Shown here: positions 1 through 42,225 of the stretch, one piece after another
How positions within the stretch are numbered: the first letter of the stretch is position 1
Layout: each line of letters opens with the position of its first letter
Source of the DNA: Accumulibacter sp.
GTDB lineage: Bacteria; Pseudomonadota; Gammaproteobacteria; Burkholderiales; Rhodocyclaceae
NCBI GenBank assembly: GCA_031266435.1
Contig: JAISAZ010000120.1
Coordinates: 1-42,225 of the forward strand
Reading direction: 5' to 3'
DNA: 42,225 nucleotides
The notes under the pieces: generated by a model
What the model saw: only the letters and a program-made list of their open reading frames with translations
Told to the model about the DNA's origin: nothing
Databases searched by the model: none
Translations under genes and position numbers: made by a program

Positions 1-261
1 GCGGTTGCCGGTGTTCCGCCGCTCACCTACCTGACCGAATGGCGTATGCGCCTCGCGAAACAGGCACTTAGGGAAGAAGACACTCCAATCTCTGTTTTAG
101 CTGGGCTATTGGGGTATACGTCTGAAAGCGCGTTCAGCAATGCTTTCAAAAGGTTGATTGGTATATCTCCAGCGCGATACCGCAGCTCCCCATCAGAAAC
201 AGACGGGCCATACAATACCGAGAGCAGGGAAGTTCATTATCAGTTGCTTGGACAGCCTTAG
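1..261 (+). CDS. AraC-family transcriptional regulator, C-terminal part (5' end outside window)
   Basis: An open frame runs from base 1 to a TAG at 259-261, so the gene starts upstream of the window; 86 residues are visible. They form the second helix-turn-helix of an AraC-type DNA-binding domain: a segment reading PLTYLTEWRMRLA, then helices around ISVLAGLLGYTSESAFSNAFKR, then the family-typical G-x-SPARYR ending. A short polar tail of about 20 residues follows. The effector domain is not visible, so the ligand and target genes cannot be inferred. The gene points toward the efflux operon, which is on the opposite strand, and a hairpin at 275-322 separates them. Family assignment is secure; function is unknown. 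Confidence 0.85.
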   Translation, partial: AVAGVPPLTYLTEWRMRLAKQALREEDTPISVLAGLLGYTSESAFSNAFKRLIGISPARYRSSPSETDGPYNTESREVHYQLLGQP

Positions 262-274
262 TCATTCATAAAAA

Positions 275-330
275 AAATATAGGACGGACTTCCAGTATTC
301 CAAGAAAGCCCGCCCTATATTTGATACGTT
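275..330 (+). terminator. Candidate terminator after the AraC gene
   Basis: Arms AAATATAGG (275-283) and CCTATATTT (314-322) pair perfectly. Three more CGG/CCG pairs extend the stem inward after one mismatch, leaving a loop of about 22 bases. A short T-rich stretch follows. The hairpin sits 14 bases after the AraC stop. It may also act on the opposite strand for the NodT operon, whose last stop is at 473. The remainder of 262-472 contains only another small hairpin (359-374, arms CTCCGG/CCGGAG). Confidence 0.5.
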
Positions 331-472
331 TTAATTAAGCTACAGAACGGTCATCGCACTCCGGCCAGCCGGAGCAACCCCAAAAGTCATAGCCCCCCTT
401 GCCGTCTTTGCCGGGCTTTTTCAAATGGATTCGCCCTGGACGATGAACGCTTGAAGCAGGGCGCGCATCGGG

Positions 473-2020
473 TCAGTGCGCCGTATCGGCACTCGGCGGT
501 GTGTTTCCGACGACCTTGTTGATCGTCACGTAGCGCGACCCCAGGCGTCCTTCGCCGGTGATCCGCTCGCGCCGCGCCTGCAAATAGGAGCGCCGCGCGT
601 CGAGCACCGCGATGAAATCGGTGACGCCGCCGTCGTAGCGCGCGAGCGCAAGCTGCCAGACCTCCTGGGCTTTCCGCTCGCGTTCCTTCAGTTCGCGCAG
701 CTCTTGCCGCTCGGCGGAGTAGGCGCTCAGCGCGTCGTCGATCTCCTGCCACGCCTTCAGCACAGTCTGTTGATAGTTGATCGCCGCTTCCTGCTGTTGC
801 AGTTCGCGCAGTTGCACCACGCTCTTGCGGCGTCCGTGGTCGAACAGCGGCAGCGCGAGGCTGGGGCCGACCGACCAAGCGCGGCTCCCCCAGTCGGAAA
901 ATTCGCCGCTCAAATACGATTCGTAGCCGAACCTTGCGCCGAGGCGGATGCTCGGATACAAATCGGCCTGCGCGACGCCGATGCGCGCGGTCGCGCTGTG
1001 CAGCCGCGCTTCGGCGGCGCGGATGTCGGGACGCCGCAAGGCCGCTTCCGACGGCAGGCCGAGCGCGAGGTCGGGCGGTGTGAATTCGACCGCCACGGCT
1101 TGCGGCGCAAGTTCGTCGCGCAAAGCGCCGGGGCGTTCGCCGAGCAGCAGCGCGATCTGGTTCGCGCTGGCGCCTTCCTGTGCCAAAAGACCCGGCAACT
1201 GCGCCTTCATCGCGGCGAGTTCGGCGCGCTGGCGCTCCAGGTCCAGGTGGTCGAGTACGCCGCCCCGGACGCGCGCGTCGACGAGTTCGAGGCGCTCCTG
1301 CAGCGCGGCGATGTCGTCGCGCATCACCCGGACCAGGCGCTGCGTCGTACGCAACTCCAGATAATTGCGTACGACGTCGCTGGAAAGGCTCAAACCGGCA
1401 AGATCGAGGAGCGCGGCGTATTGCGCCGTGTCGGCGTCGGCGGCTTCGATCGACCGGCGCACGCGGCCCCAGAGGTCGAGTTCCCACGAAGCGTCGAACC
1501 CGGCCTGATAGAGCGTGAAGGGTTCGCTCAGGAGTTGCGCGGCGTTCGGCGTCGACGCGGAGGCGGCGCCGCCGCCGAGCGCGTTGAATACGCGCGTCGC
1601 GGCGCCCCATTCGCTCTGGCGCTGGCGCGTGGCGTTTCCGGTGAGCTCGACTGCCGGTCCGCGCTGCGCCGCGACGGTAGCGCGCTGCACACGCGCCTGC
1701 GCGAAACGCAGCGCGGCGGTCTGAAGGTCCGGGCTGGCGTCGAACGCGCGTTGCAATAGCCGGTCGAGCACCGGGTCGCCGAAAACTTTCCACCACCGCG
1801 CCGGAAGCGTTTCGCCGGTGTCGACGGGCGCGCGTAGCGATTCGTCGCCGCTGCGCCAGCTCGTCCAGTCGTCGGGGGATGCCGGCGTCGGTTTGACGAA
1901 ATCGGGGCCGGCGGCGCAAGCGGCCAGCGCCAGCGCAAGCAGGAAGGAAGCCGGAGGCAGCGAACGATACGGATGATACGGACGATACGGAAGATGCGGA
2001 GGGAAGTGAAAATCGGACAC
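473..2020 (-). CDS. NodT-type outer-membrane efflux channel lipoprotein
   Basis: This 515-residue protein belongs to the RND/ABC outer-membrane factor family (TolC superfamily, NodT subfamily), which forms the exit duct of tripartite exporters. A hydrophobic leader ends in a lipobox LALAAC with Cys35, so a lipid-anchored mature protein is expected. Family hallmarks follow: AGPDFVKPTP near the mature N-terminus, RWWKVFGDPVLDRLLQRA, an internal duplication with long helices, and RRPDIRAAEARLHSATARIGVAQADLYPSIRL in the second half. It starts with GTG at 2020, 15 bases after the upstream permease stop, and is the last gene of the ybhGFSR-like operon. Before the hydrophobic core lies an odd Pro-Tyr-Arg/His stretch encoded by a 9-bp tandem repeat (1966-2000). 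The E. coli ybhGFSR operon lacks such a gene, so this locus supplies its own exit channel. Confidence 0.92.
   Translation of the reverse strand: MSDFHFPPHLPYRPYHPYRSLPPASFLLALALAACAAGPDFVKPTPASPDDWTSWRSGDESLRAPVDTGETLPARWWKVFGDPVLDRLLQRAFDASPDLQTAALRFAQARVQRATVAAQRGPAVELTGNATRQRQSEWGAATRVFNALGGGAASASTPNAAQLLSEPFTLYQAGFDASWELDLWGRVRRSIEAADADTAQYAALLDLAGLSLSSDVVRNYLELRTTQRLVRVMRDDIAALQERLELVDARVRGGVLDHLDLERQRAELAAMKAQLPGLLAQEGASANQIALLLGERPGALRDELAPQAVAVEFTPPDLALGLPSEAALRRPDIRAAEARLHSATARIGVAQADLYPSIRLGARFGYESYLSGEFSDWGSRAWSVGPSLALPLFDHGRRKSVVQLRELQQQEAAINYQQTVLKAWQEIDDALSAYSAERQELRELKERERKAQEVWQLALARYDGGVTDFIAVLDARRSYLQARRERITGEGRLGSRYVTINKVVGNTPPSADTAH
1966..2000 (-). repeat. 9-bp tandem repeat (TCCG-N5) in the NodT leader
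   Basis: Read on the minus strand, nearly four 9-base units follow one another: TCCGCATCT, TCCGTATCG, TCCGTATCA, TCCGTATCG. They encode alternating Pro-Tyr-Arg/His just before the signal-sequence core of the outer-membrane channel. The TCCG-N5 pattern recurs at 20326, 21448, 29277 and 36131. Confidence 0.75.
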
Positions 2021-2035
2021 GGTCGAACCCCGGAC

Positions 2036-3151
2036 TCAGGAAAGACGATTGCGGAAGAGCCACGCCGCCAGCGGCAGCGTGATCGCGCCCATGATCAGGA
2101 GCGGAATGAAGTCGATCGCCACGTCGGACAGACCCGCACCTTCCAGATATACGCGGCGGACGATACTCGTGCAAAAGCGCAGTGGATTCGCCCAAGTGGC
2201 GATCCGCAGGACTTCCGGCATATTGCGCACCGGCGTCAAAAGGCCCGACAAGAGCATCAGCGGCATGATCAGCAGGAAGGAGTAAAGCATCGCCTCCTGC
2301 ATCGTCAGCGACAGCGCCGAGATCGACAGCCCCACGCCGACCGACGCGACGGTAAAGGTCAGCAGCCCCAGATACAACACGCCCAGCGATCCGTTCATCG
2401 GAATCCTGAACCAGAAGCGGATGATCACGAGGATGATCGTCGATTGCATCAGCCCGATCAGGATCGCCGGGACGGCCTTGCCGATCAGTATCTGCATCGG
2501 CGTCAGCGGCGTGACCAGCAACTGGTCGAAAGTCCCCTGTTCGCGCTCGCGCGCGACCGACAACGCCGCGATCATCAGGGTTTGCAACATGCTCAGCGCG
2601 CCGATCAGGGCCGGCATGATGTTCCAGCGCGATTCCAGGTTGGGGTTGAACCACGCGCGCCGTTCGACGCGGACGCCCGAAACTCCGCCGCCGAGCGAAG
2701 CGTTGAATTCGGCGACGATCGTGCCGACGTAGCCTGCGGCCAAACCCGCGGTCGAGGAGTTGCGTCCGTCGAGGATCACTTGCAGCGGCGCGCGCTGCCC
2801 CGCGTCCAGGCGATCCTGAAAATCCGACGGGATGCTCAAGACCATCAGCGCGTCGTAGTCGTCGATCACGTCGGATATCCGCGTCGGCGAGGCGAGCGTC
2901 GCCGTGCGGACGAAGACGCCGGTCCCGTCGACGCGCGCCAGGAGTTCGGTCGCCGCGCGTCCGCCGCTCAAGTCCAGCACCGCGTACGGCGCGTGGACGA
3001 GGTCGTAGGTGGCGCCGTAGCCGAAGAGCAGCGACTGTATCAGCGCCGGACAGAACATCAATGCGCGGCTCGAAGGCTCCTTGAGCAGCGCGAGCAACTC
3101 CTTGCGGATGAGCGCGCCGATCTGCGCGAGAGACGAGACGAAGGTTTCCAT
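2036..3151 (-). CDS. ybhR: ABC-2 type exporter permease, YbhR-like
   Basis: This 371-residue inner-membrane permease of the ABC-2 family is close in length to E. coli YbhR (368). Near the N-terminus is the RKELLALLKEPSSRALMF motif followed by the first membrane helix. A large periplasmic domain (about residues 55-175) follows, then the segment VAREREQGTFDQLLVTPL typical of this family, and five further membrane helices to a short C-terminus. ATG at 3149-3151 lies 7 bases after the ybhS stop. The shine-dalgarno is weak, so translation is probably coupled. With YbhS and the dual ATPase it would form the pump; in E. coli the system is linked to cation and drug efflux. The substrate here is unknown. 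Confidence 0.9.
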   Translation of the reverse strand: METFVSSLAQIGALIRKELLALLKEPSSRALMFCPALIQSLLFGYGATYDLVHAPYAVLDLSGGRAATELLARVDGTGVFVRTATLASPTRISDVIDDYDALMVLSIPSDFQDRLDAGQRAPLQVILDGRNSSTAGLAAGYVGTIVAEFNASLGGGVSGVRVERRAWFNPNLESRWNIMPALIGALSMLQTLMIAALSVAREREQGTFDQLLVTPLTPMQILIGKAVPAILIGLMQSTIILVIIRFWFRIPMNGSLGVLYLGLLTFTVASVGVGLSISALSLTMQEAMLYSFLLIMPLMLLSGLLTPVRNMPEVLRIATWANPLRFCTSIVRRVYLEGAGLSDVAIDFIPLLIMGAITLPLAAWLFRNRLS

Positions 3152-3158
3152 GAGGTAG

Positions 3159-4306
3159 CTACTCCAGCGTCTTTTGCAGGCGGGCGCGCGTGGCGAAGAC
3201 GAGCGCGAGCGCGTAGAGCGCGAGGATTCCGCAGTCGCGCAGGATCATCGGCCAGTTGTTTCCGGCGAGGAAAAGCGTCTTGACGAGACCCATGAAATGC
3301 GTCGCCGGCAGCGCCTGAGCGACGACGCGGATCACCGCCGGGACGTTGCGCAGGTCGAACACAAAACCGGAGAGCATCGTCGCCGGCATATAGCTTGCGA
3401 GCATCGCCAACTGGCTCGCGTCGAACTGGTTGCGCGTGACGGCCGAGATGAACAGGCCGAGCAGGAGCGATACGGTCAGGTAGAGCATCGACGCCGTGAC
3501 GATGACCGCGAGCGACCCCTGGATCGGGACGCGGAACAGGAAACGCGCGGCCACCAAGCACATCGCCAGATCGATCCCGCCGATTACCAGATAGGGCACG
3601 AGCTTGGAGAGGACGATTTCGAGCGGGCGAACCGGCGTGACGAAGAGCGATTCGAGCGTGCCGCGTTCCCACTCGCGCGCGATCAGCATCGAACTCAGGA
3701 AGGCGCCGATCAGCGTCAGCACGAGCACGACCAAGCCCGGCACCAGATACCAGCGGCTCTCGCCGGCCTCGTTGAACCACACGCGCTGCATCACCTCGAC
3801 GCTACCGCCGACCGACGCTTTGTTGCCGGCGCGGTCGGCACGATGCTGTGCCCAGATCCCGACGGCGCCGGTCACGTAAGCTTCGATCACGGTTGCCGAA
3901 GTCGAATCCACGCCGTTGAGCAACAACTGGATGCGCGCGTCCCCGGTGTTCAAGCGCCTCGAAAAGTCGGTCGGAACGCGCACGATGCCGTCGACCTCGT
4001 GCGCGCGCATCAGGCGTTCGGCTTCGGCCATGTCGGAGGCGAACACGGGCGCGAGGTATTCCGTGCCTCGCAGACCTTCGACGACTTCGCGCGCGGCGGG
4101 CGAGCGGTCTTCCATCACCACCGCGATCGGCGCGTTCTTCACGTCGAACGACAGACCGTAGCCGAACAGCAGGATCAAGGCGACCGGCAGCAAGAGACCC
4201 ACGGCGAGGTTGCTCTTGTCGCGCAGTAACTGCCGCGTTTCCTTGCGCAGCAGGGCGACGAAGCGGCGGACGAAACCCGGCGCGCGTTGCGACGACGGGA
4301 AAGCGC

Positions 4307-4310
<4 letters not shown>
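3159..4310 (-). CDS. ybhS: ABC-2 type exporter permease, YbhS-like
   Basis: This 383-residue paralogue of the next permease has the same architecture: cytoplasmic start with RKETRQLLRDKSNLAVGLLLPV, membrane helix 1, periplasmic domain (about residues 60-180), then IAREWERGTLESLFVTPVRPLEI and five more membrane helices. I chose the GTG at 4308-4310 because it overlaps the ATPase stop by four bases (GTGA), the arrangement expected for translational coupling, and because the encoded N-terminus fits the family. A longer open frame upstream is only the shadow of the ATPase gene. It is predicted to form a heterodimeric channel with the YbhR-like protein. Confidence 0.9.
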
Positions 4311-6066
<1,756 letters not shown>

Positions 6067-6070
<4 letters not shown>

Positions 6071-7068
6071 TGCGCGTCGCCGACGGTCAGTTCGACGGTC
6101 GCCGGCTGTCCCAGGCGCAGCGCGTCGTCCGCGTCTTCGACGATCACGCGTAGCTCGTAGACGAGGCTCGTGCGCAAGTCCTCGGTCTGCACCGACTTCG
6201 GCGTGAATTCGGCGACCGACGAGATGTAGCCGACCTTGCCGGCGATGGGGGGGTCGGGGCGGCTGTCGGTCGTCACGCGCGCGGCCTGACCGGGCTTGAG
6301 CTTGCCGAGATCGGGTTCGGCGACATAGACGCGCACCCACTTCGGGTGCGTCAGCGCGAGCGCGTATACCGGCTTTTGCGGCGTCGCCATATCGCCGGGT
6401 TCGAGCAGACGCGAACGCACGACCGCGTCGGCGGGCGCCTTGAGTTCGCCCTGCGCGATCTGATGCCGCAAGAGCGCGAGTTGCGCTTCGGACGCCTCGA
6501 GTTGCGCTTTGGCGGCGGCGATGTCTTCCTCGCGCGGCCCGATCTCGGCAAGACGCAGCGCGTTGCGCTCTTGCTCTACCCGCGCGTCGGCGACGCGCGC
6601 GGCGGTTTTTACCCGATCCAGGTCCTGTGCGCTGACGCCGCGGTCCTTCGTGTTCTCGGCGATGCTCAAGAGACGCGCCAAATCCTTTCGCGCGCGTTGC
6701 GCCTCGGCGCGCGCGGCTAAAAGAGAACTCCTCGCGTGCGCGATTTCCTCGGGCCGCGAGCCGTTGCGCAGGCGGAGCAGGTTCTGCCGCTGGACGCCGA
6801 TCTGCGCGAGCGCGTATTCGGCTTGCAACGACAAGGTCCTGGTATCGAGCGTCGCGAGCACGTCGCCCGCCTTGACCCTGTCGCCCTCGTCGACGCGCAG
6901 TTCGAGTACGCGACCACTGCCGTCGAACGCCAGCGAAATTTGCCGGATATCGACGTTGCCGTACAGCGTCAAAGCGTTATCGCGGTCGCGGGCGGCAAAG
7001 TGCAGCCACGCCCACGCCAGAAGCGCCAAGGCGGCAATCGCCGCGAGAGACAGAAAAGCCTTCTTCAT
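6067..7068 (-). CDS. ybhG: HlyD-type membrane fusion protein, YbhG-like
   Basis: This 333-residue periplasmic adaptor matches E. coli YbhG (332). One N-terminal membrane helix (about residues 5-20) is followed by a biotinyl-lipoyl half (YGNVDIRQISLAFDGSGRV, then VDEGDRVKAGDVLATLD), a long coiled-coil hairpin (about residues 75-195), the second lipoyl half (GELKAPADAVVRSRLLEPGDMA) and a beta-barrel domain with YVAEPDLGKLKPGQ. I chose ATG 7066-7068 because the hydrophobic leader follows it directly. In-frame starts at 7119 (GTG) and 7101 (ATG) would add residues with no family counterpart. No strong ribosome site is seen. It is the first gene of the operon, divergent from the TetR-type regulator. 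Confidence 0.9.
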
Positions 7069-7110
7069 CGTCGTCGAGTGTCCAAAGACCTCAGGAGCCA
7101 TTGAGCGAAA

Positions 7111-7147
7111 AGTATACACAAAATTAAATTTAATTTATATTTAATTT
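7111..7147. promoter_or_regulatory. Probable operator and operon promoter between ybhG and the TetR/CecR gene
   Basis: In an AT-only island within GC-rich DNA lies a perfect 16-bp palindrome AAATTAAATTTAATTT (7121-7136), continued by a partial second copy to about 7147. On the minus strand a -10 box TATACT (7111-7116) follows immediately, so a repressor bound to the palindrome would cover the -35 to -10 spacer of the efflux operon. TetR-family dimers bind such palindromes. Assignment to the adjacent regulator is inference. Confidence 0.6.
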
Positions 7148-7266
7148 AAGGAAGCCAAAACGATCCCGCGCCGCATCCGTCGGGCGGAACGGAGCCAAGT
7201 CATTGTAAATCAAGAGAAAAAAACGCATCGCCGATTCTGGAGTCCAGCCAAACGCGCTCCGTGGAA

Positions 7267-7272
7267 TATAAT
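7267..7272 (+). promoter_or_regulatory. Candidate -10 box for the TetR/CecR gene
   Basis: A perfect TATAAT lies 60 bases before the ATG at 7333. No good -35 hexamer is visible at 16-18 bases spacing, so the call rests on the -10 and position alone. Confidence 0.35.
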
Positions 7273-7332
7273 CCCGGAAACAGCGCTTGACTACTGTTTT
7301 CCGCGTTTGAACCGGCGCAATCAAGAGGAATC

Positions 7333-8013
7333 ATGCCACTCGTGAGGAAGGAAGGAAAAACCAAGGCCGTGCGCGCGCCGCGTGCGGACGGCGAAGCGAC
7401 GCGCGCCCGGATACTCGAAGCGGCGGGCGAACTCTTCGCCGCGTCGGGCTTCGTCGAAACGACGAGCAAAGCCATCGCCGCGCGTGCCGGCGCGGACATG
7501 GCGTCGATCAACTACCACTTCGGCAGCCGCGACGGTCTCTACCAGGCCGTCCTCGTCGAGGCGCATCGCCGTTTGCTCGATCTGGCAGACCTGCAACGCT
7601 TCGCGCAAAGCGCCTTACCCGCCGCGGACAAGCTCAGAATGCTGATCGACAAACTGATTCAAAGAGCGACGGAGGGCGGCACGGGCTGGGATCTGACCGT
7701 CATCGCTGCCGAAGCGCTTGCGCCCTCGTCTCATTTTCAGGTTCTTTTCGAGCTGGAAGTGCCGATGAAAGCCTCGGTCGTCCTGTCCATCCTCGAAGAC
7801 ATCACCGGCATCCCCGTCGACGATCCGGCGCTTCTGCGCTGCCTTTTCAGCGTCGTGACGCCCTGCGTCGCGCTACTCATCGGCAGGCGCGGGATACCCG
7901 GCCCCATACAGGAAGTCCAGCGGATGCCGCGCGAAGTGATCGTCGAACACCTGCACCGGTTTGCAATGGCGGGACTGGAAGCGATTGGCAGCGAGTACGC
8001 CAGGAATCGCTGA
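7333..8013 (+). CDS. cecR: TetR-family regulator with CecR-type C-terminal domain
   Basis: This 226-residue protein has a TetR N-terminal helix-turn-helix at about residues 20-70 (TRARILEAAGELFAASGFVETTSKAIAARAGADMASINYHFGSRDGLYQAVL). Its C-terminal half resembles the DUF1956 domain of E. coli CecR/YbiH (223 residues). In E. coli cecR heads the ybhGFSR operon and represses it; here it is transcribed divergently from the same gene set. A ribosome site AGAGGA precedes the ATG by six bases. The AT-rich palindrome at 7121-7136 is the likely operator. The family call is strong; the gene symbol rests on gene content and length. Confidence 0.87.
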   Translation: MPLVRKEGKTKAVRAPRADGEATRARILEAAGELFAASGFVETTSKAIAARAGADMASINYHFGSRDGLYQAVLVEAHRRLLDLADLQRFAQSALPAADKLRMLIDKLIQRATEGGTGWDLTVIAAEALAPSSHFQVLFELEVPMKASVVLSILEDITGIPVDDPALLRCLFSVVTPCVALLIGRRGIPGPIQEVQRMPREVIVEHLHRFAMAGLEAIGSEYARNR

Positions 8014-8022
8014 TTCCTTTTC

Positions 8023-8232
8023 TCAGGTTTCTTCAGTACAGACGACGGATGTCGGGGACCAGCGGTTTTTCCGCACGGCATCGGGGAACACGGCGCAAAA
8101 TGGGTGCCGTCCATAGGCATGCACAGGCAAATGCATTACTGGAATGGTAATGGTGCGCCCAACAATTTTTGGCACACCGAAATGTGCCTCCCCAAGGATC
8201 AAGCATTCAAAATTTTCTGGGAATGATCGCAT
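8023..8232 (-). CDS. Possible small hypothetical protein (69 aa) or gene fragment
   Basis: An ATG at 8230-8232 opens a 69-codon frame on the minus strand, downstream of dps in the same orientation. The product (start MRSFPENFECLILGEAHFG, later PVHAYGRHPFCAVFPDAVRKNRW) looks protein-like. Its codon third positions are clearly less GC-rich than the neighbours, unlike the shadow frames nearby. TTGAAAG precedes the start. I recognise no family. It could be a real small gene, or what is left of a larger transferred one. The rest of the 324-base gap 8014-8337 shows only the hairpin at 8277-8314. Confidence 0.3.
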   Translation of the reverse strand: MRSFPENFECLILGEAHFGVPKIVGRTITIPVMHLPVHAYGRHPFCAVFPDAVRKNRWSPTSVVCTEET

Positions 8233-8276
8233 CTTTCAACGCAGCTTTTCAAGAAAACTGACCTGATCCCTGAACC

Positions 8277-8314
8277 GGCGCGCCCGCCGACCGTTTCCGG
8301 CCTTCGGGCGCGCC
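8277..8314 (-). terminator. Hairpin downstream of dps, possible terminator
   Basis: Perfect 10-bp arms GGCGCGCCCG (8277-8286) and CGGGCGCGCC (8305-8314) surround an 18-base loop, beginning 24 bases after the dps stop. No T-run follows on either strand, so rho-independent termination is doubtful. Confidence 0.35.
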
Positions 8315-8337
8315 GCGTTTACGACTGCGAGAGGTTT

Positions 8338-8832
8338 TCAGCTTTCCATGAGGCTGCGAAGCATCCACGCGGTTTTTTCATGTACCTGCAAGCGCTGCGT
8401 CAGGAAATCAGCCGTCGGCTGGTCGTTGGCCGCGTCCGCGACCGAGAACAGTTTGCGCGCGGTGCGCGCCGTCGATTCCTGCGCGTCGAGCAAAAGCCTG
8501 ACCATTTCCATCGCTTCGGGAACGCCTTCGACTTCCTTGATCGTCGTCAGTTTGGCGAATTCCTTGTATGAACCCGGCGCCGGATAACCCAGCGCGCGGA
8601 TGCGTTCCGCGATCGTGTCGAGCGCGCCCCATTGTTCGGTGTATTGATCCATGAACATCTGGTGCAGCGTGTTGAACATCGGGCCGGTAACGTTCCAGTG
8701 GAAATTGTGCGTCATCATGTAAAGCGCGTAGCTGTCGGCAAGCAGGGCCGAGAGCCCTTGCGCGATTTTTTCACGTTCTTCTTCATCAATGCCGATGCTG
8801 ATTGAAACCGGATTTCCTTTTTTCTTGCTCAT
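8338..8832 (-). CDS. dps: Dps: DNA-protecting ferritin-like protein
   Basis: This 164-residue miniferritin forms a 12-subunit shell that oxidises ferrous iron with peroxide and shields DNA. The four-helix fold and ferroxidase residues are visible: His45 in THNFHWNVTGP, His57 in NTLHQMF, then Asp72 and Glu76 in GALDTIAERI, with the spacings of E. coli Dps. A lysine-rich N-terminus (SKKK) fits DNA binding. I chose ATG 8830-8832 because GGAGAG lies just upstream; a start six codons earlier would include that site. The ZIP-transporter gene ends 22 bases upstream on the same strand, so the two are probably cotranscribed. The unit faces oxyR across a shared control region, which suggests peroxide control. 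Confidence 0.94.
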   Translation of the reverse strand: MSKKKGNPVSISIGIDEEEREKIAQGLSALLADSYALYMMTHNFHWNVTGPMFNTLHQMFMDQYTEQWGALDTIAERIRALGYPAPGSYKEFAKLTTIKEVEGVPEAMEMVRLLLDAQESTARTARKLFSVADAANDQPTADFLTQRLQVHEKTAWMLRSLMES

Positions 8833-8854
8833 TTTGCTCTCCTTCGTCAAAAAA

Positions 8855-9769
8855 TCACCCCAACGCGGTATCCATTACCATCATCAGGGCGAAACCTATC
8901 ATCAAACCCAGCGTCGCCGAGGTCTGGTGTCCATTCCGATGCGTCTCCGGAATGATTTCATGCGATACGACAAAAATCATCGCTCCGCCCGCGAGGCCCA
9001 GCCCGACCGGGTAGGCCAGCGGCAGACCGCTCGACAGCGCGACGCCGATCGGCGCGCCGAGAAGTTCAAGCACACCCGTCGCCGCCGAGATCACGACGGC
9101 CGCACCCGGCGTAAGCCCTGCGGCGCGAAGCGCCAGCGCGACCGCGAGTCCCTCGGGGATATCCTGCAATGCGATTGCCGTCGTCAATGGAAGGCCGATA
9201 CCCATGTCGCCTTGCGAAAAACCGACGCCGATCGCCATGCCTTCAGGCAGATTATGTACCGCAATGGCAAAAACAAACAAGCATATGCGGTCGTAACGTT
9301 CGTAACCGAGGCCGCTGGGCCCCGATTTCGCGTGTTCGTGCGGAAGAAAGGATTCGATTCCGAGCATCAGAAAGACGCCGAGAAACATTCCGAGAACGAC
9401 GACGGCAGCGCCCGCTCCCTTGTTCCCCAGATGCAGCGCGCCGGCTTCGAGTCCCGGCAGGAGCAGCGAAAATACGCCGGCTGCGAGCATCATTCCCGCG
9501 GCGCCGCCCAAAAGCGCGTCCTCGACGCGTTGCGGCAGGGCGCGTAGCGCCATCGCGGGCACGGCGCCGACGCTCGTTGCCACGAGACCGGCGAGTCCGC
9601 CGAGGAAGGCGAAACGCAGCCCCGGAATCGCCTCGCCCGACAGGATTCGCGCGCCGGTCATCCCCGTCATGACCACGACGGACAAGAGGGCCAGCGTGAG
9701 TCCGGCGGCGGCGAAGGCGTGTTTCAACACGTAGTCGAGGGTGCGCGTCCCGTTCCTGAAAAACCGCAT
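8855..9769 (-). CDS. ZIP-family divalent metal transporter (ZupT/GufA-like)
   Basis: This 304-residue integral membrane protein has about eight hydrophobic helices and moves divalent cations (zinc, iron, manganese) into the cytoplasm in characterised relatives. The metal-path motifs are plain: HNLPEGMAIGVGFSQ in helix IV and LQDIPEGLAVALALR in helix V, each with the ZIP-typical pattern. A His/Glu-containing loop (FLPHEHAKSG) precedes helix IV. AAGGAGC sits upstream of ATG 9767-9769; a TTG immediately before it is a less likely start. Dps follows after 22 bases, so metal uptake and iron storage are linked. The mRNA leader is long, about 250 bases, because repeat copy 1 lies between the promoter and the gene. 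Metal specificity cannot be read from sequence. Confidence 0.9.
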   Translation of the reverse strand: MRFFRNGTRTLDYVLKHAFAAAGLTLALLSVVVMTGMTGARILSGEAIPGLRFAFLGGLAGLVATSVGAVPAMALRALPQRVEDALLGGAAGMMLAAGVFSLLLPGLEAGALHLGNKGAGAAVVVLGMFLGVFLMLGIESFLPHEHAKSGPSGLGYERYDRICLFVFAIAVHNLPEGMAIGVGFSQGDMGIGLPLTTAIALQDIPEGLAVALALRAAGLTPGAAVVISAATGVLELLGAPIGVALSSGLPLAYPVGLGLAGGAMIFVVSHEIIPETHRNGHQTSATLGLMIGFALMMVMDTALG

Positions 9770-9800
9770 CAAAAGCTCCTTGTGGTACTCGTCAAAAACT

Positions 9801-10003
9801 CGTCAAAAAGTAAAACCCTACTTTTTGCCGGATTAGTTTGGGTTTGAAGGTGGGCAAAGCCCACCTTCAAACCATGTAAAAACAACGCCAAACCAGTCCG
9901 GCCTTGGGATTCTCTTGCTTTCCCTTCCAAAAAAGGGTGGGCAACCCCACCTTTTCTTGTCCAGGTCGTCAAAAAACAGGTGCTTGTTTTTTGACGATTC
10001 CTT
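9801..10003 (+). repeat. Four-hairpin dispersed repeat, copy 1 (full length)
   Basis: Starts CGTCAAAAAG and ends TTTTTTGACGATTCCTT. Four stem-loops in order: AAAAAGTA/TACTTTTT (9805-9826); a perfect 15-bp stem with AAA loop (9841-9873); an imperfect AAAAGGGTGGG/CCCCACCTTTT stem near 9936-9956; and a 12-bp stem CGTCAAAAAACA/TGTTTTTTGACG (9967-9996). An extra CGTCAAAAAC precedes the left end. It occupies the leader between the zupT start (9769) and the divergent promoter (10031). It has no coding capacity. Together with 9770-9800 and 10004-10111 it fills the 342-base gap between zupT and oxyR. Confidence 0.85.
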
Positions 10004-10030
10004 GTCTCGAAACACTCTGGAATCCCTCCC

Positions 10031-10097
10031 ACTATAAGCAATCGCCAAATGAATTGTGAAATAAATAATTTCCTTGCTTATAATCGAAGAATTCGAT
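10031..10097. promoter_or_regulatory. Divergent zupT-dps / oxyR promoter region
   Basis: A perfect 9-bp inverted repeat, TATAAGCAA (10033-10041) and TTGCTTATA (10074-10082), frames 32 bases. Each arm is part of a -10 box reading outward: TATAAT (10079-10084) toward oxyR, TATAGT (10031-10036 on the minus strand) toward zupT. Between them is ATT-N11-AAT (10053-10069), the T-N11-A form bound by LysR-type proteins. Both -35 regions are weak, as at activator-dependent promoters. A second small palindrome, ATCGAA-N3-TTCGAT (10083-10097), follows the oxyR -10. OxyR as the ligand is inference from family and position. Confidence 0.6.
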
Positions 10098-10111
10098 TAC
10101 GGAGCGCATTC

Positions 10112-11047
10112 ATGTCTTTTCTACCCTCATTGAAGCAACTCCAATACCTGATCGCGCTTTCCGAGCATCTCAATTTCAACCGCGCGGCGCAAGCCTGCTT
10201 CGTCACGCAATCGACCTTGAGCGTTGGACTCAAGGAACTTGAGAATTTGCTCGGTCGCCGTCTCGTCGAACGCGACCGTCAAAAGGTTCTGATGACGCCT
10301 CTCGGAACCGAGATCGTCCGGCGCGCACACACCGTGCTCACCGCCGCGCAGGACCTCGTCGACCTCGCTGCCACCGACGGCGGCGCGGAATCGGGGACGC
10401 TTCGCGTCGGCGTCATACCGACGATCGCGCCCTTCCTCCTGCCGAAGACGCTTCTCTTCCTGCGTCGGCGCCATCCCGGTCTGCGCCTCGTGCTGCGCGA
10501 GGACCTTTCGGCGAACCTCCTCGCGCGCATGGAGCGTGGGCAGATCGATTTCGCCTTGCTCGCGCTCCCCTACGATACGGACAAATTCATGACGAAAGCG
10601 TTGTTCGAGGACCCGCTCTGGATCGTCGGGGGCAAAGACGACCCGCTTCTTTCGGAAGAGAACGTCAAGCTCACGCCGAGGATCATCGACCGCCTGCTGC
10701 TGCTCGAAGAGGGGCATTGTCTGCGAGACCACATCCTCTTTGCGTGCAACAAGCCCGACCGAAAATCTTCGGGAGAGATCGAGGCGACGAGTTTGCTCAC
10801 GCTCGTTGAAATGGTTCATTCGGGCTTCGGCCTCGGTCTGATCCCCGAAATGGCCGTCAAAAACGGCTTGGCGTCCGACGCGGAACTCGTCGTCCGTCCC
10901 GTGATCGAACCCTGCCCGTCGCGGACGATCGCGATTGCGGCGCGGCGCTCGACGCCTCGTCTCGCCGAGATGGAGGCGCTGGCCGACGCGATTTGCGAAT
11001 CTCATCTGTTGCCTTGCGGAGTGGAAGAATCTTCTGACGCAAGGTGA
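10112..11047 (+). CDS. oxyR: OxyR: LysR-type peroxide-sensing regulator
   Basis: This 311-residue LysR-type regulator has an N-terminal winged helix (LKQLQYLIALSEHLNFNRAAQACFVTQSTLSVGLKELE, residues 7-45) and a substrate-binding-like C-terminal domain. The peroxide sensor is visible: Cys203 in EEGHCLRD and Cys212 in LFACNK, nine residues apart like Cys199/Cys208 of E. coli OxyR. I chose ATG 10112 because GGAG lies eight bases upstream and the protein then begins as family members do. OxyR activates peroxide defence genes. Here it faces a ZIP transporter and dps across a palindromic promoter. It converges on jetD with only eight bases between the stops and no terminator visible. Confidence 0.95.
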   Translation: MSFLPSLKQLQYLIALSEHLNFNRAAQACFVTQSTLSVGLKELENLLGRRLVERDRQKVLMTPLGTEIVRRAHTVLTAAQDLVDLAATDGGAESGTLRVGVIPTIAPFLLPKTLLFLRRRHPGLRLVLREDLSANLLARMERGQIDFALLALPYDTDKFMTKALFEDPLWIVGGKDDPLLSEENVKLTPRIIDRLLLLEEGHCLRDHILFACNKPDRKSSGEIEATSLLTLVEMVHSGFGLGLIPEMAVKNGLASDAELVVRPVIEPCPSRTIAIAARRSTPRLAEMEALADAICESHLLPCGVEESSDAR

Positions 11048-11055
11048 TTCCCAAG

Positions 11056-12228
11056 CTACGCGGGTTTCCGAATGATTGCCTCCAGGGTTTTCCATGCCGC
11101 GTCCCAAGGGAGTCGCTCCTGTTCGAGGCGGATTCGTTGCCCACGCGTATTTCCCTTGATCGACCGATAAAGCGCTTGTTCGTCGCGGGTGAGCAGTGGC
11201 AGTTCGGTCGAGGCGTGCGGGTCTTTCTCTTCGACCCATAAGTCGCGGTGATTCATCAGCGTCGATTCGTCCATCAGCACGCTTTCCAGCCCGGGAAGGT
11301 GGCTTCTCGCCCGATTGAGAATCGCAAAACCGTGCGTGTCGATGTCTCCCCAGTAGAGACACCGCGCGCGGCGCAGCCACGGAATCCGGCCCAGAACGTC
11401 GACGGCGTATCCCAGACGCATGATCACGACGGCGCCCGGCAACTCGTCGAAGGCGAGTCCGGTTTGAAGGTTTTCGACGATCAGGGCATGCGTCGGCTGC
11501 AGGTCGAGGCTCGCCACGTCCTCCCAGGGCGCGGAAATGTCGCCCAGACCGCCCAGGCGGTCTCTCAATTTCGGGTCGAGAACGCGCATGCGGACGAGCT
11601 GCGGCGGCCGCCTCAAGCCGCAGCGCCCGAAGAAGTCGCCGTCGCGCGCCGAGTCGCCCTGAATCGTCGCAATCAGTTCGGAGATCAGCCCCTTGCGTGA
11701 CTCCAGCCATTTGCTGTCGACGCCGGCCACCGGAATTTGTCGCGGGTAGAGGTTCGAGTTCGGGTGGGCGACGATCCACCCCAGCATCTCCGCGAGTCGC
11801 CGAAAATCGGCCTCATCGTAGTCGGCGAGCACGTCAAAATATTTCGGCAAGTTCTGAGCCAGTACCGGCCAAGGCGCCGTGAGCGTCCGGTAGCGAGACC
11901 GCGCTCGCGCCCAGCGCGCGGCCTCGCCGACCCACTCGGCGACGTCTTCAGGGCATCGCAGCGTCAGCTTGTCGGGCAAATCCTGGACGCCGAGCGCTTT
12001 CCAGCGACGCTCGCACCAGGAGAGTGTGCCGACTCCCTGCCAGCGCCGCCACGCCGTCACCCACGCGCGAACGCCTTCGACTTGCCGCAGGGCGTCCCGC
12101 TCGGTCGGTATCCCCAGCGCGATCTCCAAGGGCCATTGGCTTTCGCCAAGTTCGCCGATCAGCCACGCGCGGTGTTTCCCCTGAAATCGGCGAAGAAGTA
12201 TTCCTCTGACGTCATCAGGAAGTTTCAA
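11056..12228 (-). CDS. jetD: JetD: Wadjet plasmid-cleaving Toprim nuclease subunit
   Basis: This 390-residue protein has the DUF3322 (N-terminal) plus DUF2220 (C-terminal) layout of type I JetD. The C-terminal domain has a Toprim-like core: an acidic residue in HALIVENLQ (about residue 251) and a D-x-D in LYWGDIDTHGFAIL (about residues 293-295), followed by the conserved DESTLMNHRDLW segment. In characterised Wadjet systems JetD is the endonuclease that cuts circular DNA held and extruded by the JetABC SMC complex. It is the last gene of the operon; its ATG (12226-12228) lies inside the 3' end of jetC, a 14-base overlap. All expected core residues are present, so the subunit should be active. 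Confidence 0.93.
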   Translation of the reverse strand: MKLPDDVRGILLRRFQGKHRAWLIGELGESQWPLEIALGIPTERDALRQVEGVRAWVTAWRRWQGVGTLSWCERRWKALGVQDLPDKLTLRCPEDVAEWVGEAARWARARSRYRTLTAPWPVLAQNLPKYFDVLADYDEADFRRLAEMLGWIVAHPNSNLYPRQIPVAGVDSKWLESRKGLISELIATIQGDSARDGDFFGRCGLRRPPQLVRMRVLDPKLRDRLGGLGDISAPWEDVASLDLQPTHALIVENLQTGLAFDELPGAVVIMRLGYAVDVLGRIPWLRRARCLYWGDIDTHGFAILNRARSHLPGLESVLMDESTLMNHRDLWVEEKDPHASTELPLLTRDEQALYRSIKGNTRGQRIRLEQERLPWDAAWKTLEAIIRKPA

Positions 12229-15200
12229 GGCTCACTTCCTCTCGTGCGTGTTCGGGAAGTTTCAGCCTTTGGCGGTCGCCGTCGTATTCGATCAGCAGAA
12301 CGCTTGAAACGCGACGGTCGCGGATATCGACGAAGCACGCGCCGCCGATGAAGGGTTCGAGGGTCATGACGGACTTTAACGGCGTGGCGACGATCATCTG
12401 AAAACCAAAATTATTGAAGATGTTCATCGCCAAGGCGGTGAATTCGTCGTCGGCCTTGTCGAAGGCTTCGTCGAGTACGACCGGCGCGTACATAGGCACG
12501 CCGTGGTCGTTTCCTCCCAATTGGTAGCGCAGGGCAGCCGCAAGACACGTGGTCGCCAGTTTCTGGCGCTGGCCTCCCGACTTGCCGGCGCCGCTGCGGT
12601 AGACCTCGACTTCGACGCCCGCCTCGTCGATTTCGCGTCCGATGAACTCGACGTGCTTCCTGACGTCGAGCACGGATTCGCGCCAGCGCTTTTGCTCGGA
12701 GTCCTGGCTGGCGAGCCGATCGACGAGTCGGCGCAGGGCCAGGAAGCGTGTCTCGGCAAACTCGTGTTCCTCGCTCCAGGCGTGACCGAGCGTCTGCTGG
12801 ATCTCTTGCCTGAATTCTTTGACTTCGGCGAGTTGCCGGTCGCTCGCGTCGATGTGGAGGGTGGTGCGTTGCGTGCTCGTCTCGTTGAAGGGCACTTGGC
12901 TGAGGCTGTCGTTGACGAGTTCCATCCGTTCGAGGATGGCTTTTCGCGCGTCGTTCAGATACGTCGAAAGCGCCGCCAGATTCTGGTGGCTCTGGTTCCG
13001 CAGCAATTCGAAGAATCTTTGCTCGTGCGCGGGCAGACCGTCCGTTTCCAGCCGAGCCAGCTTGGCAAAAAAGTCCGGCGCGCTGGCAAGGCTCGCATCG
13101 ACGTCGCCGGCATCCGTAGGCCACTGCCGTTTGAAGTCGGCGAAGCGCGTTTCTATCGCCTTCTCGCAATCGCCGATCGCGCGGTGGAGGCCTTCGACCT
13201 CTTTACCCAGCGTCTGCACGACCGACGTGGTGAGCCGGTCGAGGTTTTCGAGCTTGACGGCGTCGCTCAGGCGGGCGAAGCGTTCGTCGAGTCCCGCGAT
13301 CTGACGGGGACTCAGTGGAAGCCTCGAAGCATCGTGGAGGAGAGCGTGGAGCGAAACGAGTTTCCGCGAACTTTCTTCGATCTGCTTGAGAAGCGATTCG
13401 TGTGCGATCTTCGCTTCTCGAAGAGCCTTGTCGGCGCGGTCGGCCAGCGCTTTTTGCTTCTCGATCCGCGCACCGATCTGCAGCAAGGTCGCGTTGCCTT
13501 CGCGCGCTTCGCGTACTTGGGTTTCGACGGCGGCGATGCGGTCGAGCAAGGGGGGCAGGTCGATTTCTTGCCATTGGAGATTGACGAGCGTCTGGCACTG
13601 AATCGCTCGCGTCGCGCGCTTCCTGTCCTCGTCGGCGAGGGCGTCGATCTCTCTTTCGAGGCGAGCGATCGTGACCGCAAGGTCTTGCACCTGCATCTGA
13701 AAGATCATGCGCTTCTCGCGGTTATCGAATCCGAGCACCCAATGGAGTCGATCGCCGACGCTTCGGCGGTCGTCTTTTTCGTGCCGCGTCTTGCTGTGCT
13801 TGGCCTGACCTTCCCGGGTGAGCGCGCAGTCGGCGTTTTTGAACGACAAAAGCGAGTCGACGCACGCGTAATCGAAGCGTTGCCGCAACTCGGCGCGCAA
13901 CCAATCCGAATACGTGCCTTCCTTGACGTTCAGTTTGAGGACGAGCGAGTTCGTTCCGAGGGGCTTCTTCTGCCAAGCGTCCGGGCGCCCGGTTCGGTAA
14001 TACACCAGGCGCCGCCCAAGGTGGATGCCGTTGATGTGATTGGCAAGCGCCGAGTAATGGCGGTCGTCCACGAGGAGCGAGAGCGCAAACCCGCGCAATA
14101 CCCGCTCGATCGCGCCTTGCCACCCGGCTTCGTCGGGTTTGACTTCGATGAGTTCGCCGACGAAGGGCAGCGCGGATTCGGAGACGCCGATCGCCACGGC
14201 AAGCTCGGAACGCATTTCGAGCATATCGGCGGGGACGTTCGACGGCTGGCGCTTCAAAGCTTCGACTTCTTTACGCGCCTGAGCAAACGCCGTCTCGGCG
14301 TCCTTCTTTTCCCTGTCCAGACGGAATTGCTCCGCGCGGCTTTCGTTGCTCCGCTGTTCCCGGTTTTCGATTTCCCGCCGTGCCTTACCCAGCAATTCGG
14401 CAAAGGCGTGAGGCGAATCGGGAAGACTCCAGCCGAGATTCTTGCAGGCGTCTTCCGCCTGCCCGCGCTTTCGCACGCGATCCGCGCGCTGCGTTTCGAG
14501 TTGCGCCTTCTCCGCCTCCCAGCGCTCGATCCGGTCGCCGCCGGCTTCGCGGTGTTTTTCTTCGAGGTCTCGCAAGGCGGCGGTGTGGTTGTCCAGGAGG
14601 CTTATGCGCTGACCGACTTCGGCTTTCGCCCCGTCGGCTTGCACTTCGAGCGACGCGACGTGCCGTTCGAGCAAGTCGGCGCGTCGGGTTTCCCGGTAGC
14701 CGTCGACGCCGGCTCCGAGTTCGTCGAGTCCCTCGCGTTGCAAGACCAGGGACTCTCTGCGTTGATAGTGTTCGCGCGCCGGTACAAGCGTTTGCACCTG
14801 CTCGCGGGCGCTAACGACCGCCTGGTGCGCCGCGTTGAGTTCGCCGAATTCGCTGACGAGGCGATCCGCCACCTCGAAAGTCTCTGGCTTGTCGAGCATG
14901 AAGTCGCGCAGGAAGGTATTGAGGTCGCCGAGATTTTTTGCCGACTGCGTTTTATGCAGCAAACGCAGCGCCATCTCGCTTTCGATGCCGAGCAGACGAC
15001 AGAATCGCTCGCAATACGGACGGAATTCGTCGCGGGCGAAGGCTTCGGGGAACGATTGCTTGAGTTTTCGGATATCGAAGCCGGACTGGCCGAAATCTGC
15101 GAGTTCGCGCAGGTCGAAAGCGCGCTCGAAGATGAGGTAGTGGCGCCGGACATCGGCCCTGGCATTGGCCTTGCCCCGCAGCCAGAAGACCTGGACGAGG

Positions 15201-15598
15201 ACGACGGACTGACCCTGCGCGCTCCGGTAGCTCAGCGCGAGGGCGGACCACGTCGTATCCGGGCGCAGGGTGCGGGTGGATATTTCGCCCGAATCTCCGT
15301 CCTTCTGCTCGGCCCACGCGCCGCGCATATAGGTGACGAGGCTTCGGTCGCGGCCGCTGCGATCCGCCTCGCGCGCGGCGGCGTTGAAGTCGATCCAGCG
15401 CGGCGGAACGAGCAGAGCCGAGAAGGCGTCCAGAAGCGTCGACTTCCCCGTCCCCGACCGGCCGACAAACAGAAAGCCGCGTTCGCCGATCGGGATGTCG
15501 TGAAGACCCGAAAAAGTACCCCAGTTGAAAACCTGCAAGCGCGACATGCGGAATTGTTCTCGGGCGAACAAGGAGGCGGTCCGGGGCTGTAAACTCAT
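12215..15598 (-). CDS. jetC: JetC: Wadjet SMC-like ATPase
   Basis: This 1127-residue SMC/MukB-type ATPase has Walker A GRSGTGKST at residues 46-54, a first coiled coil from about 250, a globular hinge at roughly 460-650, a second coiled coil to about 890, then ABC signature GKSGGQRQKL near residue 1005 and Walker B VVLDEAFDKAD near 1040. In Wadjet (also called MksBEFG or EptABCD) JetC dimers with the JetA kleisin and JetB extrude DNA loops and present small circular plasmids to JetD. ATG 15596-15598 overlaps the jetB stop (ATGA). A long open frame on the opposite strand is a GC-rich shadow. Confidence 0.95.
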   Translation of the reverse strand: MSLQPRTASLFAREQFRMSRLQVFNWGTFSGLHDIPIGERGFLFVGRSGTGKSTLLDAFSALLVPPRWIDFNAAAREADRSGRDRSLVTYMRGAWAEQKDGDSGEISTRTLRPDTTWSALALSYRSAQGQSVVLVQVFWLRGKANARADVRRHYLIFERAFDLRELADFGQSGFDIRKLKQSFPEAFARDEFRPYCERFCRLLGIESEMALRLLHKTQSAKNLGDLNTFLRDFMLDKPETFEVADRLVSEFGELNAAHQAVVSAREQVQTLVPAREHYQRRESLVLQREGLDELGAGVDGYRETRRADLLERHVASLEVQADGAKAEVGQRISLLDNHTAALRDLEEKHREAGGDRIERWEAEKAQLETQRADRVRKRGQAEDACKNLGWSLPDSPHAFAELLGKARREIENREQRSNESRAEQFRLDREKKDAETAFAQARKEVEALKRQPSNVPADMLEMRSELAVAIGVSESALPFVGELIEVKPDEAGWQGAIERVLRGFALSLLVDDRHYSALANHINGIHLGRRLVYYRTGRPDAWQKKPLGTNSLVLKLNVKEGTYSDWLRAELRQRFDYACVDSLLSFKNADCALTREGQAKHSKTRHEKDDRRSVGDRLHWVLGFDNREKRMIFQMQVQDLAVTIARLEREIDALADEDRKRATRAIQCQTLVNLQWQEIDLPPLLDRIAAVETQVREAREGNATLLQIGARIEKQKALADRADKALREAKIAHESLLKQIEESSRKLVSLHALLHDASRLPLSPRQIAGLDERFARLSDAVKLENLDRLTTSVVQTLGKEVEGLHRAIGDCEKAIETRFADFKRQWPTDAGDVDASLASAPDFFAKLARLETDGLPAHEQRFFELLRNQSHQNLAALSTYLNDARKAILERMELVNDSLSQVPFNETSTQRTTLHIDASDRQLAEVKEFRQEIQQTLGHAWSEEHEFAETRFLALRRLVDRLASQDSEQKRWRESVLDVRKHVEFIGREIDEAGVEVEVYRSGAGKSGGQRQKLATTCLAAALRYQLGGNDHGVPMYAPVVLDEAFDKADDEFTALAMNIFNNFGFQMIVATPLKSVMTLEPFIGGACFVDIRDRRVSSVLLIEYDGDRQRLKLPEHAREEVSLETS

Positions 15599-16302
15599 TC
15601 TTCGGCCTCCTCGTCGGCATCGGGCGGGATCTCGCGCGCGGGTGCCTCGCCCGCGGCCATGCGTTGATACAAATGCGTCAGCGCCAGTATTTCCTCCGCC
15701 GAAAAGAGGAGCTTCAGCGTTGGCGAAATTTCGAACCGGTTTTCGCTGGAACGAATCTTCTGGAGGATGTTGTGCTTCTTGATCTTCTCGATCGAGGCAT
15801 GAACCCGTTTTGCGAACCCCGCGCGGTCGGTGTTCGAAGCGCGCTCGTAGAGCGTCAGGAACTCCGTGGCCTCTTCGGTCGATACGACGGCGCGGTCGCC
15901 TTGCGAATCCGCCTGCGCCAGTCGCTGGCGAAGGTAGAGCAGCAAAACGGAGTCGACGAAGGTCAGTTGCGCGCGGCGCAGGAGAGTCGGCGCTTCGAGG
16001 TCGCCGGTATCCGCCTGACGGGTGAAGGCGACTTGCACGTCGTGGTCGATGATGAGTTCTAGAAAGAGTTCGGCGAGACGGCGCCGGATCAAATCCTCGT
16101 CCCGCATCAGGATCGGCCAGAGTTTCGCGTGTCGACGCGCGTCGAGCGAGGGCCCCGCAAGGAGTTGCACCAGGGCGCGCCGCGTTTCATACGCCAACTC
16201 GCCGCCGTCGCCGATGAAAAGGGCGTTGGAAGGAAGGGATGCCGCGTCCGGCGCTTCTTCTCCGTCGGGCAGGGTGTTTTCGTCGTCCTCAGACCAGCTC
16301 AT
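15595..16302 (-). CDS. jetB: JetB: Wadjet KITE-type subunit (DUF4194)
   Basis: This 235-residue DUF4194 protein is the small MukE/KITE-like subunit of type I Wadjet, which binds the JetA kleisin. The fold is visible as winged-helix segments: RRLAELFLELIIDHDVQVAFTRQAD in the first half, and a C-terminal part with AGFAKRVHASIEKIKKHNILQKI and ISPTLKLLFSAEEILALTHLYQRM. Both ends of the protein are acidic. ATG 16300-16302 lies inside jetA (14-base overlap) and the stop overlaps jetC by four bases, so stoichiometry is probably set by translational coupling. Confidence 0.92.
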   Translation of the reverse strand: MSWSEDDENTLPDGEEAPDAASLPSNALFIGDGGELAYETRRALVQLLAGPSLDARRHAKLWPILMRDEDLIRRRLAELFLELIIDHDVQVAFTRQADTGDLEAPTLLRRAQLTFVDSVLLLYLRQRLAQADSQGDRAVVSTEEATEFLTLYERASNTDRAGFAKRVHASIEKIKKHNILQKIRSSENRFEISPTLKLLFSAEEILALTHLYQRMAAGEAPAREIPPDADEEAEE

Positions 16303-17749
16303 CGGCGCGTTCCCTCAAAAAGAATATTTTCGGAATCCGGGCGCCGCGCCGCAGTTCGTCGCCCCCGATCCAGCCCACGGTTTCGCTTTGGTCGGCCAAA
16401 AAACCGTGCCGACACCCCAGGGCAAGCAGTCCGACGACGCTCCCGAGCCCCTGCGCGGCGGGGAAGTCTTCCAGGATGTCGGCGATCGACGCCTGCGACC
16501 GTCGTTCCAGAACGGCGAGCACGTTGGCTTTCAGGGTACGGAAGTCGATCTCGGATTGAGCGACGAGTTCGCCGATGGACTCGAAATCGATCGACGGCGC
16601 GTCTCCGTCGGCCATTGGGTCGGGCAAGGATTGCAGCGAGGGGTCGTAAAGCACCCATTGCGAGAAAGAGTGCAAACGGCTGCTCGTGAGTTCGAGCGTG
16701 TATTGAAGCGTTTCCGTGGCCCTGACCTCGTCTTTGATCGCGAGCGCGGCGCGCTGGGCGCCTTTCAGAAGCTGGTTGAGCCGGCGCTGTTCGAGGTATT
16801 CACGGCTCTGGACGAAATGCTTCAGGCTGCGGGCGAAGGTCTGGAGGACTTCGTGCACCATCCCGCCCTGTTCGAGAAGCGTCCGCGTCAGCCGAAGAAG
16901 GAATCGCCGCTCCCTGGTGTCGAGTTGCCCCACAAACTCCCGCGACAGGACGCTCTCCAGGGATTGATCGAGCGTGGCGGCCTGTTCCGGGTCGGTCAGC
17001 AAGCGCCAGAACGCGGAAAACGTCCTCCCCGCGTCGCTTTCCGAAATCAGGTCGATTCCGGCGAACAGGGAATCGAGCACCTCGCCCCGATTGCCGTCGT
17101 TGTCCATGATGCGCTCGCGGAGTTCTCGATTGAGCTGTTCGAACTCGTCGCGGACACGACGGAAGTCTCCCGCCAGATCGTCGGCGAGCGTGATGATTTC
17201 GCGTGCCCGCTCCAGCGCGGTCGCATGGGGAAGCACGCGCATCCGTCCCTCCCGGATCGCGTCGATCTCCTGGTCGATGCGCGCCCGCTCGGCGATGAGG
17301 CGTTCCATGCGGCGGGATTTGTCGGTATCGGTATCGTCGGCCAGTCGGGAGAGGGCTTCGATCACGAGTGTCAGGCGGCTCTCGGTCGCCGCCGAGTGCG
17401 GCTGTTCCAGACCGGAGACAAACCGAATCGCCTCGACCGCCGCGGTGGAAAGTTCGTACTCCTCCTCCGAGGCGCCCGACGGAAAGCGCCGCTCCAGATA
17501 AGCGTCGGCAAGCCAGCGTGCGACGTAAGCCTGCGCCGTCTGCGGAAAGTCTTCACCGCGCGCGCGGAGCGCTTCCAAATCCCTGCCGATCCGCTCAAGA
17601 AAGATCGAAGCCGGAAGACTCCGCTCGTTTTCAAAGAGATGCGTTTGCAAGAGAGCAATGACGGTCGGCCCGGTGTCGGACGCAAGCAGTCGCCACAGGG
17701 GCTGCGCCCGCATGCGCCGGTACGTCGCAATGGCTTTGTCCGCTTTCAT
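16289..17749 (-). CDS. jetA: JetA: Wadjet kleisin-type subunit (DUF3375)
   Basis: This 486-residue DUF3375 protein is the MukF/kleisin-like subunit of type I Wadjet. The N-terminus (MKADKAIATYRRMRAQPLWRLLASDTGPTVIALLQTHLFENER) has the family form, followed by a winged helix and a helical middle (about residues 180-330) rich in charged heptads; the C-terminal part includes QSQASIADILEDFPAAQGLGSVVGLLALG. It is the first gene of the jetABCD operon; CAGGG lies about 11 bases before ATG 17747-17749. A small hairpin upstream (17761-17781) overlaps that ribosome site. The four jet genes are intact and overlap throughout, which indicates a maintained system. Confidence 0.93.
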   Translation of the reverse strand: MKADKAIATYRRMRAQPLWRLLASDTGPTVIALLQTHLFENERSLPASIFLERIGRDLEALRARGEDFPQTAQAYVARWLADAYLERRFPSGASEEEYELSTAAVEAIRFVSGLEQPHSAATESRLTLVIEALSRLADDTDTDKSRRMERLIAERARIDQEIDAIREGRMRVLPHATALERAREIITLADDLAGDFRRVRDEFEQLNRELRERIMDNDGNRGEVLDSLFAGIDLISESDAGRTFSAFWRLLTDPEQAATLDQSLESVLSREFVGQLDTRERRFLLRLTRTLLEQGGMVHEVLQTFARSLKHFVQSREYLEQRRLNQLLKGAQRAALAIKDEVRATETLQYTLELTSSRLHSFSQWVLYDPSLQSLPDPMADGDAPSIDFESIGELVAQSEIDFRTLKANVLAVLERRSQASIADILEDFPAAQGLGSVVGLLALGCRHGFLADQSETVGWIGGDELRRGARIPKIFFLRERADELV

Positions 17750-17760
17750 CGAAAACCGAC

Positions 17761-17858
17761 CCTGAATTGGAGATTTTCAGGATTGTCCGCCTTTTTTGCG
17801 TCTGTCGGGAGAACGATGAACGCTCGATTTGGCATCGACGCGCCGTAAACCCCGACAG
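17761..17858 (-). promoter_or_regulatory. jetABCD leader with hairpin and spaced inverted repeat
   Basis: On the minus strand, arms CCTGAA and TTCAGG (17761-17781, 9-base loop) place the jetA shine-dalgarno in or next to the 3' arm, so the fold could restrict translation. Further upstream an 8-bp inverted repeat, CTGTCGGG (17802-17809) and CCCGACAG (17851-17858), is separated by 41 bases. No clear -35/-10 pair is visible. No accessory regulator gene is nearby. Confidence 0.35.
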
Positions 17859-17913
17859 AATGAAAACTCGCTACAAACTGGGAAAAATCAGTGCTCAAAG
17901 CGGTTTCCAGGTT

Positions 17914-17919
17914 TATAAT
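17914..17919 (+). promoter_or_regulatory. Candidate -10 box of the rpsU operon
   Basis: A perfect TATAAT sits 48 bases before the rpsU ATG in the 217-base gap between divergent jetA and rpsU. The best -35 candidate (GTGCTC at 17891-17896) is poor. Read on the minus strand the same spot gives TATTAT, so a promoter toward jetA is possible but unsupported. Confidence 0.5.
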
Positions 17920-17966
17920 ACGCAGTTCAGCATTCACCATCGGTTTTCGCACTTAGGAAAGTATTG

Positions 17967-18179
17967 ATGCCTGCCATTCGATTGAAAGAAAATGAACCGT
18001 TCGAGGTGGCCATTCGCCGCTTCAAACGGACCGTTGAAAAAACCGGCCTCCTGACCGAATTGCGCGCCCGCGAGTTTTACGAAAAACCGACCGCGGAACG
18101 CAAGCGCAAACTGGCGGCCGCGGTCAAGCGTCATCACAAGCGTATTCGCGGCCAGTCTTTGCCGCCCAAGCTTTACTAA
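17967..18179 (+). CDS. rpsU: Ribosomal protein S21
   Basis: This 70-residue S21 of the 30S subunit sits near the anti-Shine-Dalgarno end of 16S rRNA and aids initiation. The sequence is diagnostic ([24 protein letters not shown], then the basic tail [14 protein letters not shown]). I chose ATG 17967 over the preceding TTG because AGGAAA lies eight bases upstream and the product then has the family length. It is the first gene of the macromolecular-synthesis operon rpsU-yqeY-dnaG-rpoD. Its stop codon (18177-18179) overlaps the edge of repeat copy 2, and a terminator follows at 18368-18406, so rpsU can be expressed in excess of dnaG. Confidence 0.97.
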
Positions 18180-18293
18180 GGAATCGTCAAAAAATAAGCG
18201 CCCGTTTTTTGACGGCTTGGAGAAAAAAAGGGTGGGCTTCGCCCGCCTTCAAACCCACCAACCCGGCAAAAAGTAGGGTTTTACTTTTTGACG
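18178..18293 (-). repeat. Four-hairpin dispersed repeat, copy 2 (shortened, inverted)
   Basis: Relative to copies 1 and 3 this copy is inverted. It retains the AAGGAATCGTC end (beginning inside the rpsU stop codon), the CGTCAAAAAA/TTTTTTGACG stem (18185-18214) and the AAAAAGTA/TACTTTTT stem at the other end. About 90 bases in the middle are missing. The junction fuses the left arm of the GGGTTTGAAGG stem to the right part of the next stem, as expected from a deletion between the similar GGGC...CCCACC stretches. Confidence 0.8.
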
Positions 18294-18367
18294 AACGTAA
18301 GCGCGGGATTTATCCGTCGCCGAGGCCGCCTGTCCGGTAGGAGAGGCGGCTTTCCGCATTTTCCGAT

Positions 18368-18406
18368 CGCGTCGGCGGTGCTTTAACGCCGACGCGTGTT
18401 TCTTTT
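18368..18406 (+). terminator. Terminator between rpsU and yqeY
   Basis: Perfect 10-bp arms CGCGTCGGCG (18368-18377) and CGCCGACGCG (18387-18396), a 9-base loop and then TGTTTCTTTT make a good intrinsic terminator. A second hairpin with arms GCCGCCT/AGGCGGC (18325-18350) precedes it. It lies 27 bases before yqeY, so some read-through or a separate promoter must feed yqeY-dnaG-rpoD, as in other macromolecular-synthesis operons. Confidence 0.8.
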
Positions 18407-18432
18407 CCAAATCACTCGTCAGGGAGGCTTGG

Positions 18433-18879
18433 ATGACTTTGAAAGAACGCATCACCGAAGACATTAAATCCGCCATGCGCGCCCGGGAGGCGGCAAAGCG
18501 CGACGCGTTGCGCCTTTTGCTGGCCGCCGTCAAGCAAAAGGAAGTCGACGAGCGGGTCGAAGCGGACGATGTTCTTGTCGTTTCGGTCGTCGAGAAGCTG
18601 ATGAAACAGCGCCGCGAGGCGGTCGAGCAGTACGAAATCGCCGGTCGCAAGGACAGGGCGGACGCCGAGAGATTCGAGGCGGACGTTTTGTCGGTCTATC
18701 TGCCCACCCGCCTTTCTCCCGAAGAACTCGACGCCCATATCGCCGCCGCCGTCGCCGAGACGGGCGCCCGGAGCGTCGGCGACATGGGCAGGCTGATGAG
18801 CCTTCTCAAGTCGAGAATCGCGGGACGCGCCGATATGTCCGAACTGTCGAAGCGGGTCAGGGCGCTCCTTTCCGCGTAA
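18433..18879 (+). CDS. yqeY: GatB/YqeY domain protein
   Basis: This 148-residue protein consists of the YqeY domain: an N-terminal helical part (MTLKERITEDIKSAMRAREAAKRDALRLLLAAVKQKEVD), a middle motif (EKLMKQRREAVEQYEIAGRKD) and the C-terminal GatB/Yqey helices ending in RADMSELSKRVRALLSA. The domain is shared with the tRNA-binding tail of amidotransferase subunit GatB, so a tRNA-related role has been suggested for the family, but the free protein is not well characterised. AGGGAGG lies upstream of the ATG. It sits between rpsU and dnaG, 24 bases before dnaG, the usual betaproteobacterial order. Confidence 0.92.
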   Translation: MTLKERITEDIKSAMRAREAAKRDALRLLLAAVKQKEVDERVEADDVLVVSVVEKLMKQRREAVEQYEIAGRKDRADAERFEADVLSVYLPTRLSPEELDAHIAAAVAETGARSVGDMGRLMSLLKSRIAGRADMSELSKRVRALLSA

Positions 18880-18903
18880 GAGACGCTACAGGGATGAGGC
18901 GCC

Positions 18904-20715
18904 ATGATCCCCGAATCCTTCATTCAGGAACTTCTTTTCCGCACGGATATCGTCGACCTGATCGATAGCTACCTTCCTTTGAAAAAGGCGGGGGCGAACT
19001 ACGTCGCGTGTTGCCCTTTCCACAGCGAGAAAACCCCGTCGTTTTCGGTCAGCCCCGGAAAACAGTTTTACCACTGCTTCGGTTGCGGCGCGCACGGGAC
19101 GGCCATCGGTTTTTTGATGGAGTATTCCGGGGTCGGTTTCATCGACGCGATCAAAGACCTTGCGGGCCGCGCGGGCTTGCGGATTCCCGAAGACGAGGCG
19201 CGTGAAGCGCGTGGAGAAGCCCAGAGCCGGCACGACGCTCAAAATCTGAGCGATATCACCGAGGCGATGGCGCGCGCCGCCAAATTCTATTACGGGCAAA
19301 TGAAGCGTTCGGAACGCGCCATCGCGTATTTAAAGGCGCGCAGCGTCGGGGGCGAGGTCGCCCGAAAATTCGGCGTCGGCTACGCGCCTGACGCGTGGCA
19401 AAATCTGAACGCCGAGTTCGAGAATTACGCCAGCCCCGTCTTGCAGGCGGCCGGACTCGTCATTCGGAGCGACCAGGGGCAACTCTACGACCGTTTCCGC
19501 GACCGGATCGTCTACCCGATCTTCAATCAGAAAGGCGAAGTCATCGCCTTCGGCGGTCGCGTCATCGACGTCGGCGAACCGAAATATCTGAATTCGCCCG
19601 AAACGCCGCTTTTCGAGAAGGGGCGCGAGGTCTACGGCTTGCCGCAGGCGCGCGCCGCGTTGCGCGAAAAAAACACGGCGATCGTCGTCGAAGGCTATAT
19701 GGACGTGATAGCGCTTTCGCAACACGGCGTCGAGAACGCCGTCGCGACGCTCGGCACGGCGACGACCGAGGCGCACGTGAAGAAACTCTTCCGCCAGGTC
19801 GACCGTGTCGTCTTTTGTTTCGACGGCGACAACGCCGGACGCAAGGCGGCGTGGAAAGCCTTGGAAAATGTGCTCGAATCGCTCGTCGAACCGAAGACCG
19901 TCGGGTTTGCCTTTCTCCCCGACCCGGAGGACCCGGACAGCTTTGTCCGCGCACGCGGGAAAGACGCTTTCGAGCGCCTGATCGCCCAAGCGACGCCGCT
20001 TTCCGAATTTTTGCTGCGCGAGCTTTCCTCGCGCGGAGACTTGTCGAGCGCCGAAGGCCGCGCCGCGCTCGTGTCGGCCGCCGGCCCCTTGCTGAAGCGC
20101 TTGAGGTCGCCGCTCCTGCGTTTGCAGATCGTCAGGCGCCTGGGGGACGTCAGCGGCTTTACGGCACAGGAGATCGAGCGGCATTGCGGCCTCCCCCCGA
20201 TCGCGCAAGCGTCGCCCGCGAGGGTGCCGAGGCGGAACTACTCGGTCTGGAACCGTCTGTTCCGGCTATTGCTGCAAAAACCCGAACTCGCGTATCAGCT
20301 ACCGCCGGGATTCTTTGAAGACGCTTCCGAAACTCCCGAAGCCTCCGAAGCCTCCGAAACCTCGGCGGCTCCGCCCGAATCCGGCGCGGTGAAAAGCCTT
20401 TGTGAAACGATTTTCGCCGCGAAAGGGGGCGCCGTCCCGTCGTGCGCGGCTTTGCTTGAAAGCGCGCGCGGTACCGCGAATGAAAGTTTTTTCAGCGAGG
20501 CCGCTGCGGAACTCATCGCGGCGCCCTTTGTCGAAGACGATATCGAAACCGAATTCGCCGGTGCGTTGGAGCGCCTCTCCGAGGCTCGGCGCAAACGCGA
20601 TTTTGAAACGCTTCAAAAGAAAGTCGCGCGGATGGGGATCAACGGACTGAGTGCGGAGGAAAAAAGCGGGTATCTGAAGTTGGTCACGCGCGGAAAGGAA
20701 CCAAAAGAATCATAA
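18904..20715 (+). CDS. dnaG: DNA primase DnaG
   Basis: This 603-residue primase makes RNA primers at the replication fork. The N-terminal zinc ribbon uses Cys36/Cys37-His40 (ACCPFHSEKTPSF) and Cys58-x2-Cys61 (FYHCFGCGAHG). The catalytic Toprim core follows, with VVEGYMDVIAL and FDGDNAGRKAA carrying the metal-binding Glu and Asp residues. The C-terminal helicase-binding domain starts after a flexible linker at residues 475-489, where a 9-bp tandem repeat encodes a Ser-Glu-Ala-rich stretch (20326-20370). A ribosome site GGGATGAGG precedes the ATG. rpoD follows in the same direction, with its start 51 bases after the dnaG stop. Confidence 0.97.
   Translation: MIPESFIQELLFRTDIVDLIDSYLPLKKAGANYVACCPFHSEKTPSFSVSPGKQFYHCFGCGAHGTAIGFLMEYSGVGFIDAIKDLAGRAGLRIPEDEAREARGEAQSRHDAQNLSDITEAMARAAKFYYGQMKRSERAIAYLKARSVGGEVARKFGVGYAPDAWQNLNAEFENYASPVLQAAGLVIRSDQGQLYDRFRDRIVYPIFNQKGEVIAFGGRVIDVGEPKYLNSPETPLFEKGREVYGLPQARAALREKNTAIVVEGYMDVIALSQHGVENAVATLGTATTEAHVKKLFRQVDRVVFCFDGDNAGRKAAWKALENVLESLVEPKTVGFAFLPDPEDPDSFVRARGKDAFERLIAQATPLSEFLLRELSSRGDLSSAEGRAALVSAAGPLLKRLRSPLLRLQIVRRLGDVSGFTAQEIERHCGLPPIAQASPARVPRRNYSVWNRLFRLLLQKPELAYQLPPGFFEDASETPEASEASETSAAPPESGAVKSLCETIFAAKGGAVPSCAALLESARGTANESFFSEAAAELIAAPFVEDDIETEFAGALERLSEARRKRDFETLQKKVARMGINGLSAEEKSGYLKLVTRGKEPKES
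20326..20370 (+). repeat. 9-bp tandem repeat in the DnaG linker
   Basis: Units TCCGAAACT, CCCGAAGCC, TCCGAAGCC, TCCGAAACC and a decayed fifth unit lie in frame and encode Ser-Glu-Thr/Ala triplets between the primase core and the C-terminal domain. Same TCCG-N5 pattern as at 1966, 21448, 29277 and 36131. Confidence 0.8.
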
Positions 20716-20766
20716 GTTGTGGTAGAATATAAAGTTTTTCAATTTAACGTTCTCCGAGATTCATTC

Positions 20767-22770
20767 ATGGCAAGGGAAAAGGCAACATACTATAAATCGG
20801 CGAAGGTGAAAACCGCCGAGCTACTGGCCCAAATGGGCAGGCGGCCGTCTCCAGCCGATGAAGAGACGCGGAAGACGCGCCTCAAGACCTTGATCAAACT
20901 CGGCAAGGAGCGGGGCTTTTTGACCTACTCCGAGGTCAACGACCACCTTCCCGACGACGTCGTCAACGCGGAACAGATCGAAAGCATCATCACGACGTTC
21001 AACGATATGGGGATTCGCGTCTACGATGAGGCGCCCGATTCCGAGACCTTGCTCATGTCGGAAGCGTCGCCGTCGGCTGTCGCGGACGAAGTGGACGTCG
21101 AAGAGCAGGCCGAGCAGGCGCTTTCGAACGTCGATTCCGAATTCGGGCGCACGACCGACCCGGTTCGCATGTATATGCGCGAGATGGGTTCGGTCGAACT
21201 CCTGACCCGCGAAGGCGAACGCGAGATCGCCCAGCGCATCGAAGACGGTTTGAAGCACATGATCCAGGCGATCTCGGCGTGCCCGACGACGATCGCCGAA
21301 CTCGTCGACTGCGCCGAAAGGATCACCCGGGACGAAATGCGGATCGACGAACTCATCGACGGTCTCGTCGATTCGGTCGATTCGGAAGCGGAAAAGATCA
21401 TCGAAGAACTCGCCGAGGCCGAAGAAGTCGGCGACGACGACGGCGAATCCGCAGAGTCCGCAGAATCCGGCGAGGTGTCCGAATCCGCAGAATCTGCGGA
21501 ATCCGCCGAATCCGCCGAAAGCGCGGACGTGGAAGCGTCTCTGCAAAAGTTGAAGGAAGAGGGGCTCGCAAAGCTCACCGAAATCAAAAAACTCTTCACG
21601 CGTGCAAAAGCCGCGCTTGCGAAAAAGGGAACGCAGGACAGAAACTATATCCGTCTCCGGAACGACATTTCGGAAACGATGATGAGCATTCGCTTCACTT
21701 CCCGGACGATCGAACGGCTCTGCGATTCGGTTCGCCTGATGGTCGAAGAGGTGCGCGCCTGCGAGCGCAAGATCCAGCGCATTTGCGTCGATGCGGTGCG
21801 TATGCCGCGCCCGTACTTCATCAAGGTTTTCCCCGGAAACGAACTCAACTTGGATTGGGTCGAGAGCGAACTTGCCGTCCCCGCCGGCAAACCCTACGCG
21901 GCCGTTCTCATGCGCAACGCGCCGAATATCCGCGAAGAGCAGAAAAAGCTCCTGTCGCTTCAGGAACGCGTCGGCATTCCGCTCAAGGAACTGAAAGAAA
22001 TCAACAAGCGGATGTCGACCGGCGAAGCCAAGGCGCGCCGCGCCAAGCGCGAAATGACCGAGGCCAACCTGCGGCTCGTCATCTCGATCGCGAAAAAATA
22101 CACGAACCGGGGTTTGCAGTTCCTCGACCTGATCCAGGAAGGCAACATCGGACTCATGAAGGCGGTCGATAAATTCGAATACCGCCGGGGCTTCAAGTTT
22201 TCCACCTACGCGACGTGGTGGATCCGGCAGGCCATCACGCGCTCGATCGCCGACCAGGCGCGGACGATCCGCATCCCGGTGCACATGATCGAAACGATCA
22301 ACAAGATGAATCGCATTTCCCGGCAGATTCTCCAGGAAACGGGCATCGAAGCCGATCCCGCGACGCTCGCCCGAAAAATGGACATGCCCGAGGAAAAAAT
22401 CCGCAAGATACTCAAGATCAGCAAGGAGCCGATCTCGATGGAGACGCCGATCGGCGACGACGACGATTCGCACCTCGGCGATTTCATCGAGGATTCGTCG
22501 ACGCTCGCGCCGACCGACGCGGCGCTCTCGTCGAGCCTGCGCCTGATTACCAAGGACGTGCTCGACACGCTGACGCCGCGCGAAGCGAAGGTCTTGCGGA
22601 TGCGCTTCGGCATCGAGATGAATACCGACCACACGCTCGAAGAGGTCGGGAAGCAGTTCGACGTGACGCGCGAGCGGATACGCCAGATCGAAGCCAAGGC
22701 ACTGCGGAAACTGCGCCACCCTTCGCGTTCGGACAAGTTGCGCAGTTTTGTCGACAGCAACCATAACTAA
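20767..22770 (+). CDS. rpoD: RNA polymerase primary sigma factor RpoD (sigma-70)
   Basis: This 667-residue housekeeping sigma factor has region 1.1 at the N-terminus ([24 protein letters not shown]), region 1.2 ([21 protein letters not shown]), the long non-conserved spacer, region 2 ([59 protein letters not shown], which binds the -10 element), region 3 and region 4 ([30 protein letters not shown], which binds the -35). I chose ATG 20767 because the protein then begins as relatives do; an in-frame GTG at 20719 would add an unrelated stretch. The shine-dalgarno is weak. The spacer carries a Glu-Ser-Ala repeat from a 9-bp tandem array (21448-21519). Confidence 0.97.
21448..21519 (+). repeat. 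9-bp tandem repeat in the RpoD non-conserved region
   Basis: About eight units of TCCG-N5 (for example TCCGCAGAA, TCCGCCGAA) encode Ser-Ala-Glu triplets at residues 228-251, in the acidic spacer between sigma regions 1.2 and 2. One unit is imperfect (GTGTCCGAA). It is the longest array of this class in the window. Confidence 0.8.
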
Positions 22771-22778
22771 AGTTTGAA

Positions 22779-22802
22779 AAAGGGCGGGAGTGTCCGCCCT
22801 TT
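22779..22802 (+). terminator. Hairpin after rpoD
   Basis: Arms AAAGGGCGG (22779-22787) and CCGCCCTTT (22794-22802) with a 6-base loop follow the rpoD stop by eight bases. There is only a three-T tail, then the tRNA begins at 22804. It may terminate weakly or serve as a processing boundary. Confidence 0.55.
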
Positions 22803-22803
22803 A

Positions 22804-22880
22804 GGGCCTGTAGCTCAGTTGGTCAGAGCAGCGGACTCATAATCCGTTGGTCCAGGGTTCAAGTCCCTGCGGGCCCACCA
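22804..22880 (+). tRNA. tRNA-Ile2 (anticodon CAU, lysidine type)
   Basis: A 77-base cloverleaf has acceptor arm GGGCCTG/CGGGCCC, a D arm with GCTCAGTTGGTCAGAGC, anticodon loop CTCATAA (anticodon CAU), a TTCAAGT T loop and encoded CCA at 22878-22880. Both Met and Ile2 tRNAs carry CAU. C4-G69 and C5-G68 in the acceptor stem match the TilS-recognised isoleucine tRNA of E. coli, where elongator Met tRNA has U-A and A-U. It would read AUA codons after lysidine modification. Confidence 0.88.
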
Positions 22881-22906
22881 AAATTCCTGTTTGATTCAAA
22901 AACTTG

Positions 22907-22936
22907 CGCCGCCCTGACCTGCGGCGTTTTTTCTTT
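22907..22936 (+). terminator. Terminator after the tRNA
   Basis: Arms CGCCGC (22907-22912) and GCGGCG (22921-22926) with an 8-base loop are followed by TTTTTTCTTT, a clear intrinsic terminator 26 bases after the tRNA 3' end. Confidence 0.8.
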
Positions 22937-23031
22937 CCCGCACAGCTTTGACCCAAACCTGACCGTGTTTGCGTGAGCGGCAATGCGGCTGGTGCGCACC
23001 TTATCTTTTTTGGTACTACGCGGACTTTTTC

Positions 23032-23059
23032 TTGTAAAACACAACAGAAGTGTTATAGT
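23032..23059 (+). promoter_or_regulatory. hicAB promoter with internal operator-like inverted repeat
   Basis: TTGTAA (23032-23037), a 16-base spacer and TATAGT (23054-23059) form a plausible promoter seven bases before the hicA ATG. The spacer holds the inverted repeat AACAC (23038-23042) and GTGTT (23050-23054), well placed for autorepression by the HicB helix-turn-helix. The very short leader is consistent with no separate ribosome site. Confidence 0.55.
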
Positions 23060-23066
23060 CTGCGGA

Positions 23067-23246
23067 ATGAATTCCAAGCAGATGAAGCGCTGGCTCGAGC
23101 AACAGGGTGCGACTTTCCTTCCGGGCAAGGGGTCGCATCTCAAGGTCTTGCTCAACGGCAGACATTCGTCCTTGCCGATGCACGGCACGACCGAGCTTGG
23201 CAAGGGGCTGGAGACCGCCATCAAACGCCAGCTTGGTTTGCAATGA
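23067..23246 (+). CDS. hicA: HicA toxin (mRNA interferase)
   Basis: This 59-residue HicA has a double-stranded-RNA-binding-like fold and cleaves mRNA. It carries the hallmark GKGSHLKV with catalytic His24 after an N-terminal helix (SKQMKRWLEQQG) and the later SLPMHGTTELGKGLETAIKRQLGL typical of the family. I chose ATG 23067; upstream in-frame codons would place residues before the promoter. hicB begins 12 bases downstream. The pair sits just beyond the tRNA-Ile2 terminator. All catalytic features are present, so the toxin appears functional. Confidence 0.93.
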   Translation: MNSKQMKRWLEQQGATFLPGKGSHLKVLLNGRHSSLPMHGTTELGKGLETAIKRQLGLQ

Positions 23247-23258
23247 GGAGGAAGCGCC

Positions 23259-23678
23259 ATGTTTGATTACCCTGTCACCCTGACGCCGGACGATAACGGC
23301 ACGGTGTTGGTCACTTTTGCCGATGTGCCGGAAGCCATCTCCTTTGGCGCGGACGAGGACGAGGCTTTGCTGAACGCGGTCGACGCGCTGGAAACCGGCT
23401 TGTCGTTTTATATCGACGACCGCCGCCCCTTGCCTTTGCCCGGCCGCCCGACCAAGGGACAAAAAACCGTTCGCCCGTCGGCGCTCGAATGCGCCAAACT
23501 GGGCGTTTACCACGCAATGACGCAAGAGGGCGTCAAAAAGTCCGAGTTGGCCCGCCGCATGGGTTGGCATATGCCGCAAGTCGACCGTCTTTTCGACCTC
23601 CATCACGCCAGCCGGCTCGATCAGATCGAAGCGGCGGCGCGGGCCTTGGGGAAATCCGTGACCGTGCGTGTGGCGTGA
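23259..23678 (+). CDS. hicB: HicB antitoxin
   Basis: This 139-residue HicB neutralises HicA and represses the operon. The N-terminal RNase-H-like domain (YPVTLTPDDNGTVLVTFADVPEAISFGADEDEALLNAVDALETGL) is followed by a proline-rich linker and a C-terminal helix-turn-helix (VKKSELARRMGWHMPQVDRLFDLHHASRLDQIEAAARALG). A strong ribosome site AGGAGG precedes the ATG, in contrast to the toxin gene, so antitoxin excess is expected. The gene is full length. The 173 bases to the next start show no clear feature. Confidence 0.94.
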   Translation: MFDYPVTLTPDDNGTVLVTFADVPEAISFGADEDEALLNAVDALETGLSFYIDDRRPLPLPGRPTKGQKTVRPSALECAKLGVYHAMTQEGVKKSELARRMGWHMPQVDRLFDLHHASRLDQIEAAARALGKSVTVRVA

Positions 23679-23851
23679 CGCGGCGCGGACCTTGAATCTC
23701 CCAGTGACTCATCAAAAACTTCCCTCCGCTTGGAAATTCCCCCTTTGAAAAGAAATCAGACGATTGGGCAATGATTCGGCAGAATCAGGCTCACATCTGA
23801 AGGCGTATTCCGGCGATGCTTGATTCCTCGATAATTTTGAGGAAGGGCGAA

Positions 23852-24874
23852 ATGACTGAAAAGACAAGAAGCGCAAACGTCGACGACGGCGTCGACCCGA
23901 CACGTCGTTCGATGATCAAGGGGGCGGTCATCGCCGGACTCGCGGCGGCGTCGCTGCCGGGACCGGCGGAAAGCGCATCGACGCCTCCGTCGCGCGGCGC
24001 CCAGCCGCTCATCGACCCGCAGACCCGCTTTCCGAACGATCAGCCGACGCAGGCGCAAGTCTGGCCAGGGCTTCAACGCAATATGACGCCGAGACCCGAT
24101 TGCGGAGAAACGAACTATCGGGGGTCCGGGCGCCTTGCCGGTCGCTGCGCGCTGATCACCGGCGGCGACTCAGGAATTGGTCGTGCGGTAGCGATCGCCT
24201 ACGCGCGTGAAGGCGCCGACGTCGCGATCAACTACCTGCCGCAGGAAGAACCCGATGCCGAGGAAGTGATCAAACTCATCCGTGCCGAGGGCCGGAGTGC
24301 CATCGCAATTCCCGGCGACCTTCGCACCGAAGCATTTTGCAAGCGTCTCGTCGCCGAGGCGGAACGCGAACTCGGCGGTCTCGATATCCTCGTCAGCAAC
24401 GCCGGCTCCGGGTGGTTCCTGCCCGACATACTCGAACATCCGAGCGAAAAATTCGACCAAGTGATCAAGACCAATCTGTACGCGTCGTTCTGGTTGTCGA
24501 AGGCCGTCATCGCGGTGATGAAGCCGGGAAGCGCGATCGTGTTTTCGAATTCGGTCACGGCCTTTTTGCCTTCCGAAGCCTTCCTCGCCTACAGCGCCAC
24601 GAAGGCCGCGCTCGTCGCCTTTACCTGCGCGCTTGCGAAACAGGTCGCCCAGCACGGCATCCGGGTCAACGGCGTCGCCCCCGGCGCGATCTGGACGCCG
24701 ATGCAGGTTTACTTCGAAGCACCCGCGAACAACGTTGAAAACCTCAACGCCTTGACGCCGATCGGGCGGATGGGCCAGCCGGTGGAGATGGCTCCGCTTT
24801 ACGTCACGCTGGCGGAAGGAACGAGCAGCTTCGTTACCGGGAGCACGTGGTCCGCCAATGGCGGGCGGCAATAG
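23852..24874 (+). CDS. SDR-family oxidoreductase with twin-arginine-like N-terminus
   Basis: This 340-residue classical short-chain dehydrogenase resembles the YghA group. The N-terminus has TRRSMIK (Arg18-Arg19) followed by an alanine-rich hydrophobic stretch, as in a Tat signal. The catalytic domain starts near residue 95: cofactor loop TGGDSGIG (103-110), NAGS, and catalytic Tyr247/Lys251 in AYSATKAAL with a Ser about 13 residues earlier; it ends in GSTWSANGG. Asp in the TGGDSGIG loop and later charged residues do not settle NAD versus NADP. GAGGAAGG precedes ATG 23852; an in-frame ATG 12 codons earlier has no ribosome site. The substrate is unknown. Repeat copy 3 starts four bases after the stop. 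Confidence 0.88.
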   Translation: MTEKTRSANVDDGVDPTRRSMIKGAVIAGLAAASLPGPAESASTPPSRGAQPLIDPQTRFPNDQPTQAQVWPGLQRNMTPRPDCGETNYRGSGRLAGRCALITGGDSGIGRAVAIAYAREGADVAINYLPQEEPDAEEVIKLIRAEGRSAIAIPGDLRTEAFCKRLVAEAERELGGLDILVSNAGSGWFLPDILEHPSEKFDQVIKTNLYASFWLSKAVIAVMKPGSAIVFSNSVTAFLPSEAFLAYSATKAALVAFTCALAKQVAQHGIRVNGVAPGAIWTPMQVYFEAPANNVENLNALTPIGRMGQPVEMAPLYVTLAEGTSSFVTGSTWSANGGRQ

Positions 24875-24878
24875 TATT

Positions 24879-25085
24879 CGTCAAAAAGTAAAACCCTAGC
24901 CGGGTTGATCAGGGTTTGAAGGTGAGCAAAGCCCACCCTCAAACCATGTAAAGACAACGCAAAACCAGTCCGACCTTGGAATTCTTTTGCTTCTCCTGCT
25001 TTTCCTTCCCAAAAAAGGCGGGCAAAGTCTGCATTTTTTTGTCCAAGCCGTCAAAAAACAGGCGGTTATTTTTTGACGATTCCTT
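24879..25085 (+). repeat. Four-hairpin dispersed repeat, copy 3 (full length)
   Basis: Same ends as copy 1 (CGTCAAAAAGTAAAACCCTA at the left, TTTTTTGACGATTCCTT at the right). The first stem is degraded: its right arm TACTTTTT is lost. The second stem survives with mismatches (GTTTGAAGGTGAGC / GCCCACCCTCAAAC), and the terminal CGTCAAAAAAC stem is present with an imperfect partner. It lies between convergent SDR and AraC genes and fills most of the 250-base gap. Confidence 0.82.
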
Positions 25086-25124
25086 AGCCGGGGGCGATCT
25101 TCCGGGCGTTTGCTTGGCGACGCG

Positions 25125-26075
25125 TCAATTTGTCGCGCGCCTTGGCATCCCTGTCCGTAGCGCTGTCACGTCCCGAATCGGGGGCGCGCCGAACATTCGA
25201 CGGTACTCGCGATTGAACTGCGTCGCGCTCTCGTAGCCGACGCGCACCGCCGCGGTGACGGCGTCCGCGTCCTCGGTGAGAAGAATCCGGCGCGCCTCGT
25301 GCAGCCGGAGGTGTTTCTGGTATTGCAAGGGACTCATCGAAGTCAGGGCCCTGAAGTGATGATACAGCGTGGACGCCCCCATGCCGGCAAGTTCCGCCAA
25401 GTCTTCGGCCTTGAAGCGCCGCGTGTAGTTCTCCCGAAGCCAGGCGATCGCCCGGGCGGTTCTCTGGCTTCGCGTACCGAGCAGAACCGTCTCGCGAAAG
25501 CGCGCGCCGGCGGGACTCGTGAGAATGCGATAGATGATTTCCCTTTGAATCAAAGCGCCCACGTGGACGAGGTCTTCGGGTTTGTCGAGCAGGTCGATCA
25601 ACCTCTTGACGGCGTCGAAGAGTTCGACCGTCGCGGGGCCGGTCGCCATGGCTGTTCCCTGCGTCGGCGTGTTCGCTTCGTGCGGTGCGAGGTCGGCGAT
25701 CATTTGCCGAGCGGCTTCCAGGTCGAGCCTCATGAGCAAGGAAAGATACGGCGCGTCAGGGCGGGCTTCGAGGACCTCGGTCGTCGTCGGGAGATTGACC
25801 GCCGTCAGCAGGAAGCGCGACTCGTCGTAGACGTAGGTGGTCTCGCCGAGTCGAACGCGCTTTTTGCCCCGAATGATCATCGAAATGCTGGGATCGTACA
25901 GATAGGACGTGGGCGGCTTGGGTTTTTCGAGCTTCGAAAAGCTCAGCCCCGGCAAGGACGTGGCGCGCTCTTCGCCGTCTCCGACGAAGGCCGCGACGCG
26001 GGGCGCGAGGCACGCGCGGATCGGCTCGGTCTCGCTGCGGCGACGGCGATCGGCCTGGTCCGGTTCAAGAATCAT
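25125..26075 (-). CDS. AraC-family transcriptional regulator (AraC_N type)
   Basis: This 316-residue regulator has an N-terminal AraC_N-type cupin domain (about residues 45-180: PTSYLYDPSISMIIRGKKRVRLGETTYVYDESRFLLTAVNLPTTTEV) and a C-terminal double helix-turn-helix (RRFKAEDLAELAGMGASTLYHHFRALTSMSPLQYQKHLRLHEARRIL, then AVRVGYESATQFNREYRRMFG). I chose ATG 26073-26075 because it overlaps the hydrolase stop (ATGA); the longer frame upstream is a shadow. The family often regulates nearby oxidoreductases, and an SDR gene lies convergent across repeat copy 3, but no link is shown. The effector is unknown. Confidence 0.88.
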   Translation of the reverse strand: MILEPDQADRRRRSETEPIRACLAPRVAAFVGDGEERATSLPGLSFSKLEKPKPPTSYLYDPSISMIIRGKKRVRLGETTYVYDESRFLLTAVNLPTTTEVLEARPDAPYLSLLMRLDLEAARQMIADLAPHEANTPTQGTAMATGPATVELFDAVKRLIDLLDKPEDLVHVGALIQREIIYRILTSPAGARFRETVLLGTRSQRTARAIAWLRENYTRRFKAEDLAELAGMGASTLYHHFRALTSMSPLQYQKHLRLHEARRILLTEDADAVTAAVRVGYESATQFNREYRRMFGAPPIRDVTALRTGMPRRATN

Positions 26076-27019
26076 GGAGGGCTTTCCGTCGCGCCGAGGC
26101 GTGCCCCGGAGGCTTGAGGCGCAGCGGAATTCGGCTTGGGGAGTTCGTTCAGAAAGTCGCGGATTTTTTTCAGGTAGAGCGCGCGGTTCTCCGAAAAGTC
26201 CTGGTGACCGCCCGTGCCGACGACCATCTCTTTCCGGTTGTTCCGGTACGATTCGAAAGCCTCCTTCCCCAGGACAAAGGGGACGACCCTGTCCTCCGGG
26301 CTGTGGAGGACGAGCAAGGGGCAACGGATCGTCTCGAGGCGGGTTTTCGTGTCGAAGGCGTTTCCGAGGATCACGCGAAGAAGGGGAGAAAGCGCGGGCG
26401 TGTGCGTCGCGGGAACATCGCGCAGACGCGTGAAGGACGAATCGAGGACGAGCGCCGCCGGAGGGTGATCGAGCGCGAGCCGGGACGCCACGCCTCCTCC
26501 GAGAGAAAAACCGTAGAGGATGATTTCACCGGGCAACGCGCCGCGTTCGACGGCCCACTGCCACAGGGCTTCGGCGGCCTGGTAGGTCCCCTCTTCGCTC
26601 GGCGCGCCTTCGCTCATCCCGTAACCCGGATAGTCTATGGTCATTACCGTCAGGCCCAGCGAGTGGAGTTCTTCCCATTGGGAAAAATGCGACATATTCC
26701 CGCCGTTGCCGTGAAAGACGAGGACCGTCCTGCCCGTTCTGCCTACCTCACCCGATGGCGGCGGAATGCGCCAAGCCTGCATCCTCAGGCCGTCGGGCGT
26801 TTTGAGCCACGCCTCTTCGTAGTTGAGCTTCAGGTCCTTGGGTGTGATCAGTATTTCACGGTCGGGGTGGAAGGCGAAACGATTTTTGAAGACAATCCCC
26901 GCGCCGAGGAGGATCGCCGTCACGAGGCACAATACGACGACGAATCGTCCAAAAAGCCAGCGCGCCCAGGAAAGCTGGGGCGGTTTTTCGGGGACGAGCC
27001 ATTTGCGCGGAATTTCCAT
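26072..27019 (-). CDS. Membrane-anchored alpha/beta hydrolase (BEM46/ABHD13-like)
   Basis: This 315-residue protein has one N-terminal membrane helix (about residues 22-44) and an alpha/beta hydrolase domain facing the periplasm or cytoplasm. The oxyanion segment VLVFHGNGGNMSHF, nucleophile elbow GFSLGGG, acid HSPEDRVVP and His in GTGGHQDFSEN make a complete Ser-Asp-His triad in the usual order. It resembles the BEM46/ABHD13 group of uncharacterised serine hydrolases; the substrate is unknown. It is the first gene of a two-gene unit with the AraC regulator, coupled by an ATGA overlap. The ribosome site is weak. A proline/alanine-rich tail follows the catalytic His. Confidence 0.88.
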   Translation of the reverse strand: MEIPRKWLVPEKPPQLSWARWLFGRFVVVLCLVTAILLGAGIVFKNRFAFHPDREILITPKDLKLNYEEAWLKTPDGLRMQAWRIPPPSGEVGRTGRTVLVFHGNGGNMSHFSQWEELHSLGLTVMTIDYPGYGMSEGAPSEEGTYQAAEALWQWAVERGALPGEIILYGFSLGGGVASRLALDHPPAALVLDSSFTRLRDVPATHTPALSPLLRVILGNAFDTKTRLETIRCPLLVLHSPEDRVVPFVLGKEAFESYRNNRKEMVVGTGGHQDFSENRALYLKKIRDFLNELPKPNSAAPQASGARLGATESPP

Positions 27020-27054
27020 GTTGCTTTTTTTACCACACGAACGGGAGATTCACA

Positions 27055-27195
27055 ATGCGTACTCAACTTACCCGGTGCGCAACCCTCCGCGATACCCTTC
27101 TCCCAAAACTCATTCCCGGTGAGATGCGAGTGAGTCGAAGGAGTGGCGCAAGTTTGGAAGTCCTGTTAGAGTTAAGCACAGAGCACTGTGCTTAA
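27055..27195 (+). pseudogene. Apparent 3' remnant of a type I restriction hsdS gene
   Basis: A 46-codon frame contains TLRDTLLPKLIPGEMRV, which closely resembles the conserved C-terminus of HsdS specificity subunits (LRDTLLPKLISGELRV form). A non-homologous tail runs to a stop inside a strong terminator (27170-27204). No target-recognition domain, hsdM or hsdR is present upstream; the minus-strand hydrolase begins at 27019. I infer a relic of a lost type I restriction-modification locus that kept its own terminator. It could alternatively be a chance similarity in a short frame. Confidence 0.5.
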
Positions 27196-27204
27196 CTGTT
27201 TTTT
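27170..27204 (+). terminator. Strong intrinsic terminator with no intact gene upstream
   Basis: Perfect 12-bp arms AGTTAAGCACAG (27170-27181) and CTGTGCTTAACT (27186-27197) with a 4-base loop are followed by GTTTTTTAG. The T-run is on the plus strand only, yet no intact plus-strand gene ends here, which fits the hsdS-remnant reading. 27205-27344 shows nothing I can name, except an open frame from ATG 27264 of unknown meaning. Confidence 0.85.
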
Positions 27205-27344
27205 AGAATGAAAGATGTTTCAAATCAACACGTTACAGAACATCTTAAGCGCCTGAACCAGTCATGCTCGACGAAGACCTCGCGGGCGTGCTGCGTAGCG
27301 AACGCGCTGTTCTCGTCAACGAGGCGAACAGGCAGGGCGCGGTT

Positions 27345-27358
27345 GTAGGGGCGACGCC
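27345..27358 (+). repeat. Half REP palindrome before the RAYT gene
   Basis: GTAGGGGCGACGCC matches the left arm of the palindromes at 27656 and 27980. It lies 24 bases before the transposase start and has no matching right arm. Confidence 0.6.
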
Positions 27359-27382
27359 GTTTGCAACACATTGGGGGTACTT

Positions 27383-28057
27383 ATGGCGTCTAGTGCAGGA
27401 CATCACCGCCGTTCCATCCGGTTGAAAAGCTACGATTATTCGAGGGCCGGAGCGTATTTCATCACCGTCTGCACACAAGATCGCGCCTGTTCGTTGGGTG
27501 AAATCGTCAATGGCGAAATGCGACTGAATGACATGGGAGAAATTGTCGTTTCGGTCTGGCGTGCGATATCCAAACATTTCCCCAACGTCACAACGGATGA
27601 ATTTATCGTCATGCCGAACCATATCCATGGCATTGTGGTGATTGCCGATGCCTCCGTAGGGGCGACGCATGCGTCGCCCCTACATGCGTCGCCCCTACAT
27701 GCGTCGCCCCTACATGCGTTGCGGGGACGCACATCCGGCCCATCGCGAGGGTCGATCGGCGCGATCATCGGTTCGTTCAAGTCCGCCGTCGCCAAGCGCG
27801 TCAACGAATCGCGCGGCGTTATGGGCGTCTCCGTTTGGCAACGCAATTATTACGAAAACGTCATCCGCAACGACGATGCGTTAAACCACGCTCGTCAGTA
27901 CATCATTGACAATCCGGCACAATGGGCAATGGATCGTGAAAATCCGGAAGTGAATAAGCATGGTGCGATCGGGGCGGATGTAGGGGCGAGGCATGCCTCG
28001 CCCCTACGAGATGCCGTCGTTTGCGATAAACTGGAGGCGCTGGGTCATGGTGGCTGA
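27383..28057 (+). CDS. REP-associated tyrosine transposase (RAYT, Y1/HUH family)
   Basis: This 224-residue TnpA_REP-type protein has HHRRSIRLKSYDYSRAGAYFITVCTQDR at the N-terminus, the HUH metal motif MPNHIHG (His80, His82) and catalytic tyrosine in NYYENVIRNDDALNHARQYI (Tyr156/157). RAYTs are single-copy, domesticated relatives of IS200/IS605 transposases that act on REP palindromes. I chose ATG 27383 over the TTG at 27371 because GGGGG lies eight bases upstream. Residues 92-112 are encoded by REP sequence (His-Ala-Ser-Pro-Leu repeats), and another REP lies in the C-terminal part at 27980-28007. Both keep the frame open. Despite the insertions the catalytic residues are intact. Confidence 0.9.
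   Translation: MASSAGHHRRSIRLKSYDYSRAGAYFITVCTQDRACSLGEIVNGEMRLNDMGEIVVSVWRAISKHFPNVTTDEFIVMPNHIHGIVVIADASVGATHASPLHASPLHASPLHALRGRTSGPSRGSIGAIIGSFKSAVAKRVNESRGVMGVSVWQRNYYENVIRNDDALNHARQYIIDNPAQWAMDRENPEVNKHGAIGADVGARHASPLRDAVVCDKLEALGHGG
27656..27724 (+). repeat. REP palindrome with tandem right arms, inside the RAYT gene
   Basis: A perfect 28-bp palindrome (27656-27683; arms GTAGGGGCGACGCA and TGCGTCGCCCCTAC) is followed by two extra 15-bp copies of the right half, ATGCGTCGCCCCTAC (27684-27698, 27699-27713), and the start of a decayed fourth. The unit length of 15 keeps the frame. This is not a CRISPR: there are no spacers. Confidence 0.85.
27980..28007 (+). repeat. REP palindrome in the RAYT 3' end
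   Basis: A perfect 28-bp palindrome has arms GTAGGGGCGAGGCA and TGCCTCGCCCCTAC. It shares GTAGGGGCGA with the element at 27656 and differs in the inner bases. It falls within the last 30 codons of the transposase. Confidence 0.85.
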
Positions 28058-28176
28058 GGGGTGCGAGGCGCAGCTTGGCGATGTTGTGGACTAGATGACC
28101 GGCACCCCGTTCAAGAGCCGCCGCCCGTGACAACGGTGCGCACGGGCGCGGTGGCGGTGACGTTCGACTTGTTGAC

Positions 28177-28227
28177 TTGCTTTTTTGCAAATGTTTCACT
28201 ATTCTAACAAAAGCTAGCATTTGTTAG
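28177..28227 (+). promoter_or_regulatory. Promoter and palindromic operator of the PspA-like/flotillin operon
   Basis: TTGCTT (28177-28182), a 17-base spacer and TATTCT (28200-28205) form a promoter. A 24-bp near-perfect palindrome starts at the end of the -10: arms CTAACAAA (28204-28211) and TTTGTTAG (28220-28227) around a central GCTAGC, with a single mismatched pair. It covers the expected start site, a typical repressor position. No sigma-54 (PspF-type) promoter was recognised. Confidence 0.6.
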
Positions 28228-28262
28228 CAATTTTCCAACGGACGATACGGGTAACTACAGGT

Positions 28263-28784
28263 ATGGCAAGAGAACGAATGGAAACCGTCGGGGTTCGCTT
28301 CCCGGTTTCGGATATCGAATGGCTGGCGTCGCTGTCGATGAAGGACGCGCTTACGCCGTCGGACAAAATTCGTGCTATCGTCGCGGAAGCACGACAGCGG
28401 AATGAAGGCTCGGGCGATTACGACACGGAGCTTTTCTGGCTGCGCGACCTGCTCGCTCCGGCAACGGCTCTGATCAATGGGCGCGAATTCCGTTCGGGGA
28501 TGCATTCGGAACTCGTTTCGCTGGTCGTGGAATGGGTGCCGCAGACGCTGGCGCTGATCTTTTCCCTGGGCACGCAAGGGTACGAGGACGCGGCGGGCGA
28601 CGCGGACGCGCTCGAAAAACTCGAAGCGCAGCTCGCGCAGTGTGCGTTCCAGTTGTGCGAGGCCTTGTTGCGCCTGGGGGTCGGCAGTTCGGCGCCGTGT
28701 TACGACCCCGGAATCATTCGTTCGCGCCTGCCGCGCATCGTCGAGTTGGTCGAAGTTGTTTCCACCCCCCCGAATCGGGGATAG
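28263..28784 (+). CDS. Hypothetical protein with possible ribbon-helix-helix N-terminus
   Basis: This 173-residue protein belongs to no family I can name with certainty. The N-terminus (MARERMETVGVRFPVSDIEWLASLSMKDALTPSDKIRAIVAEARQR) resembles a ribbon-helix-helix DNA-binding unit: a short basic beta strand, then two helices. The rest is helical, with GREFRSGMHSELVSLVVEWVPQTLALIFSLG and a leucine-rich segment. It starts at ATG 28263 with a poor ribosome site and ends 18 bases before the PspA-like gene. As first gene of the operon, just after a 24-bp palindrome, it could be the autoregulator; that role is inference. Confidence 0.65.
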   Translation: MARERMETVGVRFPVSDIEWLASLSMKDALTPSDKIRAIVAEARQRNEGSGDYDTELFWLRDLLAPATALINGREFRSGMHSELVSLVVEWVPQTLALIFSLGTQGYEDAAGDADALEKLEAQLAQCAFQLCEALLRLGVGSSAPCYDPGIIRSRLPRIVELVEVVSTPPNRG

Positions 28785-28802
28785 AGAACAAAGGAGGAGT
28801 CC

Positions 28803-29507
28803 ATGGCAGAGAGCATCAAGAGCCGCGTCGCGCGGATCGTTGCCGGAAACGTTCATTCCCTGATCGACGCGCTGGAAAACGCCGCTCCGGAAGCCGGAAT
28901 GGCGCAGGCGATCCGGGAGGTCGAAGGAATCATCGGGGAAGTCAGCGCGGGATTGGGACGTATCGCCGCGACCCGGCACCTGGCCGTGACGCGACTGACC
29001 GAGCAGAATCAGTCCCACGAGCAGTTGAGCCGTGAAATCGACGTTGCGATCCGCGAAGGGCGCGACGACCTCGCCAAGGAGGCGATTTCGAGACAGATGG
29101 ATATCGAGGCGCAGATTCCGATTCTCGAACAGGCGATCTCCAATTCGACCGCCGAGGAAAAGGAGATGGAGAGTTACGCGATCGCTCTGCGCGCGAAAAA
29201 GCGCGAGATGGAAGAGGGCTTGCGGCAGTTCGTCGCCACGCGCGCCGCGCAAAATTCGTCGGACGTGACGGGAGCTTCCGGAGCCTCCGGAGTGTCTGGA
29301 GTTCCCGGAGCGACGGCAAGCCGGATTGATGATAAGATGGCGCGAGCCGAATCGGTGTTCGACCGTATTCTCGCGCATCAGACCGGATTGCCGGGGATCT
29401 CTTCCGGGACGAGTGCCGCGAGCGCCGCCAAGCTGCGCGAATTGTCCGAGCTGGCGCGCAGCAACCGCGTCGAAGAACGCCTTGCGGCACTCAAGGAAAA
29501 AGGATAA
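28803..29507 (+). CDS. PspA/IM30-like coiled-coil protein
   Basis: This 234-residue, almost entirely helical protein begins MAESIKSRVARIVAGNVHSLIDALENAAPEAGMAQAIREVE, the start seen in PspA/IM30 relatives found beside YqiJ/flotillin genes, and continues in long heptad coiled coils to about residue 155. A short Gly-Ala-Ser linker (residues 159-170) encoded by 9-bp repeats precedes a final helical hairpin. PspA-type proteins polymerise on the inner membrane and protect it under stress. An ideal ribosome site AAAGGAGGAG precedes the ATG, so it should be the best-translated gene of the unit. No membrane helix is present. Confidence 0.85.
   Translation: MAESIKSRVARIVAGNVHSLIDALENAAPEAGMAQAIREVEGIIGEVSAGLGRIAATRHLAVTRLTEQNQSHEQLSREIDVAIREGRDDLAKEAISRQMDIEAQIPILEQAISNSTAEEKEMESYAIALRAKKREMEEGLRQFVATRAAQNSSDVTGASGASGVSGVPGATASRIDDKMARAESVFDRILAHQTGLPGISSGTSAASAAKLRELSELARSNRVEERLAALKEKG
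29277..29312 (+). repeat. 9-bp tandem repeat in the PspA-like linker
   Basis: Units TCCGGAGCC, TCCGGAGTG, TCTGGAGTT and CCCGGAGCG lie in frame and encode Ser/Pro-Gly-Ala/Val triplets between the coiled coil and the C-terminal helices. Confidence 0.75.
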
Positions 29508-29545
29508 CGCGGGGGGCGTGAATCCATCCGGTCAGCGAGGCGACG

Positions 29546-30226
29546 ATGTCACTTTTTTTGTCGGAACAGTGCCTGCCTTTTACAGCGTCGCTCATTGTCA
29601 TGCTCGTCCTGACCGTGATCGAAGGCGCCGCGCTCGGGTTTGGCGGGAGTGACCTTTCCGGGTTTTTCAGCATCGACGCGTCGCCCGACGCCGACGTGTC
29701 GATCGACGTCGAAGCCGACACGGCGCTCGATGGGACGCAACAAGGCGCCAGCGTTCTCCTTGCCTGGTTTCACGTCGGGCGCGTCCCCTTTCTGATGCTT
29801 CTGATTCTTTTCCTTTTCGCGTTCGGGGCCTCCGGCTTTGTGATCCAGGCGTTTGCGCGCCGCGTGTCCGGCGATTTTCTCCCGGCGGGGCTTGCCGCTT
29901 GCGGCGCCTTCCTCGCGGCGATTCCGGCGCTGCGCGTGTGCGGCTCCGTGCTGCTGAAAATCCTGCCGCAGGACGAATCGCAAGCGGTCTCGCTCGATTC
30001 GCTCGTCGGTCGTGCGGGAATCGTCGTCCTCGGAACGGCGCGCGTCGGCGTGGCCGCGCAGGCGCGTGTGCGCGACGAGTACGGACGCTTCCATTACATT
30101 CTGGTCGAACCCGACGATGAAAAGTGCAGTTTTGGGGCCAATACCGAAATTCTGCTCGTCAAGCGCGTCGGCGGCATGAAGTTCCAGGCGATCAAAAATC
30201 CGCACGCGGGCTTGATCGGCGTTTGA
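29546..30226 (+). CDS. yqiJ: YqiJ-like membrane protein with C-terminal OB fold
   Basis: This 226-residue inner-membrane protein matches E. coli YqiJ (209) in plan: an N-terminal membrane helix (about residues 12-32), an acidic periplasmic loop (DASPDADVSIDVEADTALDG), two helices (about 70-120) and a C-terminal OB-fold domain of the NfeD type (SLVGRAGIVVLGTARVGVAAQARVRDEYGRFHYILVEPDDE). YqiJ/NfeD proteins partner flotillins, and the flotillin gene follows 42 bases downstream. A modest ribosome site GAGGCG precedes the ATG. Confidence 0.88.
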   Translation: MSLFLSEQCLPFTASLIVMLVLTVIEGAALGFGGSDLSGFFSIDASPDADVSIDVEADTALDGTQQGASVLLAWFHVGRVPFLMLLILFLFAFGASGFVIQAFARRVSGDFLPAGLAACGAFLAAIPALRVCGSVLLKILPQDESQAVSLDSLVGRAGIVVLGTARVGVAAQARVRDEYGRFHYILVEPDDEKCSFGANTEILLVKRVGGMKFQAIKNPHAGLIGV

Positions 30227-30268
30227 CCGGATGAAAAAAAGAACGGCTTTTTATTTTGAGGAATTGCG

Positions 30269-31972
30269 ATGATCTTCTCCATTATTGAGCTTGCGATTAT
30301 GGTTGGAACGGTTCTGGTGCTGATTCTCGGCCTCGGATTCATTCTTTCCCGGCTCTATACGCGTTCAAGCAAGGAAATGGCGTTTGTCCGTACCGGGATG
30401 GGCGGGCAGAAAGTCGTTCTCGACGGCGGCGCGCTCGTTCTCCCCGTCCTGCACGACATTTGCCGCGTCAATATGAATACCCTGCGGCTCGAAGTGAGCC
30501 GCGCCAAAGACGAGAGCCTGATTACCAAGGACAGGATGCGCGTCGACGTCTCCGCCGCGTTTTACGTGCGCGTCCAGCCGACGGTCGAAGCGATCGCCGC
30601 CGCCGCGCAGACGCTGGGGAACCGGACGCTCGAACCCGTCCTGCTCAAGGAACTCGTCGAAGACAAATTCGTCGACGCCCTGCGCGCGACGGCCGCGACG
30701 ATGACGATGCAGCAATTGCAGGACGCGCGCCAGGACTTCGTCCAGGGCGTGCAGAACGCCGTTTCCGAGGATTTGCTCAAAAACGGCCTGGAACTCGAAG
30801 CCGTCTCGCTGACGAGTCTCGATCAGACCTCGAAGGAATTCTTCAACCCGAACAACGCCTTCGACGCCGAAGGTCTGACCAAGCTGACCGAAGAGACCGA
30901 ACGCCGCCGCAAGGAGCGCAACGCGATCGAGCAGGATACCGAGGTCGAGGTTCAGCAGAAAAATCTCGACGCCGAGCAGGAAATCCTCGAAATCACGCGC
31001 CAGCAGGAATTTTTGCGCATGGAGCAGCAACTCCGGGTCGAAAACCAGCGCGCGCAGCAGTCCGCGCAGATCATCCAGCAACAGGCCCTGAAGCAGCGCG
31101 AAGCCGAACAGGCGAAGATCGACGCGCAGCGTGAAATCGACCAGTCGCGCCTGATCGCCGAACGTCAGGTGAAGGAGCACGAGGTCGAAAAAGACCAGGC
31201 GATCCGTCAGCGCCAGATTTCCGCCGAGCGCGAGGTGCAGGTCAGCCGGATCGACCAGGAGCGCGTCTCGAAACTCGCCGACCAGGAAAAGGAAATTTCG
31301 ATCTCGGTGAAGTCGCGCGAACAGTCCGAAGCCGAACGTCTGGCCAATGAGGCGCGCGCGCTGGCGGTGCGCGCCGAGGAATCGGTCAAGACCGCGCGCG
31401 ACGTTGCGATGGCCGAGCGCGACAAATCCGTCGCGCTCGTCGTCGCCCAGCAGGAAGCGCAAAGGCAGGCGATTACGCTGACCGTCGCGGCGCAGGCGGA
31501 AAAAGAGGCCGCGCTGGATCAGGCCGAAGCCGTGCGCATTCGCGCCGAAGCGCAGCGCGTCGCGTACAACGTCGAAGCCGAAGGAAAGCGCCTCGTCAAC
31601 GAATCGGTCAATGTCTTGCGCGACGCGCAGGTCGCCCTGCAGATCAAGCTCGCCCTGATCGAGCGCCTGCCGGAAATCATCGCGCAGACGGTCAAGCCGA
31701 TGGAGGCGATCGAAGGGATCAAGATCATTCAGGTCGAAGGACTCGGCGCGGGATCGGGGGGCGACGCCACCGGCGCGAACGCTTCCGGGAACCTGGCCGA
31801 CCAGGCGGCCAACGCGATGCTGCGCTACCGCGCGCAACAGCCCGTCGTCGACGCGTTGCTCTCCGAAATCGGAATACGCGGCGGCGACATCAACGGTCTG
31901 ATCGGCGGCGCTCTGCCGACGGCGGACGTGTCCGCGCCCGAATCCCCGGAGGCGCCGCCCGCGCCGAAATGA
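30269..31972 (+). CDS. yqiK: Flotillin-family protein YqiK
   Basis: This 567-residue membrane scaffold (E. coli YqiK 553) has one N-terminal membrane helix (residues 8-30), an SPFH/band-7 domain (about 40-220, including KEMAFVRTGMGGQKVVLDGGALVLPVLHD), then a very long Glu/Gln/Arg/Ala-rich coiled coil (about 220-450) and a glycine-rich C-terminus with NLADQAANAMLRYR. Flotillins oligomerise in membrane microdomains and affect fluidity and stress tolerance. GAGGA lies upstream of the ATG. It is the last gene of the operon and is followed by a terminator at 31996-32036. Confidence 0.93.
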   Translation: MIFSIIELAIMVGTVLVLILGLGFILSRLYTRSSKEMAFVRTGMGGQKVVLDGGALVLPVLHDICRVNMNTLRLEVSRAKDESLITKDRMRVDVSAAFYVRVQPTVEAIAAAAQTLGNRTLEPVLLKELVEDKFVDALRATAATMTMQQLQDARQDFVQGVQNAVSEDLLKNGLELEAVSLTSLDQTSKEFFNPNNAFDAEGLTKLTEETERRRKERNAIEQDTEVEVQQKNLDAEQEILEITRQQEFLRMEQQLRVENQRAQQSAQIIQQQALKQREAEQAKIDAQREIDQSRLIAERQVKEHEVEKDQAIRQRQISAEREVQVSRIDQERVSKLADQEKEISISVKSREQSEAERLANEARALAVRAEESVKTARDVAMAERDKSVALVVAQQEAQRQAITLTVAAQAEKEAALDQAEAVRIRAEAQRVAYNVEAEGKRLVNESVNVLRDAQVALQIKLALIERLPEIIAQTVKPMEAIEGIKIIQVEGLGAGSGGDATGANASGNLADQAANAMLRYRAQQPVVDALLSEIGIRGGDINGLIGGALPTADVSAPESPEAPPAPK

Positions 31973-31995
31973 GACTCTGAATCGATGACCGGCGG

Positions 31996-32036
31996 GTCGG
32001 CGGCGGACGAAAAAGCTCGCCGCCGACTTGAGTTTC
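31996..32036 (+). terminator. Terminator after yqiK
   Basis: Perfect 10-bp arms GTCGGCGGCG (31996-32005) and CGCCGCCGAC (32018-32027) with a 12-base loop are followed by TTGAGTTTC, 24 bases after the stop. The T-run is poor but the stem is strong. Confidence 0.6.
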
Positions 32037-32112
32037 GCGCGCCGTGGGCCGCAAAGCCGCGCGATGCCGGGGCGCCCAAAAGCCTTCTGGATTTCGCCTT
32101 TTTCGATTCGAG

Positions 32113-32118
32113 TATAAT
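32113..32118 (+). promoter_or_regulatory. Candidate -10 box of the mla operon
   Basis: A perfect TATAAT sits 26 bases before the mlaF GTG, after the yqiK terminator. No convincing -35 hexamer is visible. Confidence 0.5.
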
Positions 32119-32143
32119 ATAGCTTTTAACACAAGGTCTGCCA

Positions 32144-32959
32144 GTGCTTTTCGACGACTGTCTGATCCGGATCGACCAGCTCGATTTTTCTTACGACGAC
32201 CGCGCCATCCTGAAGGGCGTCGCGATGGATATCCCGCGCGGAAAGCTCGTCGCGATCATGGGCAATTCCGGGTGCGGTAAAACGACGTTGCTGCGCCTGA
32301 TCGGCGGGCAGCTCAGGCCCGCGCGCGGCGCTTTGCTGCTCGACGGGCAATCCGTTCCCGACATGCCGCACGCGCAACTCTACGCGCTGCGTCGGCGCAT
32401 GGGGATGCTTTTCCAGTTCGGCGCGCTGTTTACGGATATTTCCGTTTTCGACAATGTGGCGTACCCGATACGCGAGCATACCCGGCTTTCGGAAGAGATG
32501 ATCCGCGACATGGTCCTCATGAAGCTCAACGCCGTCGGCCTGCGCGGTGCGCACGCCCTGATGCCGACCGAGCTTTCGGGCGGGATGGCGCGCCGCGTCG
32601 CGCTCGCGCGCGCGATCGCGCTCGACCCGATGCTCATCATGTACGACGAACCGTTTACCGGGCTCGACCCGATCTCGATGGGCGTGATCGGTCATTTGAT
32701 CCGCAGGCTCAACGACGCGCTCGGCGCGACGACTCTGCTCGTCACGCACGACGTTCAAGAAGCCTTCGGCCTCGTCGATTACATTTATTTCATGTCGGGC
32801 GGCGAAGTCGTCGCGCGCGGGACGCCGGACGAAATCCGCGCCTCGACCGACCCCCTCGTTCACCAGTTCGTTTACGGCGAAACCGACGGCCCCTTGCATT
32901 TCCACTTCCCCGCGCCGCCGTTCGCGGACGAATTGACGCGGGAGATCGCCGATGCCTGA
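32144..32959 (+). CDS. mlaF: MlaF: ATPase of the Mla phospholipid transporter
   Basis: This 271-residue ABC ATPase energises the MlaFEDB complex, which moves phospholipids between the outer and inner membranes to keep outer-leaflet asymmetry. Walker A GNSGCGKTT (about residues 44-52), signature LSGGMARRVALARA and Walker B LIMYDEPFTGLDP are all present, with the H-loop in LLVTHDVQEA. It starts with GTG 32144; CAAGG lies about ten bases upstream. The gene overlaps mlaE by eight bases and heads the cluster mlaF-E-D-A-C-B. Confidence 0.95.
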   Translation: MLFDDCLIRIDQLDFSYDDRAILKGVAMDIPRGKLVAIMGNSGCGKTTLLRLIGGQLRPARGALLLDGQSVPDMPHAQLYALRRRMGMLFQFGALFTDISVFDNVAYPIREHTRLSEEMIRDMVLMKLNAVGLRGAHALMPTELSGGMARRVALARAIALDPMLIMYDEPFTGLDPISMGVIGHLIRRLNDALGATTLLVTHDVQEAFGLVDYIYFMSGGEVVARGTPDEIRASTDPLVHQFVYGETDGPLHFHFPAPPFADELTREIADA

Positions 32960-33758
32960 ACCCTCTTCCAAAGGCGCGCTGGGCGTGATCGCCTCTCTCG
33001 GACACGCCGTCAACGAGATCGCCCAACGGCTCGGCTTCGTCGCGCGCTTTTTCGCGGCGATCCTTCTCTATTCGGGGCAGTCCTTCCGCCGCATCCACCT
33101 GACGATCCGCGAGATGTACTTTTCCGGCTTCCAGTCCCTGCTGATCATGCTCGTATCGAGCCTTTTCATCGGCATGGTCCTGGGATTGCAGGGCTTCGAG
33201 ACGCTCCAGCGTTTCGGTTCCGCCGAAGCTTTGGGTATCATGGTCGCGCTGTCGCTCACGCGCGAACTCGGACCCGTCGTCGCGGCGCTCCTCTTCGCCT
33301 CGCGCGCCGGGTCGTCGATCACCGCCGAAATCGGCCTCATGAAGGCGACGGAACAACTGATGGCGATGGATATGATGGCGGTCAATCCGATCGCGCGCGT
33401 CGTCGCGCCGAAATTCTGGGGGGGCGTCCTCTCGATGCCCCTCCTGGCGTCGCTTTTCTCGGCGGTCGGCGTCTTCGGCGGTTATCTGGTCGGCGTCGTC
33501 GTCATCGGCGTCGACGAGGGGGCGTTCTGGTCGCAGATGCAAAGCTCGGTCGATTTTCGCCTCGATATCTGGAACGGGATCATCAAAAGCTTCGTTTTTG
33601 GGATCGCGGTTTCCCTGATCGCCGTTTTTGAAGGCTACGATTCGATTCCGACCGCCGAAGGTGTATCGGCATCGATCCGGCGGACCGTGGTAAATTCGGC
33701 GCTGACGATATTGGCGCTGGACTTTGTGTTGACCTCCTTTATGTTCAGGGGACTGTAA
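32952..33758 (+). CDS. mlaE: MlaE: permease of the Mla transporter
   Basis: This 268-residue MlaE-family permease has an amphipathic N-terminal region, then about five membrane helices. Family motifs are FIGMVLGLQG near the first core helix, LTRELGPVVAALLFASRAGSSITAEIGLMKATEQLMAMDMMAVNP and the C-terminal SVFEGYDS-type loop (IAVFEGYDSIPTAEGV). It pairs as a dimer with two MlaF subunits and carries the MlaD ring. Start overlap with mlaF and a one-base overlap with mlaD (TAATG) show tight coupling. Confidence 0.96.
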   Translation: MPEPSSKGALGVIASLGHAVNEIAQRLGFVARFFAAILLYSGQSFRRIHLTIREMYFSGFQSLLIMLVSSLFIGMVLGLQGFETLQRFGSAEALGIMVALSLTRELGPVVAALLFASRAGSSITAEIGLMKATEQLMAMDMMAVNPIARVVAPKFWGGVLSMPLLASLFSAVGVFGGYLVGVVVIGVDEGAFWSQMQSSVDFRLDIWNGIIKSFVFGIAVSLIAVFEGYDSIPTAEGVSASIRRTVVNSALTILALDFVLTSFMFRGL

Positions 33759-34231
33759 TGAGCCGCAAGTTGATGGATATCTGGGTAGGTTTTTTTGTTG
33801 TCATCGGTTTTTCCGCGCTCTTGTTCCTGGCCTTGAGGGTCGGCAACGCCGCGTCGGCGAACCTGGGTGAAACCTATACCCTGAAGGCGAAGTTCGACAA
33901 TATCGGCGGTCTGAAGGTGCGCGGGCCGGTCAAGAGCGCGGGCGTCGTCGTCGGTCGAATCGCCGCGATCAGCCTCGACCCGGACGCTTACGAGGCCGTC
34001 GTGACAATGAGGGTCAACGCGCGTTATCATTTTCCGAGAGACACGTACGCGTCGATCCTGACTTCCGGTCTGCTTGGAGAACAGTACGTCGGCCTCGACG
34101 TCGGCGGGGACGAAAGGATGCTCAAAGCGGGCGAGTCTTTCTCGCGGACGCAGTCGGCGGTCGTACTCGAAAAATTGATCGGCCAGTTCATGTTGAACAA
34201 AGCGTCCGAAGGGGCGCCAAACAACAAATGA
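33758..34231 (+). CDS. mlaD: MlaD: MCE-domain substrate-binding ring protein
   Basis: This 157-residue protein has one N-terminal membrane helix (residues 8-28) and a single MCE domain (about 38-120: LKAKFDNIGGLKVRGPVKSAGVVVGRIAAISLD, then DTYASILTSGLLGEQYVGLDVGG). MlaD hexamers form the periplasmic ring that accepts lipids from MlaC. It is a little shorter than E. coli MlaD (183), mainly at the C-terminus after the LLGEQYV motif. Its ATG shares one base with the mlaE stop. Confidence 0.95.
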   Translation: MSRKLMDIWVGFFVVIGFSALLFLALRVGNAASANLGETYTLKAKFDNIGGLKVRGPVKSAGVVVGRIAAISLDPDAYEAVVTMRVNARYHFPRDTYASILTSGLLGEQYVGLDVGGDERMLKAGESFSRTQSAVVLEKLIGQFMLNKASEGAPNNK

Positions 34232-34326
34232 CCGCGAATCGCCGCCATGCAAAGACGAGTCGCGGACCATGCGGTGCGGCGCGGCGCCCCAGGCGATTTG
34301 AAACGAGTGAGTGGAAAGGCTGTTCG

Positions 34327-34998
34327 ATGAAGAGATTTTTTTGCGTAATTTGCGTCGCCTTGGGATTGAGCGGATGCGCGGCGACGGGGACGCACCCCGA
34401 CGACCCCTACGAAGGATTCAACCGGGCGATGTTCTCGATCAACGAAGGGCTCGACACGGTCGTCAAACCCGTCGCGGAAGGCTATGAAACGCTGACCCCG
34501 CTCCCGATCCGCGTCGTCATCGGCAATTTTTTCGGTAACATCGGCGACGTCTGGATATCGGTCAACAACTTCCTTCAAGGCAAGGTCGAAGCGGGGTTTT
34601 CCGACATCGGTCGGGTCCTCGTCAACTCGACTTTCGGCTTTTGCGGAATATTCGATTTCGCCAGCGAAATGGGGTTGGAAAAACACAGCGAGGATTTCGG
34701 GCAGACGCTGGGCGTCTGGGGTGTCGATAGCGGCCCCTACCTCTTCTGGCCGGTCATCGGACCGCGCACGGCGCGCGACACCTTCGGGTGGGGCGTCGAT
34801 TTCGCCGTCGACCCGGTTCGCAGAATCCGTCATGACAACGCCACGCGAAACACCCTGATCGGCGTGCGAACGCTCGAAGGGCGCGCGCGGCTCCTGCAGG
34901 CCGAAAAAGTGCTCGACAGCGCCTCCTTCGACAAATACAACACCATCCGAAACCTGTACCTGAACGGGCGCGCGGCTGCGATCAAGGACGAAGACTGA
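34327..34998 (+). CDS. mlaA: MlaA (VacJ): outer-membrane lipoprotein
   Basis: This 223-residue lipoprotein has lipobox LSGC with Cys17 and removes phospholipids from the outer leaflet. MlaA motifs are DPYEGFNRAMFSINEGLD near the mature start, PLPIRVVIGNFFGNIGDVWISVNNFLQGK, and FGQTLGVWGVDSGPYLFWPVIGPRTARDTFGWGVD. I chose ATG 34327 because a lipoprotein signal follows at once and GGAAAGG lies upstream; the longer in-frame extension to 34228 is arginine-rich and lacks family similarity. In E. coli mlaA is at a separate locus; here it sits between mlaD and mlaC, as in betaproteobacteria. Confidence 0.95.
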   Translation: MKRFFCVICVALGLSGCAATGTHPDDPYEGFNRAMFSINEGLDTVVKPVAEGYETLTPLPIRVVIGNFFGNIGDVWISVNNFLQGKVEAGFSDIGRVLVNSTFGFCGIFDFASEMGLEKHSEDFGQTLGVWGVDSGPYLFWPVIGPRTARDTFGWGVDFAVDPVRRIRHDNATRNTLIGVRTLEGRARLLQAEKVLDSASFDKYNTIRNLYLNGRAAAIKDED

Positions 34999-35151
34999 TG
35001 TTTCATTCCATTCCCGGTTCATCCCTACCAATGTCGACTTCGCCTTGCGGGACACGAGTACTGTCTGCGGCTCGGCATCAAAGCATGAATGAACTGGAAA
35101 AGGAATCGTTCTTTTCCAAACCGCCCTGCCCTCAACCGGAGTCGATTTACG

Positions 35152-35793
35152 ATGAAATCCCTGTGCATTAAACTGCTTCTGCCGTTTTTCATGCTTTTAC
35201 CGTCCGTGCCGGCCTTCGCCGACGACCTTCTCGTCTTCGCCAAAGAGTCGCCCGACGCCCTCGTCAAAAGGGTGACCGACGAAGTCCTCGAAATCGTTCG
35301 CCAGGACAAAGAGATTCAGAGCGGCAATACGAAAAAAATCCTCGAACTCGTCGAAGCCAAAGTGTTTCCGCATTTCGACTTCGACCACATGACGGCGCTC
35401 GCCGTCGGGCGCGACTGGAGCCGCGCGACGCCCGAGCAGAAAAAACGCCTTGCCGACGAATTCCACATCCTGCTCGTCAGAACCTACTCGAACGCCTTGA
35501 CCGCGTACCGTGATCAGGGGATCCGTTACCGGGCGCTGAAACTCGCGCCGGAAGACACCGAAACGCTCGTCCGGACGGAAATCCTCCAGCCCGGGAGCAA
35601 GCCGATCGCACTCAATTATTCGCTCGAAAAGCACGACGACGGGTGGAAGGTCTTCGATGTCGCCGTTGCCGGCGTCAGCCTCGTCGGAAACTATCGCGAC
35701 GCCTTCTCGACCGAAGTGCGCGCCAACGGGATCGACGGCCTCTTGAAAATGCTGGTCGACAAAAACAAACAACTGGAAGCGTCTCAGAAATGA
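35152..35793 (+). CDS. mlaC: MlaC: periplasmic phospholipid carrier
   Basis: This 213-residue soluble lipid shuttle (E. coli 211) has a signal peptide KSLCIKLLLPFFMLLPSVPAFA cleaved before DDLL, then the tolerance_Ttg2 domain: ILELVEAKVFPHFDFDHMTALAVGRDWSRATPEQKKRLADEF and a C-terminal half with YSLEKHDDGWKVFDVAVAGVSLVGNYRDAF. It ferries phospholipid between MlaA and MlaD. ATG 35152 was chosen because the signal peptide begins there. The gap of 153 bases from mlaA shows no clear feature. Confidence 0.95.
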   Translation: MKSLCIKLLLPFFMLLPSVPAFADDLLVFAKESPDALVKRVTDEVLEIVRQDKEIQSGNTKKILELVEAKVFPHFDFDHMTALAVGRDWSRATPEQKKRLADEFHILLVRTYSNALTAYRDQGIRYRALKLAPEDTETLVRTEILQPGSKPIALNYSLEKHDDGWKVFDVAVAGVSLVGNYRDAFSTEVRANGIDGLLKMLVDKNKQLEASQK

Positions 35794-35845
35794 GAATTCG
35801 ACGCGGTCGCACGCACTTGGTCGGCGCCTCCCGGCGGTTTCCGGG

Positions 35846-36154
35846 ATGATAAAAGCGCGCGCCAACGGGCGGTTTTGCCTTTCCGGCCCCTTTCTGAGCG
35901 CCGACGCGCCCGAAGTTTATCGGGAGGGGCTAGAATTTCTGCGTCCCGGCGCCGGGACGCTGACCTACGATTTTTCAGGCGTCGGAGAAGCGGATTCTTC
36001 GGCGTTGGCGACCGTCTTTTGCTGGCTGCGCGTCGCGAAGGAGCGCGGTGTGACGTTGCACGTCGCCGCGCTTCCCGAAAGCATGCGGTCGCTCGCGGCG
36101 GTCTACGGCGTCTCCGAGCTTCTTCCCGCCGACCAAGCCGACCAAGCCGACTAA
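35846..36154 (+). CDS. mlaB: MlaB: STAS-domain subunit of the Mla transporter
   Basis: This 102-residue STAS protein (E. coli MlaB 97) binds MlaF in the cytoplasm and is needed for its activity. It has the STAS core strands FCLSGPFLSADAPEVYREGLEFL and TYDFSGVGEADSSALATVFCWLRVAKERG, where the Asp-Ser-Ser-Ala segment is the usual helix-capping site. The last seven residues, ADQADQAD-like, are encoded by 9-bp repeats that continue past the stop (36131-36178). The next gene starts 52 bases downstream. Confidence 0.88.
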   Translation: MIKARANGRFCLSGPFLSADAPEVYREGLEFLRPGAGTLTYDFSGVGEADSSALATVFCWLRVAKERGVTLHVAALPESMRSLAAVYGVSELLPADQADQAD

Positions 36155-36178
36155 TCCGACCCATCCGACTAATCCGCC
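36131..36178 (+). repeat. 9-bp tandem repeat across the mlaB stop
   Basis: Five units, GACCAAGCC twice, then GACTAATCC, GACCCATCC and GACTAATCC, run from the last codons of mlaB through its TAA into the spacer. Shifted by phase they read TCCG-N5 like the arrays at 1966, 20326, 21448 and 29277. This is the one array that is partly non-coding. Confidence 0.8.
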
Positions 36179-36206
36179 GCGAATCCCCTCGATCGATTTT
36201 TCCGCC

Positions 36207-37145
36207 ATGGGAACCGCTGTTTCTTTCCAGAACGTCAGAAAGACTTTCGGCGCGCTGTGCGCGATCGACGACATTTCTCTGGAGATCGGGGAAGGCGAGT
36301 TTTTCGGCCTGCTCGGGCCGAACGGCGCGGGAAAGACGACGCTGATTTCCTGCCTCGCCGGCTTGGCGCGCGCCGACTCCGGGAAGCTCAGCGTCATGGG
36401 CTTCGACGTCGTCCGCGATTACCGCGAAACGCGCCGCCGCTTGGGCGTCGTACCGCAAGAACTCGTTTTCGACCCCTTTTTCACGGTACGCGAAACCCTG
36501 CGCATCCAGTCCGGTTATTTCGGCGTCCGCGGGAACGACGCCTGGATCGATGAACTTCTCGAAAACCTCGATTTGAGCCAGAAGGCCGACGTAAACCTGC
36601 GTAGCCTCTCCGGCGGGATGAAGCGGCGCGTACTGATCGCCCAGGCGCTCGTGCATAAGCCGCAAGTCATCGTCCTCGACGAACCGACCGCCGGCGTCGA
36701 CGTCGAGTTGCGCCAGATTCTGTGGCAATTCATCCGGCGTTTGAACCGCGAGGGCCACACGGTCATCCTGACGACGCATTACCTCGAAGAAGCCGAATCG
36801 CTCTGCGAGCGGATCGCGATGCTCAACCACGGGCGCATCGTCGCGCTCGACACGACGCGCAATTTACTCTCGGAAAACGCGAACCGCATGCTTTCGATGC
36901 GCTTGAAGAACGGCAATCTCCTGCCCGAAGCTTTGCGGGATCGCGCCGTCCTGGACAAAGGCTCCTGGGTTTTCCGGCTGAATACCCTGGAAGACATCGA
37001 ACCGCTGCTCGCCGCAGTCCGGGAATCCGCGCAGGTTTTCGAGGAATTGCAACTTTTGCAGACGGACCTCGAAGACGTTTTCGTTCGCGTGATGCACACG
37101 AACGAAGGAAGCGGCGAAAACCATCCCAAGCGAGACCCTGAATGA
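36207..37145 (+). CDS. ABC-2 exporter ATPase (YadG-like)
   Basis: This 312-residue ABC ATPase has Walker A GPNGAGKTT (about residues 38-46), signature LSGGMKRRVLIAQAL, Walker B VIVLDEPTAGVDVEL and H-loop TTHYLEEAE, followed by a C-terminal dimerisation part. It resembles the YadG/DrrA-type exporters paired with an ABC-2 permease; the permease gene overlaps it by four bases (ATGA). The pair is regularly found after mlaB and before bolA/murA in betaproteobacteria, which hints at envelope export, but the substrate is unknown. Confidence 0.9.
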   Translation: MGTAVSFQNVRKTFGALCAIDDISLEIGEGEFFGLLGPNGAGKTTLISCLAGLARADSGKLSVMGFDVVRDYRETRRRLGVVPQELVFDPFFTVRETLRIQSGYFGVRGNDAWIDELLENLDLSQKADVNLRSLSGGMKRRVLIAQALVHKPQVIVLDEPTAGVDVELRQILWQFIRRLNREGHTVILTTHYLEEAESLCERIAMLNHGRIVALDTTRNLLSENANRMLSMRLKNGNLLPEALRDRAVLDKGSWVFRLNTLEDIEPLLAAVRESAQVFEELQLLQTDLEDVFVRVMHTNEGSGENHPKRDPE

Positions 37146-37894
37146 GCGGCTTTCGCGCGCTCCTGCACAAGGAAATCCTGCGCTTCTGGAAAGTCGGTTT
37201 CCAGACGGTCGCCGCGCCCGTCCTGACCTCGCTGCTCTACCTTCTGATCTTTTCGAGCGTCCTCGACACGCAGACGCGGATCAACGGCGTCCGCTACATG
37301 TCGTTCATGATCCCCGGACTCATCATGATGTCCGTATTGCAGAACGCCTTCGCCAACAGTTCTTCGAGCCTGATCCAGTCCAAAGTGACCGGCAGCGTGA
37401 TTTTCGTGCTTCTGCCGCCGATCGGCTACGTCGAATTCTTCGCGGCGTACATGACCGCCGCCGCGCTTCGCGGCGTGATGGTCGGCGTCGGCGTTTTTGC
37501 CGTGACCTGCGGATTCTCTCCGCTCACCTTCGCCGCGCCCGGGTGGATTCTCGCCTTCTTTGTCGTCGGCGGTGCCCTGATGGGCGCGTTCGGAATCGTC
37601 GCCGGAATCTGGGCCGACAAATTCGACCAGCTCGCCGGATTCCAGAATTTCCTGGTCATGCCGCTGACGATGCTCTCCGGAGTGTTTTATTCGATCCATT
37701 CGCTCCCGCCCTTCTGGCAAAAGGTTTCGCATTTCAACCCGGTTTTCTATATGATTGACGGCTTTCGCTATGGCTTCTTCGGCGTATCCGACGCCGCGCC
37801 GGAACTCTCCCTGGCCGTCGGGCTGGCGAGTCTCCTTGTCGTTGCGACCGTTGCCCTGCTCATGCTCCGCAGCGGCTACAAACTGAGGGTTTGA
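37142..37894 (+). CDS. ABC-2 exporter permease (YadH-like)
   Basis: This 250-residue integral membrane protein has six hydrophobic helices and the ABC2_membrane core: FRALLHKEILRFWKVGFQTVAAPVLTSLLYLLIF at the start, YMSFMIPGLIMMSVLQNAFANSSSSLIQSKVTG in the first loop, and FQNFLVMPLTMLSGVFYSIHSLPPFWQKVSHFNPVFYMIDGFRYGFFG near the end, the last being characteristic of YadH. It is translationally coupled to the ATPase upstream and ends next to ibaG. Confidence 0.92.
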   Translation: MSGFRALLHKEILRFWKVGFQTVAAPVLTSLLYLLIFSSVLDTQTRINGVRYMSFMIPGLIMMSVLQNAFANSSSSLIQSKVTGSVIFVLLPPIGYVEFFAAYMTAAALRGVMVGVGVFAVTCGFSPLTFAAPGWILAFFVVGGALMGAFGIVAGIWADKFDQLAGFQNFLVMPLTMLSGVFYSIHSLPPFWQKVSHFNPVFYMIDGFRYGFFGVSDAAPELSLAVGLASLLVVATVALLMLRSGYKLRV

Positions 37895-37899
37895 TTCAT

Positions 37900-38145
37900 A
37901 TGATCGAGTGTGAAGACATCAAAAAAATGATTTCCGGCGCGTTCTCCTGCGAAGAAGTCGCCGTCGAAGGCGACGGCAGGCACTTCGAGGCTGTCGTCGT
38001 CAGTTCTGCGTTCGAGGGAAAAAGCCGCGTCGCGCGCCAGCAGATGCTCAACGCCGTCTTGAAGCCCCATTTCGACTCGGGCGAACTCCACGCGCTCTCG
38101 ATGAAAACCCTGACGCCGTCCGAACTGAAAGCTCTGCGTGGATAA
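37900..38145 (+). CDS. ibaG: IbaG/BolA-family protein
   Basis: This 81-residue BolA-fold protein has the family segments [50 protein letters not shown]. BolA-type proteins bind monothiol glutaredoxins with iron-sulphur clusters; IbaG is the murA-linked member, as in E. coli. I chose ATG 37900 over the TTG at 37891, which would overlap the permease stop. It overlaps murA by eight bases. The conserved His in HALSMKT and Cys18 in the N-terminal part ([10 protein letters not shown]) are candidate cluster ligands. Confidence 0.92.
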
Positions 38146-39391
38146 ACTGCTGATTCACGGAGGGCTTCCCCTGAACGGTGAAATCGCCGTCTCGGGCGCG
38201 AAAAACGCCGCGCTTCCGATCCTCTGCGCCGGCCTCTTGAGCGCCGAGCCGCTCCGGCTGAAAAACGTCCCGGCGCTCAACGACATCTCGACGATGCGGC
38301 GCCTCTTGCAACAGATGGGCGTTTCCGTTTTCGACGAGGGCGACGGGGGAATGCTGCTCGACAGCGCCGGACTGAACAATCCGCTCGCGCCTTACGACAT
38401 GGTCAAAACGATGCGCGCGTCGATCCTCGTGCTCGGCCCGCTCGTCGCGCGTTTCGGCGAAGCCCGCGTCTCGCTGCCGGGGGGGTGCGCGATCGGCGCG
38501 CGGCCGATCGACCAGCACATCAAGGGGCTGCGCGCGATGGGTGCGGAAATCAGCGTCGAGCAGGGTTACGTCCACGCCCGCGCGAAGCGCCTGCACGGAA
38601 CGCGCATCGTCACCGACATCGTCACCGTGACGGGAACCGAAAACCTGATGATGGCCGCCGTGCTCGCGGAAGGCGAGACGATCATCGAAAACGCCGCCCG
38701 CGAACCCGAAGTCGTCGACCTTGCCGATTGCCTGAACGCGATGGGCGCGCGCGTATCGGGCGCGGGGAGCGGCTGCGTCGTCGTCCGGGGCGTCGAACGT
38801 CTCCACGGCGCGGCGCACGCGGTCATGCCCGACCGCATCGAAACGGGAACCTACCTCTGCGCCGCTGCGGCGACCGGCGGAAACATCCGCCTGACGCGCG
38901 CACGCCCGTCAAACCTCGACGCCGTGATCGCCAAACTCGTCGAAGCCGGCTGCGAGATCACGCGCGAAGCCGACGCGATTCGCCTCGAAGCGCCTCGCCG
39001 ACTCAAGGCCGTGAGCGTTCGCACCGAGCCTTACCCCGCGTTTCCGACCGACATGCAGGCGCAATTCATGGCGATCAACTGCGTCGCCGAGGGCGCGGCG
39101 GCGGTCAGGGAAACGGTTTTCGAAAACCGTTTCATGCACGCCGTCGAACTCACCCGGCTCGGCGCCGACATCAAAATCGACTCCAACGTCGCCCTGGTGA
39201 CCGGCGTGCCGCGCCTCGAAGGCGCGACCGTCATGGCGACCGATTTGCGCGCCTCGGCGAGCCTCGTGATCGCCGGCCTCGTCGCGCAAGGCGAAACGCG
39301 GATCGAGCGGATTTACCACCTCGACCGTGGCTACGAGCGGATGGAAACGAAGCTCGCGTGCCTCGGCGCGAATGTCCGGCGCGCGGCGTAG
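38138..39391 (+). CDS. murA: MurA: UDP-N-acetylglucosamine enolpyruvyl transferase
   Basis: This 417-residue enzyme performs the first committed step of peptidoglycan synthesis, transferring enolpyruvate from PEP to UDP-GlcNAc. The catalytic Cys117 in [12 protein letters not shown] (fosfomycin target; Cys115 in E. coli) is present, as are the conserved [24 protein letters not shown] and the C-terminal [19 protein letters not shown]. It starts with GTG 38138 inside ibaG. It is followed by 147 bases without a gene and then hisG. Confidence 0.97.
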
Positions 39392-39538
39392 CGATTTTCG
39401 AGCGAGTCGGCAAAAGCGGGGGCGAAAAAGAGCGCGGAACCCTGAGAAACGCAGCGAAGGCCGCTTCAGAATCTTCCTGAATGCGCTTCTCCGGGAAAAG
39501 TACGGCGAAGCATTTGCGGTAGAATTCCAGTTTTATCA

Positions 39539-40195
39539 ATGGGAAGCACCGTGGAAGGCATCACGATTGCCCTTTCGAAAGGCAGGATTTTCGAGGAGAC
39601 GTTGCCGCTTCTGGCGTCGGCGGGAATCACGCCGCTCGAGAACCCCGAAACTTCGCGCCGGCTGATCATCCCGACGAACCGGGAAGACACGCGCGTCGTC
39701 GTCGTGCGCGCGACCGACGCGCCGACCTACGTTCAATACGGCGCGGCGGACCTCGGTGTCGCGGGTAAAGACGTGCTCATCGAACACGGCGGCGACGGCC
39801 TCTATCAGCCGATCGACCTTGCGATCGCCCGATGCCGCATGATGGTCGCCGTTCCGGCGGGCTTCGACTACGAACGCGCCGTCCGCCAGGGCGCGCGCCT
39901 CCGCGTTGCGACGAAGTACCTCAAGATCGCGCGCGAGCATTTCGCCGCGAAAGGCGTCCACGTCGACCTGATCAAACTCTACGGCTCGATGGAACTCGCG
40001 CCGCTCGCCGGACTCGCCGACGCGATCGTCGACCTCGTCTCGACGGGGAACACGCTCAAAGCCAACAATCTCGTCGCCGTCGAACACATCGCGGACATTT
40101 CGGCGCGCCTGATCGTCAATCAGGCGGCTCTCAAACTCAAGCGCGACCGGATCGTCCCGATCCTCGACGCGCTTTCGAAGAAGGAGGCGCCATGA
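39539..40195 (+). CDS. hisG: HisG (short form): ATP phosphoribosyltransferase catalytic subunit
   Basis: This 218-residue HisG_S catalyses the first step of histidine biosynthesis. It lacks the C-terminal regulatory domain of the long form (about 300 residues), so it should need HisZ, which is not in this window. Motifs: [35 protein letters not shown] and the PRPP loop [21 protein letters not shown] 39539 is preceded by AT-rich bases; GTG 39551 is an alternative. Its stop overlaps the hisD start by four bases. The gene spacing after murA suggests its own promoter, with a possible -10 TAGAAT at 39520-39525. Confidence 0.95.
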
Positions 40196-41499
40196 TCGCC
40201 ATACGGCGTTTTTCGAGCCGCGACGCGGATTTCGAATCGCGGCTCGCCGCGCTCCTGGCTTTCGAGAACGCGCAGGACGAGGCGATCGACCGTACCGTCG
40301 CCGCGATACTCTCCGACGTGAAAACGCGCGGGGACGCGGCTGTTCTCGAATACACCCGCCGCTTCGACCGTCTCGACGTTTCGAGGATCGAAGAAGTCGA
40401 ACTCTCGCGCGACGCGCGGCAAACAGCGCTGACAAACCTGCCGGCGGAGCAGCGCGACGCGCTCGAAAACGCCGCGCGGCGCATTCGGAGCTTTCACGAA
40501 CGCCAGCTTATGCAGGGATGGACTTTCGAAGACGCCGAGGGGATGACGCTCGGTCAGAAGGTGACGCCGCTCGACCGCGTCGGTCTTTACGTCCCCGGCG
40601 GCAAGGCCGCGTACCCTTCGTCGGTACTGATGAACGCGATCCCGGCCAAGGTCGCGGGTGTCGGAGAACTCGTCATGGTCGTCCCGACGCCGGGTGGCGA
40701 GCGCAGCCCGCTCGTGCTCGCGGCGGCGGCATTGACCGGCGTCGACCGCGTACTGACGATCGGCGGCGCGCAAGCGATCGGCGCGCTGGCGTACGGGACG
40801 CAAACGCTCCCGAAGGTCGACAAGATCGTTGGCCCCGGAAACGCCTACGTCGCGGCGGCGAAGCGTCGCGTTTTTGGCGCCGTCGGGATCGACATGATCG
40901 CGGGTCCCTCGGAAATCCTCATCGTCTGCGACGGCAAGACCGACTCGGACTGGGTCGCGATGGATCTCTTTTCGCAGGCCGAACACGACGAACTCGCGCA
41001 GTCGATCCTGCTGTGTCCCGACGGCGCGTACCTCGACCGGATTCTTGCGTCCTTCGAGAAACTTCTGCCCGAAATGCCGAGAAACAAAATAATCCGCGCC
41101 GCGCTGGAAAACCGGGGCGCGCTGATCGAAGTCGCCGACCTCGACGAGGCCTGCGCGATCGCGAACCGCATCGCGCCCGAGCATTTGGAATTATCGGTCG
41201 AAGACGCTGACGCGTGGGTCGGCAAGATACGGAACGCCGGCGCGATCTTCATCGGCGCGTATTCCTGCGAAGCGCTCGGCGATTATTGCGCGGGGCCGAA
41301 TCACGTACTGCCGACCTCTGGAACCGCGCGCTTCTCGTCTCCTCTGGGAGTCTACGACTTCCAGAAACGAAGCAGCGTGATCCGCGCGAGCGCGAGTGCG
41401 TCGAAAACGCTGGCACCGACAGCCTCCGCGCTCGCGCGCGGCGAGAGCCTCATCGCGCACGCACGAGCAGCGGAACTGAGGACTGAGGACAGTCAGTAG
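40192..41499 (+). CDS. hisD: HisD: histidinol dehydrogenase
   Basis: This 435-residue zinc enzyme performs the last two oxidations from histidinol to histidine. Conserved parts: [29 protein letters not shown], the cofactor/zinc region AGPSEIL and [12 protein letters not shown] (Gln and His zinc ligands), IAPEHLEL, and [35 protein letters not shown] lies just before the ATG, which overlaps the hisG stop. The last codons (ELRTEDSQ) run into a repetitive CTGAGGAC/GGAGACAGGAGACAG tract, so the extreme C-terminus may be recent. In many betaproteobacteria hisC would follow; here it does not. Confidence 0.96.
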
Positions 41500-41570
41500 T
41501 CAGGGATCAGGAGACAGGAGACAGAAGAAAACCGATCGGGAAGAACCGGTATAGGACGGAGCGGGTTCTT

Positions 41571-41594
41571 GTAGGGGCACGGCGTGCCGTGCCC
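41571..41594 (+). repeat. REP palindrome after hisD (first of inverted pair)
   Basis: GTAGGGGCACGGCGTGCCGTGCCC is nearly self-complementary, and its exact reverse complement occurs at 41785-41808. The GTAGGGGC head matches the REPs in the RAYT gene at 27656 and 27980; the inner arm differs (ACGGC in place of GACGC). Confidence 0.75.
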
Positions 41595-41608
41595 TTGCGG
41601 CGGTATAG

Positions 41609-41636
41609 GTTGGGCTGAACGAATGTGAAGCCCAAC
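41609..41636 (+). repeat. GTTGGGCT / AGCCCAAC hairpin
   Basis: An 8-bp perfect stem with a 12-base loop. A related hairpin with GTTGGG/CCCAAC arms lies at 41844-41870. Both types lie within or next to the REP pair. Confidence 0.55.
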
Positions 41637-41784
41637 GATTCCGCATGCGGATGAATGATGGAATAGGATGGCAGGAATCAGATAAAAACCGATTTCAACC
41701 GCGAAAGGCGCGAAAGACGCGAAAGTGAAGAGTTTGCATAAATTTTCGCGCGTATCCATGTTTCGCGGTTCTTGTTTCCTGATC

Positions 41785-41808
41785 GGGCACGGCACGCCGT
41801 GCCCCTAC
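41785..41808 (-). repeat. REP palindrome after hisD (second of inverted pair)
   Basis: Exact reverse complement of 41571-41594, giving a head-to-head pair about 190 bases apart, the layout of REP doublets that are mobilised as a unit (REPIN/BIME-like). Confidence 0.75.
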
Positions 41809-42002
41809 GGGAGACCTCGCTGGACACCGGGTTTCGCTCCGATGTTGGGCATCGCTGCGCTCACCCCAACGATCATGGCGCGGGTCGGCGTTACCCCGTA
41901 TAATGAAACATTGCCAGTGATTCACCGATCTCCGAGTTAGAGGTACCAAGGGGGGTGCTTGGCCGAGGTGGCGGGTTACAGGCATTTGTTCTTTGCGTAA
42001 GT

Positions 42003-42034
42003 CATCGCGGCGTCATTGTCGGCGATGTTTTTTT
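42003..42034 (+). terminator. Possible terminator near the window end
   Basis: Arms CATCGC (42003-42008) and GCGATG (42022-42027) with a 13-base loop are followed by seven Ts. No plus-strand gene ends just upstream, so it may belong to a small RNA or to a relic. Confidence 0.45.
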
Positions 42035-42225
42035 GCGCCCAAATCCCGTGTTGTTTCACGCTAACCTATACCTGATGGAGTTTCATCGCTCCGGCGGCGA
42101 AGCCGCCGCTAACCCAACTTTAACAACAAAAGTTAAAGGAGGGGTTTTTTTGTGGTTAATAGGGAGGTAAGTGATTGATAAATAAAGGGGTGAGGAAACG
42201 CCGGTCGAATGTAGTGCCATAATAT

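Follow-up and report, generated by a model that had tools for sequence, protein, structure and literature searches.

Three copies of a palindromic sequence, each at the edge of a gene, lie in the window analysed here (the whole 42,225-nt stretch of Accumulibacter sp. DNA), and they raise the question of whether such copies are a MITE-like element or a structured RNA family, as the original prediction had proposed. Copy A (9801..10003, + strand) is a full four-hairpin inverted dimer located between two divergent genes, one encoding a Zip transporter and the other a LysR regulator. Its hairpins lie at 9801-9830, 9841-9873, about 9928-9959 and 9966-9997, with inverted-repeat arms at 9801-9812/9819-9830 (92%), 9841-9855/9859-9873 (15 nt, 100%) and 9966-9978/9985-9997 (13 nt, 100%). 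Copy B (18180..18293, - strand) is a short, reversed form with fused internal hairpins; its outer hairpins lie at 18185-18214 and 18264-18293, the former starting 5 nt past the TAA (18177-18179) of rpsU (17967..18179, + strand; ribosomal protein S21, Pfam PF01165, 3.4e-20). Copy C (24875..25085, + strand) is full-length and follows an SDR-family gene (23816..24874, + strand; PF13561, 6.6e-52), with its first hairpin beginning at CGTC (24879), 4 nt past the TAG stop (24872-24874); its hairpins lie at 24879-24903 (degraded), about 24910-24948, about 25008-25040 and 25049-25078. Hairpin 4 of the full copies is the reverse complement of hairpin 1, and the two form terminal inverted repeats, as expected of a MITE. 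The three copies were confirmed at the stated positions with their common ends and hairpins, and the Pfam assignments confirmed their placement at gene edges; the claim of a shared internal structure held for the ends and hairpins of all three, except that copy C lacks part of its first hairpin. The proposed origin of the short copy by central deletion fits a loss between the CCCACCTT stretches of hairpins 2 and 3, and a deletion-like short form of 107-108 bp was found in three further copies (L031, L033 and L051). Immediately before copy A, a pattern listing also showed a partial extra left end (CGTCAAAAAC; 9790..9799, + strand).

The basic unit of the repeat consists of two hairpins and a tail, and measures about 105-110 nt. 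Hairpin 1 carries the conserved core AAAGTRNAAMCCTACTTT, hairpin 2 mostly has a GGC-RNA-GCC tip, and the tail contains NACGARAA. In the window's lineage, two such units are joined tail to tail; the resulting inverted dimer has four hairpins and matching ends, and it is in this form that the repeat has multiplied. Given that model R2, comprising 18 sequences that all come from Burkholderiales families other than the window's, detected both arms of all three copies, each window copy is an inverted dimer. The arms were found at 9801-9882 (+, 1.5e-15) and 9918-9996 (-, 3.4e-7) in copy A, at 18213-18293 (-, 9.5e-11) and 18185-18261 (+, 0.0012) in copy B, and at 24879-24954 (+, 1e-5) and 24999-25078 (-, 6.7e-7) in copy C. 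Besides A, B and C, inverted doublets in extragenic space were seen in C120 of the window's genome (G000) and in the genome RYN_558, where most copies are single units without an inverted partner (three close inverted pairs among the matches listed).

The three copies are members of a large, dispersed, non-coding palindromic repeat family in Burkholderiales. When copy A was used as a blastn query, 72 matching pieces were obtained in the window's genome, far beyond chance. Searches with covariance model R1, which favour intact copies and count arms rather than copies, gave 58 matches in the window's genome, 19 and 32 in G024 and G025, respectively, and at least 150 in each of two other MAGs. 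Thus, the check for more than three copies and for presence in relatives returned dozens in the genome and many in relatives. The distribution was patchy: the unit was present in 17 of 398 genomes of a Burkholderiales sample besides the window's own, spread over several families, and in 1 of 369 genomes of a class-wide sample, that one being the window's own. At the gathering score, the only Rfam match in the window was a tRNA, and permissive Rfam scans, run on copy A and on six loci with the unit, gave nothing credible over the unit. Literature searches by sequence, family and host yielded no account of the repeat, which is apparently undescribed; annotators of Burkholderiales genomes would gain a gene-end feature that is absent from Rfam 15.

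The basic unit usually stands in sense orientation right after a stop codon. In RYN_558, this position is the common one: of 40 examined copies, 29 start 0-6 nt past the stop of a gene in sense orientation (11 do not), and all 10 of the upstream ORFs tested belong to Pfam families. The gene caller used for RYN_558 does not work in genomes of lower GC content (family f22), for which frame length and Pfam served instead. Among 39 places in other genomes, a count that leaves out five rRNA-spacer copies (L237, L239, L242, L244 and L245), 29 had a frame of 60 codons or more ending 0-7 nt ahead of them; of the 31 frames in this count, all except L269 (63 codons) were searched against Pfam. The genes followed by units include those for ATP synthase, Cpn60, ribosomal protein L1 and EF-Tu; units recur after ATP synthase beta in families f3 and f22, and after Cpn60 they occur in three genera. 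Units were also found between genes of a single operon and in rRNA spacers. The stop-codon rule holds only weakly in the window's genome (8 of 37 left ends, 1 of 19 right ends), and copy A is an exception to it. Dispersed palindromes are common in bacteria; a two-hairpin unit placed in the sense orientation 0-6 nt behind stops, beside core genes of several families, is unusual, and it offers a way to test whether repeats of this kind target gene ends or are only tolerated there.

The stems covary, and the loop and tip are conserved. Cells with changes on both sides of a pair numbered 420, versus 109.5 after shuffling, and almost all were Watson-Crick; two other counts gave 183 versus 52.9 and 90 versus 28.1. 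Slid alignments served as a further control. The compensatory changes for which the original prediction had proposed a check were therefore strong, and were seen in all three counts. G.U pairs were no commoner than A.C pairs (44 versus 41); with ARAGORN, which marks allowed pairs only so that its A.C count is not comparable, the G.U share alone was used. Because there is no excess of G.U, these data suggest that the pairing is maintained in the DNA, and selection on the RNA strand is disfavoured. The repeat also makes it possible to test whether covarying stems in dispersed hairpins point to a function of the RNA or to recognition or repair at the DNA level; equal numbers of G.U and A.C are a simple diagnostic, which could serve for REP and ERIC families as well.

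Evidence of mobility came from close relatives. The site of copy C is empty in the sister genome G024, and copy B is absent from G012, G014, G016 and G019; two other empty-site comparisons (copy A with G016, and L083 with L144) were not clean. This presence and absence between relatives supports spread in the window's lineage. The earlier statement that there is no obvious target duplication should be softened, since identical 3-bp flanks at the symmetric boundary were found in 7 of 27 curated copies versus 2.43 expected (p 0.0044, uncorrected, the best of 243 combinations), and many sites are blurred. The 27 copies are 33 rows minus three self-pairing or inner rows and three orthologous duplicates. 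We regard these direct repeats as suggestive. A wider set of 138 rows, contaminated by self-pairing single hairpins, had its best offset at 4 bp (5 of 138), unlike the 3-bp result, and was set aside.

Candidate partner enzymes were also sought. Among the DDE_3, Y1_Tnp and DDE_Tnp_1 genes of G000, G024, G025, G059 and G060, none had hairpin ends on both sides, a negative result limited by the draft state of the assemblies; G000 contains two intact DDE_3 genes. In G060, a few hairpin-1 cores lay near transposase fragments (L190, L197/L223, L206, L216 and L221), never at both ends. No Y1 transposase was found in G000, G024 or G025, and the hairpin-1 core occurred in the fetched flanks of none of 20 Y1 loci in nine free-living hosts. 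One Y1 locus (L358) showed a single loose pattern match that is not the hairpin-1 core.

Several known systems resemble this repeat in part. Integron attC sites are folded and structure-conserved and lie behind a gene's stop codon, as the unit does; the unit, however, follows core operon genes, whereas attC belongs to cassettes. REPINs and REP-BIMEs with their RAYT transposases are portrayed in two accounts as high-copy, extragenic, non-autonomous palindromes that form inverted doublets and have stems that stay complementary despite differing sequence (PMC3116915, PMC2817692), and the repeat shares the copy number, extragenic location, palindromes, doublets and complementary stems described there. 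Compared with that description, the unit has two hairpins instead of one short hairpin, lies 0-6 nt behind stops, and was not found around any RAYT at the Y1 loci mentioned above. The GT(A/G)G head at the hairpin foot is also absent: left flanks read TNAG or a stop codon plus 0-6 nt, with no constant GTAG or GTGG. ERIC/IRU, Correia/NEMIS and RUP elements, as outlined in PMC2229807, are about 100-200 bp long, highly paired and mostly intergenic, with terminal inverted repeats, and ERIC is reported there to alter the stability of upstream messages. The repeat is like them in size, terminal inverted repeats, strong pairing and mostly intergenic location, and unlike them, as outlined there, in sequence, in its two-hairpin arms and gene-end rule, in being found only in Burkholderiales samples, and in the suggested 3-bp repeats, as opposed to TA. 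Finally, a candidate structured motif confined to Burkholderiales and without an Rfam number, "Burkholderiales-1", is represented in PMC2864571 by a table entry without sequence, and could be the same thing as the unit.

These observations were weighed against several explanations. That the copies reflect chance similarity or an assembly artefact has next to no probability: the window's lineage is known from draft MAGs only, but the copy number (72 matches in the genome), the independent assemblies that carry the family, including the single-contig chromosome of UKL13-2, and the shuffled and slid controls refute it. Intrinsic transcription terminators at gene ends, to which position past stop codons and long stems would point, are very improbable, given that no T-run follows hairpin 1 or 2 (60 copies, by eye), that a separate terminator-like stem with a T-run follows 11 of 60 units versus 1 of 240 background windows (tail and terminator backgrounds being taken upstream of units, mostly in coding DNA), and that units also occur within operons and in rRNA spacers. 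Another reading is that the repeat is an ordinary MITE belonging to a DDE insertion sequence of the IS630 or IS5 type, with a TA or TNA target duplication; the hairpins would then be no more than its terminal and internal inverted repeats, and the gene-end position would reflect tolerance alone. IS630 duplicates TA, and some IS5 groups duplicate TNA; the matching ends, the empty sites, the two DDE_3 genes and the 3-bp repeats fit this reading, but none of the transposases found has such ends, the sense orientation and 0-6 nt spacing speak against it, as does the predominance of single units in RYN_558, and we consider it rather unlikely. Somewhat less unlikely, but still doubtful, is a purely cis-acting structured RNA, selected behind the stops of well-expressed genes for 3'-UTR or intercistronic regulation or processing, with old, vertically inherited copies and no mobility. 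The sense orientation close behind stops, the recurrence behind ATP synthase beta and Cpn60, and the conserved loop and tip with covarying stems argue for such an RNA, whereas up to 92 and at least 150 matches per genome, the patchy distribution, the empty sites and the equal G.U and A.C counts argue against it.

The explanation that we favour, at about an even chance, is that the repeat is non-autonomous and REPIN/ERIC-like, comes to lie just past stop codons and works there as a structured element of the 3' UTR or between cistrons. Both the spreading enzyme and the function are what we infer here. Such a repeat would spread through an enzyme supplied in trans that reads its folded strand or its ends; insertion at or just past a stop codon would leave the gene intact, and the inserted unit would become part of the RNA downstream of the gene (3' UTR or intercistronic), its stems protecting or processing the end of the message. 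Against this explanation, the partner enzyme was not found in the genomes searched, the stop-codon rule is weak in the window's genome and not followed by 11 of 40 RYN_558 copies, the lack of a G.U excess speaks against selection on the RNA strand, and the presence of units at the same genes (ATP synthase beta, Cpn60) in different genera or families is explained by old inheritance or selection as readily as by mobility. The original prediction received support, and either of its two alternatives may apply: presence and absence between relatives supports spread in the window's lineage, and the equal G.U and A.C counts suggest pairing maintained in the DNA. A more tentative extension is a portable post-stop module: a two-hairpin element, shared by several Burkholderiales families, that may plug in sense-wise within a few nucleotides of stops, be recognised via folded strands (strict Watson-Crick stems, constant loops) and alter message ends or ribosome release in major operons (ATP synthase, Cpn60, ribosomal protein L1, EF-Tu, rRNA), with the inverted dimer and its multiplication in the window's lineage.

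Arms of opposite orientation were also seen at wider spacing in RYN_558, at two places where the arms lie about 0.9 and 1.2 kb apart; in one pair no mobile gene was recognised by eye between the arms, and the other pair encloses tRNA genes.

In this analysis, the original prediction of a dispersed four-hairpin repeat family was confirmed and enlarged. The three copies claimed for the window, copy A (9801-10003), the short-form copy B (18180-18293, reversed) and copy C (24875-25085), were found where they had been placed, and alignment showed that both ends and the internal stems are common to them. By inverted-repeat detection, copy A contained a terminal hairpin (9801-9830) and two perfect stems, of 15 nt (9841-9873) and 13 nt (9966-9997); terminal hairpins in B and C, as well as hairpin 2 in C, were also detected, and the first hairpin of copy C is partly gone. 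The position of each copy at a gene edge also held: copy A lies between Zip transporter and LysR regulator genes; copy B follows ribosomal protein S21 and is itself followed by YqeY and DnaG; copy C follows an SDR, with an AraC regulator farther on. Immediately before copy A, the left end of the element is partly repeated (9790-9799). When the whole window was searched against Rfam at gathering scores, a tRNA was the sole match, and permissive Rfam scans, run on copy A and on six loci outside this genome, gave no credible match over the element.

The clearest full copies were found in the same-genus relative G025 and in Zoogloeaceae. In these, hairpins 1 and 2 are followed by one half of a central stem (CAACGAAAAACC) and then its complement, after which come hairpin 3 and hairpin 4, the last being the reverse complement of hairpin 1. 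Stretches from other families mostly look like solo units, in which a hairpin 1 core, AAAGTRNAAMCCTACTTT, is followed by hairpin 2 (mostly with a GGC-RNA-GCC tip) and a tail with NACGARAA; this tail pattern was present in 32 of 60 copies, compared with 25 of 600 background windows. The covariance model R2 was built from 18 solo-type sequences, none of them from the window's own genome (G000). Because this model found both arms of copy A (1.5e-15, 3.4e-7), copy B (9.5e-11, 0.0012) and copy C (1e-5, 6.7e-7), each window copy is made up of two such units as an inverted dimer, and elsewhere the unit also occurs alone. Further inverted pairs were found on G000 contig C120, in RYN_558 and in G105 (L333). 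In one RYN_558 pair, the units face each other across a terminator-like stem, the left unit directly behind a stop codon; if the right flank is also a gene end, as inspection by eye suggests, the dimer would have a natural origin in genes that converge.

Other sequences were seen within or beside these elements. At L281 (~939-2161; G133 C58), a run of tRNA genes of ~1.2 kb lies between two units of opposite orientation. A different palindrome-like sequence, also dispersed and bounded by ATTCCTTTTCCA and GGAAAAGGAAT, adjoins or partly replaces some copies in G000 and G024 (L004, L024, L036, L042). Many full copies in Nm470_bin6 and Roe453_bin30 (L082, L083, L106, L125 and other loci) contain an extra central palindrome, GTAGGGGCGCACTGCGTGCGCCC ... 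GGGCGCACGCAGTGCGCCCCTAC, and this seems to be a further repeat nested within the element.

Used as a blastn query, copy A matched 72 pieces in its own 2.66-Mb draft genome, and among 59 genomes it matched three: G000 and the same-genus relatives G024 and G025, which have contigs in common with Gx485_bin129 and Kf353_bin148. The terminal hairpin pattern was present in at least 102 stretches of named genomes. Hosts, many of them MAGs, were titled Accumulibacter sp., Zoogloeaceae bacterium and Azoarcus sp., with single occurrences, among the matches listed, in Betaproteobacteria bacterium UKL13-2, RYN_558 and one Burkholderiales MAG; we take the isolate codes of most such MAGs to denote termite guts. 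The genome-wide covariance search proposed earlier was carried out with R1, a model built from 51 left halves picked for diversity among 158 candidates. It gave 58 matches in G000, 19 in G024, 32 in G025 and at least 150 each in Nm470_bin6 and Roe453_bin30, numbers that represent arms rather than copies, as a palindromic copy can match twice. On one G025 contig (L053; C397, 15,464 bases), about 10 copies or part-copies are crowded together, some overlapping or in tandem. In the order sample, R1 found related stretches in other families, in 18 of 399 genomes (including G000) and 9 of 159 genera, and R2 again found at least 18 of 399 genomes, G000 included; in the class sample, G000 alone was positive with R2 (1 of 369 genomes). 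Only 11-12 candidates were scored per genome in the two R2 searches, and their figures are thus lower bounds. A fuller search of 17 unit-bearing genomes yielded 1-9 matches each, the exception being G133, taken to be RYN_558 from its identical sequence, with 92.

Placement was examined with a caller that finds genes from the GC content at each codon position. A sense stop codon lay 0-6 nt before hairpin 1 in 29 of 40 RYN_558 copies and in 8 of 20 copies from other genomes, where the caller fails at lower GC. The stop codons of these 37 copies were TAG (13), TGA (13) and TAA (11). Eight of the 11 RYN_558 exceptions, without a called sense stop, had an antisense gene ending 18-193 nt past hairpin 2. 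All 10 RYN_558 upstream ORFs tested belonged to Pfam families, one being Cpn60. In the other genomes, a frame of at least 60 codons ended within 12 nt of hairpin 1 in 31 of 39 places, 29 of these 0-7 nt before it; five units in rRNA operons, where some units adjoin tRNA or 23S genes, were excluded. Pfam families were matched by 28 of 30 frames, and the two negatives were the two ending 7 nt inside the hairpin. Units were found behind ATP synthase beta in G088, G173, G211 (family f3) and G316 (f22), the subunit being read from domains, and behind ATP synthase alpha (G353), Cpn60 (G211, G036), EF-Tu (G432), and both ribosomal protein L1 and a class-V aminotransferase, which we read as iscS by context (G105, G225, G256). 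ETF, SDRs, acyl-CoA dehydrogenases and flagellar genes were other upstream families.

This rule is weaker in the window's own genome, where 8 of 37 left ends and 1 of 19 right ends lay 0-10 nt behind a sense stop (3 of 13 and 2 of 6 in G024); copies B and C obey it, and A does not. Among pattern-found records, 43 of 143 outer ends were so placed. At a further 28 (L056-L157), a coding-like frame continues into hairpin 1 and terminates at the TAA inside it, as though the stop codon came from the element.

Stem covariation, another check on the original prediction, was found in three alignments, with double changes well above shuffled levels. In alignment A1, all 13 hairpin-2 pairs changed on both sides (183 double-change cells vs 52.9 shuffled); hairpin 1 was preset there by the search pattern in many rows, and its invariance says little. 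Among 18 other-family rows, 19 of 26 pairs changed on both sides (90 vs 28.1). Across 89 distinct rows, fitted to the model and so leaning towards it, double-change cells numbered 420 vs 109.5, and pairing fell from 95.5% to 43.5-45.3% when partners were slid by one column. G.U cells (44) were about as frequent as A.C cells (41) among 2289, and G.U made up 2.0% of standard pairs in units vs 6.2% in 58 tRNAs from the same loci. Selection acting on one strand of RNA should favour G.U over A.C; the strict Watson-Crick pairing points instead to folded-DNA recognition, template-switch correction of palindromes, or function in both orientations. When nine loci were compared between G000 and G024, a compensated pair change was found in four (L013/L047, L024/L044, L026/L050, L034/L052), and the changes in L005/L040 were uncompensated. 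Gene conversion between copies could be an alternative source of compensated changes.

Dispersed palindromic repeats are a known kind; the placement rule is unusual and the pairing pattern unexplained. REPINs (PMC3116915) and RAYT-REPs (PMC2817692) look nearest in kind. Since the repeat family showed neither the GT(A/G)G head nor the RAYT association of REPINs, we did not file it as one. ERIC, Correia and RUP repeats (PMC2229807) are similar in size and behaviour. "Burkholderiales-1", a weak candidate motif without an Rfam number, appears in a table of PMC2864571. No other description of the family was found in open-licence papers.

Empty sites, also proposed as a check, were observed: G024 reads GTGTAGCGGGG at site C, compared with CAATAG[element]TTAGCCGGGG in the window. 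The gap behind rpsU is without copy B in G012, G014, G016 and G019; in G024 this position is occupied, by a different internal form (L048). Where the boundary is set so that both ends read G...C, identical 3-bp flanks were present in 7 of 27 curated copies vs 2.43 expected, which is suggestive only (uncorrected p 0.0044, the best of 243 offset/length combinations). Within the limits of fragmented assemblies, matching ends were found neither at intact DDE_3 genes of G000 nor at DDE_Tnp_1 loci, Y1 transposases gave no match in G000, G024 or G025, and no unit was near 20 Y1 loci in nine free-living hosts. G000 has two transposase genes of the IS630 type (DDE_3), L185 on C89 and L187 on C62, whose reading frames stay open over 350 aa. 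The element may spread in trans through an enzyme that reads its folded ends, with stop codons either targeted or tolerated as sites. Once placed, it might act as a 3'-UTR or intercistronic structure, by analogy with ERIC, reported to make the messages upstream of it less stable (PMC2229807), and in keeping with its position: terminator-like stems with a T-run followed 11 of 60 units, compared with 1 of 240 background windows.
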